A DNA stretch of 64,000 bases from Tribonema minus (Eukaryota > Sar > Xanthophyceae > Tribonematales > Tribonemataceae): NCBI GenBank assembly GCA_017506865.1, contig JAFCMP010000536.1:930001-994000 (forward strand). The letters are read 5' to 3'. Both the position numbers and the translations under genes were made by a program. Under the pieces are notes generated by a model. That model ran no database searches, was not told the DNA's origin, and saw only the letters and a list, made by a program, of their open reading frames with translations. This document shows positions 1 to 64,000 of this stretch, piece after piece (position 1 is the first letter of the stretch; the number at the start of each line of letters is the position of its first letter).

Positions 1-1479
1 GTGGCGATGGCGGCGGTCAGCGATGCGGCGGCGACGCCCGGTCGCAGCGCACCGCCGAGCGACGCGCGCTTCGCGTGCGTCGCTGCTGCCGCGGACGCCG
101 CGCCCGTCGCGCCGGGCCTCGTCACCTTGCCCGCGGCCGCCGCTGCCGCCGGTCGGACCGCCTCGGTGTGCAGCGCCGCCGCCGCCGCCGAGCCGCTGAT
201 GCTCGCGCGTGACAGCTTGCTGCGCGCTGCTGCCGCTGCTGCTGCCGGCGGCGGCTTGCTCGTCTCGCCGCCGCCGCCGCCGCCGTCGCCGCCTCCCGCC
301 TTGGCGCTGCGCGAGGGCGCCTGCATGCGCGACGCGGACGGCGCCGCGCGCGGCCGCAGCCGCGACGCAGTTGAACTTGAAGTTGTGGAGCGCGAGCGCG
401 CCGCCGCCTCGTCCCCGCCGTCGTCCTCACCGCCCACCTCCGACCCCCCAAACGTGCTCCTGTTGTCATCATCGGGGGGGGTGTCGCCGGTGCCGCCGCC
501 GCCGCTGGCGGCAGCAGCGGCGGCGGCGGCAGCTGTGGCGGCACTAGCCGCAGCGTTGGAGCCACGCTGGCTGAGCGACGATCTAGCGCTGCTGCTGTGC
601 GAGGCGCCCTCGACCTTGATCTGCGCGCGCTTCACGAAGAGGCCGTGGTTGGGCGGGCAGTTGAAGTAGGGGATGAGGTTGACGGTCCCGTCGTTCCTGC
701 CGTCGGGCGCGTCCAGGTGGACGCCGATCCACTCGCCATCCGCGAAGCTGCAGGGGAGGGGGGGGGGGGGGGGAAGGGGGCGCGTGGCGCGTGACTTGAC
801 GCGCAGAGAGCAGAGACTGCTGAGAGGAGTGAGCTGGTATGTACGGTGGTCTCACTTCCTGGAGGTGCCGCCGCAGCAGCAGTGCGGGCCCATGTGCATG
901 TTGCAGGCACAAGTCTCTATGTCAAGCGTTGAGCAGCAGCGGCATGAATGACCACGACGAACTGTATGTGGACTGCAAATCTTCTCCGGCTTGAGCAGTT
1001 GTTGGCAGTACCTGAGTCCTGACGGCTGAGAATTGAGCCCACACACGCAGCCTGATTCAGCGCAATTCATGTGCATTCGGCAAGAAGCTAAGCTCAAATC
1101 GAGTTTTCCAGATCTGCCCACCTTGAGATCTCTTCTCAACGGCTCAGCCACAGCAGTTTGCCCAGCTGTCCTCCGTTGGGACAGTACAGTAATATCCGAA
1201 GATGTGCAATGGGTGTGCAACCCTAGGCGCAGTGCCTGCATTTGTACTTGCATGTTACATGACACTTGACATGAGCTTATAGAAAGCATCAAAGCCTCTT
1301 GACTGAATGCTGGAAGCACCTGACTACAGCGGTTATTCTCACCTGGTTGGACCTATAAACTTGATCTCGCCAGGCCTATTGGCAACTACAACTCTGGTCC
1401 CCACATCTATCGGCGCGCTGGCAGCGGCGCTGGGCAGTCCAACTCCAATTCTGCTGCTGCGCCGCACGTGGTCCGCCAT
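1..1479 (-). CDS. CAP-Gly domain microtubule-binding protein (5' part, runs off window)
   Basis: Read on the minus strand, exon 1 is 1479-1343 (ATG at 1479) and exon 2 starts at 747 and stays open to the window edge. The donor is AG|GTGAGA and the acceptor CTGCAG|C, and the phases agree (AG+C = Ser). Joined, residues about 26-95 form a CAP-Gly domain: DVGTRVVVANRPGEIKFIG, then FADGEWIGVHLDAP, the signature GRNDGTV (family GKNDG), YFNCPPNHGLFV and KRAQIKVEG. CAP-Gly domains bind the EEY/F tails of tubulin and EB proteins. The N-terminal position followed by a basic Ser/Ala/Pro-rich linker resembles dynactin p150 or CLIP-type +TIPs, but the C-terminal part lies outside the window, so the subfamily is open. 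Intron 748-1342 has a C-tract (minus strand) before its acceptor. The gene is divergent from HYDIN. Confidence 0.88.
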
Positions 1480-1652
1480 CCCGCTCGCCGGACCCCCTGC
1501 GCCTTGCTCGACTTCTAGTTTTTTCAGTCTTCTTCTTCTTCTTCAAGTTGGAGGGTCATCTCATCCGTTGGCGAAACGGATCAAATTGGTGAACACCAAC
1601 ACACACAGGAACATGGTGACGAAAAGATAGGCTTGAAGCCTCGGCGCCAACC
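1480..1652. promoter_or_regulatory. Shared 5' region between CAP-Gly and HYDIN genes
   Basis: Only 173 bp separate the minus-strand ATG (1479) and the plus-strand ATG (1653). The stretch has a TTCTTCTTCTTC pyrimidine run near 1527-1540 and no recognisable TATA box. Both products act on microtubules or axonemes, so a common bidirectional promoter is likely; this is inference from spacing. Confidence 0.5.
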
Positions 1653-3546
1653 ATGGCCAGCAATCAATTGCATGACGCTGTGAGCGTGGCTTTGAGCCCC
1701 ACCCGACAGTCGCCAACACGAAGATCGAAGGGCTTGCCGTCTGTCAAGTACTTCAAGCCCAGCAGCAAGCGGCGCGCCCTGTTGGAGAGCCAGGCCGCTG
1801 CCTACAGATACAGGCCCTCGGCTCTGGTACTTGATGTCACTGTCGGCAAGACCAGCAGCAGCGATCCGCATGACAAACTCGACACAACACCTCGAATCGT
1901 GGAGTTGCTCGACGTCGCTGCGAGCTCTGTCGTAGTCAAGTCAGCGGTGCCACTGAGCGAGCCCCTGTTTCGACCGTACCCCAGCACCATCACCTTCGAG
2001 GGGTACGATGCCTTCAACGAAGTGGAGCAGGTGCTCTACCTGCGCAACAACGACTCCGTCAACAGGCGCGTCAAGGTCCTGGCGGTGGAATCGCCGTACT
2101 TCACGGTGTCCGGGCCTCGCCGCCCCGGCACCCTCACCCAGCTCTCGCAGAGCAAGATCGCACCGGGGATGGAGGTCTGCTTCGTCGTGACCTTCAGGCC
2201 GCAGGAGATAGAGCCCTACGCGGCGGAGCTGGTGGTGGCCACGGAGCGGGAGAAGTTCATAGTGCCGGTGCGCGCGACGGGGCGGAGCGCCGCGCTGGAC
2301 CTGCCCGACCGCATCGCCTTCTCCGCGCAGCCCGTGAAGGCGACGCGCTCCAAGACGCTCATCTGCAGGAACGTGGGCGCCTGCGAGGCGGCGGTGACGC
2401 TCCTATGCACGACGACGCCGCCGGCGGACGGCGACGCCACGGCGGCGGCGCAGCAGCACCAGCAGCTGCTCGGCGCCGGCGGCTGGGACGACGGTGGCGC
2501 CGCCGAGGCCGAGGCCGCGTTCAGCGTGTACCCGTCGGAGCTCGTGCTGCCCGCGGGCGAGAGCACGACGGTGGAGGTGTCGTTCCGCGGCGCGTGCGCG
2601 CGCGCGTACGGCGGCGAGCTGATCGCCGCCTACGCCGACGGCAGCCGCACGCACACGGCGCTGGCCGGCGCCGCGCGCTGCGCCGACGTCCACCTCTCCG
2701 CGCCCGACCTCGCGCTGGAGCCCACGTACATCTCGCTGTGCTCGCAGCGCAAATTCAAGGTCGTGAACCGCGGCGACGAGCCGGCGCGCTTCGAGTGGTG
2801 CGCGTTCGCCGACGCGGCGGAGGAGGCGGCGGAGCGCGCGCGCCTGCGCGCGGAGCTGCGCCGCATGCAGGCCGCGGAGGAGGCCGTGCTGCTGCGGCAG
2901 CACAACTCGGCGGCGGCGGCAGCGGCGGCGGCGGCGGGCGGTGGAGGCAGCGGCGCGGACGCGGCGGCTGCAGCAGCGGCGGTGCTGGAGTTGGCGACGC
3001 AGGAGGCGGGCGGCGCTGAGCAGGAGCTGCAGGTGGCGCCGTCACACGGGGTTTCAGCGCTCAGGCCCAGTGGCACTAGTGCCCGTCGCCGCAGCGGCGC
3101 TGCCGCCATGTCTGATGACGATAATGGCGGCGGCGGCAGCGGCGGCAGCAGACGCGGCAGCAGCAGCGACGCAGCGCTCGAAAGGCGTGCCAGCGGCGGC
3201 GCGGCGCTGCACAGGCGCGACAGCAGCAGCAGCGGCGACGGCGGCGGCGGCGGCGGTGCCAACGGCGGCAACGACGACGACACCAGCAGCGCGTACGGCG
3301 ACGAGGCGGAATGGGAGGGGGCAGTGCTGCGCGGCGGCGGCAGCGCGCCGCCGTCGCCGGAGCTCAAGGCGGCGCTCGCGGCAGTGCGGCGCAAGTACCG
3401 CCACCTGCGGCGCGCGGTCGACGAGGACGCCATGCTGTTTGCGGACGACGCCTTCGAGCTGCGGCCGCTGCGCGGCGAGGTCTGGGCGAACGCGGAGACG
3501 GAGGTCACGGTGCTGTTCCGGCCGGGCGTCGCGATGGACTACTCAG
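1653..3546 (+). CDS. HYDIN: HYDIN exon 1 (residues 1-631)
   Basis: Carries the conserved N-terminal block: FNEVEQVLYLRNND, SKIAPGMEV, ATEREKFIVPVRATG, LDLPDRIAFS and LEPTYISLCSQRKFKV, all close to animal HYDIN. An insert rich in Ala, Gly, Ser and Asp (about residues 425-570) precedes a return to ASH sequence (EVTVLFRPGVAMDYS). The donor is CAG|GTGTGT, phase 1. Confidence 0.95.
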
Positions 3547-4548
3547 GTGTGTCAACTTTAATATGAGGTTGTTGAGGCGCGCGGTGCCGCCGTCCTCATG
3601 CTCGGGGTCGGCGGCCGTGACTGGCGAGGCGAAGGCGGCGCTGTTCAGGGTTGAGGTTGAAGGTAGGTTTAGGGGTTAGGGTTAGAATTAGAGTCTGCAG
3701 GAGGTGCACAGGGCCTGCGGCTGCTGCATGGGAGGCCGCATTGCTGTTGGTTGTGCTCAGCGTGGCTGAGCGGACTTTGCATGGCGCCAGTTTGTGGCAC
3801 ATGACAGTGCGCCCCCTGTACCATCGTGTTGACCATTGGGGAGTTTTTGCACCCCAAGGCGCCACCAGCCTACGTAAGCGCACCAAGCGCACAAAGTGCG
3901 GTTCCTCAAAAGAAAGGACTGGCTCGTTGTGTGCCCATGTACCCATTTGCCCTGGCCATGTGGATGCAGCGGCAGCCTACGTAAGCGCGCTGAGCGCTCT
4001 AGAGGGCTGACTCATTGTGCCCCTATACCTACCTGCCCTGGCCACATTCATCTCAAGAGGTCTGACTCACTGTGCTCATATACATACCTGCTCAGGCGTC
4101 AGTTTGTGCCAAAGGCATCTTCAAACCCACTGCCATCGTGTTAACCACGGGGGGCTTCTTGCTCCCCAACGCACCGTCAGCCAATGCAAGCACGCCAAAT
4201 ACCTTTCAGAACGGGCTGACTAATTGTCCCCATATACCTGCCTGCCTTGGGTTACAACGTATGCAGCGTGCGCGTACCTGGAGGTCGTCGGGCGCGAGGA
4301 ACGCGCCCCCATCTGGCTCAGCGGCGCGGGCATCGGCCCGCGCATCGAGCTCAGCTACGCGCAGCTCGACATGGGCGACATCTTTCTAGGACTCAGCCGC
4401 GCCTACGACCTCACCATCGTCAACAAGGGCGACATCCCCGCGGACTGGGCGCTGCGGCCGGCGCGCAGCGGCAGCAGCGGCGGCGAAACCGCCAAAACTG
4501 CCGACGGCGGCGAGATGGACGGCGAGATGGACGACGAGTCGTGTGCGC

Positions 4549-4618
<70 letters not shown>

Positions 4619-4753
4619 GTTCGCGGCCATGTTCGCGTTCGAGCCGACGCGCGGCGCGCTCGCGGCGGGCGACAGCGTCACGGTGCGCGTGCGCTTCATG
4701 GGCGCGGCGCTCGGCGCGTTCTGCGAGACGGTCGCGGTCGCGCTGCGCAGCGG

Positions 4754-4784
<31 letters not shown>

Positions 4785-7700
4785 GGCGGTGCCGCGGCGG
4801 CGGCGTGCGCGTTCCGCGGTCGCGTCGTCGGCCCGACCTTTGCGCTCGACGCGCGCGAGCTCGACTTCGGCGCAGTGAGCTTTGGTGTCGCGTGCGCGCG
4901 CTCCGCGACGCTGCGCAACACGTCGGAGATCGCCATGGCGTGGCGCGCGCGCGTGCCGCAGGACGGCGCCGCCGGGGGGGGGCGGCGCGCGGAGTTCGCG
5001 GTCGCGCCGGCGGCGGGGACGCTGGCGCCAAGGGACAGTGTTGAAGTTACAGTAGAACTTACCGCGCGCACGCTCAAGGCGTACAGCGCGTACTGCCTCG
5101 CGATCGACGTGGAGGGCGTGGGGGAGGCGCTGCTGGCGGTGCCGATACGCGCCGTGAGCGCGGCGCCGGCGCTGCGGCTGCGCGCCAAGGCGGTGGACTT
5201 TGGCGCGTGCTTCCTGCGCTACCAGGAGCCGCAGGCGCTCGTGATAGAGAACACGTCGCCGGAGCTGACGGGCACATTCAGGTGCGCTCTCGGCTCGGCG
5301 AACTCAGACTTGCGGCGATAGCTTGAAGTGAGTGCGTGTATGGGGGTGTACGCGCAGGCTCGCAGCGTGTTTCCGTTCAGGTGAGCTGTGGTGGACCTGG
5401 GCGTGCACCGATGGCTTGAAACGAGTGCATATTCGAAGCAGATGTGTGGGAAGGCGCGCAACATATTACCGCTCTGGCGGCAACGTTGCGTCAACGCTTG
5501 GAGGCAGTGACTGCGGGCCAGCGCCATCAGTGCTCGGCGGTAGCGCCTGATGGGATTGGCACAACATGGGTGGTGATTGGAACCACATGCAAACTCGGGC
5601 GGCCAAACGAATCTTTTGAAACAGTACAACAACACCAAAGCAGCATGCACGATGCACGCCATTGGAGGTTTGCGCGCTACTGCGCTGCCGCAGTTTTGAC
5701 GCTATCGCCACACGCGGCAGACGCTAGACGGTACGCTCAGCAGTGCCGGGAGCTGCAGCAGCGCTCGACCCGATCGTGCAGCTCACCGGCCGCCTCACAG
5801 CAGCGCTCCCGCCACAACAGCGGCACTTTGCATGTGCAGGTATCAAACCACCGCGTAGCATGTCTCTACACATGCGACGCACGGTCACGACCTCACTGAC
5901 GCATCAACGCGCTCAACCTGCCAACCCTATGCTCAGGGTTTGCCCCCAGGAGACGAGCTGCCTCGGTTCGGCACTCGTGCAGGCCACCCCGGAGGAGGGG
6001 ACGGTGCCCCCCGGGGGGAGCACTGAGGTCACCGTCTGGGTGACGTGCCAGCGCCTGGGTCAGGTGAGCAGCCAAACATGACTGCGGTTGATGAATGAGT
6101 GAAATGAATTAATCGTAAATGGAAAAGGGGTGAGCACTGAGGTCACCGTCTGGGTTACGTGCCAGCGCCTGGGTCAGGTGAGCAGTCTTGGCATGACTGC
6201 AATAAATGAAAGAGTGAAATCAATGAATGAGAATGGGGGTGAGCACTGAGGTCATCCCCACATGGGTGACGTGCTAGCGCCTGGGACGGCGGGCATCTTT
6301 GACATGACTGCAATGGATGAGCAGCTGGGCCCGTCCTGGCACGTACTCTGCACTTCACCTTCTGCCTGTCCTGCGCGCCACACCCACGGCGGCCTGCAAC
6401 CCGCTGAGCCCTGACTCTCTGCTTCCCCTACACTTCAACTTCAACTCCCGCCTCCCCCCTCCCCCCCCCCCCCCCCCCCCCCCCCGCGCCGCAGTTCCGC
6501 CTGCCCATGATGATCTCCGTCGACGGCAGCGTCGAGCCGCCGCTGCAGGCCACGCTGAGCATCACCGGCGTAGGCCCGAACGTCGTCCCCGACCAGGACG
6601 CGCTCGCGTGGGGCGCCACTCCCTGCCTCATCGACGCGCCGCGCGCGGTGACGCTCCTCAACGACTCCAAGATCCCCGCGCCGTTCCGCACGTTCATCCG
6701 CGGCGCGCGCTCGCGCTTCCGCGTGGACGTGCGCGAGGGCGTCCTCGCGCCGCGCGCGTCGGTTACGCTGTGCGTAACCGCGTGCCTCGACGAAGCGTGC
6801 GCGCACGCGGACGAGCTCCACGTCATCGTCGCGGAGGGCGACGCGCGCCGCGTCGCGCTGACCGCGCGCGGCGTCGGCGCGACCGTCTGGTGCGACGACG
6901 ACCTGAGCGTCGTGGACTTTGGCACCGTCTTCACCGCCGGCGCCGGCTGCGCGCGCCGCGTCACCGTAGAGAACAAGGGCCGCCGCCAGCAGTCGCTGCG
7001 CTGGGTCAACGAGACGGCCGAGGCGGCGGCGCTCGCCGCCGCCAAGACCAAGACGTCGCGCCGCGGCGGCGGCGGCGGCGGCGCCAAGCCCGCCGCTGCT
7101 GCAGGCGGCGGCGCCGTTGGCTCCGCAGCAGCGCCGCCGCCGCCGCCGCCGCTGCCGACGTCCGCGCGGACGGCGCTCGCGAATCTCGAGACGCGCCCCG
7201 TGCCGTCCACGTTCACGGTGTCGCCCGCGGAGATCGAGCTGCGGCCGCGCACGGCGGTGACGTTCACGTTCCGCGGCAGCAGCGCGGCGTGCGGCGCCGC
7301 GGAGGAGACGCTCGTGTGCCAGGCGCTGGCGGCAGGCGTCGCGACGGGCGCGCCGTCGGCGGCGGCGGCGGCAGCGGGCGGCGGCGGCGGCAAGGACAAG
7401 GCGCCGCGCGACGTCTTCCGCACGCGCGTGCGCGCGCAGTTCGTGACGCCGCTGCTGCAATTCTCGGCGCCGGCGTTGCGCTTCGCGTACACGCACGCGC
7501 CGCCGCTGCCGCCGGGCGCCGCCGCCGGGTCGAGCGCTGTGGCGGCGGCGGCGGCGGCGTGCCAGGCGCAGCCGTTGACGCTCACCAACGCGGGGCCGCT
7601 GCCGCTGGAGGTGACGCTCCGCACAAGCGCGCCGTTCTCGGTCGACACGTGGGAGCACAGCCTCGCGCCAGGCGCGGCGACGGCGGTGAGCGTGCTCTTC

Positions 7701-10700
7701 GACGCGGGCTACCGCGGCGACCGCGTCGCGCACGCCGCGGAGGGCGCGCTGACGGCGGCGTACGCGGGCCACCCGCAGCGCGATGCCATCCCCCTTGTGG
7801 GGGACATTGCGTACCCGAACCTCGCGCTCTCCGCGCGGCGCGTCGCCTTCGGCTGCGTGCTCAACGACACCACGGCAACGCGCGCCGTGCGCGTGACCAA
7901 CTGCACGCGCGTGCCCGCGGCGTTCCGCTGGACGTTCGCGGACGCCGCGCTGCCTCCGGGCGGCGGCAGCGGCGGCGCGCTCGGCGGCAGCAGCAGCGGC
8001 GCCGCTCTCGGCGGCGCGCAGCAGCAGCCGGGGGGGACGGCGCGGCGGCACGGGGGGGGGCACGCCCCCGCGATCCCCCTGAACCAGGCGTTCGACATCA
8101 TGCCGATACGCTCCGTGCTCGCGCCGGGGGAGAGCGAGGACGTGGAGTTTGTGTTCTACGGCCACGCGAACGCCAGGGTCGCGGGGAAGTGCGTGTGCGA
8201 GGTCGAAGGTGAGCTTAACAATAGAACTGACGCGCGTGTTGTACACGGGGGGGCAGGGCGAAACCCTAACCCTGACCCCAATTCTGAGTGCATGCATCAG
8301 GACGCGTGTGCCTTGGGTTTACGTTGCCCGTGCAGTATATGTGAAGTACTCAACGTACTCTTCTACCATACAGTGTTGTCGCCCCTCGAGCAAAAATACA
8401 TGCAGTATATGAGGTCGAAGCTGGGTCGACGCCGCGCCTGCAGTGAGGTGTTTGAAGTGCGCGGCGCAGTCATTGAAGTTGGTGTTCGTGCGGGGGCGAT
8501 GAGCTTTGCCGGCAGGTCTGGGTTGCAAAGCATCAAGCACTGCAAGAGGCCTCATGGGCCACAAGTACAAGGGTTGTAGAGTACACCAGCGCTCAGAACC
8601 TCAGTGCTCAGCACATTAGCCGCCGTACGCACGCTCCCAAGCACCCCAGCCGCAGCACACCCCCTCACTACATGCCATCGTTCCCTGCACGCACCTGTCT
8701 CCTTCCCTCTCAGGCGGCCCCGAGTACGAGGTCGAGCTGAGCGGCGAGGCCGCCAACGTGGGGTTCCGCCTCGACAAGGGCGCCATCGACTTCGGTCGCG
8801 TGCTGTACAGCGCGAGCGAGACGCGCGAGCTCACCATCATCAACACCGGCAGGGTGCCGCTGCCGTTCAGGTGAGGCGTCCGCGACTGCGCGCGGCGCGC
8901 GCGCACACGTGCAAACTTTAAGCGACTTGCCGCCTCCGCGGGTGCAGTTGTCCTCGGCCCTGCTGCTGCGCAGGTGCTGCGCAGGAGCGAGCGGGCCGCA
9001 ATCGGCAGTCATATTTCTTAAATATGTGGAGTGCACGCGTATTTTTTCTTGCAAGGGCATTGCTCAATTGATGGACGCTGTGCCAAGTGGCCGTGCCAGG
9101 CGGGACCCAGTTGTAGTCAAAGGCTTCAGGCGGCGCAGTTGCATGTGTATCTTTGCGCAGTTGAGGTATGGGGCAGTTCCCATGGAGTTATCACATGCGT
9201 CGCCGACAGCCGCACAGCAAGATGAGCTACTTGGGGAGTATTTCTCAAGATTTTCAAACACGCCAATGCACACCCCTGCCAGCGCTCCCCTGCTCCATCA
9301 GCACCAAATGCACCATTGCCAAGGGGTCCCGGGCAACACTGCCCCCCCCCCCCCACCCCCCCCTAATCCCCACCAACATCATACCCACCTACCCCCCCAA
9401 CCCCCCTGCAGGGTCGTGCTGGACGGCCTGTCGCGCGCCGGCGTCATCTCCGTCGCCCCCGCCGCCGGCATCGTGCCCGCCGCCGCCAGCGACAAGGACC
9501 TCCTGCGCCACCTGTCCGGCTCCGCAGGCGCGCTGCCCGCCGCCGCCGCTGCCGCAGCGCCCGTCGGCGTGCAGGCCGCCGCCAATGAGGTCAAAATTCA
9601 GGTGCGGCTGCACCCGGGCCTGCCCGTCGCGGTCCTCGAGACGCTCGTCATCGAGGCCGGGCACTTTGAGCCCGTCGGCGTGCATGTGACCGGCCAGGGT
9701 GTGTACGCGTGCGTCGCCGTGTCGCTGCCGCGCCTGGAGGACGCGGCGGCGGCGGCGGCGGCGGCGCAGTGTACTTCAACCCCAACTTCAAGTTCAAGTT
9801 CATTTCAAACTTCAACTTCAGTGGTGCGCGGCCCCACTGCCGCCGCCGCCTCCGTCAGCAGCCTCTGCGCTGGGGAGATGACTTCAGCAGCAGGGGGGAC
9901 GGGGTCGTGGCTCGAGCTGCTCGGCTGCGCGCGGCTGTCACTGCTGGAGGCGCGCTCTGAGGCGCGAGCCGGCGCGGACGCGGCGCGCAACGCAGCGCTG
10001 CCGCCGCCGCCGTCCTGCGCGACGACGATTGGCGTGCTGCCGGGCGCAGGCATGGGCACCGCGCGCAGCGCCAGCGGCGGCCTGTCGCACCGCAGCATGA
10101 ACTCCACGGGCAGCGGGAGCCTGTCCAAGGCGAAGTTTGCCAAGCTGCTCAAGTCGGGCGGCGGCGTGGCGGCGGCAGCGGCGCCATCGCGGCTGCCGTC
10201 CACGCAGGCGGCGGAGGCCGCGGCGGCGGCGGCGGCGGCGCCGGGGAGCGCTGCCGCCGCGGGCGCCGAACGCGCGCCGCGCGGGCCGCTGACGCAGATG
10301 GAAGTTGAGGTTGAGGCCGCACGCCTCGCGTACGTCGCGCACCTCCAGCGCGAGCGCGAGAGGGAGGAGGAGGAGAGCGCCGCCGCGGCTGCGAACGCCG
10401 CCGCCGCCGCCGCTGGCAGTGCCGGCGCCGCGCCGCCGCCGCCGCTGTCGCGCATCGACTCGATGGGCGAGGAGACGGCGGACGGCGACGCCGCTGCTGC
10501 AGCGCTCAGCCCGAGGCTGAGCGGCGCCTCCAATGTGCCCATGTTGAAGCTGCCCGCCAGCGGCGCAGCGACGGGCACCGCGTCGTCGCCCAAGCTGCCA
10601 AAGTCATCCTCCGGCGGCACCGCAGCAGCGGCGGCGGCGCCGACGGCGGCAGCAGCGGCGGCGGAGCGCAAGGGCGCCACCGCGGCGCCGCATGGCTACG

Positions 10701-13111
10701 TGGCGGCGCGGCACGTCGCCGACTTCGGCCACGTCATCTGCGGCGCGACCAAGAAGCGCACGTTCCGCGTCGTCAACACGGGGCGCGCGGGCGCCGTGTC
10801 GTGGGCCTTCGACAAGGCGCTGCTCGCGGGCAGCGGCTTCGCGCTCGAGCCCGACCGCGTCGCGCGCCTCCCCGAGGGCGCCGCCGCGAGCGTCACGGCG
10901 ACGTTCCAGGCGCGCCGCGCCTTCGAGAACGGGCCGCGCGAGGTGGCGCTCCCGATCGCCGTGAAGAACGGCCCCGCGACGCTCCTCGTGCTGCGCGCAT
11001 GCGTCGCGGTGCCCGCCGTCGCCGTCTCCGCAGCGCTGCTGGAGTTCGGCGACGTCGTCGTCGGGCGCAGCTGCACGTCGTGCCTGCAGCTGCACAACCC
11101 GGGGCCCGTGCCCGCGGACTGGGAGCTCAAGGCGCCGCTGAACATCAGCGATGCGCGCGACGAGGCGCGCTTCGAGGTGGCGCCGCGCGGCGGGCGCCTC
11201 GCGCCGGGCGCGCGCGCGAACGTCGCCGTCGAGTTCGTGCCGCTCGAGGGGCAGGTATGTACGGCGCGTATAGCGTTCTTCGACGGCGCAGTAGATGCGC
11301 GGAGAGGAGGCAATGCACCGCGTCGGTAGGCCACGTCGCGAAGCGGGGGGGGGAGGTCTGATTGAATCGTCCGTAGACATGAGAGTGATGAGGTGCACTG
11401 CGCTGACGCACCCGCCGGGCGCGCGCGCGAACGTCGCCGTCGAGCTCGTGTCGCTCGAGGGGCAGGTACGTATGTATATGTGGTCGTCGCGTTCGACGGC
11501 GCGCTGCAGACGCCGCTTGCGGAGAAGGCACCACGTCGCGTCGGTAGGCAGAGCGGCGATCGCCAAGGGGCGCGTCGTGTCGGCGGAATGTGAGGGTGAT
11601 GAGGTGCGCTGCGCTGACAATGCACCTGCGAGACGCGCGCCACCGTCGCCTCCGCGTCCGTGCTGCTCGAGGGGCAGGTGTGCATCGTATGTAAAGTGTG
11701 CTGACGGAAGAAGGAGGGCCAGAGCGCGGACGGAAGCGCAGGTGGCCATCAGAGCGTGGCCCATGCCTGGACGGTCTGCGCAGTGGCTGCGCGAAAGCGC
11801 TTGCTACTGCCGTGTACCAGTCTTGCTCAGCCATCGCGTTCGGGCCGCTCGAGGGGCGAGTCTCGTGAACAGTTGTGATGGCCGCCTGCCGACCGTGTTC
11901 TTAGTCTGGGCGCACTCTCTGCGCGCAAGCGGCATGCGTGGCAAAGCTGCCGCACATTGCCAATATCAGCAAGACTTGTGTGACGTGCCTGCAGAGTCGC
12001 GGCTGGCGGCTGCGTGCTGCACTTGCGCTCATGCACGCAGCATTCTGCACTCATCTCCTCCAATCAGAGCTCACATATCTGGAGCAGTCGCCAGAGTGCC
12101 TCCAATGCGCACGTGCACCGCCTGTCACGCCGCGCTCGCCCCCCCCCCCTCTCACGCTCAACGCGCTCCCGCGCCGCCTCCGCTGCCGCCGCCACGCCCG
12201 CGCGCGCCCCGCAGGCGTACGCGACCAAGCTCCCGCTGCGCGTCGCCAACAGCGCCAAGACGCACATGATCTGCCTGCAGGGCGTCGGCGTGCACCCGCG
12301 CGTCGCCTTCGACCCGCCGCGCGCGCTGCTGGGGCCGGTGCTGCCGGGCGCCCCCTGGGCGCGCGCGATCGTCGCCATGCGCAACGACGGCGCCGTCCCC
12401 ATCGAGGTCTTCTCGCTGGACTTCGACGCGCAGTACGGCGCGGAGGAGCGCGCGCTCGCCGTGGCGCGCGGCTACGACGAGAGGGACGTCCTGCGCGTGC
12501 CGCCGCGGCAGCCGGGAGAGGGGCTGCACCCCTCCATTGCCGCCGCCGCCGCCGCCGCCGCGCCCGCTTCTCCTGCCGCCGCTGCCTCCCCCGCCGCAGC
12601 CGCTGCCGCTGCCGCCCCCACACCTGCTGCGCTGCCCGCAGCCGCCTCGAAGGCTCCGGCGGCTGCGACGGCGGTCGCGGCAGCAGCCTCCATCAATGCT
12701 GCCACCGCCGCCGCAGACGCCGCCGCTGCGCCGCCCGCTGCGCCAGTTGAACTCGAAGACGACGACTGCGCGTGGCTCGTCGCAGACCCGGCGGCGGCGG
12801 CGGCAGCGGCGGCGGCAGCGGCGGGCACCGACTGGGAGAGGACGGCCACCGCGCGGGAGGCGGGACTCGCGTACGACGTGGTCGTGACGGGCCCCGCGCT
12901 GAGCGGCCGCTCCACACTCGCCTACGCGCTTGCAAAGCACCACAAGCTCGTCGCCGCGACGCTCGACGACGTCGTCGCGCAGGCATCGGCGCTGCGCGCG
13001 CCGCTTGGCGCGCGCGTGCGCGCTGCGCTCCACCGCTTCACGCCGCGCGAGGCGGCAGCGTGGGCGGCGGCCGTCGCCGCAGCGGTAGCGGCGGCGGACG
13101 CCGAGCGGCAG

Positions 13112-13143
<32 letters not shown>

Positions 13144-16100
13144 GCCCGCCAAGGGCAAGCGCATGAGCAAGGCGGTGGCGGCAGCGGCGGCAGCGGCGGC
13201 GCTGGCGGCGCCGAGCGGCCCCGGCCCGTGCGAGCTGGCGCACAGGGCGCTGCTACGGCGCAGCGGCGTGGACGCTGAGCTGCTGAGCGATGTGATTGCG
13301 TGGCGCGCGGCGCGGTGCGACTGCGACCGCGGCCTGGTGCTCGACTCGCTGCAGTGCTCGGCCGCGGCGGACGGCGTGGACGTCGCCGCCGCGGTGCGGC
13401 GCGTGCTGCCGCGCGCCGTCGCGCTGGCGCTGGAGTTCGGCGACGCCGCTGCGTACGGCGCGCACCTGGCGGCGCTGCGCACGCAGGCGCTGAGCGTCGT
13501 GGCTGCCGCTACGGCAGCGAGTGCTGCCACCGGCAGCGCCAACGCTGCTGCTACTGCTGCTGCTGCTGCCCCTGCCGCTGCGGCAGACGAGTCTGTCACG
13601 GCGGCGCCGGAAGGCACAACCGAAGACGCAGCCCTCGCAGCTGCCGCTGCCGCCGCAGCGGCAGCAGCGGCGCCCGCCACATCCACGGCAGCATCACCAG
13701 ACGCCCCGCAGACACCGGCAACCTCCGCGCCGACGCCCGACACTTGGGTTCCGCCCGGGGGCTACGAGGGTGCGCCACATACGGGAGACCACGTACCGCC
13801 TGCAGCAGCGCCGGCGCTCAGGGCCGTGCCCGGCGCCGCCGCGTGGCGCGCGCTCAGCGAGCTCGAGGTCCTGGGCCTCGATGACCGCGCCCGCGCCGAG
13901 TACCACGCGTGCCGCGCCGCGCTGCAGGCGCTGCTGCGCGAGCGCGCGTTGCGCGTTGCGCGCCGCGCGGACGCGCTCTGGGACGCTGACGCCGGCTGCC
14001 TGCGGCCCGCAGCTGCTGCTGCTGGGGCACCCGCTGCTAGCGGCGGCGGCGGCGGCGGCGGCGGCGGGCTCGCGGCCATCGCCGAGCAGGTGATGGCCGG
14101 CGCAGCGCAGAGCTGCTACGAGGCGTATGCGGAGGGCACCGCGGCGCGCGTGAGGGCGGCATTCACCGCCGCTGCCGCCGCCGCCAGCCCTCTGAGCGCT
14201 GCTGCGGCGGCGGCCTCTGATGACGGCGGTAGCGTCGCAACAGGCGCCGCCGCCGCCGCCGTGACGGCGGGCAGCGGCGGCGCTGTCCCAAACAGCGCAG
14301 AAGCGACGCCGCGCGTTGACAACAACGACTCCGCCATCGACGGCAGCACGAGCGCTGCTGCTGCCGCCGCCGCGCCAGCGCTCGTCGTGCTGCCCGTGCA
14401 GCCGCCATTTGTGGCGGAGGCGTCCCCGCGCAGCGCGGCGGAGCTGCCGACGTGGACCGCAGCGCGCGTGGCGGCGGCGCTGGCGCTGCTGCCGCCACCG
14501 CCGCTGTCCTCCTCCGAAGGCGAACAGGAGCTGGCCATGGTGCCCGACAGGATGCGCCAGCTGCTGCGGCGGCCCGCGCCACGCGCCTCCCGCCCCGCCA
14601 TCCCCAACTTTGACATCGTCAGAGTCGCCGACGACGGCAGCGTCTGCGACGACAGCAGCGGCGCCGGCGCCGGCGGCGGCAGCGTCGTGTCCGCGCGCAG
14701 CGACCCCCTGCCGTCTGCAGCTACGGCGCTGAGCGTCGACACCGCTGGCGCGTCCGCTGCTGACGCCGACGGCGGCGTGACGGGGGGAGGCCCCTGGCGC
14801 TGGGTCGTGCCGGCGCACGGCAGCGTGAAGTTTGCGGTGCGCTTCCGCTCCGACGTCACGGGGGTGTTCGAGGCCGCGCTGGGGTTCGAGGTGGTCGGCA
14901 CGCGGCGGCAGGTGGGTCAGGGTTAGGGCTAGCGCTAGGGTTGAAGCTAGGGTTGGAAATCATGCTTAGGATGTAGGGTCGTGATTGTGGTTAGGGTGAA
15001 GGGCAGGGCTAGGGGGGGGGGGGGGGGGGGGGGAAGGGAGCTCTGCTGTTGTGCTGGTACATACCTATTGCCTACAAGAGAGACAAGTATCCACACTCAT
15101 GGCCCAGTGCTGGACAATTCAGAAGGCGCGGGGGCGACGGTGCTGATTGGAGTCGCTGCAAGCGGATTGGAAATGCCGACAAGGCGACAAGGCGCAGCAA
15201 TCACAAAGGCAGGTGGGCTGGGGTTAGGGTTATTAGGGTTAGGGGTTAGGCCAGGGTTGGCATTCGGGTTAGGGTTGCGGGGTGGGGACAGCCGGGCGGT
15301 TCTGCCATTGTGATTGACGCATGAATTCCCTGCTGCAGAAGAGCAGCTGGGTGCCTCTCCTGGCCAAGAGTCAGCTCTTGCGTTGGTCGGTGCAAACGGC
15401 ACGGGGGGGCAGCGGCTGTCGATCGGAGTCGCTGCAGCCCAAAACGAATGCTCACGAGGCGCGTCGACCGCGCCGCGTTGCTTGCGTTGTCATCCGCAGG
15501 CTTGATCTGAGCGACTGCTGAGTCGTGCTGTGCCTAGGCAACGTCTTCCTTAGGGTTAGGGTTAGGGTTGGGGTTAGGATTAGGGTTATGATTAGGGTTA
15601 GGGTTAGGGTTAGGGTTAGGGTTAGGGTTAGGGTTAGGGTTAGGGTTAGGGTTAGGGTTAGGGTTAGGGCTAGGATTAGGGCTAAGCTTGACTGCTGGTG
15701 ACTCGCGAGAGCTAGGCTCCGGATTGTCACCTGGGCCAGTGCTGACACGGCTGGACGGACGATCAGACCTGCTCACCGTGCATCGTGCCGTGGTGGATTG
15801 ACTTCTGTGCCGCCACGTAACCTACGCTGCGGCATGCAAATGCCTGCGCAGGCGGCGCCGCAAGCGCTCAGCCAGGGTGCGTCGCATGGTAAATGTTGAA
15901 GTCGGCCGGACTCGGAAGTCCTCCACACCATGAACCTGTCCGTGACTCGTCGCTTCTCGTCCCTCGTTTGAAAGAGCGCTCCTATACGCGACTCAACGGC
16001 CTGCGCACGCGAACGCTGCAGGTGCGCTCAGTCACGAGCGGTGTGTCAGGTGGGACAACGTCAGAGTTGGCCGAACTCGCCAGGAAACAGACGGTTACAA

Positions 16101-19100
16101 TGCAGACACTCATTCCGAAAGCGCTGCCGCGTTGTGCGACTGTCCGCGCAGGCGACGCTGCCTGGTCACGGGCGACTGCTGCGTGCCGGCGATCAACGCC
16201 GACCCCGCCAACGTGTTCATGCGCCGCATAAAGGCGCCGCCTACTGGCGCCGCGGGGGTTGAATCACCCGTGGACCGTCCTGCGACGCTTCAATCTTCAT
16301 TCCGTCACTTAGAAACCGCCGCCGCATGCTGCGACTGCCCGCGCAGGCGACGCTGCTGGTCACGGGCGACTGCTGCGTGCCAGCGATCAACGCCAACCCC
16401 GCCAATGTGTTCATGCGCCGCATCAAGGCGCCGCCTACTGGCGCCGCCGCGCGCCCCGTCAGCAAGCGCTACGTGGCGTCCAAGGGCGCGTACGACTTTG
16501 GGCCGCTGCTGTGCTGGCGGCGCGCGAAGGACAGGTGAGGGGTCGCACTTCAAGTGCTTGATGAAGTTTCTGGTTAGCTGAGGACTGCTATTGAGCTCGT
16601 ATTAGTTGACCGCTCGCAACACCCGCATCGCGCGTCGCAGTACCCGGAGCCCGACGACACAGCTCTCAATGACATGAAATAATAGTACGTTAGAACCTGA
16701 TTCGAACCCCCGGGCCTAACCCTACGCACGATCCTAACCCCTCTTATCGGCAGTGTGAACAGCAGCAACAAGGAAACAATGTGTCCTCCTCGCTCGTCCC
16801 CAGCCCCCGCCGCGCACGCTGCTGAAGCCGCTGGACCCCCCTTCAGACGGCCTGCTCGCACCACGTGGCACCCTCCAACTCCACAACATCATCCCCGATC
16901 CTGCTTCACGCCATACACAATACCATCCCTCACCCCCCCTTCCCCTCTGTGGTGACGCGGCAGGCTGCTGGAGCCGCTGGAGCCCCTCTCAGCCCGCTTG
17001 CAGCACGCACCACCCTTCCATTCCACAACACCTTTCCCCAATCCTGCGCCAAGTCACACTACCATCCCTCGCCCCCCCTCCCCTCTGCGGTGACGCGGCA
17101 GGCTGCTGGAGCCGCTGGAGCCCGAGGCGCGCGCTTCGCTGAGCGCTGACGCGCTCGCCGCGCGCGACGTTGCCGAGGCGCGCCTGCGCGAGCTGACCGA
17201 CGCCAACAGCGACGTCTTCCGGATCTCCAACGCGGGCCGTTACCCCGCGCGTGTGACGTTTGCGTGGCAGGACAAGGCGCCCGCTGCTGCTGCTGCTGCT
17301 GGCGCCGGCGCGCTGCCGACTGCAGGTGGGCAGCGCTCGGTAGAAGGGGAACAGGCCTGAAAGGGTGTGAGGTTTTCGGCAGCGTGTGCAGCACGTTTTG
17401 CATGGCACCGACCAGCAGGGGTAGGCACAAGGCTGCAGCAGAGTACTACTGAGCTGAAAGGCTAGCGTCGGCAAAAACGCGGCTCTGCCCGTAGGCGCAT
17501 TCGCTGAATCTGTGGCTGATGCAGTTATTGCGAGCGCCCGCCGCCGCCGCGGTCACGGTAGCACAGCGGGGGTACAGCATACTGTTGAAGTTGGGGGGGG
17601 GGAAGCACCGCGGGGGTCATGTATCTCATAGGTACATCACCTGATGCAGCAATCACATGCGTGGCGCACGCATTAACTCACCACCCATCGTCGACGCTAC
17701 ACATGCAGTCATAGAGAATGGTGCATTGATACACGCGCGCGCTGGCCGCCGCAGCAGCAGCCGCCACCCGGGCGGGCGGCAGTGGCAGCGCCAGCAGTTT
17801 GCTCCCAGCACGACTGAACCCCAGCCCTTACCTTAACCCCTACCCTTACCCGACCGAACCCCAGCCTGCACCGGCAAGCCCTAATCATGCGCCCTCCCAA
17901 CTGGTGACCCATGCGCTCACACAATAGATCAATCACCACACACGCCATCGCTGCCGCACACATAACTTGAAAATAACAATGCGCAACATGCGCGCCCGCC
18001 CCTGTCACCGCAGCAGCAGCGGCCTCCCTGGCGGCGCCGGCAGCAGCGGCGGCGCCGGCGCCGGCGGCCGCGCTGCCCAAGTCCCGCGGCGCGACGCGCG
18101 CATCCGTGGCGGTGGCGCCGCCGCCCGCCGCACCGCAGGAGCCGGTGTTCTACGTGTCGCCCGAGACTCTCGAGCTGAGGGAGGGGGAGACGCGCGAGGT
18201 GCGCGTGTGGGCGTTCCCGACGCAGGCGCGCGCGTACGAGGCGCAGCTGCTCGCGCACGTTCAGGTGAGCGCTGCTGCCGCCTGCTGCCGCGTCTTCAAG
18301 CAGTTGAAGTAGTGGGTGGTGCGGGACGCGCGGGGGGGGGGCGTCGTGCGCGCGCCCCCCCGCTCGCGTGGCTTCCGGGAGGAGTTTGCCCGCCTCAGTG
18401 TGTGTGTACAGGTCGTGTAAGCATCTAGCACCTGTCTCGACAAGGGAGTTTCTGTGTCACTTCCTGACTGACGCAGCTGCTGCCCGGGGTACAGGATCGA
18501 GGCCAGCTGTGGCAGTTGCAGGCTTACCTGTCCCACCTCACAGGCTGGCAGCTGCGACTACACAATGCATACCCCCCTGTCTGAGTGGCCGTGTCACGAG
18601 CTCGTCGTCCCATACGAGCGGAAACAAATTGTTCACTCACTCACTCACTCCTGACCCTGACTCGTGCAGGACAACCCCACGCCGGTGACGCTCCCCATCT
18701 GCTGCTGCGGCGCCGCGGCCAGCGCGAGGGTCGAGGGTCCGTGGAGCGATGCTGCAAAGCAACACGTTGGCGGGGACGCCGCCACAACAGGTCACCTGAG
18801 CGCTGACGCCGCGGAATACACCGCAGCGTCCGCGGCGGCCAGCACGCTGGGCGGAGGGATGCCGTCAGGTGCGCAACGCTGTGACGGACATGGTGCTCGA
18901 TGTGATACTTCAACTATGTGCTACTTTCAATCAGCACTTGAATGATCGTACGCGAACGAGGTGGTAGTGACCAGTGACGGCGCGTGCCAGTGGCGAGTCT
19001 CACTTCCCGTGCAAATGCAATTCGCACCGCTGAGCCCCTGATGTCACCCGTTCGGTCACCGCAACGCGCGTCGCAGGATCGGCGAGCGCCAAGGGCGGCA

Positions 19101-22100
19101 GAGCCAGCAGGGGCGGCACCGCGAGCGGCGGCACGAAGCCCGACGCAAAGGCCAAGGAGGCAGAGGCAGCGGCGGCGGCAGCGGCAGCGGCGGCGGCGGC
19201 GGCAGCAGGCACCCTCGACTTTGACAGGCTGCTGCTGACGCGGCGCGACACACGCGAGATCACAGTGCTCAACACGGGCAGCGTGCCGATCAGGTGGCAG
19301 CTGGACGGCGTCACACGCGCGCCGCCGCGCGACGACTGGCGCATCACCGCGCGCGTGGTGAGCAACGGCGGCGGCGGCGGCAGCGCCAGCGGCGGCGGCA
19401 GGGCCGGCGGCAGCACCGTCGGCGGCGGCCGCGCCGGCACCAGCGCCGCCAGCGGCAGCATTGCCACCGGCGGCGGCGGCGATGGCAACAGCGGCGGCGG
19501 CGACGTGGCCGGCCGTCTAGAAGTGGGCGCTACCGCTGTCATAGCGGTTACGTTCGAGGCGCTGCAGGAGGCGACCGTGGCGGAAACGCTGGTGGTGCGC
19601 TACTGCGATGAGACAACGCCGCTGCCGGAGCCCAGCGCGAGCACCGCTGTCGCCGCCGCCGGCGGCAGCAGCAGCGGCGGCGGCGGCGGTGCCGTCAGTA
19701 ACATCGCCGTGCAGGTGCGCGCCGAGAGCTACGAGATACGCGCCGTCGCGTTCGACGACAGCCCAGAGGACGCTGCCGCCGCCCCCGCCGCCGGTGCCGC
19801 CGGCGCTGGCGCTGCTTCGAAGCCCGCGTCGCGCGCCGCCACCGCCGCCACCGCCGCCGCGCCGTCTCGCGCCGGCACCGCCGCCACCGGCGCCGCCGCC
19901 ACCGGCGCCGCCGCCGCTGCCAAGCGGCCGCCGCCGCGCGGCACGCTCGACTTTGGGCGCGTGCGTGTGGGCGACGCGGTGCGGCGCTCGTTCCGCCTCG
20001 TGAACCGCGGCAAGTACGACATCGCGTACGCGCTGCGCTTTCGGCGTGCGGCGGCGGCGGCGCTGTTTGCGCTGGAGCCCGCGGGCGGCGCGCTCGCGCC
20101 GGGCGCCGCCGTGGAGATCGGCGTCACGCTGCACGCCGCCGCCGAGGTGCACCTGCGCGGCAACCTCGACCTGCGCTGCACGATCACGGAGCCGCGCACG
20201 GGCGAGGCCGTGGAGGAGTTTGCGGCGTGCATTGACGCGGCGGCGGTGTGGCCGCGCCTGCGCGCGCTGCCGTCGCGCGGCGTCGACTTCGGCGCCGTCG
20301 CCTTCAACGCCGGCGCGCCGCAGACGCGCGCCTTCGAGCTCAAGAACGAGGGCGACTTCGAGTGCGCTTTCGCGCTGTGTGCGCCCGCCGCCGCCGCCGC
20401 CGCGCTGAGCGCCACCGCTGCCGCCGCCGCCGCTGCTGCTGCGCCCGGCGCCGCGGAGGACGGCGACGCGCGCGCCGCCACGGAGGCTGCCTTATATCAC
20501 GTGCTCAAGGCAACCCCCGCGGCGCTCCTTGCGCCGGCGGAGGCGGAGGCACTGGCGAAGTGGGAGGCGGCGGCGGCGGCGGCGGCGGCGGCGCCGGCGG
20601 TGTCGCGCGCCGCCGGCGCCGCCAAGGGGCGGAAACCGACGAGCAGCGGCAGTGAGGCTCAGTACTGTTGATTCCTGCGCTTTGTGTCAGTGCTCAGATG
20701 ACAGTGCGGATGTGACGCCGGGTCGACGGGCGACTCACTGAGACGAGACACAGCAGAATTATTGTTAGGGTATACAGTGATTTAACTCTCACCCTAGGTG
20801 TTGGCGGCACGACCTGTGGTGTGTGCTGTCGCACGGAGCCAGGCAGCGCGGCTCAGCACGCTGCGCAGGTGGCGCCTTTGCCTCCCTGTATCTCTCGCGT
20901 TCTCACCCTGGCACGAATACTTCAGAAATCACCCCACTTTCCTCGTGCGTGAACTCAGCGGCAATGCGGAGTGCTCTGCGCTCAGCTGCGAGGGCGGTTG
21001 AGTGGGGACTCGGTTATTTGCCCCTAATGCACGGGTGAGGGTTGCAGGTGCACTTTCAAGTTCATGACGCATACCATGCAGGAAAAGCACGAGCAATACG
21101 TATTCAGTGGTTTTCAGGACTTGCCTCAACAGCTGCCAATCTTGCCTCAACAGCTGCCGATCTCATGATGGTGCTCTGTTCGTTCTGCTTCTATGCGAAT
21201 TTATGTCATGTCAGCAGCAGCGGTGACGGCGGCGCCTGACGCCATGGGCATGCTGCCAGGAACGGTGACCATCGGGCAGTTCACGATCGGCCCGTATGCC
21301 GGCACAATTCAGCCGGGACAGAGTGTCCCCATACAGGCAAGCCTCATTAGTCTAACCTTACTCTGACGTGATGACCAGAAGCATGTGAAATGCGCTCGCA
21401 CTGCACCTGTGCACAGTGTACACAGCAGCGCCTTGAAGTCCATGATCCCCATGCCGGTTAGACTCGCTGCATGCAATAATGGTACAGGTTCTCAGTCTGG
21501 CGGACTGCGCTCCCTCCTCGAGCATCTGGCGGCGCGCGCTGCCTGACATGCCCCAGCAGCTGCCAACGCGCCGTTGAGCATCACCAAAGTGTGTGGTGAG
21601 ATGCTTGAAGTTCACCCCCCCCCCCCCCTCCCCCCCCCCTCCTCCCCGCACGCGTGCAGGTGACGTTCCAACCGGCGGGCTCCAAGGGCTACAGAGAGGT
21701 CATCGAGCTGCGCGCGGCGGGCGCGCAGCCCCTGCAGCAGCAGCAGCAGCAGTCAACAGTGCTCAGCAGCCCGCGCAACGCCGCCACCGCCGCTGCAACG
21801 CCACCCGACGTCTCGCCGTGGCCGCAGTACGAGCTCGTGGGCGAGTCGTGCGTCCCCGGCATCGAGACGTCCGACTGGCACAGCATCTTCGAGGAACAGG
21901 TGGTGGTGCCGTCGCTGGACGACGCCGCCGCCGCCGCGCAGCATCGCCGCCACCGCGGCCGCGCCGCCGCCGCCGCCGCCGCCGCCGCGGTCCCCCCCTC
22001 CGCGCTGTTCGCAGAGGACCAGCGGCTGCTGTCCTTTGGCAGCGTGGCAACGCTCGCCAGCGGCGGCGGCGGCGGCGGCAGCGGTGGCAGCGGCGGTGGC

Positions 22101-25100
22101 GCCCTGGGCGTCTGCGAGCGCGTCAAGATCGTCAACGACCGCAAGGTTCCGTGCTCCGTGCGGTTCGAGATCAGGCCTCCCACGGACGCCGCCGCCGTCG
22201 CCACCGCCGCCGCCACCGGCGGCGCCGCGAAGGGCAAGAAGGCCTCGATAAGCGCGCCCAGCGACGGCGGCGCCGGCAGCGCTCAAGGCGAGGCGGCATT
22301 CACCGTGCAGCCGGCGCAGTGGGACATTCCGCCGCACGAGTTCCGCTACGTGACGGTCCACTTCCGCCCGCTGGAGATGCGCGCGTACCGCGGCCGGTTC
22401 GTGGCGGCGGTCACCAACGCGGACGCCGCCGCCGCCGCCGCCGCCGAGGCCCCCTGCGGCAGGCTCGAGTTCCTGCTGGCGGGGCAGGGCACGATGCCCG
22501 TGGTGACGGTGGAGCGGCCGCTGGCGCGCGACACGGCGGGCGCGGTGACTGTCGACTTTGGCGAAGTCGCCGCCGAGCGCGCGCGCCGCGTGCCGCTCGT
22601 CCTCTTCAACGGCGGCACGGTCCCCGCCTTCTGCATCTTCGAGCTGGTCGGCAGCGCCGGCGGCGGCGGTGGCGCCGGCGGCAGGAAGGAGCGCGCGCCG
22701 CCGCCGCCGTTCGCCTTCGCGCACAGCGGCGGCAGCGTGGAGCTCGCGCCGGGGGAGAGGCGCGAGCTGGAGGTGGTGTTCCAGCCGCGCGCGTGTCACC
22801 TCGCTCAGGCAGGCGGCGGCGGCGGCAGCAGCGGCGGCAGCGGCGGCAGCGCTCAGCAGCAGCAGCAGCCCGCGCAGCAGCTCAGCGGCGTGCTGCGCAT
22901 GAGCATCATGCACAACCCGTTCGGCGCGACGGCGTTCGCGCTGCGCGGCGCTTGCGTCGCGCGCGACGTCGCCTTTGAGGAGCTGCCCGGCGGCAGTGGC
23001 AGCGATGCTCAGGTATATTCATTTGACACGCAGGGCCATCCCGCATGTTGCCTTGATGCCGTAGCCCTAACCCTAACCCTATGTGCTTGCCGCTCGGCGC
23101 GAGCGCTGTGAGAGTTGTTGCGTGGACTGGCGCGTACCGCAGAGTGGCACGCCCTGGTGCGGTCTTGCGCCGTTTCATGAGCGCTGCTGTGCCAATGGTG
23201 CGTCGGTACGGGTGCTGCGCGCTGCCACTGCCATCGCTTATTCCGCGTCTGTCCTCTTTGAATCACCGTTATGGTATGACGAGCCTGCAGCCGCAATGCC
23301 GCAGCGGGTTGCGGGCGCAGATGGCTAGCTGCCTGCGTGCTGCTGATGCGCTGCCGAGCGCTGTAGATCCATGCTGGAGATCCATGCTGGTTGAAACTTG
23401 ATTATCAATGTGAGTACGCACTCAAACAGTCGACACTGCGATGATATCAGATGTAACGAGATAGTCACATCATGTTGCTTTCAAGACATGCTGGCCCCCC
23501 TCTGAGACGGCCCCCCCATCGGTTCACCAATGCACCGCCCGCGATTCACGCGCAGTCCACCGGCGACCGGCGCCCACAGCACCACAGACTCAGACTCAGA
23601 CTCACCATGTCCAGCACGTGCCCCCCACGCCGCCGCAGGATCCCGGCACGGGCGACGAGCTGGTGTTCGACCAGGTGGACCTGCCGCTGTCTGCGCTCGC
23701 AGCGGCGCCGCCGCCACCCAAGGGCGGTAAGCCGGGGTCGCGCCCGAGCACGTCCAACGAGGGCAGCCGCGCCGCGCTGGCGGCGCCGTCGCTGCCGTCG
23801 CGCGAGGCGCCCTTCTGGCTGCGCAACGCGGCGCCGGCGCCCGTGCGCTTCGCGTTCGCGCCGCACGCGCACTTCGCCTTCAGGCCCGCGCTCGGCCACA
23901 TCCCCGCGGGCGGCGTGAAGGAGGTGGTCGCCGCGTTCCGCCCCGCCGGCGTCGTGCGCTACGCCGACGAGCCGCTGCAGCTGACAACGCACCGCGTCGC
24001 CTACGCCGACACCGCCCCTGCCGCTGCCGCCGCCGGCGGCGGCGACGGCAGCGCGCAGCCGAGTGCTGCTGCTGCCGCTGCTGCCGATGCGGACTGGGAC
24101 GAGGCGCAGGAGACGCTGCGCCCCGCCACCGACGACGAACTCGTGCAGCTCGGGAAAGCCGATCCGAAGGCCGGCAGCGCAAAGGCCAACGGCGCCGCAG
24201 CAGCCAAGAAGCCCGCTGCAGCCGCCGCCAAGGGCAAGGGCGCGGCGGCGGCATCGGCGGCGGCGGCGGCGGTGGTGCTGCGCCTGGGCCCCGTGACCGT
24301 GGAGGGCGTGCAGATGGTGTACGCCACGAGCCCGGAGCCGGCGTGCACCGTGCACGCAGAGAGCAAGCAGACGCGCGTGCTGCGCTGCTCCGCGGTGGCC
24401 GATGTGGCGCGCTACGAGCTGCGGCTCGGCAGCGGCGGCGGCGGCGGCGCAGACGGCGCCGCCAGCGACCCGCCCGGCAGCGGCGGCGACGGCGGCGGCG
24501 GCGGCAGGGCGGTGACGTTCCGCCCCACGGCCATGTTCCAGGCCTGCACGCACGAGTTCACGGTGCGGAACCCTGCGATGACGCGGCTCGACTACGCGTG
24601 GCTCCTGAGCAACATGCGCACGTTCGCGCGGCCCGCCAGCCAGGCATCGCTGTCGCGGAGCTCGAGCGACGTGAGCGGCGGCGGCGGCGGCGGCGGAGGC
24701 GCGCTGCTGGCGCCGCCGCCGTGCCCGTTCCACGTGGAGCCCGCCTCCGGGGCGATCGCGCCGGGGGCGGAGCAGGTGTTCAAGTTGAGGTTCGCGCCCG
24801 TTGAGGTTGACGACTACGCGTACCGGCTGAGCGCTGCCATGCCGGCGCTGCCGGAGGGCGCGGAGGCGCCGAGCGTCGCGCTGCACGGGCGCGCGACGCG
24901 GCCGCTGTGCCACTTCGAGCTCGAGACATCGCCGGACTACCTCCTGCGCCGCGCGACGCACGCGCTGCCGAACGAGCGCGGGCGCGCCGGCGCGCCGATA
25001 GAGGCGCCCGGCGGCGTGCGCGTGTGCGAGGTCACGTCGCGCGGCACGCGCGCGCGCAACGCCGTGCGCTTCCACGTCGCCAACCCCACGGGCATCGCGT

Positions 25101-28100
25101 ACGACTTCGCGTGGGAGGCGCTCGGCGCGCCGTCGCCCGCATGGCGCTGCCTCACGCCGCGCGGCGCGATCCTCGCGGGGCGGCGCGGCGAGATGGCGTT
25201 CGAGTTCACGCCGGAGGCCGGCGACGCGGGCGGCGGCGGCGGCGCTGCCGAGGCGTTCATGCGCTTCGCCGTGCCAGCGCACGGCGTCTCGGAGCTGTTC
25301 CTGTTCGTGGGGCACGTCGCGGAGCCGCGCGTGTACCTCGACCGCGCGCGCATCGACTGCGGTGTCCTCATGCTCGGCGCCGCGCACCGCGCGACGTTCG
25401 CCGTCGTCAACGACGAGGCGCTGCCGTACAGCTTCGCGTTCGACAGGGGCGCGCTGCTGGCAGGCGCGCTGGGCGCGGACGACGATGATGACGGCGACGG
25501 TGGCCACGGGGGGGAGGGGGGGGGCGGCGCTGCGGAGGGGGGGAGGGCGCGGGGGAAGGCGCGGCGGCGGCGCCGCCCCGTCCTGGAGGTGTCGCCGATG
25601 ACGGCGCTGCTGCCGCCGCACGGGCGCGTGCAGGTGCGCGAGTGTTTCGGTGCTTGCAGATATGTAAAAGGCCGTGCGGTTGTGCATTTGGGCGTGGCCG
25701 CAGAGGACAGTGCTATGCTGTAGTGCTAGCAGCGCGCTGCCCCACGCGCGAGCTGCAGCTAGAGAGCGCCGATTGTAAGAGCAGTGTTTGACTGCAACCT
25801 TATCAAACGTCATAAAGTCTCTGGACTGGCGCATAAGCTGTACAAAACCAGTTCACCACAGCTGAAACTCTCAGCCGCATGCCACGCAGATCCTCACATC
25901 GCCATGAGGTGGACGACGTACTGGTGCGTAAGCTTCACCGTGTCAGTTCATCAAAGCTGAAAGTGTACTCCGCCGCGCGCCGCGCAGGTCGAGGTGACGT
26001 TCTGCCCGCGCGAGGAGCGCCTCCACAACTTCAACCTCACGTGTGCCGTGCGCAAGAAGCCCGCCAAGCTCAACATCAACATCAAGGGCGAGGGCTTCGG
26101 CGTGCACGCGCGCCTCCTGCTCGAGGGCGAGGAGAGCGTCACCGGCGGCGGTACTTCAACTTTGGCATTGCCCGGGGGCGTGGACGCAGGGGGCTGCGTG
26201 GGCGCGCGCGGCGGCTACGAGCTGTCGCCGCTGCCGAACTTCAACACTATCGACTTCGGCCGCGTGTACATCAACGACCGCGCCCGGCGCAAGGTCACCG
26301 TCGTCAACCCTGGCAAGTTCAATGTGGATTACGCGCTGTTCTACCGAGCGTCAACTTCAAGCGGCGACGCCGCAGCGGCCAGGGCCGGCGGCGGCGGCGG
26401 CGGCGGCCTCTACGACAGCGCCGGTGGCGGCAACGGTATGCCCTCGGCGCTCTCCGTGACCGCCACCACCGTCAGCGCCATGAGCGGCGCAGCGGCGGCT
26501 GTGCCGGCCGCGGGGACGCGCAGCAGCGGCGGCGGCGCGTTCAGCCTCAACGGCACCGTCCGCCGCGGCGAGCGCCTGGAGCTCGCGCTCGAGTTCGCGC
26601 CGCTCTCCGAGGCAGCGCTCGACGGCGGCGGCGAGCTTGTGTGCGCGCTGGCCATGTCGGCGCGCCACACGTACGTGCTGCGCCTCGCCGGGCGCGGCGC
26701 GCACCCCGGCCTGCGCTTCTCCTTCCTGCGCCACGACTTCGGGCCGTGCTTCGTGACGCCGCCGGGCGAGCCGCCGGCGGCCGAGACGGCGGTGCTGCGC
26801 GTCGCGAACGCGGACGCCGCCGCGCCGCTGTCGCTGGACTGCGACTTTGCGGGGCACAGGTGAGGAGGGGGGGTCCAGCGCCACTGCCGCCGCTGTCGCT
26901 GGTGGTGGTGGTGGTGGTGCTGCTGCTGCTGCTGCTGGCCCTGCTGCTGCTGCTGCTGCCGTCGTGAGGAAAGCGGCAGAGCGTCGCTGCCACCGTCGCC
27001 GCCGCCACTGCTCGTGTTGATGGTTGCAGTGATGGTGGGGCTGCTGCTGATGCTGGTGGTGCCACTGCTGCCGTCGTGATAAACACTTTCCTGGGTACGC
27101 ATCGACAAGCCGCGTGCATCCAGAAGCGCTGCACTCGCACCCACAAGCCGCGCTCACACTCCGAATCATGCACCCTACGGCATCAGAAAAGTGCATGCAC
27201 CCTACGGCATCAGAAAAGTGCTGGCTAGCGTATGCGTGCGCACGTGCTTGCGCTGCACATCGTATACCTGCCGCCAAGCGACCGCTATGCATATACGCAA
27301 ACTCGAGCTCACGCTGCCCGCTGCCTGCCCGCCGTCGCCGTCGCCGCTGCTGCCGCCGCCGCCGCCGCCGCCGCAGGTGCCTGCGCGTCGAGTGCGCGCC
27401 CGCCGTCATCGCGCCCGGCGCGGAGGTCGACATTCCCATCCACTTTGCGCCGCGTGAGGCCAAGGGCTATGCGTTCTCCGTGCCGTTCCTCGTGAACGGC
27501 AGCTACACGGTCAAGGTGGTGCTGCTGGGGGAGGGGTGCCCCGCGCGCCTCGAGCTCGCCAACCCCTCGCAGCGCCACGTCTCCTTCGGCATGGTGCCTG
27601 CGGGTGAGCGCTGCTGCTGTGCCGACTTCAAATAATTTTATGGAGTCTTGAAGCCTGTGTCGCTGCTGCCTGGCCCCTGAGCCTCTCACGCCTGATGCCT
27701 CTCGCGTCTGTGAGCGCCGCGAAAAGCTGAGTTGTGGCTTCGAGCTTGCCGACCTGGCGCAGCGCCACGTCTCCTTTGGCATGGTGCCCGCGGGTGAGCG
27801 GTGCCGCTGTGCTAGCCCTGCATCTAGGTCTTGCTGTCTGTGTCGCTACCCTTATCCGCAGTCCCGGGTCTCGAAGTCGATGCAGCTGCTGCCTGATCCG
27901 CAGTCCCGCGTCTCAAAGTCCATGCAGCTGCTGCCTGGCCCGCTGATGCCTTCACCAACGGGCCTTTCAGCGTCTCCGTCCATGCGCCGCACTCCCTAAC
28001 CCTAGCCCTAATCCTAACTCAAACCCTATCCCTAATTCTCAGGCGCGACTGTCACCAAGGTGGTGCGCGTTGTGAACCGCAGCAAGCGCGCCATGGCGCT

Positions 28101-31100
28101 GCAGCTCACGCAGGAGGGCGAGGACACCGGCGGCGGCGGCGCCGGCAGCGCCGGCGCCGGCGCGCTTGCCGCACGCAGCGTCACCTTCTCCCCCGCCGCG
28201 GCGCTCACGCTGGCGCCGCGGCAGGGGGTGAACGTCGAGCTCACCTTCGCGCCGCGCGCGCGCCTCGCGGCGTTCTCCGAGACGCTGCTCGTGCGCGCGG
28301 GCGCGGCGGCGGCGCCGCGCGCGCTGTGCGCCGTGAGCGGGCAGAGCGTCGGCATGGCGGTGCGGCTCGCGCAGAACGCGCTGCCGTTTGGCACGGTGTG
28401 CGCGGGCGCCGCCAAGACGCTGCGCCTCGCGCTCGAGAACGAGGGCGACGACCCCGTGCGCTTCGCGTGGGACGCCGCGACGCTGGGGCCGCACTTCACC
28501 GTCGCGCCCATGGACGGCCTCGCCGCGCCGCTGCGGAGCGTCACCTTTGACGTGACGTTTCGCCCACGCGCGCCGCACCCCGACGTGCGCCAGGAGGGCA
28601 TCACGCTCGTGGCGGCGAGCGCGGTCGCGGCGGCGGGCGCGGCGCCGACGCGGCTCGCGCTCGCGTGCACAGGTGCGTTGGCGGGGGTCACGACCCCGTG
28701 ATGAGCGCCGCGTGCGGATCCGGATCCGCCGTGCTGCCGTCATGCTGGCTGCCGAGAGCTTGCTGTGACGCGCAACGCTGCTGACGGAGCCGCCGTGCGC
28801 GCTGCTGCCGCGACGAGTGCTCCGGCGGATGGCATCGCTCAGCAGCCGCCGCGCCGCTGCGCGCGGTGCCGATGTGGTGAAGTGCTCCACACAAGCACGG
28901 AGGAATGGCACACGCGACGGCGTCTGTTGTCGGTGGCCTTTGTCTAGACGCATTGCGCGTGTCGGACCAGTGACAATGTTCAGCATAGTCTGGGCATGAT
29001 GACATGACAGTGCTCATATAACCAAGTTCAGCCGTCTCCGACAGCACACCCATGGCCTTGACAGGCCCGTTGACAGAGAGGGTTGCCGTTCCTCTGGCCT
29101 GCAACTTCAACAGGCCTACTACACCCTAGCCCTATTTCCTGACTCTATCCTTTATCGTGATCGCTCGGCAGGCATATCCGTCGAGCAGCCGGAGGAGAGC
29201 GTCATCAAGCTCGCCTTCGACGCGCGCGTGCGCCAGACGCAGACCCAGTCCGTCACGCTCACCAACCCCACCGACAGGCCGTGGTACATCGAGCCCGTCG
29301 TCACGGGCGACCACTGGAGTGGTGACGCTCAGGTGTCGGTGCCCGCTAAGGGCTCCGCGCAGTACGGCATCACGTTCTGCCCCCTCGCAATGACCGCCGC
29401 GGTCGGCGCCGGCGCCGCCGCCGGTGCCGCCACCGGCGCCGCTGCTGCTGCCGCGGCCGCCGGCGCTGCTGCTGCCGGCGCTGCCGCGGCGGCAGGCGGC
29501 GGCGCTGCTGCAGCGGGCGGCGGCGCGGCTGAGCGTCCGCAAGTGCACCGCGGCGGCCTGTTCTTCCCGCTCCCCGACGGGAATGGCATCATGTACGCGA
29601 TGACGGGCACTGCAGGGCCGCCGCTGGCGGAGGGGCCGCCCATTGAACTGGTGCGTCACCCGATGATACTTCAAGTATTGCACAGTGACTGCGCTGTGGC
29701 GGCTGCACAATCTCTGAGCTTTGGTAGCCCATGTGTGAGGGTCATCTGAGGGAAGGGCGCGGGGTGGGGATCCAACTCGGGTCAGCACGAGGGCAAAATG
29801 CGCGTCAAGGTTGCCAGTAGGCACGACAAAGGCGCACGTCAGCTACGGCGTCCTCCCCACCGCTACCCAGACCAGATGACACCGGCAGAAGCGCGGGCGG
29901 TCACGCGCTGCACTGGGCAGCGGCGGCTGCGGCGACGCCTCTGGCTGCAGCGATGAGCCACCCTCGTGCTCTTGCACACGCCTCCCCATCACCACAGCGC
30001 TCAGCACACTGCCTCACCGCGCACATTACGCCACCTCACATTCGCGCCGCTGCCTCCGCCTCTGCGCCGCGCGCCGCCGCCGCCGCAGGCCACGCCCGCC
30101 AAGACGCCGCTGTCGTTCGCCGTGCCCGTGCGCAACTGGCTGCGGCGGCCGCAGCGCTTCGACGCGGCGGTGCGGCTCGGCGACGGCGCGCATGCGTCGA
30201 CGCAGCTCAAGGGCGCCAGCACGGTGGAGGTGCCGCCGCTCGGCGCGAAGCAGTACGCGCTGCGCTTCGTCGCGTACAAGGAGGGGGTCACCACTGCTCA
30301 GGTACCTCGCCCTAACCCTAACCTCAACCCTAACCTTAATCCTAGCCCACCACTGCTCGGGTAATACGCGCTAACCCTAACCCTAACCATAACCTACCAT
30401 GGGTCCGTGCTGCCACTGCATCTTGCTTCATCGACGGTACTTTGCGGCACGCCAGGTGTGCATTTGCGCGGTCAGCCGCAGAACAGCCGTACCACGATTC
30501 CCTCCTTCCTTTTGAACAAGGCAGGGGGGGCCGGTTTGTTGCAGGCCTTGCTGTTCCCATGAGGTCTCGCCGTGACGCCACCGGGCAGCAGCGTATGTTG
30601 TGCAGTGCGCGCCTTGCGACGCAGCGCATTGACGTACATGACCCCAATGCGCCTCCTCAGCCGACGTCAGCGCACGCGCGCAGGGACATCGGGAGCAGCA
30701 GCACCGCTGCCAACCCTGCTCTGCTCACGCACTGGCAGCGCATCGTCGTTTCGTCTGATCCCCGCCGCGCTCTCACTCAATCGTCTGCCGCCAAGCCTCA
30801 CCGCACCGCGCTAATGCCCCCCCCCCCCCCCCCCCCCCCCCTCTCCCCACCCTCCCCACATCTGCGCGCAGGTGACGTTCACGTGCCCGCACACCGGCGA
30901 GTACCAGTTCCACGACCTCGTCATCACCGCGGGGGAGCCGGAGGTGCAGGAGACGATCGCCATGGAGGCGAGCGTGCGCAACGCGGCGCGCCACGTCATC
31001 ACCATCGACAACCCGCTGCCGCCGAGCGCTGCCATCACGCTCGGGAGCGTCACCGCGCCAGCTGCTGCGGCCGCAAAGGGTGAGTGCACCCCCCACATGG

Positions 31101-32504
31101 AGGTGGCACGGGGTGTAGGTGGACCGTAATCTTGATGCCGCGATGAGCTCGTCTTTGTGAAGGGGCATGAAAACCTGGTTTGTAATTGAAGGGGTTTCGT
31201 GTGTCACATTGTAGCGTCGCCGTTGATGACGTGCTGCTGTCTAGCGCTGCGATGCGCGGGGGAGCGTGGTGGCCTCAGTAGTAGCAGTATCTGCGGAACA
31301 TCACCATGTCGCAGACTCCTAATCTGACCCTTTCCACTCCTGGAGGCGAGCTGTGCACGTTTTGGGCATGGTATTGGGCAGGCGTCGCGCTTTATAGTTT
31401 GAGGCATACACACACTTGAAAGTATCGAAACACCTCAGTATATCTGAAGTGATTACAAGCTGTACTCATAGCAAATCGCAGAAGGTACATTTAACATCAT
31501 CAGCGTCGTCGTCGATCCCACACGACATGTGCCGAGGCACCCGCTCACGCGCGCCGCGCTACCGCCGGCCCTCAACCGCAGGCAAGGTCGCGCCGAAAGC
31601 GTCCGCCCCCGCGGCAGCCCCCGCAGCAGCAGCAGCAGCGGCGCCGGACGCCTGGTGGCAGTGCTCGAACCGCTGCGTGCGCCTGCGCCAGCTCGGCGCC
31701 ATGGCGGGCCGCCACGAGGGCGCCTTCGAGATCGAGTACCGGCCGCTGCTGGCGGCGCCGGGCGGGACCGCGGAGGCGGTGACGCTCAGCTTCGCCATCG
31801 CGGAGCTCGGCACGTACAAGTACGCGCTGCGCCTCGTCGCGACGCCGCCGCGCGAGGCGCACGCGCTGCGCTTCGCGACGGCGCTCGGCGCCGCGCCCGC
31901 GCCCGTCGAGACGCTCGCCGTGCGCGTGTTCAACGGCGCGGAGGCGGCGCCCTTCGAGTGCCGCGTCGAGAGGCACCCGCAGTTCTTCAGGGCGCCGGCG
32001 CGCGTCGCCGCGCCCGCGCTGCTGCCGCCCGGCAGCGCCGCCGCGTGGGACGGCCAGATCCTGAGCGTGCCCGTCGCGTTCGAGCCAGAGGCGCCCGGCG
32101 ATCTCGAAGACACTCTCGTCGTGACCTCACCCATCTTCGGGACGTACCGCTGCGCGCTGCGCGGCGCATGCGGGCCGCCGGTGCCGCAGGGGCCGTTCCG
32201 CGTCGCGCCCGGCGGCGCGGCGCGCGACGTGCCGTTCCGCAACGTCTTCGCCGCGCCGCAGGAGTTTGCGTTCACGGTGGACAACGCGGCGTTCGCGGTC
32301 GTCGGCGGCGCCAGGGCCACCATCCCCGGCAAGACGGCGCGGGCGATACAGGTCAAGTACACTGCAGCGGCGGCGGCGGGGGATGGCAGCGGTGGCGGCG
32401 GCAGCAGCGGCGGCATCGTCGCCGCGCAGCTCATTGTGCAGTGCGTGGGCGGCGCGAATGGCGGGCTGCCGCCGTGGGTGTTCTATCTGCAGGGCGGGGA
32501 GTGA
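1653..32504 (+). CDS. HYDIN: HYDIN homologue, ciliary central-apparatus protein (22 coding exons)
   Basis: HYDIN is a giant ASH/MSP-domain protein of the C2b projection of the axonemal central pair; its loss stiffens cilia. The exons given here follow vertebrate HYDIN in order from N- to C-terminus: 1653-3546, 4267-5281, 5937-6063, 6495-8208, 8714-8870, 9412-11254, 12215-14911, 16347-16534, 17102-17325, 18014-18264, 18670-18868, 19077-20651, 21215-21336, 21660-23012, 23639-25633, 25988-26859, 27377-27603, 28043-28672, 29172-29650, 30089-30301, 30872-31079, 31582-32504. All phases match and the sum is 18,906 nt (6,301 aa plus stop), with no frameshift or internal stop. Animal HYDIN is about 5,100 aa; the excess is Ala/Gly/Ser low complexity between ASH domains. 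Intron 13 uses a GC donor. The start ATG has a GCCAACCATGG context. Presence of the gene implies motile flagellated cells. Confidence 0.96.
3547..4266 (+). repeat. HYDIN intron 1: degenerate acceptor-side tandem repeat
   Basis: After a short TTAGGG-like patch (about 3665-3690) the intron holds imperfect repeats, each with a CTGACTCATTGTGCCC-like start and a TACCTGCCTGCCYTGG-like end. They lie near 3915, 4005, 4060 and 4210. The last copy runs into the true acceptor (ATGCAG|CG at 4266/4267). The copy near 3960-3985 also ends in ATGCAGCGGC, an echo of the acceptor. A pair of segments starting with CATCGTGTT (about 3822 and 4135) is also repeated. Confidence 0.7.
4267..5281 (+). CDS. HYDIN: HYDIN exon 2 (residues 632-969) with long polyglycine
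   Basis: Begins CAYLEVVGREERAPIWL after a phase-1 junction, then GIGPRIELSYAQLDMGDIF, VVGPTFALDARELDFG, AIDVEGVGEALLAV and VDFGACFLRY, the same block order as animal HYDIN. A pure GGC run at about 4550-4616 encodes more than 20 consecutive Gly and a second run lies near 4752-4790. The donor is TTCAG|GTGCGC, phase 2. Confidence 0.94.
5937..6063 (+). CDS. HYDIN: HYDIN exon 3 (residues 970-1012)
   Basis: A short exon reading VCPQETSCLGSALVQA, then EEGTVPPGGSTEVTVWV, the second half of an ASH strand set. It matches the HYDIN segment SGVISPSSTIHIPLVL. Acceptor GCTCAG|G and donor CAG|GTGAGC, with both phases consistent with exons 2 and 4. Its 3' end is repeated in intron 3. Confidence 0.88.
6018..6330 (+). 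repeat. Three tandem copies of the exon 3 end plus donor (HYDIN intron 3)
   Basis: The last 46 bases of exon 3, its donor and about 65 intron bases (starting GAGCACTGAGGTCA at 6018) recur at 6132 and 6241, periods 114 and 109. Copy 2 keeps an intact donor (CAG|GTGAGC at 6179) and the exon sequence nearly unchanged; copy 3 is more diverged and its donor is lost. The intron then has a long C run (about 6453-6485) before the acceptor. Confidence 0.92.
6495..8208 (+). CDS. HYDIN: HYDIN exon 4 (residues 1013-1583)
   Basis: Starts FRLPMMISVDGSVEPP directly after GCGCCGCAG. Contains SITGVGPNVV, VVDFGTVFTAGAGC, RVTVENKGRRQQSLRW, LRFAYTHAPPLPPG, ALSARRVAFGCVLND and VEFVFYGHANARV, all collinear with HYDIN (NKGRRIQQLFW, FGCILNDTE, FTFYGHANI). 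Two Ala/Gly/Ser inserts separate the domains. The donor is GAAG|GTGAGC, phase 1. Confidence 0.95.
8209..8713 (+). other. HYDIN intron 4
   Basis: About 505 bp. It holds a CCCTAACCCTGACCCC telomere-like patch (about 8263-8280) and otherwise unique sequence. The acceptor is CCCTCTCAG. The reading frame of exon 4 stays open well into this intron, but the homology break and phase fit put the donor at 8209. Confidence 0.7.
8714..8870 (+). CDS. HYDIN: HYDIN exon 5 (residues 1584-1635)
   Basis: Encodes GPEYEVELSGEAANVGF, then GAIDFGRVLYSASETREL and IINTGRVPLPF, matching HYDIN 'GGPTYELSLVGEA...DYGLQLFDHVTEREITLTNTGKV'. Acceptor CTCTCAG|GC and donor TTCAG|GTGAGG. Confidence 0.92.
8871..9411 (+). other. 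HYDIN intron 5 with C-rich 3' end
   Basis: 541 bp. The last 70 bases are almost entirely C with a few A and T (runs at 9341-9363 and 9390-9406) before CTGCAG. The rest is unremarkable. Confidence 0.7.
9412..11254 (+). CDS. HYDIN: HYDIN exon 6 (residues 1636-2250)
   Basis: After the junction comes VVLDGLSRAGVISVAP, a low-complexity stretch of about 350 residues, then RHVADFGHVICGATKKRTF, RVVNTGRAGAVSWAFDKALL, VALPIAVKNGP, LLEFGDVVVGRSCTSCL and RLAPGARANVAVEFVP. These match the HYDIN block DFGYVILGEVRTHVVKITNTS onward. The insert contains an AT-richer island (9770-9822) made of ACTTCAA-like units. The donor is GGGGCAG|GTATGT, phase 0. Confidence 0.93.
11192..11880 (+). repeat. Tandem echoes of exon 6 end plus donor (HYDIN intron 6)
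   Basis: The true donor at 11255 is followed by copies of the same junction at 11466 (CTCGAGGGGCAG|GTACGT) and 11678 (CTCGAGGGGCAG|GTGTGC), periods 211 and 212. A weaker trace lies near 11850 (CTCGAGGGGCGAG). The copy at 11405-11465 keeps about 60 bases of exon sequence nearly unchanged, including the alternating GC run. The intron body after each donor is repeated as well (GTGATGAGGTGC...GCGCTGAC at about 11386 and 11598). Confidence 0.9.
12215..14911 (+). CDS. HYDIN: HYDIN exon 7 (residues 2251-3149) with P-loop kinase-like segment
   Basis: Starts AYATKLPLRVANSAKTHM; then GVGVHPRVAFDPPRALLG, EVFSLDFDAQYGAEERAL and RVPPRQPGEGLHPSI (animal: LLPPREPGEKLPPEL). Next comes an adenylate-kinase-like P-loop region, YDVVVTGPALSGRSTLAYAL (about residues 2470-2489), where the Walker A lysine of animal HYDIN (GTPLSGKS) is Arg. 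Long Ala-rich spacers follow, then the ASH end RWVVPAHGSVKFAVRFRSD and GFEVVGTRRQ. The donor is CAG|GTGGGT, phase 0. Confidence 0.95.
15549..15690 (+). repeat. Interstitial TTAGGG telomere-like array inside HYDIN intron 7
   Basis: About 20 units of TTAGGG, perfect from roughly 15596 to 15668 with variant units at both ends (TTGGGG, TTAGGA, CTAGGA). It is internal to a gene, so it is not a chromosome end. Confidence 0.95.
16141..16346 (+). repeat. Acceptor-side echo of HYDIN exon 8
   Basis: A copy of the acceptor and about 110 bases of exon 8 begins at 16152 (CGCGCAG|GCGACG), 195 bp before the true exon start at 16347. It has one extra base early in the copy (GCTGCCTGG against GCTGCTGG), so using this acceptor would shift the frame. 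Confidence 0.9.
16347..16534 (+). CDS. HYDIN: HYDIN exon 8 (residues 3150-3211)
   Basis: Encodes ATLLVTGDCCVPAINA, VFMRRIKAPP and YDFGPLLCWRRAKDR, matching HYDIN YYFGPLLCGKSRDKY. Acceptor CGCGCAG and donor GACAG|GTGAGG, phase 2. Confidence 0.93.
16805..17130 (+). repeat. Three acceptor-side copies of HYDIN exon 9 start
   Basis: The junction GTGACGCGGCAG|GCTGCTGGAGCCGCTGG occurs at 17101/17102 (true) and 16963/16964, period 138, with the intervening CCCTC-rich tract and ATTCCACAACA segment repeated too. A third, eroded copy (CTGCTGAAGCCGCTGG) lies near 16820. Confidence 0.88.
17102..17325 (+). CDS. HYDIN: HYDIN exon 9 (residues 3212-3286)
   Basis: An open stretch with no internal Met: LLEPLEPEARASLSADAL, ELTDANSDVFRISNAGRYPA and VTFAWQDKAP, matching HYDIN 'ETLTILNTSLMVAEVFFYFQ'. 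It is bounded by GCGGCAG|G and TGCAG|GTGGGC, and its phases fit exons 8 and 10. Confidence 0.85.
17326..18013 (+). other. HYDIN intron 9
   Basis: 688 bp with a G run (17590-17601) and CCTTAACCCCTACCC telomere-like variants (about 17820-17850). The acceptor lies in CAGCAGCAG; 18013, 18016 and 18019 are all in-frame alternatives differing by one Ala. Confidence 0.65.
18014..18264 (+). CDS. HYDIN: HYDIN exon 10 (residues 3287-3370)
   Basis: An Ala/Pro leader, then PVFYVSPETLELREGETREV and VWAFPTQARAYEAQL, matching HYDIN YFLDPPNMILKPNEKQELNIWAYPT. The donor is TTCAG|GTGAGCGCTG. The start is uncertain by 3-6 bases because of the CAG repeat. Confidence 0.88.
18670..18868 (+). CDS. HYDIN: HYDIN exon 11 (residues 3371-3436)
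   Basis: Starts DNPTPVTLPICCCGAAA, matching HYDIN ENPEPAIFQLSCQG, then a low-complexity linker to CCGTCAG|GTGCGC. Phases fit on both sides. The 3' border rests on phase rather than homology. Confidence 0.75.
19077..20651 (+). CDS. HYDIN: HYDIN exon 12 (residues 3437-3961)
   Basis: Basic/Ala linker, then GTLDFDRLLLTRRDTREI, VLNTGSVPIRWQLDG, GTLDFGRVRVGDAVRRSF, LVNRGKYDIAYALRF, LDLRCTITEPRTGEAVEEF, GVDFGAVAFNAGAPQTRAF and LKNEGDFECAFAL. All are collinear with HYDIN (LHFDRLLLHRKE, LDFGIVRV, KNRGKYEIAFSF). The donor at GGCA|GTGAGG (20652) was chosen because it fits the next exon's phase. Confidence 0.92.
20652..21214 (+). other. HYDIN intron 12
   Basis: 563 bp. No repeat array seen apart from a short tandem pair (CAACAGCTGCC at about 21127 and 21148). 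Confidence 0.6.
21215..21336 (+). CDS. HYDIN: HYDIN exon 13 (residues 3962-4002), GC donor
   Basis: Encodes TAAVTAAPDAMGMLPGTV, then TIGQFTIGPYAGTIQPGQSV, matching HYDIN 'GMFTVYPGFGSIPSGGQQV'. It is followed by ATACAG|GCAAGC, a GC-type 5' splice site with otherwise ideal consensus. The exon joins in frame to VTFQPAGSKGYREV of exon 14. Confidence 0.85.
21337..21659 (+). other. HYDIN intron 13 (GC-AG) with poly-C
   Basis: 323 bp, starting GCAAGC and ending CGTGCAG. A C-rich block (21616-21650) interrupted by single T residues precedes the acceptor, with a TTGAAGTT motif just upstream. Confidence 0.8.
21660..23012 (+). CDS. HYDIN: HYDIN exon 14 (residues 4003-4453)
   Basis: Includes LVGESCVPGIETSDWHSIFE (HYDIN LLAEACLPGFVTENVASIFE), FAEDQRLLSFGSVAT, CERVKIVNDRKVPCSVRFEI, EFRYVTVHFRPLEMRAYRG, FLLAGQGTMPVVTVERP and LSGVLRMSIMHNPFGATAF. 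The donor is GCTCAG|GTATAT, phase 0. Confidence 0.95.
23013..23638 (+). other. HYDIN intron 14
   Basis: 626 bp with a CCCTAACCCTAACCCTA telomere-like patch at about 23063-23081, 50 bases after the donor. The acceptor is CGCCGCAG. Confidence 0.7.
23639..25633 (+). CDS. HYDIN: HYDIN exon 15 (residues 4454-5118)
   Basis: DPGTGDELVFDQVDLPLSA and FWLRNAAPAPVRFAF start an ASH domain. Then come EHEFTV-like TVRNPAMTRLDYAWLL, PCPFHVEPASGAIAPGAE, KLRFAPVEVDDYAYRL, LPEGAEAPSVALHGRATRPL, RNAVRFHVANPTGIAYDFAW, RIDCGVLMLGAAHRATF and VSPMTALLPPHGRVQ. The order equals animal HYDIN (QPFSVEPSSGIVPVGK, NPTNSTYSFCW, LVCPMEGWIPPLSR). The donor is GTGCAG|GTGCGC, phase 0. Confidence 0.95.
25834..25987 (+). repeat. 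Acceptor-side repeat before HYDIN exon 16
   Basis: A CAGTTCAYCANAGCTGAAA segment followed by CCGC...CGCAG occurs twice (about 25849-25890 and 25945-25987). The second ends at the true acceptor, period about 97. The earlier copy ends CCACGCAG|ATCC. Confidence 0.65.
25988..26859 (+). CDS. HYDIN: HYDIN exon 16 (residues 5119-5408)
   Basis: VEVTFCPREERLHNFNLTCA, VRKKPAKLNINIKGEGFGVH, NTIDFGRVYINDRARRKVTV, VNPGKFNVDYALFY, HPGLRFSFLRHDFGPCFVTP and PLSLDCDFAGH match HYDIN NFNLICNVKKKVHPVTLNVK, NTGKFTFSF, YNFGTCFIY and MSLDCLY. The donor is GCACAG|GTGAGG, phase 2. Confidence 0.95.
26860..27376 (+). other. HYDIN intron 16 with simple repeats
   Basis: 517 bp. GGT and GCT trinucleotide runs (26899-26956) are partly repeated near 27015-27075. 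An exact 27-bp tandem pair (CATGCACCCTACGG...AAAAGTG) lies at 27167-27220. A CCG run abuts the acceptor. Confidence 0.8.
27377..27603 (+). CDS. HYDIN: HYDIN exon 17 (residues 5409-5484)
   Basis: CLRVECAPAVIAPGAEVDIP, FAPREAKGYAFSVPFLVNG, VKVVLLGEGCPARLEL and VSFGMVPAG match HYDIN 'IKPGNTLEIPITFYPRESINYQ...VKLGAVLPG'. The donor is GCGG|GTGAGCGCTG, phase 1. Confidence 0.92.
27551..27810 (+). repeat. Donor-side echo of HYDIN exon 17 in intron 17
   Basis: About 53 bases of the exon end plus donor recur 190 bp downstream (27741-27800: CGAGCTTGCCGACC..., donor GCGG|GTGAGCG at 27794). A second tandem pair inside the intron (TCCGCAGTCCCG..CAGCTGCTGCCTG) lies at about 27857-27940. The intron ends in CCCTAACCCTAGCCCTAATCC-type units leading into TTCTCAG. 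Confidence 0.9.
28043..28672 (+). CDS. HYDIN: HYDIN exon 18 (residues 5485-5694)
   Basis: ATVTKVVRVVNRSKRAMALQ, VTFSPAAALTLAPRQGVNVE, FAPRARLAAFSETLLV, NALPFGTVCAGAAKTLRLAL, DDPVRFAWDAATLGPHFTVA and VTFDVTFRPRAPHPDV match HYDIN IPFGPVVYQTQATRRILMLNTGD and EPHFSISPEEGYI. The donor is CACAG|GTGCGT, phase 1. Confidence 0.95.
28673..29171 (+). other. HYDIN intron 18
   Basis: 499 bp of mostly unique sequence with a GGATCCGGATCCG palindrome (about 28716-28728) and a short CCCTAGCCCTA patch about 45 bases before the acceptor. Confidence 0.6.
29172..29650 (+). CDS. HYDIN: HYDIN exon 19 (residues 5695-5854)
   Basis: FDARVRQTQTQSVTLTNPTD, RPWYIEPVVTGDHWSGDAQ, YGITFCPLAM, an Ala/Gly insert, then GGLFFPLPDGNGIMYAMTGT match HYDIN 'NRTNQTWNLHPIFEGEHWEGPEF...GTLFFPLPDGTGWLYALHGT'. 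The donor is AACTG|GTGCGT, phase 0. Confidence 0.95.
30089..30301 (+). CDS. HYDIN: HYDIN exon 20 (residues 5855-5925)
   Basis: ATPAKTPLSFAVPVRNWLRR and PQRFDAAVRL match HYDIN PITNWLNKPQRFRVIVE; AKQYALRFVAYKEGVTTAQ matches KKDYKLNFFSHKEGTYAAK. The acceptor lies in a CCG-rich tract and the donor is GCTCAG|GTACCT. Confidence 0.92.
30289..30392 (+). repeat. Short donor echo plus CCCTAA units (HYDIN intron 20)
   Basis: CACCACTGCTCAG|GTACC at the exon 20 end is echoed at 30348-30365 as CACCACTGCTCGG|GTAAT, period 59. Each copy is followed by CTAACCCTAACC units. The intron later has a 27-base C run (about 30816-30842) shortly before its acceptor. Confidence 0.8.
30872..31079 (+). CDS. HYDIN: HYDIN exon 21 (residues 5926-5994)
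   Basis: VTFTCPHTGEYQFHDLVITA and HVITIDNPLPPSAAITLGSV match HYDIN 'KVIFRNEVTNEFLYYNVSF...ASIKLENPLPYSVTF'. The donor is AAAGG|GTGAGT, phase 1. Confidence 0.9.
31582..32504 (+). CDS. HYDIN: HYDIN exon 22 (residues 5995-6301, C-terminus)
   Basis: AFEIEYRPLLAAPGGT, AELGTYKYALRLVATPP, VETLAVRVFNGAEAAPFECR, LEDTLVVTSPIFGTYRCALR, PVPQGPFRVAPGG, DVPFRNVFAAPQEFAFTVDN and LPPWVFYLQGGE-stop match the very end of HYDIN (KPQGPFSIRAGYSIIIPFKNVF, GVKWVYYLKGITL). The stop is TGA at 32502. Confidence 0.95.
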
Positions 32505-33041
32505 TTTGTGCCCTGTGCAGTGTTGAGGGGAGATCATAATGCCACATTTCTTTCTGATGTTTTATTGGCGGCGAATGGCGTATTTGTGACTGTGTGCGCT
32601 GCGGCCTCCGCCGGATTTTCCCAGTACGGCTGCCATGTCTTGAAACGAACTCGAGAACTGTCTGCCTGAAGCACTGCAACAGTAGGTGGAAACTTGGGCA
32701 GCCGCTTTGCACAGTGTTTGTGTCGCACGCGGAGATCGAAGTTCGTATGCAGATCATGGTGTCGTCTGCCTGCTTCTACAGCTGATGACTGCGTGGGTTC
32801 AGTGAGGAGTTGTGAAAGCACCCAAAAGTAAGCACTGATACACTGCATGCTTCAGTGTAATTGCGGACCATGCTGGGCGCTAGGAAACGTCATTGGCGCT
32901 CAATGTGCGTCTGCGTCATCTCCGCTGTGGCAGGTGCAGGCATCTCGTTCTATGCAGCTAGCCGCTATCGCAGAGTTTTTTGTTTGAACTAGATGTCACC
33001 ACTAAAACGAGAAGCTTCCAAGTACAAATCCTGACCAGAAT

Positions 33042-33353
33042 TGCTACAAACTTGCCACTTTGGCAATCGGGTCTTTTGGCAGCATCGGGGAGCAGGGGCG
33101 GAAGCTGCTGGAGGCTGTGGCGACGGAGTATGCCAGCAGGATGTCAGTGCCCGGAGGAGCGCGCCCTAAAGCTCTTAAGGGCATCGCCCTGGCGCGCTTA
33201 CGCTCGGCACTGTTGGCAGCGCTCCACCTGGCGTACTCTGGCCGTGTAATGACACACATGGCAGAATCCCAGGGGGGGGGGGCACATGGAGGAGGACGTA
33301 GGGGAGGATCCCGAGATGCCATTTGGCGGCGGCGGCGTTTGAGTGGTTGTCGT
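33042..33353 (+). mobile_element. Possible retroelement polyprotein remnant (fossil)
   Basis: One frame reads LAIGSFGSIGEQGRKLLEAV and, after a short spacer, ALARLRSALLAALHLAYSGR. This arrangement (a GxxG aromatic block followed by a helix with RxxLSxALxxxNA-like spacing) resembles the conserved end of reverse-transcriptase polyproteins of retroelements in algal genomes. No RT catalytic motif or terminal repeat is seen nearby, so family and age are undetermined. It looks like an isolated, incomplete piece. Confidence 0.25.
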
Positions 33354-34944
33354 TGAGACACTTTCAAAAGTCACACGACATGCAGATTCCGTACAGCAGC
33401 ATCAGGTTAGACCACCATCTGGGCTTTTTCGCGCCCTGAGCGAGAATTAATAAAAAGTACGAATCCTTACAACGTGAATGATGGTGCGGTATGCCGTATA
33501 CACCATTCCTTGGCGGCGTTGGCTAGCCCTGAAATTTGAAACCAATCCTACCGTTGGGGGTGATCACCCAACCCTCGCCTTGACGCTGACCCAGTGCTCT
33601 ACATCGCCTCTTGCTGAGAACTACTGCGAAGCATTGCCTTTCAGCGCAAAAGCAGCAATGCCATCCCCACGTGTTCACCACCATAAGTGCGCTGCTTCCT
33701 ATACATTTGGCTCCACCCCCTGCCGACAACATGTTGGCAAACGCAAGAGTGCACCATAGCCAATGCCACCCACAATGTATACAACCGCTTTAGGCAGCTG
33801 AGCTGATGCCCTGCCTGACACTGGAAAAGGCTGTGTCGAAAACATGTTCGCAAGTGCCAATCCTCGAGCAGCCAGCATGAATTGGCCAGAACGCGCGCAT
33901 CAAAGCAGGCTGTGCCCGTCCGCCAACGACATCTTCAAGTCGTCCAGTGTAGCAACTGCGTGGGCCATACTTCAAAGTAGCACACGGACATCACAAAGCT
34001 TGCCTCAGGAGCAACATGTGGTGTGCTCCTTGGAGCATGATGCAATTGACCTCTACCTTTTGCCCCCATGAAAGTGCGACTACAACTCTTGTTCCTTGCA
34101 AGCGCTTCAAGTATATCTCTCGCAAGCACGTCAAGTATGAGGCTACGCCAAAGCTTGCATTCCAGGCCCGTGGCTGATCTTGTCGAGCAGTGATCGCATT
34201 GAGCACACCACCGGCATCAATGCCGGACAACCAGCAAGGTTTCAAGACAACAACAACAACACATGACTGATATGCCTACAGTAGATGCACCAGCAGTGCA
34301 GCGAATGCTGAGCAGACCAGGCATACGCACGATGAGACAGGCGGCATGGCTTGCAAGCATGTGCCACACCATCCGTGACTCTGCATTGTGGCACAGAGCA
34401 GTGCTGAACCATGATGCTCATGCAGAAGTGTACATCAACAGAGACAGTGCAGACAACGGCACAAAGAATATTGGGACAGGAGATTGCTGGACGGAAGTGA
34501 TGGGTCATATTCTGACGCGGAGCAGAGAAGGTGCTACATGGCGCGTGCAAGTCGCCCAAAGGCGACAGGCGCGCCATCCTATGTACACAACAATATGACA
34601 TAACCACACCGGCAACTTCACGTAAAGCTGGGGGCGGCCGCGCTGGGGTATGGGTTCACCGAGCTGCAGGCACGCGCTCTACGAGATTGCAATTGATCTG
34701 ATCAACATGATCATACGCTCCGCCAAACAAAGGTCTGGCGCTCCATAAAGTACACGACATCGCCAGGGACCATGCCTCGGCTGGAGGCCGCTGATGCTAC
34801 ACTCGGACGTGCATGAGGAAAAAACGGCACAAATGTTTTTGGGGAAGGCATGAGCCAAGTGTAGGGGAAAATACGCACCGAGACAGTGCGCAAACGCCAC
34901 TGCCGTACCACTGGCGGAGGATGCCGCGGTATCCGCTCCAAGGA

Positions 34945-35484
34945 TCAAAGGGAGCACAAGAAGGGAGCGCAAGCGCTGAACTTAACCTTCCGTGAGCGGC
35001 GAGGTTGCTTCCTGATGGGCCGGTGCTCACGGTACATGTGATGCACGCTGTGCCGCTCGTCGCTGCGGGCCAGGCGGATCATTGCTTCCTCATCCCACTG
35101 AATCTCTCGCGGGGACGCAGGCCTCTTGTGAGACAGCAGCGCATCGGTGTCAGAGAGAGTTGGCGTAGGCGGAGCAGATTCCAGACCAGGGCTGTTCAGC
35201 GCGACAGACACCTTGTGGAGGTAGCCAGCATCACGGTGAGAGAGGTTCAGGCGGGCGCTCTCCCTATTGCGCAGCTGGATGATCATGGCTGCTGGTGTGT
35301 GTTGTGTGTGTGACAGCACACAGAGAGAAAGCCAGCGCGGGGTACAGATTTGAAAATCCCCCGAACTGAGTGCTCGGGCCTCCACGCGGCGTGCTCTTGC
35401 TGCTCTCGATGGATCAACGGCGTTCAGTGGCGTGGCGCGAAATATGCCCGGTCGCTGCTGCCGCAACCGCAGCAGCAGCCGCAC
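34945..35484 (-). CDS. Hypothetical ORF, doubtful
   Basis: A 179-codon open frame on the minus strand; an internal Met (about 35286) begins MIIQLRNRESARLNLSHRD. Its middle has a Pro/Ser/Asp-rich stretch (LESAPPTPTLSDTDALLS) followed by SPREIQWDEEAMIRLARSDE. The IQWDEE segment faintly recalls protein phosphatase inhibitor-2-like proteins (IxWDE), but the other family motifs are absent. It could be an exon of an unresolved gene or chance. Confidence 0.25.
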   Translation of the reverse strand: MRLLLRLRQQRPGIFRATPLNAVDPSRAARARRVEARALSSGDFQICTPRWLSLCVLSHTQHTPAAMIIQLRNRESARLNLSHRDAGYLHKVSVALNSPGLESAPPTPTLSDTDALLSHKRPASPREIQWDEEAMIRLARSDERHSVHHMYREHRPIRKQPRRSRKVKFSACAPFLCSL

Positions 35485-35808
35485 CGCGGCGACCGCAGCA
35501 GCGAGGAAGCACTTGTGATGGGTGAAGTTTGATGGAGATTTGAGGACGACAGAGCGTTCTGATCATTCGATCGTCTAATCAACCGACATCCAGCTTCTAC
35601 TTCTACGCAGCGCAGCAGACAATAACGCTGTAGCAGCAACAAGCGTCGACTTCTGCGCATCCATTATGCCTTGGAGGGATCTTTGCTGGACGAGATCTGC
35701 AAGGTTGTTGCACTTCTGCAAGGTTACAGTACGGGCCATGCTAAGTATTCAGCGAGTGCCTCTCATTAGGTGCGTTTGGTGCACCTACAAGCTAGTCCCA
35801 CTCTGGGT

Positions 35809-35950
35809 ATTCCTGTTGAAAGTGGGGTGGCTCGGGGTCTTCAGTGGTCCACCTTGGTTAAGCCCCCCGCCCCGGAAATATTCCTGTTGAAAGTGGGTGG
35901 CTCGGGGTCTTCAGTGGTCCACTGGTTAAGCCCCCCCCCCCCTCCGGGGG
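35809..35950 (+). repeat. 71-bp tandem duplication
   Basis: ATTCCTGTTGAAAGTGGG... followed by GGCTCGGGGTCTTCAGTGG occurs at 35809 and 35880, nearly identical. The second copy ends in a C run and CCTCCGGGGGCGGGG. Confidence 0.9.
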
Positions 35951-38900
35951 CGGGGCCTGGGTAAGCTGCGCTCAAAGCATTTTTCCGCAGGCCTGACACT
36001 GATACGTGTGTGAAAAGTGCCTAATCCAGCATGAAATAGTATGGTGCAATTTACGCGTTCTGTTTTGAACAAACTCAGCATGAATGCAACGGGTACAGAT
36101 CGAGACACCTGTATTAGCCTGAGGTGGAAAGCGCCGTAGACAAAGCAATGCTTTACAACAATGCATTAAGAAAAAAAAATTCCAATATTTATGTGGCACG
36201 AGACGTAGAGCTGCGTGTCATGTGCCAAGTAATATGTGACGACATGCAACATCACAAGCGGAATGTCATCATAGCAGCAGATGCAGCTTCATGTTCAGGC
36301 ACTTTGGACCATTGACAAAGAACGCAAAACAAACACAATCGTAGACAATACCACCATCATTATGATAACAATGCGTACTGAGTCATGAAAATTGTGCCCT
36401 TTAAAATTTCTGCATGAGATCGTGGACCTTTGCTGAAGTGCGCCGCTGAGCATGAACTCAACTCATCGTGTGCCACACTCCTGGCAGTCATGTACAGTAA
36501 TGACTGCAATCCATGTTCGCAGATATCACAATTCGTGAATAAATGCAGCAGCTCCTGCGCCAGCGCAGTGTGCTCCAGATAATCTGATGACCATACAGAA
36601 TGTTATCGATGTTCACACATACTGTCATCGCCATGAAGCCAAAGCCCAGATCGTGCAGGAAGACGTCGGCCAGCGCTGCTGTGCCACCAGCACAACCACA
36701 CACACACAGTGGTCCGCTGCAACACCACCACCTGCGCCGTGATCATCACTCGGTTCGCCGGAATTGCGTCTTGCACTGCATCTGTCAAGTAGTCGCTCAG
36801 ACCTGGACTGCATGCACTTCATCCATCTAGCCGCAGGTTTGACTGTCGTAACCAAGGCCATGATGTACAGCATGCATGTGCTTCCTACCATGATCTCTCA
36901 ACCAGCGATTGGCCCGTCTGTCACGGCCTGAGTTGACCAGAAAATGTGCAGATAATATCCTGTGCAGTTTCTTGGGCTAGAGGTGTATGATGACTCAAGC
37001 CTGACAGTCCAGATCGGTCTGCTGCATTTTGTAATCTTGAGAGCAACGCTAAAGCTTAAAAACACACATGAAGAACCACACATGTACTCAAGAGCTGCAG
37101 CCCGTGTTTCAGCATCAACTCTGGTGTGCCTTGTGATCACATGTGTCATCACCACTGTCGTGTGCCTTACCTGCAATCTGCTTCCAATGGACATCTCTTT
37201 TGCACGATCAGATGCTGTGGTCTTGCTCATTGGCTCTGGCTCCACGTAGGCACGCCTTGAGTAATTTAGTCAGGTGTCTTGCTGCTGCTGCGTTGCACCC
37301 CAGCAGCACGCACTGAGGCACTCTATTGCAGCAGCGCGCACTGAGGCACTCTACTGGCCTAGCGTGTTGGCTGCACTGAGCTGCTTCACGAGCTGTGAGG
37401 TTACGTCGCCGCCCGCTCAACTTGAGGTTTCGGCACTTCACTTGCATCGGTTTCTTGTGCTGCCTGCGTTCTGCACAGCCGCCGCCAGCACCGCAGGTTT
37501 CTCAGATAATGTGCTCTCTGCTTCACCACCCGGCGCGCCTTAATGTGCTATGGTTCGCGCTATCACTACTGAACGTAAAGCGTGGACTTCAACTTTTTTA
37601 AAGAGTTCACGTGGAAAGTTCAACAAAGTGCATCCCTATGCAAAAATGGCCCAAGAACCCACGCACGCGCGGGATGTCTAAGAAAGGCTCCCGGCCTGAA
37701 AGACCCCTCACCTATAAATAATGAAGACCTTGGGTGTGTGTGATATGATCTTCACCAGAATGAATGTAGCCTTGTTGAAAGAAGTAAGCCACAACATACC
37801 TGCAACACAGGGGCTGATGGCTTGGTTCCACAACGGTGTGCCAGCGTGTATATTGACGGGTAGCTCGTCTGGCCTCAGCCATATTAAGGAGAACTACTGA
37901 CTTGAAGTGCTGAAGAGCTGACAGGTGTGAGCCACTGTGAAGCAACGAGGCCAGGTGATCATCTCTGCACTGTACCAGACCTGCATACTTGCATGCCAGC
38001 AATGCGGCTTGCTCTATTTGTTGTGCCTGAAAAGACGCATGCAGCTAGTAAAATATATTGAAAGTCCAAGCAGGTTGCCCCCGCCTCGTTTCTACAGTGG
38101 GACACATGCAGATTAGTGGCTCATCTTCTTCGGCGGGTGGCATGAGAATACATAGGCTATAAAGAGCTGGGATGCCGACGATCAGGTCTGTTGCTTTCAC
38201 ATCCAATGTGTCTGAATACACTACACAAGTGCGCAACACTTCTTGTGCCTGCAAAGTGTCACGCAGGTGATGCAAATGGGTGGGGCACAAGGCAACCGCG
38301 CAAAGTTGGTAAACTGATGGCTTGTTGTAGCCAGCGTTGATTCGTGATCGTGATCATGAACAAAGGAGACTTGTCGGTTTGCAGGTAAACGCACACAAAA
38401 ACTCTTTGAATCCCAAGTAAACCTTATTCCAAGACTTTGTAATTACCCACAGCATCTGCTGCAATTCTGTCAAAGTTTGCATGATCACTATACCTACATG
38501 GCAGCATGGCGTGCAGAATGCACCAACAGAATGGGAACGAGGGTTCTAGGCCAGTTCAGGTGGTGTTGCGATTAAGGGTATTTTGCACGATGGGTAAACA
38601 TAGACCTAGTGCCTTCGTCCCAGGAAAAAATGCAGTGACATGATCAGCGGAAACACAGAGTACATCAATCGTGCCACATGTGCCACAAGTACGCGCACAA
38701 ACAACTCACAGACGCATCAATGCGCACCACATTGTCATTCATTGGATGTCCTGGGTGTCGTTTTGCACACCAGGCCGACATCATCATGCCCGCACACGGT
38801 GGCACATGCTGGCAACGGCCAAAAGCATTTGGTCTTCTGGGCTGGCAGAGGTGCATACTGCCCCTGAAAAGTTTGCCCTCGGCATTGAATACCGCCGCTG

Positions 38901-39510
38901 ACCGCGTACAAGAAACGAGTACCATGTGGGTGCATGGCTTCAGGGATTTCCGCGCTTTTAACAGCACGGCATCAACGAGCAACTGGATACATACAGCACT
39001 GCTGCTTCATGCTGCATCATATGCAACACAGAGGTTGCCGCCTGCTACGCAGTCACTGCCACGCCTCCGGCCAACGCAGCCATCTGCACACATTCGCCTT
39101 CCTGCATACACACCTGCTGCTGAGCACTGCTGCTGGGCGCTTCCGCGTCGCACGAGCGCCATCATTCGGCGACCAGCATCAGAGCACCTAGTGGCATTCG
39201 TGCATGACATAATTTTTGCTGACGCTGATTCACCTCCTGCTGCTGGGTGCTGCAACACAGCCACAGCGCCGCGCAGCGAGCGGCCGCTGTCACTGATCAG
39301 GACGCGCACAAGCAAATGGTGACACCGTGCTTGCTGCTGCTGTCAGTGCTCCTGCTTCCAAGTAGTGCGTACTGTTGCTGCAGCAACGGCGGCGGCGGCG
39401 GCGGGAGCGGCTCGGTGACGTCTCTCGCAGCACACTCGACAGCCACCACCATGTCGAGCGACGGCAGCACAGCCTGAGAGTTTTTTATTGACACGACCAG
39501 CGCACCGTTA

Positions 39511-41454
39511 TCAATCCTCTTTGCTGGCGGTCTTGCTGCCGCTGCTGCCGCCGCTGCTGCTGCGCAACGCTGCCAGCTCCCGCAGCGCCATGTAGGCGGG
39601 CAGCGCCGCAGCGACGTCCAGCGACAGCAGCGCGGCGACGGCGGCGGCGGCGCGCAGCGGGCGGCGCGCCGACAGCTGCTCTGCAGTAACATACAGGGCC
39701 GCCGCTGCCAGCGTGAAGATGTAGTCCCAGCTGATGGAAGCCTGAGAGTAGAAAGAAGGAAGGGGTTTGGAGGGTGTATATGAGGCCAGCACGATGGTAT
39801 CGCATTGTAGCAGCAGTATGCACCGTGTGGTGAATTGCAGCACGCCTGGCAATGATGGCGGCGTGATGCAATCGGGTGCTGCTAGTCAGATGATGGTGCC
39901 TCTGCATGTGAGCCATCTGCGCAGCGCCTGCCGCCGCCATTCCCACCCCTGATGGCCATGATGGCAGCAAAAAAAGAAATCCAATGCTGCGCAGCAGCGC
40001 ATGGCACGCTTTGCAGCAGCGCGTGCGGCTGCTCCAAGCTGTTTTGACAGTGCAGTACAGGTGCAGTCAACGCCAGTGGTACTCGTGCTGGAAAGTACGT
40101 TCGCGGCGCCCAAATCAAGAGCTGCACGGCGCACGGATGCTCCCCAAATAAGGGGCGCCAATTCGTCGACTATTGGCCTCCCCCCCCCCCTCCCCATTAA
40201 CGTCATTGCAGGACATCTATATTCAGATGTTGGCGTCATCGCTGGCGTGGCTACCGCTGCATGCTGCGCCGCGGGCTTATTCGCTGACGGTGCGCAAAAA
40301 CGAGTCATGCGCGGTGTCACTGGCGCAGCAAGCGGCGCTGCCCCTGCAGCTGGCCTCTGACAAGGGCCCGTAGGCCGGCGCTGCCTCTGCTGCTTCAGGC
40401 AGCGCCCGTGATGCTCTCCTGCTAGGTACTTCAAGTTGAAGTGTACATGAGAGCACACCGACGTCACGCATCTAGGTGTAGTCTCACTCAGCGTCATGAC
40501 ACAATAGTGGCGGCCGCGTTCACCGAAGCTGACCTGGCAGTGCGACGCCCACGCCGCAGCCACGTGCCCCTGCAGGCACTGCGCAACCCCCATCCCCGCA
40601 GGCTTGCCAGCACCGCAGGGCAGCGCGGCGCTCTCCCGCACCAGTTCCACCACCCCGGGCACCGCCACCACCGCCCACAGCACGACCATGCGCAGCCGCG
40701 CCTGCGCCTGCTGCCGCGGCGGCGCAGCCGTCACGGCTCTGGCGGGGAGGAGCGCTGCCGGCAGCAGCAGCGCGGCGTGCATGGCGCCCAGCGCGAGAGC
40801 GAAGGACTGAGCGCTGTCGCTGTGCGCCTGGCGCCGCAGCGAGGTCGCGGCGGCTGAGGCCAGCAGGTAGCACGCGGCGACCGCTGCGGTCTTGTGCCAG
40901 TAGCCGAGGTCCACTGCTGCGCTGTGGCGTTGCGCTGGCGTTTTGGCTGCTGCTGCCATGGCGAGCACCAGGCACAGCGCGACGCTGTTGGCGACGCCGA
41001 AGTCGAGCAGCAGCACCGCGACGTTCTGCGCCGGCGTCAGACCTATCGTTGCGGCGAGAGTCTGAATCAGCAGAGCTGACACGAAGGCTCCCCGCAGCAG
41101 CCTCGCAGACCACCACCACCCCGCTGCGCTGAGTGACACCTGGCGGTAGGCCTCCGAAAACAGGTCCGGCTGGCCGGGTCGTGCTGGAGAGCAAAGATAC
41201 TGCAGAGCAGTGAGGCCTGGGTCCTGCGCTCTGGCGGCGGTAAGGTCCGACAGCAGAAAGGCTCCCAGGTGGTACCAGGTAGCACAGAACGCCACCAGTG
41301 CGATGGCAATGTACATGTTTGCAGCAGATGCGATCTTGCGCTGCTGCTGCACATGTTGACGCACGATACGTGCCACCGCTGCCAAGGAGGCGAACACAGC
41401 TCCGAAGTAGCCTACATATCGCACGAACCCGCCTGGCTCCTGGCATTCCAGCAT
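39511..41454 (-). CDS. Predicted multi-pass membrane protein, two exons, family not recognised
   Basis: Exon 1 is 41454-40534 (ATG at 41454, donor GCCAG|GTCAGC, phase 0). Exon 2 is 39741-39511 (acceptor ACTCTCAG, stop TGA). Joined they give 383 aa. About nine hydrophobic segments alternate with short loops, for example near residues 10-30 (FVRYVGYFGAVFASLAAVAR), 47-69 (YIAIALVAFCATWYHLGAFL), 117-163 (two), 184-202, 216-240, 252-270 and two in exon 2 (SWDYIFTLAAAALYVTAEQL; VAALLSLDVAAALPAYMAL). The C-terminal tail is Ser/Gly-rich and ends KTASKED. No signal peptide or named domain is seen; it could be a transporter or a TMEM-like protein of an endomembrane. It is divergent from HDH, with 248 bp between starts. 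Confidence 0.7.
39742..40533 (-). other. Intron of the membrane protein gene, with plus-strand open stretch
   Basis: 792 bp. On the opposite strand a C run (about 40181-40195) is followed by CATTGCAG and an open reading DIYIQMLASSLAWLPLHAAP up to TAG at 40372. This looks like a terminal exon but has no partner exon on the plus strand, so it is noted and not called. ACTTCAAGTTGAAGT, a near-palindrome, lies at 40427-40441. Confidence 0.5.
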
Positions 41455-41702
41455 GGTCTCTGTGTCACTTTACTCTTTTTGTTTTTTTCTTTCTTTTTTT
41501 CTGCTTTCTTTCTGCAAAGTTGGCGCGTCAACTGTTAGTTTGGCCATTCGATGGCCTCTGAGACACATCCGCTTCTCCCGCTGGACTGCAGAGAACTGCG
41601 TGAGCAGGTGAGACGGAGACACCCTCTACAGTGTATTACAGCTCCTGAAGGACTCAGCATAGCTTAGCTTCAGAAAAGCACGCCACAACTTGTAGGACAC
41701 AC
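41455..41702. promoter_or_regulatory. Shared 5' region of membrane protein and HDH genes
   Basis: 248 bp between divergent start codons, with a T-rich tract (41472-41513) near the membrane gene. At 41551 an ATG opens MASETHPLLPLDCRELREQ followed by CAG|GTGAGA. This could be a 5' exon of HDH, but its phase does not fit the obvious acceptor (TTGTAG, 41695), so it is left as an upstream ORF. Confidence 0.45.
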
Positions 41703-42566
41703 ATGCACACCATGGCGGAAACACCAGTATTGCGCATAGTGACACCGGAGGAGGTTCCCATGCTGGAGCTGGACCCCGTGGACCCTACGGCCCTCATACA
41801 AGCCAAAGAGATCGTCGACGATGTGCGGAAGACCGGCGAGGCTGGCCTTCGCAAGCACGCACTGCGTCTTGGCGATATTCCTGACGCAACATCGAAGTAT
41901 GTCCTCGACAAGGCTGAAATGAAGGCTGCCTTCGACTCTCTGCCAGAGGACGAGCAGGCACTGCTGCTGCGCACCCGGGACAGGATCCAGGCCTTCGCGC
42001 AGTGCCAGCTCGACTCCGTCCAGAGCATGGAAACATCCATCCCCGGAGGCAGGGCGGGCCACACGCTCAGCCCCATGGCCGTAGCTGGCTGCTATGCCCC
42101 GGGGGGACGGTATCCCCTCCCCTCCTCCGTCCTCATGACGGCGGTGACGGCGCGCACAGCGGGCGTCAAAACGGTCGTGGTGGCATCCCCCCGCCCCGCC
42201 CCCGTCACCGTCGCCGCCGCCCACGTCGCCGGCGCGGACCTGCTCCTCTGCATCGGCGGCGCGCAGGGCATCGCAGCGCTGGCCTTCGGCACGCCTTGCG
42301 TGCCTGCGTGCGACATCATCGTCGGCCCGGGCAACAAGTGGGTCACGGCGGCCAAGTCCCTCGTGCAGGGGCGATGCGCCATCGACATGCTGGCGGGGCC
42401 CTCGGAGGTGCTGGCGATAGCGGACGGCAGCGCGGACGCGGATGTGCTGGCGGCGGACATGCTGGCGCAGGCGGAGCACGACACGGACGCGCGGCCGATC
42501 CTGGTGACGCCCGACGCGGCGCTCGCTCACCGCGTGAACGCGCGCATAGCGGCGCGCCTCGCCGAG
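41703..42566 (+). CDS. hisD: HDH exon 1
   Basis: Residues 1-288, from MHTMAETPVLRIVTPEEV to NARIAARLAE; holds the NAD-binding core and the first zinc ligands. Donor GCCGAG|GTGAGCGCTG, phase 0. Confidence 0.95.
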
Positions 42567-45500
42567 GTGAGCGCTGCCACACCTTTTATCTCCATTTTAA
42601 GATTTCCTGTATACCTATTGTACTTCGAAGTATAGTATCCACGACACGGACGCGCGGCCGATCCTGGTGACGCCCGACGCGCGGCGCTTGCGGGCCGCGT
42701 GAACGCCCGCATAGCGGCGCGCCTCGCTGAGGTGAGCGCTGCCATGCGTTTTGTTTTCATCTTGAGATGTTCCGCATATCGTATAGGATTACAATATTTC
42801 AGGATCGTATAATACGCTGTATACAGTATCGATGTGAGCACTGCCATGCGGTTTCAGGTTACAGCATATTGTATAGGATTACAATATTCCAGTATCGTTC
42901 ATACATTGCATACATTATCATACAATATTTATTGATTTAAATGCTTGATGCGTTAGAAGCTGCGAGCATCTTGAAAGCATTTTGGGCTGCAGAGATCATG
43001 AAGGTTGCCGCGTACAAGGTGGACCTGTTGCACCGGCAGTATCGACCCATACGCCTCAGCTTAGCAGACAGTCCGCTTGCCTCCAAATTCGGAGCCCATA
43101 CTCAAATTTGCCAGAGAAGGTCAGCAAAGTGGCCTGTGGCAGTGGTGCCTGGCGCTGATCTTGCTACACTTAGTGGTCTTGTTAAAGCATATTATCAAGC
43201 GACCATGGTTATGGTGGAAGACGCTTGCGGCCAGCCACCCCGTGTCACCTGGAGCTCTGCGATCTTTTGATTCGTTTCTATTCAAGTGCATCGTTAAAGT
43301 GTGCTGCAAGTGAGGGTGCACCTCGGCATGTTGTAGTTGCCATAATGGATTTCTCGGTCGTGGTGATGCGCAGTGCTGCATTCGTTGACGCTACCTCAAA
43401 CTTGAAGTGTTGCCATGAAGAACATCCTGTATACAAACGCCGCCGCTTTTGGAAGCAACCTGGAACTTGACATCGTCACTACACCAACAGCAGTGCTCCA
43501 AAGCATTTGTACCCCTGAGCGTGCAGCACACGCACCCGAGTGAATAGAGCGACCAACTCAACTACGTATGGTGATGTCGATCTGAGCCAGCAGATCACGT
43601 GGATCACCTACCTCAACAAGGTAGCGCACTCATCGCTTCCGTGCTGACCTAAGCATTGTTGGCGTTGTTCAGTCTTGAAGCATTGCCGTTCATCAGCACA
43701 GCGCTTTATTGTACTTCAGAAGTACGCAGCTGTTCATAGCATCTTTGAAGTACTTGCGCGTCGAGGTGTACATGTAGTTATAAATGGGTACAAGTAGTAC
43801 ATCTGCTCGTACATCTCAGCCAATACGACCACGTCAGTCATGAGGCACCACAACAGCAGGAGCCCGCTGCTGCGGTGCGTGACACAGAATGCACACGTTT
43901 TGTGGACGCCTGCAGCGTAACAGTGCTTAGGTCGCCCAGGTTCTGAGGCACTGCAAAACTTCAACTTACACTTGAAGCATACGCCCTTGCGTCCACTCAT
44001 GAGCGCGTCAGGCCACTATCTGCCCGGCCGTGCGTTAAGGTAATGTGGAGTGAAGTATGAGTTGAAGTATGATCAACTTACAAGTAGGCAGCGGTTGCAG
44101 CGTCCTTCTCTGATGCTGCCCATCGATGCTGTGCTGCTCATCATTGCAACGCCAACAGTATGTATGTATACCGACGGCACACTTCCGCACACACGCCACC
44201 TAACGGGCCTATAAGAGCTGTGGTCAGCGCATGCATGTCCATGTCATGTAAGTGTCCCATTAACTGTCATGTAACTGTTGGCACCCCTGTAACTGTACCG
44301 GTGATGATGACTAAGCGCGACGCAGCGCCACCCCTTTTCTTTCATGTCACGCGATGACTGTACCGGTGATGATGGAAGCGCGACGCAGCGCCACCCCTTT
44401 TCTTTCATGTCACGCGATGGCCACTGTATGAAGTGCCATGGAGGTGGCTCCGGTGTGCTGGACACGAGCGTGTTGGCCACTGCTTGCCCTTGAGATTCCC
44501 ACATGACAAAGCGTACTCATGTACCACCTCAATTGCATTTTTTTCGAGCTTCACTTGCAACTTTTGCTTGTGTGAACGCGACCTGTCACACATATTCTCG
44601 CGCACAGTAGGCATTGAGACGCATCATTATGTAGCTCCGACGTACGCGACCGCAACCTGACATGTAATGAATAATCTCAACTTCAACTGGAAGTACATCC
44701 ATCTGTGCTTGAGCAGCGCTGCGGCGGTGGACTCTCTGTTGATGCGTACTGCGATTCCATGTCCAACTGCAACTTCAACTGTACGACTGCTGCCGGTGCG
44801 CGCTCCACCTGTCGCAGCTGCCCACGCGCGACACGGCGGCGGAGGCGTGCAAGAAGGGCTTCATCGTGGTGTGCCCGGACATGGACAGCGCCATTGCTGT
44901 GTCCGACAGCATCGCGCCGGAGCACCTGGAGATACAGACGGAGAACGCGCAGGAGGTGGCGGACAAGTGAGTCACTGGCGGAGTTGAAGTGCGGTGCAGA
45001 AGCGCACGCAATACGCACGCTGCAACCGCTTCTGCGTATTCACCGGACTTGCAGCGGGCGGCTGATGCTGCGGTGTCGCCAGTGCTGCTTTGCACGATAA
45101 GTTGGCCAAACTTGAAGTAAGTTGTAGCATCCGCCAGACATGTGCTGCAGTCGCTTTATATTATATGCTGAGCTGTGTACAATGGCGATTGATGCCTTCA
45201 ATGTTGAAGCATGTGCCTCCATGGTGCTTGCTACGGCTATTGATTGGAGTTTAAGTTACACTGCGTCAGAATTAAGTTACACTGCGTCAGAGGTATCGCA
45301 ATGGTGCCATGCTTCGCAGTTCACTGGTTGTTGCAGCAGGTATGTATATCGCAGCACGCATGTACATCACTACTGTGATTATAGGTTGAGGCGCTTAGAT
45401 GTCGGCACACTCGACCTTCTGGGCAGAATGCGTCGCAATCACCCGTCATCTGCAGTATGCAATCCATGATCTCAATGATTGTTGTAAAAGTTAGGCTCAT

Positions 45501-47003
45501 CTCGACTCACGGTATGTGCTTGGCAGCACTGTGCAACTCACAAACTTGAAGTTGCTGCGTGCTGTACGGAAACATGGCTTCAGAGCAGTGCTGCACATTG
45601 CAGTAGTACGGGTCCATGAGTGCAGACAGAGAGTGTTTAGGAGGCGACAGTCAAGCCATTACCGCACGCGCCTACTGTCCCCCTTTTACTGGTTCCGAAG
45701 GCCCAATCACCGCCATGCTGTCCTGTTGCACCAGCCTAAACGCAACTTCACGTTGAACTCGGCCGCGAAGGCCCAATGACCGCCATGCCGTCTTGTGGAA
45801 CTCTGGCTTTAACACAACTTCACTTTTGAACTCTGCCAGGTGCCTCGACTACGGCGGCCTGTTCATCGGCTCACGCGCCGCGGAGGTTCTTGGCGACTAT
45901 GGAGCGGGCCCCAACCACGTGCTGCCAACGGGCGGTACGGGCAAGTACACCGGTGGACTCAGCGTCTTCAACTTTGTGCGCATCCGCACGTGGATGCGCA
46001 TCGACGCCGTGGGCGATGCTCAGCAGGTGCGTCACAGCAGCAGCGCTCAGTTCAGTTTTTGAAATTTGGTATTTGATTAAACAATGAATAACTTCAGGTT
46101 CAGAATCAGAGTATGCACAGGTAGTGCGCGCAGTGCTCCACATTCATACTTTGAAGATGGGTAGTAAATGCTCGTTATAGGTTCAGTTTTGGAAGTATAT
46201 TGTCAAGAGTGTGCACAGGTGGTGGCGCTGCTGTATCGTATGCCGTGTGCGTGGGGGGCGTGAATGACGCCCAACAGTTTTGTCTCCGCATTGGTGCTCA
46301 ATGCGTCATTAGCGTTGCTTGCGACTGCAGCGGTAGCGGTAGGAGAGCAGGTGCAGGCGCGTACAGGGCATGATCGTCATATGCTGAACGTAACCCTAAC
46401 CCTAACCCCAACCTTAAGCACCACTGTTGGTAAAGTAAATAAAGTTAGGCAGGCGCAGTGGCACATCATGCGCCATGGTTCAGCATGCTCAACATCTTTT
46501 TATAATCAGTGATGCGCGGTGGCAGACAGACACTGGCTAGGTAAGGTTCATACAGTCAGCCACTGGCCCAGCCAGTGCTCAGCAGCTGCAATGCTGCGAC
46601 AGTGCTCGCCTTTGTCTGATGCTGGCCCTATGCGGTGTCCGCTCCTGCAAGTACTCCACAGATGTGGACTGCGGTATGGTGTTCAGTGGTGTGAGGTAAG
46701 GGCACCCTTGTTCAGGTCACAGGGTGCACTGGTGCCGCCGGTGATGCTCTTCCTACGTACTTCAACTTGCGACGCGATCCACACAGTTGCCTAAAGCGCG
46801 CCGTCGTCGACAATATGCCATCAATTCATCGATATATATATCTTCGAATGATTGTACTTTCAGATTCAGATCTATGTTGAATCCCCATGAACGCTGTTGC
46901 GCCCATGCTATTCCTGCAGGTGGTGAAGGACAGCGTGCAGCTGGCGCGCCTGGAGGGTCTCGAGGGCCACGCACGCAGCGCCGAGTGCCGCCTACTTCAA
47001 TAA
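41703..47003 (+). CDS. hisD: Histidinol dehydrogenase, stand-alone (4 exons)
   Basis: HDH carries out the last two steps of histidine synthesis (L-histidinol to L-histidine, two NAD+). Exons are 41703-42566, 44818-44966, 45840-46026 and 46920-47003; phases agree and the sum is 1,284 nt (427 aa). Diagnostic blocks in order: LSPMAVAGCYAPGGRYPLPS, CDIIVGPGNKWVTAAK, AIDMLAGPSEVLAIAD, DMLAQAEHDTDARPILV (Gln and His of the zinc site), SIAPEHLEIQTEN (catalytic Glu-His), GDYGAGPNHVLPTGGTGKY (zinc Asp) and LEGLEGHARSAECRL (zinc His). It is stand-alone as in plants and bacteria rather than fused as in fungal His4. No transit peptide is evident from this start; a second in-frame Met lies at 41712. Confidence 0.95.
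42478..42930 (+). repeat. Donor-side echo of HDH exon 1 in intron 1
   Basis: The last 89 bases of exon 1 (from CACGACACGGACGCGCGGCC at 42478), its donor and about 70 intron bases are repeated starting near 42638, period about 160. The second copy keeps an intact donor (CTGAG|GTGAGCGCTGCC, gt at 42731). A third, intron-only copy starts at about 42836 exactly at a GTGAGC. The AT-rich segment containing ATAGGATTACAATAT is repeated with it. Confidence 0.93.
42931..44817 (+). other. Rest of HDH intron 1
   Basis: About 1.9 kb of moderate-GC sequence without recognised coding. TTGAAGT-type motifs occur at about 43401, 43960-43978, 44055 and 44670-44690. A 64-bp tandem pair (ACTGTACCGGTGATGATG...CACGCGATG) lies at 44292-44421. 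Confidence 0.6.
44818..44966 (+). CDS. hisD: HDH exon 2
   Basis: Encodes LPTRDTAAEACKKGFIVVC, PDMDSAIAVSDSIAPEHLEI and TENAQEVAD. Acceptor TGTCGCAG and donor GACAA|GTGAGT, phase 2. Confidence 0.93.
45695..45839 (+). repeat. Acceptor-side tandem repeat before HDH exon 3
   Basis: GCGAAGGCCCAATGACCGCC... through CACAACTTCACTTTTGAACTC is present at 45765-45839 and, diverged, at 45695-45764, period 70. The true acceptor CTGCCAG ends the second copy. Confidence 0.85.
45840..46026 (+). CDS. hisD: HDH exon 3
   Basis: Encodes CLDYGGLFIGSRAAEVLGDY and GAGPNHVLPTGGTGKYTGGL, then SVFNFVRIRTWMRIDA. Acceptor TGCCAG|G and donor CAGCAG|GTGCGT, phase 0. Confidence 0.94.
46027..46919 (+). other. HDH intron 3
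   Basis: 893 bp, with CCCTAACCCTAACCCCAACC telomere-like units at about 46391-46411 and otherwise unique sequence. Confidence 0.6.
46920..47003 (+). CDS. hisD: HDH exon 4 (C-terminus)
   Basis: Encodes VVKDSVQLARLEGLEGHARS then AECRLLQ-stop (TAA at 47001), the canonical HDH C-terminal helix with its zinc His. Acceptor TTCCTGCAG. Confidence 0.92.
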   Translation: MVKDSVQLARLEGLEGHARSAECRLLQ

Positions 47004-47825
47004 CGCCTCCTTCAACAACGCCACGTTCAACTCTTCTGATCGGGCTTCGTCTTCCGTGGCTTGTGGACGCCTGCCTGCGAGCTGCAGAGTCAAATTGTTA
47101 CGTAAGAAAGGCATATTGGGATGCGCCCTCTTGTGAGGCTGCTGCTGGCAATCGGACCAGGACACCTAGGATGTTCATTTTCATGAATGAAACCTTTTTA
47201 GTGCGCTGTAAACATTATTGGTTGCGTGTGTGTCTTCGTTACTGCGCGGGTGCCTGCTCGCTGGTGGCAAAGCACTCTCTGCTGAGCACTGCACGAGGGC
47301 TTAAATGAGAAGCACATCATGTGTCCACACATGTGTGCTCCTTTCCTTGTACGCACATGCAATGCATCTGCAGCTACAAGGCTTCTGCCACAGCGCACAA
47401 TGAACAATGGTTGCACGCATTTCAGCGATCAACAGGCCAGAATGCAAGACGGCAAGTGTGCTTGGTACTGCTTTGAAAAAACACAATCATCTTCATATAT
47501 ATATGATGCTGCCAGCAACCGCTTTTGCGGGCGCCTGGCCTCCCCCCCAAACCCCCTGTTCACTTCTCTGAACTGAACACACATCGCCTGAGCACGGCGT
47601 CTCAAAGCGAACAGCCATGTCTACAACCGACCCCAGGAACATTCCTAGGAATGTTCCTAGAACCTCGCCCGCTCGACAACCCTCTCCTCACACAGCGCAC
47701 TCTAGAGCAGCCCCCGGCCTCCCCCCCCCCCCCCTTGCCCCCCCCCCCTAGTGGCGCCTGCATCCTGTGCAGCAGGAGCGTGCACGCGCCGCTGTTGAAG
47801 TTGCGCTGCGGTTGAAGTTGCGCGC
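47004..47825. other. Convergent intergenic region HDH / MOB
   Basis: 822 bp between the two stop codons. A perfect 24-bp palindrome with a CCTAGG centre lies at 47635-47658. Poly-C runs are at 47719-47749. Two GTTGAAGTTGCGC units (47793-47821) sit next to the MOB stop. No coding signal seen. Confidence 0.65.
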
Positions 47826-48384
47826 TCATCGTGCCTGTGAGGCGTCTCCGCTGTGCTCGGCGATGAGCGGTGTGACGAGGGCGTCCAGGGGGTCCATCTC
47901 CCTCCGCGGCAGCAGCTCAAACTCCAGCACGAAGAATATGAAGTGCTGCGCACGCGCCGGGGGACGTAACATTGAAGTTGAAGTAAGATGTGAGGAGCAT
48001 CAATGGGCGATGAGCGGTGTGACAAGGGCGTCCAAGGGGTCCATCTCCCTCCGCGGCAGCAGCTCAAACTCCAGCACGAAGAATATGAAGTGCTGCGCAC
48101 GCGCCGGGGGACGTAACATTGGAGTTGAAGTAAGATGTGAGGAGCATCAATGGGCAATGCGGTGTGACGAGGGCGTCCAGGGGGTCCATCTCCCTCCGCG
48201 GCAGCAACTCAAACTCCAGCACAAAGAATATGAAGTGCTGCGCACGCGCCGGGGGACGTAACACTGAAGTTGAAGTAAGATGTGAGGAACATCAATGGGC
48301 GATGAGCGGTGTGACGAGGGCGGCCAGGGGCTCCATCTCCCTCCGCGGCAGCAGCTCAAACTCCAGCACAAAGAAAATGAAGTG
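47826..48384 (-). repeat. Four tandem versions of the MOB last exon with acceptor
   Basis: Each unit (about 146 bp) has an acceptor GCGCAG followed by HFIFFVLEFELLPRREM. Exon starts are 48384, 48237, 48092 and 47945. Versions 1 and 3 end LVTPLIAH-stop (stops near 48292 and 48000), where the unit joins intron sequence. Version 2 has a short deletion and leaves the frame. Version 4 has the fuller end LIAEHSGDASQAR-stop (47826) and is probably the original. The spacer carries TTGAAGTTGAAGTAAGATGTG (plus strand). Confidence 0.93.
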
Positions 48385-51300
48385 CTGCGCACATGCGGAA
48401 CAGGGTAAAAATGAAGTTGAAGTAAGACGAGAGGAACGTTGAGTGGACGTGCATTTCAAGAAACACATACTTGACTGCACCACTCGCATGGTTTCTTCCA
48501 AGGCTGTTATCGTTGTGCTGCAAGTGCTGCACATACGCAGGTAGAGTCAGGGTTGAAGTCAGGTGAAGGGGACTTCAACGTGCACACGCACTTCAAGAAG
48601 TGTGCACAAGTGCCTGATTCGTCCCCGCTGCTTGGCTCCCCGCAGCATCAACGCTGAAGACTAAATGCACCGTGCACACACTGTAGTTGAAAAAAGTGAC
48701 AAAGTTTGTGACAACACGAAGGTTGTGCGCATATGTACATGTGCTTACAACACATCTACAGAGTTCTTTAATTTTTGTACTGTGAGATACATACTTGAGG
48801 TTCATATGCAGAGGTCCCATTTCTGACATGTTGCACTCCTATGATCACAAATTGATCAGGGCGACTGACCTTGAAGGACGTGTTGAGGTGCTTGGCGGCT
48901 CCCAGCTGCTCAATCGTCTCAAAGTGGCTGCAGTATATGATGGCAAAGACCCGGAAGAGCCGCTTGAAGATGTTCTGGACCGTCTTCTTGAACTCCTTGG
49001 GGTACGCCGCGTCCGCCGACGTGGGGAATATCTGTGGTAGATGGTAGCAGGTAGGTTGGTAGGTACATACATGGTTAGATTGGATTAGACCAACTCTAAC
49101 CCTAACCCTAACCCAAATTAGATTAGTTAGGGTACTTGGTGGGGGAGCGGATGCAGGACGAACTGAATGGCTGCTGGAACCACCCAACCTGTGTCCGCGA
49201 CAACCATAGCATGGGGGTCAAACTCACATGGATTTCACACACATGACCTCATTATAGGAGAATCAAGAGAAATGTAACCGAAATGTAACGGCCATTCTCA
49301 TCAGGTAGTTGCAAGTACATCATCACGTAACATGCAACTGATGAGTGCTGATACTGAATCAGACACTAGAATATGAGTGAGGTCCACATTGCAACACTCA
49401 GTACCTGTACAAGCAGCCTCAGAAATATGTACAAGTATACAAATACTTCCCTGTTGAAGTAGGGATGTGCAACGTTTGACAGGGAGGCGGTGGTCGTGGA
49501 CCCCCGCAAATACTTATCCCCGTGGAGAACCACTACGTGTTGATGCGGGCCAGCCACATGCGTGCGCCAGCATTGCACCCCTGGGGTCGCAAACAGACCC
49601 AGCAGTACAGCTGCCATGCTGGCTCCTGCGCAGAACACCAGCACTGTAACACGGCCACACCTTGGTAATCCTCATTGACTATGAGGGCACTACGCACTTG
49701 AAGTGCACTCACTGCAAGGGCACCTTCATCAACTGCAAGTGCACACGAATGAATGGCGACGCCCATTGGAGGGCCGCGGATCAGCTCGCTCCTCGCCTCC
49801 TCGTTTGTGATCTGGCTCTCCATGCACACCACAAATTCCACGTGACTGCAGCACGCGGAGCACTGCTGCACCACATCAACATGAAGTACACGCTCACATC
49901 CTTGCTGGTAGTCTCTGGTTCCCCGCCCAAACCATGACAAAGTCCACGTATCCGTGGCGTGCAAAGGACTTTGCACCACTCCAACTTCAAGTACATGTTC
50001 CCCTGCTCATCTCCTCATCGTTCACCTGATTCTCCGCCCACATGATCACAAGGTTGATGTACTGCAGCGCAGAGCAGTTCAACTGTTGCACCACTTCAAC
50101 TTGAAGAACACATTCTCGCGCTCACCTCCTTGTTGTTGATCTGACTCTCCACCCACATCATCACAAAGTCCACGTGCCGGCGGCACAACCCAGTCCTGCA
50201 CCACTTCAACTTGATGTACCTGTTCCCATGCTCACCTCCTCGTTCGTGATCTGGTTCTCCACCCACATCATGGCAAAGTCCGCGCACTGCGACGCGGAGC
50301 ACTTCTGTGCCACTTTCACTTCAAATACACGCTCCAACACACACTCGCTTCAACTTCAAATACACGCTCCAATACACAATGCTCACCTCCTCGTTGTTGA
50401 TCTGGTTCTCCACCCACGTCATGACAAAGTCCACGTACTGCGGCGCGGAGCACTTCTGCGTCACTTCAACTTCACCTACACAGTCCGACACATACACAAA
50501 ATGCTCACCTTGTTGTTGATCTGGTTCGCCACCCACGCCATGACCAAGTCCACATACCCGCGGCACGACGCACTACTGCACCACTTCAACTTGAAGTACA
50601 TGTTCCCCCCGCTCACCTCCTCGTTGTTGATCTGGTTCTCCGCCCACGTCATCACAAAGTCCACGTACTGCGGCGCGCAGAGCACTTCTGCACCACTTCG
50701 ACTGCTGCACCACTTCAACTTCAACTTCACCACGACGAAGTCCACGTATCCGCACTACTGCACCACTTCAACTTGAAGTACATGCTCCCGCGCTCACCTC
50801 CTCGTTGTTGATCTGGTTCTCCACCCACGTCATGACAAAGTCCACGTACTGCGGCGCGGAGCACTTCTGCGGCGTGGGCTTGCGCCCCCCCGCCGCCTTC
50901 CCATCGGGCACCCATAGGTACTCAAACCCCGGGGGGAACCCCTCGCCCGGGCGCCCAAAGCGCTCCGCATCGTCCGCCACGATCCCGTACAGCAGCGAGA
51001 CCTCATTGAAGAAGTCGACGGCTGCGCGCGCGGCGGCAGCAGCGGCAGCAGCAGCAGCGGTGTGATTGTGGATGGCGTGGCGGTTTGCGCCAAGCGACGG
51101 GGGAGGGGGGGGGGGGGGGGGGGGGGGGGCGGCATCTGACATTGGCCTAAGTCCCACGAGTGCTATCGCCGTACTCGTAATGCTACTGCCATTCAGAACA
51201 CGCGAGAGTCTGCAGCCTGCCTCAATCTCAGTACACAACATGATAATTAGTTCGTGCCAGCATTGCGTGCGGGCCCATGACTCGAGTGAACGCCCCCTCC

Positions 51301-52303
51301 CTTGTCCAAGCTCCTTTCCGCCATTAGGCATTAGTGCCACAAGAAAGTGGCAACGCCGCACACCATGCCCCCGTGAACGCCCCTTGGTTGTCATATTGGC
51401 CGCTGGTTGGCATCGCCTTCCCCCCAGATGCCGCTTCAAAATCATCACACTTCAACAAGTGCCACTTCAATGCTGATGGACCGCCCTATGCTCGATTGAG
51501 AGGCTCTGCTGCAGCAGCCTCGCCAGCGTCGCCACCACCGTCATCTTGCCCCCCCCCCCCCCCCCCCCCGTGAATGCCCCTCAGCAAAGCTGCCGATTCA
51601 GATGTGAGCAGCTACATAGGCCCCCCTCCTCCCTTGCAGATCCAGTTGTATGAGCAGCTAGCCCCCCCCCGTCCCTCCCCCGCCCCGCGAATGAATATTT
51701 TTGTGTCAAGGCTCATGCACAGAACATAGAAAACTTCAGATCCGCATGCACAGGGGGGCATTTACTCAGGCAATTACAGTACATCATCAAGCAAAGCGGG
51801 GTGCGCAAGTGCCATTTGTGTTTCTGTTTTGCTGCGCTTGCTCACAAGACATGGTGCTGCGCGAGCAGCACAACAGCTTGCGTTCTCCATCTGCACGAGG
51901 CTGAATTTAATGTGCTTTTCCTCAGCTGCGCGCTGACTTTGATATTTTGATGCGAAAGCAATGGAGCCGCGGGTACAACAATATACACTGATTGATGTGG
52001 CACTCACTGTTGACAGAGAGCCACTCGTTGAGGGACTCCGAAGGCGGCAGCTGCACCGCCAGCCTCATATCGCCACTGTGCATTGCAGGAGAAGAGTCAA
52101 GCAGTCCACCATGAGCGAGCAGCAACGCCAAACGAGACCATCACCATCTCGCAATATCAGATGGTCCCAAACACCCACCTGCCCAGGGTTGTTCTTGAGT
52201 AGCTGTGCAGCTGCTCATGCTTGGAGCCCTCCTTGTGTCCTTTTACTGGCTTGAACGTCTTCTTGTTGTTGGAATTGAACCTGGCAGAGAGGCTGCCAAA
52301 CAT
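47826..52303 (-). CDS. MOB-family kinase activator (5 exons; repeated last exon)
   Basis: MOB proteins bind and activate NDR/LATS AGC kinases (mitotic exit, Hippo). Minus-strand exons: 52303-52179, 52075-52008, 51021-50798, 49031-48870, then a last exon with four tandem versions. With the first version (48384-48292) the phases agree and give 223 aa; MOB1 is about 216. Sequence: MFGSLSARFNSNNKKTFKP, HEQLHSYSRTTLG|SGDMRLAVQLP, LNEWLSVNTVDFFNEVSLLYG, KCSAPQYVDFVMTWVENQ, IFKRLFRVFAIIYCSHF, AKHLNTSFK|HFIFFVLEFELLPRRE. These follow MOB1 throughout. The C-x4-C zinc motif (EFCTxxxCPVM in MOB1) is replaced by DDAERFGRPGEGFPPG, and one zinc His is Ile, so only one of four ligands remains. Subfamily is unassigned. 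Confidence 0.93.
48870..49031 (-). CDS. MOB exon 4
   Basis: Encodes IFPTSADAAYPKEFKKTVQN, IFKRLFRVFAIIYCSHFETI and EQLGAAKHLNTSFK, the MOB helical core. Acceptor TACCACAG and donor TTCAAG|GTCAGT, phase 0. Confidence 0.95.
49032..49780 (-). other. MOB intron 3, distal part
   Basis: About 750 bp between exon 4 and the echo array. CTAACCCTAACCCTAACCC units lie at 49097-49115. Near 49680-49750 there may be one more eroded echo (GCACTTGAAGTGCACTCACTGC). Confidence 0.55.
49781..50765 (-). repeat. Array of about eight donor-side echoes of MOB exon 3
   Basis: On the minus strand each unit (about 110-130 bp) reads KCSAPQYVDFVMTWVENQINNEE-like coding (shown here only in outline) followed by GAG|GTGAGC and a spacer with ACTTCAAGTTGAAGTGGTGCA. 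The donors sit near 50614, 50505, 50382, 50231, 50120, 50008, 49895 and 49790 (plus coordinates), after the true donor at 50797. Copies nearest exon 3 are the most alike and divergence grows with distance; a short fragment lies at about 50701-50765. Confidence 0.92.
50798..51021 (-). CDS. MOB exon 3
   Basis: Encodes VDFFNEVSLLYGIVADD, GFPPGFEYLWVPDGKAAGG and KCSAPQYVDFVMTWVENQ. Acceptor GCGCGCAG|CC (phase 1, completing Thr of VNT) and donor GAG|GTGAGC. A run of 26 or more C (minus strand, about 51103-51129) lies about 80 bases upstream of the acceptor. Confidence 0.94.
52008..52075 (-). CDS. MOB exon 2
   Basis: 68 bp encoding GDMRLAVQLPPSESLNEWLS then VN, matching MOB1 GNLRQAVMLPEGEDLNEW. 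Acceptor GCACAG|T and donor AACA|GTGAGT. Confidence 0.93.
52179..52303 (-). CDS. MOB exon 1
   Basis: ATG at 52303; encodes MFGSLSARFNSNNKKTFKPV, then KGHKEGSKHEQLHSYSRTTL. It matches the MOB1 start (FKPKKxxPEGSHQYELLKHAEATLGSG). Donor GGGCAG|GTGGGT, phase 2. Confidence 0.93.
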
Positions 52304-53017
52304 AGTTCCTGCGTGCCTATCCTCGCCGACTTCGAGGCTTCAAGGGCAGCACAAGGGTGGCGGACGTGGTACTGACTTCAGGCGAGTCTCACGGCTGTCA
52401 CCTTTAAAGCCCTCTCACGTGCTTCAGCGGCTGCACTTCCCCAGCTTCGCCTGCTATCCTGCTGCAACAAAAAAACTAATTGATGAGCAGTTTCAACGGC
52501 GGGTTCCATACATACATACCCACGATGACGTGGCGCCCTGTCCAATCCTGAATGTATGAAGATCGTGGTGAAATGAATATCATATATTTACTCGATCAAC
52601 AAACCTATAAATAAAAACATACATACATATATAACTTGAATGTATTCGGAGATTTCAGCAACCAAATAAAGTATATTTGGAGATTTCAGCATCCAACATA
52701 AACTTTACAGTCATACCAAACATGCGATAATAACGATCCTCCTCACATTCCTTTCTCAGCTCACCTGCAGCACGCAATCCACCACCACGAGCGCCCGCAA
52801 GCCTGTGCACACCTGTGCATATTATACCCTGCATGTCAATCCACTCAAGCAATGCAAACGCAAGATGTGCGAAACAAACGGAAAACGGCTGAAAAAACAT
52901 GGTGGAAAAAATGTTGTGAGCTACAAAACATCAGAAGTAATATTGTTTTTTTTTTTTTTTTTAACAAATGAGAAAAAAAACTAGTAAACGGCTACATACA
53001 AAAGCTCAGCTAATGTT
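52304..53017. other. Intergenic region upstream of MOB
   Basis: 714 bp between the MOB start and the stop of the next minus-strand gene. It is AT-rich at 52560-52690 (ACATACATACATATATA) and has an 18-base T run at about 52948-52962. Two ATTTCAGCA(A/T)CCAA copies lie near 52651 and 52683. It probably holds the MOB promoter. Confidence 0.5.

Positions 53018-64000
<10,983 letters not shown>

What the first reader, a model, noticed from the sequence alone, without database searches (positions are those of the whole stretch)
1653..52303. Exon-edge echoes: introns repeatedly contain tandem copies of their own exon border and splice site
At about a dozen boundaries in three unrelated genes the exon end, the splice site and the adjoining intron are tandemly repeated inside the intron. 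Donor side: HYDIN exons 3 (6018-6330), 6 (11192-11880), 17 (27551-27810) and 20 (30289-30392); HDH exon 1 (42478-42930); MOB exon 3 (49781-50797). Acceptor side: HYDIN exons 2, 8, 9 and 16; HDH exon 3; MOB exon 5. Periods range from 59 to 212 bp. Tandem duplication spanning splice sites is a proposed route to new introns; here it looks like a continuing, genome-wide mode of intron growth that also plants decoy splice sites. The gradient in MOB (near copies similar, far ones eroded) suggests repeated events.
Basis: partly seen in the sequence, partly recalled or inferred. Interest (0 to 1): 0.88.

Follow-up and report, generated by a model that had tools for sequence, protein, structure and literature searches.

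The report
Introns grown from copied exon edges
In the yellow-green alga Tribonema minus a number of introns contain decaying tandem copies of the exon end beside them, splice site included, which points to introns lengthening by local DNA duplication that often takes an exon edge along and leaves false splice sites behind.

Summary
The window is from Tribonema minus (Xanthophyceae). In 264 kb (window plus scattered stretches) 23 of 155 donor-side and 20 of 159 acceptor-side exon edges have a copy in their own intron. One gene (L009) has echoes at 11 of 12 edges and a weak one at the twelfth; several paralogues resemble it. Proteins of assembled-transcript type fit splicing at the outermost sites. 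Inner copies keep GT/AG at about the rate expected from neutral decay. Arrays touch exon edges more often than random placement predicts in that family (31 of 36 against 15.3) and in the window (9 of 13 against 5.7), but not significantly in the rest of the sample (17 of 29 against 13.6). Best reading: intron growth by local tandem duplication that carries exon edges along, with an edge excess in some genes that I cannot fully explain. A genome-wide splice-site-directed mode is not established.

The parts
6013..6320 (+). HYDIN-like gene, exon 3 donor echo: exon end (to 6063) + GTGAGC + intron, about 2.7 copies, period 114
11202..11702 (+). HYDIN-like gene, exon 6 donor echo (exon end 11254, GGGGCAG|GTATGT), about 3 copies plus a remnant near 11850, period 211
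16110..16447 (+). HYDIN-like gene, exon 8 acceptor echo: upstream copy of CGCGCAG plus about 100 bp of exon, period 195
16814..17123 (+). HYDIN-like gene, exon 9 acceptor echo (exon start 17102), period 138-146
27547..27812 (+). HYDIN-like gene, exon 17 donor echo (exon end 27603, GCGG|GTGAGC), period 190
30289..30395 (+). HYDIN-like gene, exon 20 donor: weak echo, 13 exonic bases, rest telomere-like repeat, period 59
42477..42919 (+). Histidinol dehydrogenase exon 1 donor echo (exon end 42566), period 163, followed by a 90-bp intronic repeat
   Evidence: exon model equals annotated protein P0001
49792..50871 (-). MOB exon 3 donor echo: nine copies of exon end ...INNEE|GTGAGC, period about 110, probably nested repeats
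   Evidence: splicing at outermost donor fits protein P0129
47859..48437 (-). MOB last exon (47829-47945) acceptor echo: three further copies of acceptor + exon, period 147, about 92% alike
   Evidence: outermost acceptor fits P0129

Best explanation
Introns of T. minus lengthen by local tandem duplication of DNA segments (median period 135 bp in the 78 arrays scored). When a duplicated segment contains an exon edge, the intron gains an extra exon end with its splice site. The gene survives because the outermost donor and acceptor still splice. The inner copies then decay as ordinary intron, and further in-register and nested duplication turns the intron into [donor copies]n[acceptor copies]m. 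Shown here: the arrays, their decay, different sets in paralogues, and proteins that fit use of the outermost sites. Inferred: the DNA-level duplication step (slippage, unequal exchange or template switching) and why edges are over-represented. Likely contributors to the bias are that duplications inside exons are purged, that founder introns were short relative to the unit, and that the constrained exon copy stays recognisable and can seed new copies. A residual excess in one gene family is not explained by the parts of this that I could test.
For: 437 repeat segments against 0 in a shuffled set. Exon-edge probes found in their own intron: 23 of 155 donors and 20 of 159 acceptors; the rate falls to about 2-7% for probes 60 bp or more inside the exon, while intron probes repeat at 13-20%. 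Donors and acceptors behave alike. Inner dinucleotides decay about neutrally: GT intact in 49 of 62 against 47.5 expected, AG in 35 of 41 against 33.0. Echoes in L009 match their own exon far better than the paralogues' exons; those of L024 and L025 match both about equally. The MOB paralogue on C224 has echoes at a different edge and lacks the echo-filled intron. P0129 (231 of 232 residues as my MOB model) and P0121 (227 of 230 over exons 1-4 of L009) fit splicing at outermost sites. Introns holding arrays have median length 855 (n 55) against 368 without (n 166), though longer introns also offer more room for arrays.
Against: Random placement with the family's introns shortened by all visible arrays still predicts 20.0 of 36 edge arrays against 31 seen, so short founder introns alone do not suffice. 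Of 28 start or stop edges 1 gave a hit, and that one is a misread acceptor, so tolerance outside coding sequence alone may not suffice either. Most junctions in the random sample come from a home-made gene finder. No RNA reads were seen.
Confidence: 0.6

Rival explanations
1. Duplication is directed to exon-intron borders: something about splice junctions (co-transcriptional splicing, polymerase pausing, base-composition step, positioned nucleosomes) breaks or re-copies DNA there.
For: Family: 31 of 36 scored arrays at edges against 15.3 expected, P below 5e-6, and still P = 1.5e-5 if edge arrays are given doubled odds of being seen; introns of 800 bp or more (all groups) 30 of 43 against 13.5; arrays with best identity 0.94 or more outside the window 8 of 11 against 4.3. 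Seven BLAST array ends outside window and L009 lie within -10 to +12 bp of a junction against 1.4 expected (not repeated on the diagonal scan, where some of these ends moved by up to about 55 bp). 27 of 28 start/stop edges lack echoes.
Against: Random sample without the family 17 of 29 against 13.6, P = 0.09; with doubled visibility odds the window gives P = 0.18 and the random sample with L009 0.06. Donor and acceptor rates are the same, which argues against a factor specific to one splice site. Intron probes repeat as often as exon edges.
Confidence: 0.2
2. Plain random tandem duplication with no edge preference; the reader noticed the striking cases.
For: Repeats are abundant, also in stretches called intergenic; the non-family, non-window sample is near random expectation (17 of 29 against 13.6); position-level coverage of junctions (17 of 142 donors, 11 of 148 acceptors) is close to intron interior, 9.3%.
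Against: Family and window exceed it; the random sample including L009 is 27 of 39 against 17.6, P = 3e-4.
Confidence: 0.12
3. The copies are functional: alternative exons or decoy sites kept by selection. Two of the three extra MOB last-exon copies encode nearly the same C-terminus with their own stop.
For: MOB last-exon copies are about 92% alike; two of three extra copies end in an own stop, the third is shifted in frame. The deposited T. minus protein P0122 contains two segments identical to echo copies of L025 (4055-4120 and 6141-6230).
Against: Splice dinucleotides decay at about the neutral rate; P0129 and P0121 fit outermost sites; P0122 may be mis-annotated.
Confidence: 0.04
4. New introns made by tandem duplication of an exon segment with AGGT (the Rogers model).
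For: MOB intron 3 is absent from the C224 paralogue; some family members match across intron sites in one stretch.
Against: The expected arrangement (downstream-exon copy in the 5' half, upstream-exon copy in the 3' half) is rare: 6 and 7 of 171 introns, against 24 and 20 next to their own exon; units contain intron sequence, so the intron was there first.
Confidence: 0.03
5. Assembly artefact or a dispersed transposon-like element (introner).
For: Many tandem repeats, some on small contigs.
Against: Copies diverged by up to about 25%; echoes apparently older than the L024/L025 split; two array queries hit only themselves in the genome.
Confidence: 0.01

Closest known systems
[quoted passage not shown] Drosophila PMC2891723, potato PMC4974935)
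   Same: Tandem duplication touching splice sites inside genes
   Different: There it creates an intron or exon; here existing introns are enlarged by copies of their own exon edge, at about one edge in seven in the sample, and the duplicates seem not to be used
Introners (PMC9860276)
   Same: Rapid remodelling of introns, also in algae
   Different: Introners are dispersed element families; here copies are local, and the two arrays tested occur once
Direct repeats near intron borders (Rogers and Bendich 2025, PMC11782384)
   Same: Direct repeats close to splice junctions
   Different: Those are 4-30 bp, read as insertion marks (abstract); here units are mostly about 60-220 bp in arrays of up to nine
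Intronic minisatellites / internal tandem repeats
   Same: Head-to-tail arrays with in-register and nested expansion
   Different: The first unit contains an exon end under selection and an active splice site

Membership tests
Tandem (minisatellite-like) array | head-to-tail adjacent copies of one unit | tested here: met
Rogers-type intron gain | new intron starts with a copy of the downstream exon and ends with a copy of the upstream exon | tested here: not met
   upstream-exon copy in 3' half 7 of 171, downstream-exon copy in 5' half 6 of 171, against 24 and 20 next to their own exon
Rogers-type intron gain | intron absent in close relatives | tested here: inconclusive
   MOB intron 3 absent in C224 paralogue, but gain cannot be told from loss
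Introner | many dispersed similar copies in introns of other genes | tested here: not met
   only two arrays tried; each found only itself
Intron expansion by local duplication | orthologous intron without, or with different, copies | tested here: inconclusive
   P0121 reads into the orthologous intron; part of it matches L009 about 360 bp further in (E = 8e-7, 61% of 23 residues; protein level only, and two higher-scoring alignments rest mainly on exon-derived residues)
Intron expansion by local duplication | outermost splice sites used in mature RNA | tested here: inconclusive
   P0129 and P0121 (names of assembled-transcript type) and annotated P0001 agree with outermost-site models, but no RNA reads were seen and P0122 includes inner copies

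The most novel reading that the evidence does not exclude
In this lineage exon-intron borders themselves are duplication hot spots on both intron sides: the constrained exon edge acts as a permanent template that is re-copied into the intron again and again, so introns grow inward from both ends as [donor copies]n[acceptor copies]m and orthologous introns are rewritten between close relatives.
Probability: 0.22. Interest if true: 0.85.

Novelty: new variant of a known kind. Interest (0 to 1): 0.62.

Why it matters
Intron lengthening is usually put down to transposons (my own knowledge). Here much intron DNA in one gene can be traced to copies of its own exon edges (96% and 98% of two introns of L009 lie in arrays), so intron growth, tolerance of decoy splice sites and outermost-site choice by the spliceosome can be studied directly. 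It also has a practical side: a deposited protein, P0122, includes echo copies as coding sequence.

Tried and rejected
Rejected: an introner or transposon, AGGT intron gain, an assembly artefact, selection on decoy sites. A first guess at the organism (green alga or haptophyte) fell when HDH proved identical to a T. minus protein on a contig of the same length, 1,886,451. A first coverage test suggested no edge effect, but it counts every copy of an array inside introns and only one at a junction, so array-level tests replaced it. BLAST-based arrays gave more or less excess depending on the overlap rule (46 arrays, 21 against 12.0; 47 arrays, 29 against 17.6, without L009 19 of 37 against 14.4; non-window 30 of 36 against 18.0, without L009 20 of 26 against 14.2). 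BLAST missed at least one array (44313-44419), so I rely with my own diagonal scan. Rows: 95 arrays, of which 7 intergenic, 2 exonic and 8 that break the placement rule (exons inside the array) were left out before the count; the latter include clear echoes such as window 11202-11702. Some predicted exons inside arrays were relabelled intron before the counts. Exon ends of L028 exons 3 and 4 were set from tblastn and may lie about 20-30 bp too far. L013 (402 bases) was dropped from the sample. Of 13 contigs with matches to the family protein I looked at 7 (C210, C154, C58, C35, C268, C457, C290). Pfam gave no accepted match for the family protein; a homologue, P0124, carries PF07995, so glucose/sorbosone dehydrogenase-like is a lead, not a result. 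The species behind P0121 and P0129 is not given in the listing; a second Tribonema is my guess. P0128 (three LLVDMTAD in a row) looks like an included acceptor echo by eye; tblastn did not show the short repeats separately.
Full report
WHAT THE WINDOW IS. The window is G000:C533:930001-994000 of a 158 Mb genome. My four-exon model of histidinol dehydrogenase is identical over 424 residues to a protein named Tribonema minus on a contig of 1,886,451 bases, the length of C533. T. minus is a xanthophyte. The long gene at about 1.6-33 kb carries HYDIN/CFAP65-type Ig domains. The minus-strand gene at 47.8-52.3 kb is a MOB protein (PF03637 in its homologues).

THE OBSERVATION. Self-comparison finds the arrays. 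Eight of the twelve named boundaries are clear copies of exon end plus splice site plus intron, one is weak, two are intron repeats that end short of the acceptor, and one is simple repeat. MOB exon 3 is the best: nine copies of the exon end with donor. They do not form a simple gradient: the third echo is 60 of 60 identical to the exon edge, the two nearer ones 58 of 60 and 50 of 55, as nested duplication would give.

HOW COMMON. I sampled 16 stretches by contig number (one of 402 bases dropped) and three 20-kb stretches, 200 kb in all, and trained a small gene finder on them and the window. It recovers the four HDH exon spans, but adds false exons in echoes and elsewhere and misplaces at least one junction by 10 bp (HYDIN exon 17), so junctions in the sample are approximate. 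A 60-bp exon-edge probe has a match in its own intron above the 99% level of mismatched introns in 23 of 155 donor and 20 of 159 acceptor cases. The rate falls with distance into the exon to about 2-7% at 60 bp or more, while 60-bp intron probes repeat at 13-20%. Start and stop edges: 1 of 28, and that one is a misread acceptor; in the C224 MOB gene, outside this sample, the stop region is duplicated.

IS IT MORE THAN RANDOM PLACEMENT. Each array was moved at random within its own intron, allowing it to run into an exon by up to one unit, and scored as edge if it reached within 10 bp of an exon (78 of 95 arrays scored). Random sample without the family: 17 of 29 against 13.6 (P = 0.09). Including L009: 27 of 39 against 17.6 (P = 3e-4). 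Window: 9 of 13 against 5.7 (P = 0.03; the window was chosen because of the finding). Family of L009: 31 of 36 against 15.3 (P below 5e-6). Exon copies are under selection, so edge arrays may stay visible longer. Giving them doubled odds leaves P = 1.5e-5 in the family, but 0.18 in the window, 0.06 in the random sample with L009 and 0.59 without. Shortening introns by all visible arrays leaves 31 against 20.0 in the family (P below 1e-4) and 9 against 6.1 in the window (P = 0.04), and no signal in the random remainder (17 against 14.6, P = 0.19). So the excess is real in some genes, not shown for the genome.

THE SHOWCASE FAMILY. L009 (C210) has echoes at 11 of 12 edges of the six modelled exons and a weak one at the twelfth. 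Visible arrays fill 96% and 98% of introns 3 and 5. Of the paralogues fetched because of homology alone, L024, L025, L026, L028 and L029 have edge echoes too; L027 and L030 show no arrays. L009 echoes score much higher against L009 exons than against L024/L025 exons. The L024 and L025 echoes score about equally against both, some better against the sister's exon. So some echoes look older than the L024/L025 split, and those of L009 formed or were renewed on their own branch. Exon identities are 64-81% (L009 to the others) and 84-91% (L024 to L025).

WHICH COPY IS USED. P0129, listed from EukProt under an assembled-transcript type of name, differs in 1 of 232 residues from my MOB model, which uses the outermost donor of exon 3 and the outermost acceptor of the last exon. 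P0121, of the same type, matches exons 1-4 of L009 with 3 differences in 230 and then reads into intron 4. Part of that intron piece resembles L009 sequence about 360 bp into the intron, at an old echo (E = 8e-7, 61% of 23 residues); two alignments with better E-values (1e-13 and 9e-12) lie at the exon edge itself and at the first echo and rest mainly on exon-derived residues. By eye the intron residues next to the L009 exon fit less well. This hints that T. minus has placed new copies between the exon and the old intron start; it is one protein-level comparison. The deposited T. minus protein P0122, on a contig of C154's length, contains two segments identical to echo copies of L025 (4055-4120 and 6141-6230), so either inner copies are sometimes used or the annotation was misled; I think the latter.

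FATE OF THE DECOYS. In 109 echo copies at 49 edges the exon part is 87.5% (donor) and 89.7% (acceptor) identical; GT is intact in 49 of 62 and AG in 35 of 41 copies that cover the site, against 47.5 and 33.0 expected from that identity. There is no sign of upkeep or purging. GC makes up about 16% of donors called by the finder, which may be model noise.

MECHANISM. Best supported is local tandem duplication with later in-register and nested amplification, tolerated because the outermost sites still splice. Donor and acceptor sides behave alike. Not settled is whether the edge excess reflects short founder introns, visibility and re-seeding from the constrained exon copy, or a hot spot at exon borders.

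LITERATURE. Among the rows listed by my searches (one search listed 25 of 46 papers) I saw no paper describing such exon-edge arrays in Tribonema or elsewhere; most subscription papers are not held. Seen: passages of PMC4974935 and PMC9860276, abstracts of PMC11782384 and PMC2891723. The other listings were read as titles and abstract openings only.

One search was added. It showed that two, not three, of the extra MOB last-exon copies end in their own stop, and it limited the annotation claim to P0122.

Noticed in passing
window 15550-15681 (also 27993-28035, 30300-30395, about 46390): Interstitial TTAGGG array (22 units, 90%) and scattered CCCTAA telomere-like runs, in regions called intron
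   Followed up: no
window 47829-48437: Four tandem copies of the last MOB exon; two of the three extra ones have an own in-frame stop (the third is frame-shifted), so potential alternative last exons with nearly the same C-terminus
   Followed up: partly
L031 (C224:323201-325900): MOB paralogue without intron 3, with two echoes of its exon end in the next intron and a duplicated stop region
   Followed up: partly
L025 4055-4120 and 6141-6230; proteins P0122, P0128: Deposited protein P0122 includes echo copies as coding sequence; P0128 perhaps too (by eye)
   Followed up: partly
L007 1127-1659: 265-bp tandem duplication, 99.6% alike, across a predicted donor: probably very recent
   Followed up: no
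L004 1-938: Array in which exon and intron together seem multiplied (exon edges of both sides inside the repeat)
   Followed up: no
window 60393-60653 and 35808-35941: Young tandem duplications (130 bp, 98%; 70 bp, 93%) in regions called intergenic
   Followed up: no
G000 C193, C343, C549: Matches to the family protein with the same score on three contigs: possible duplicated contigs or haplotypes
   Followed up: no
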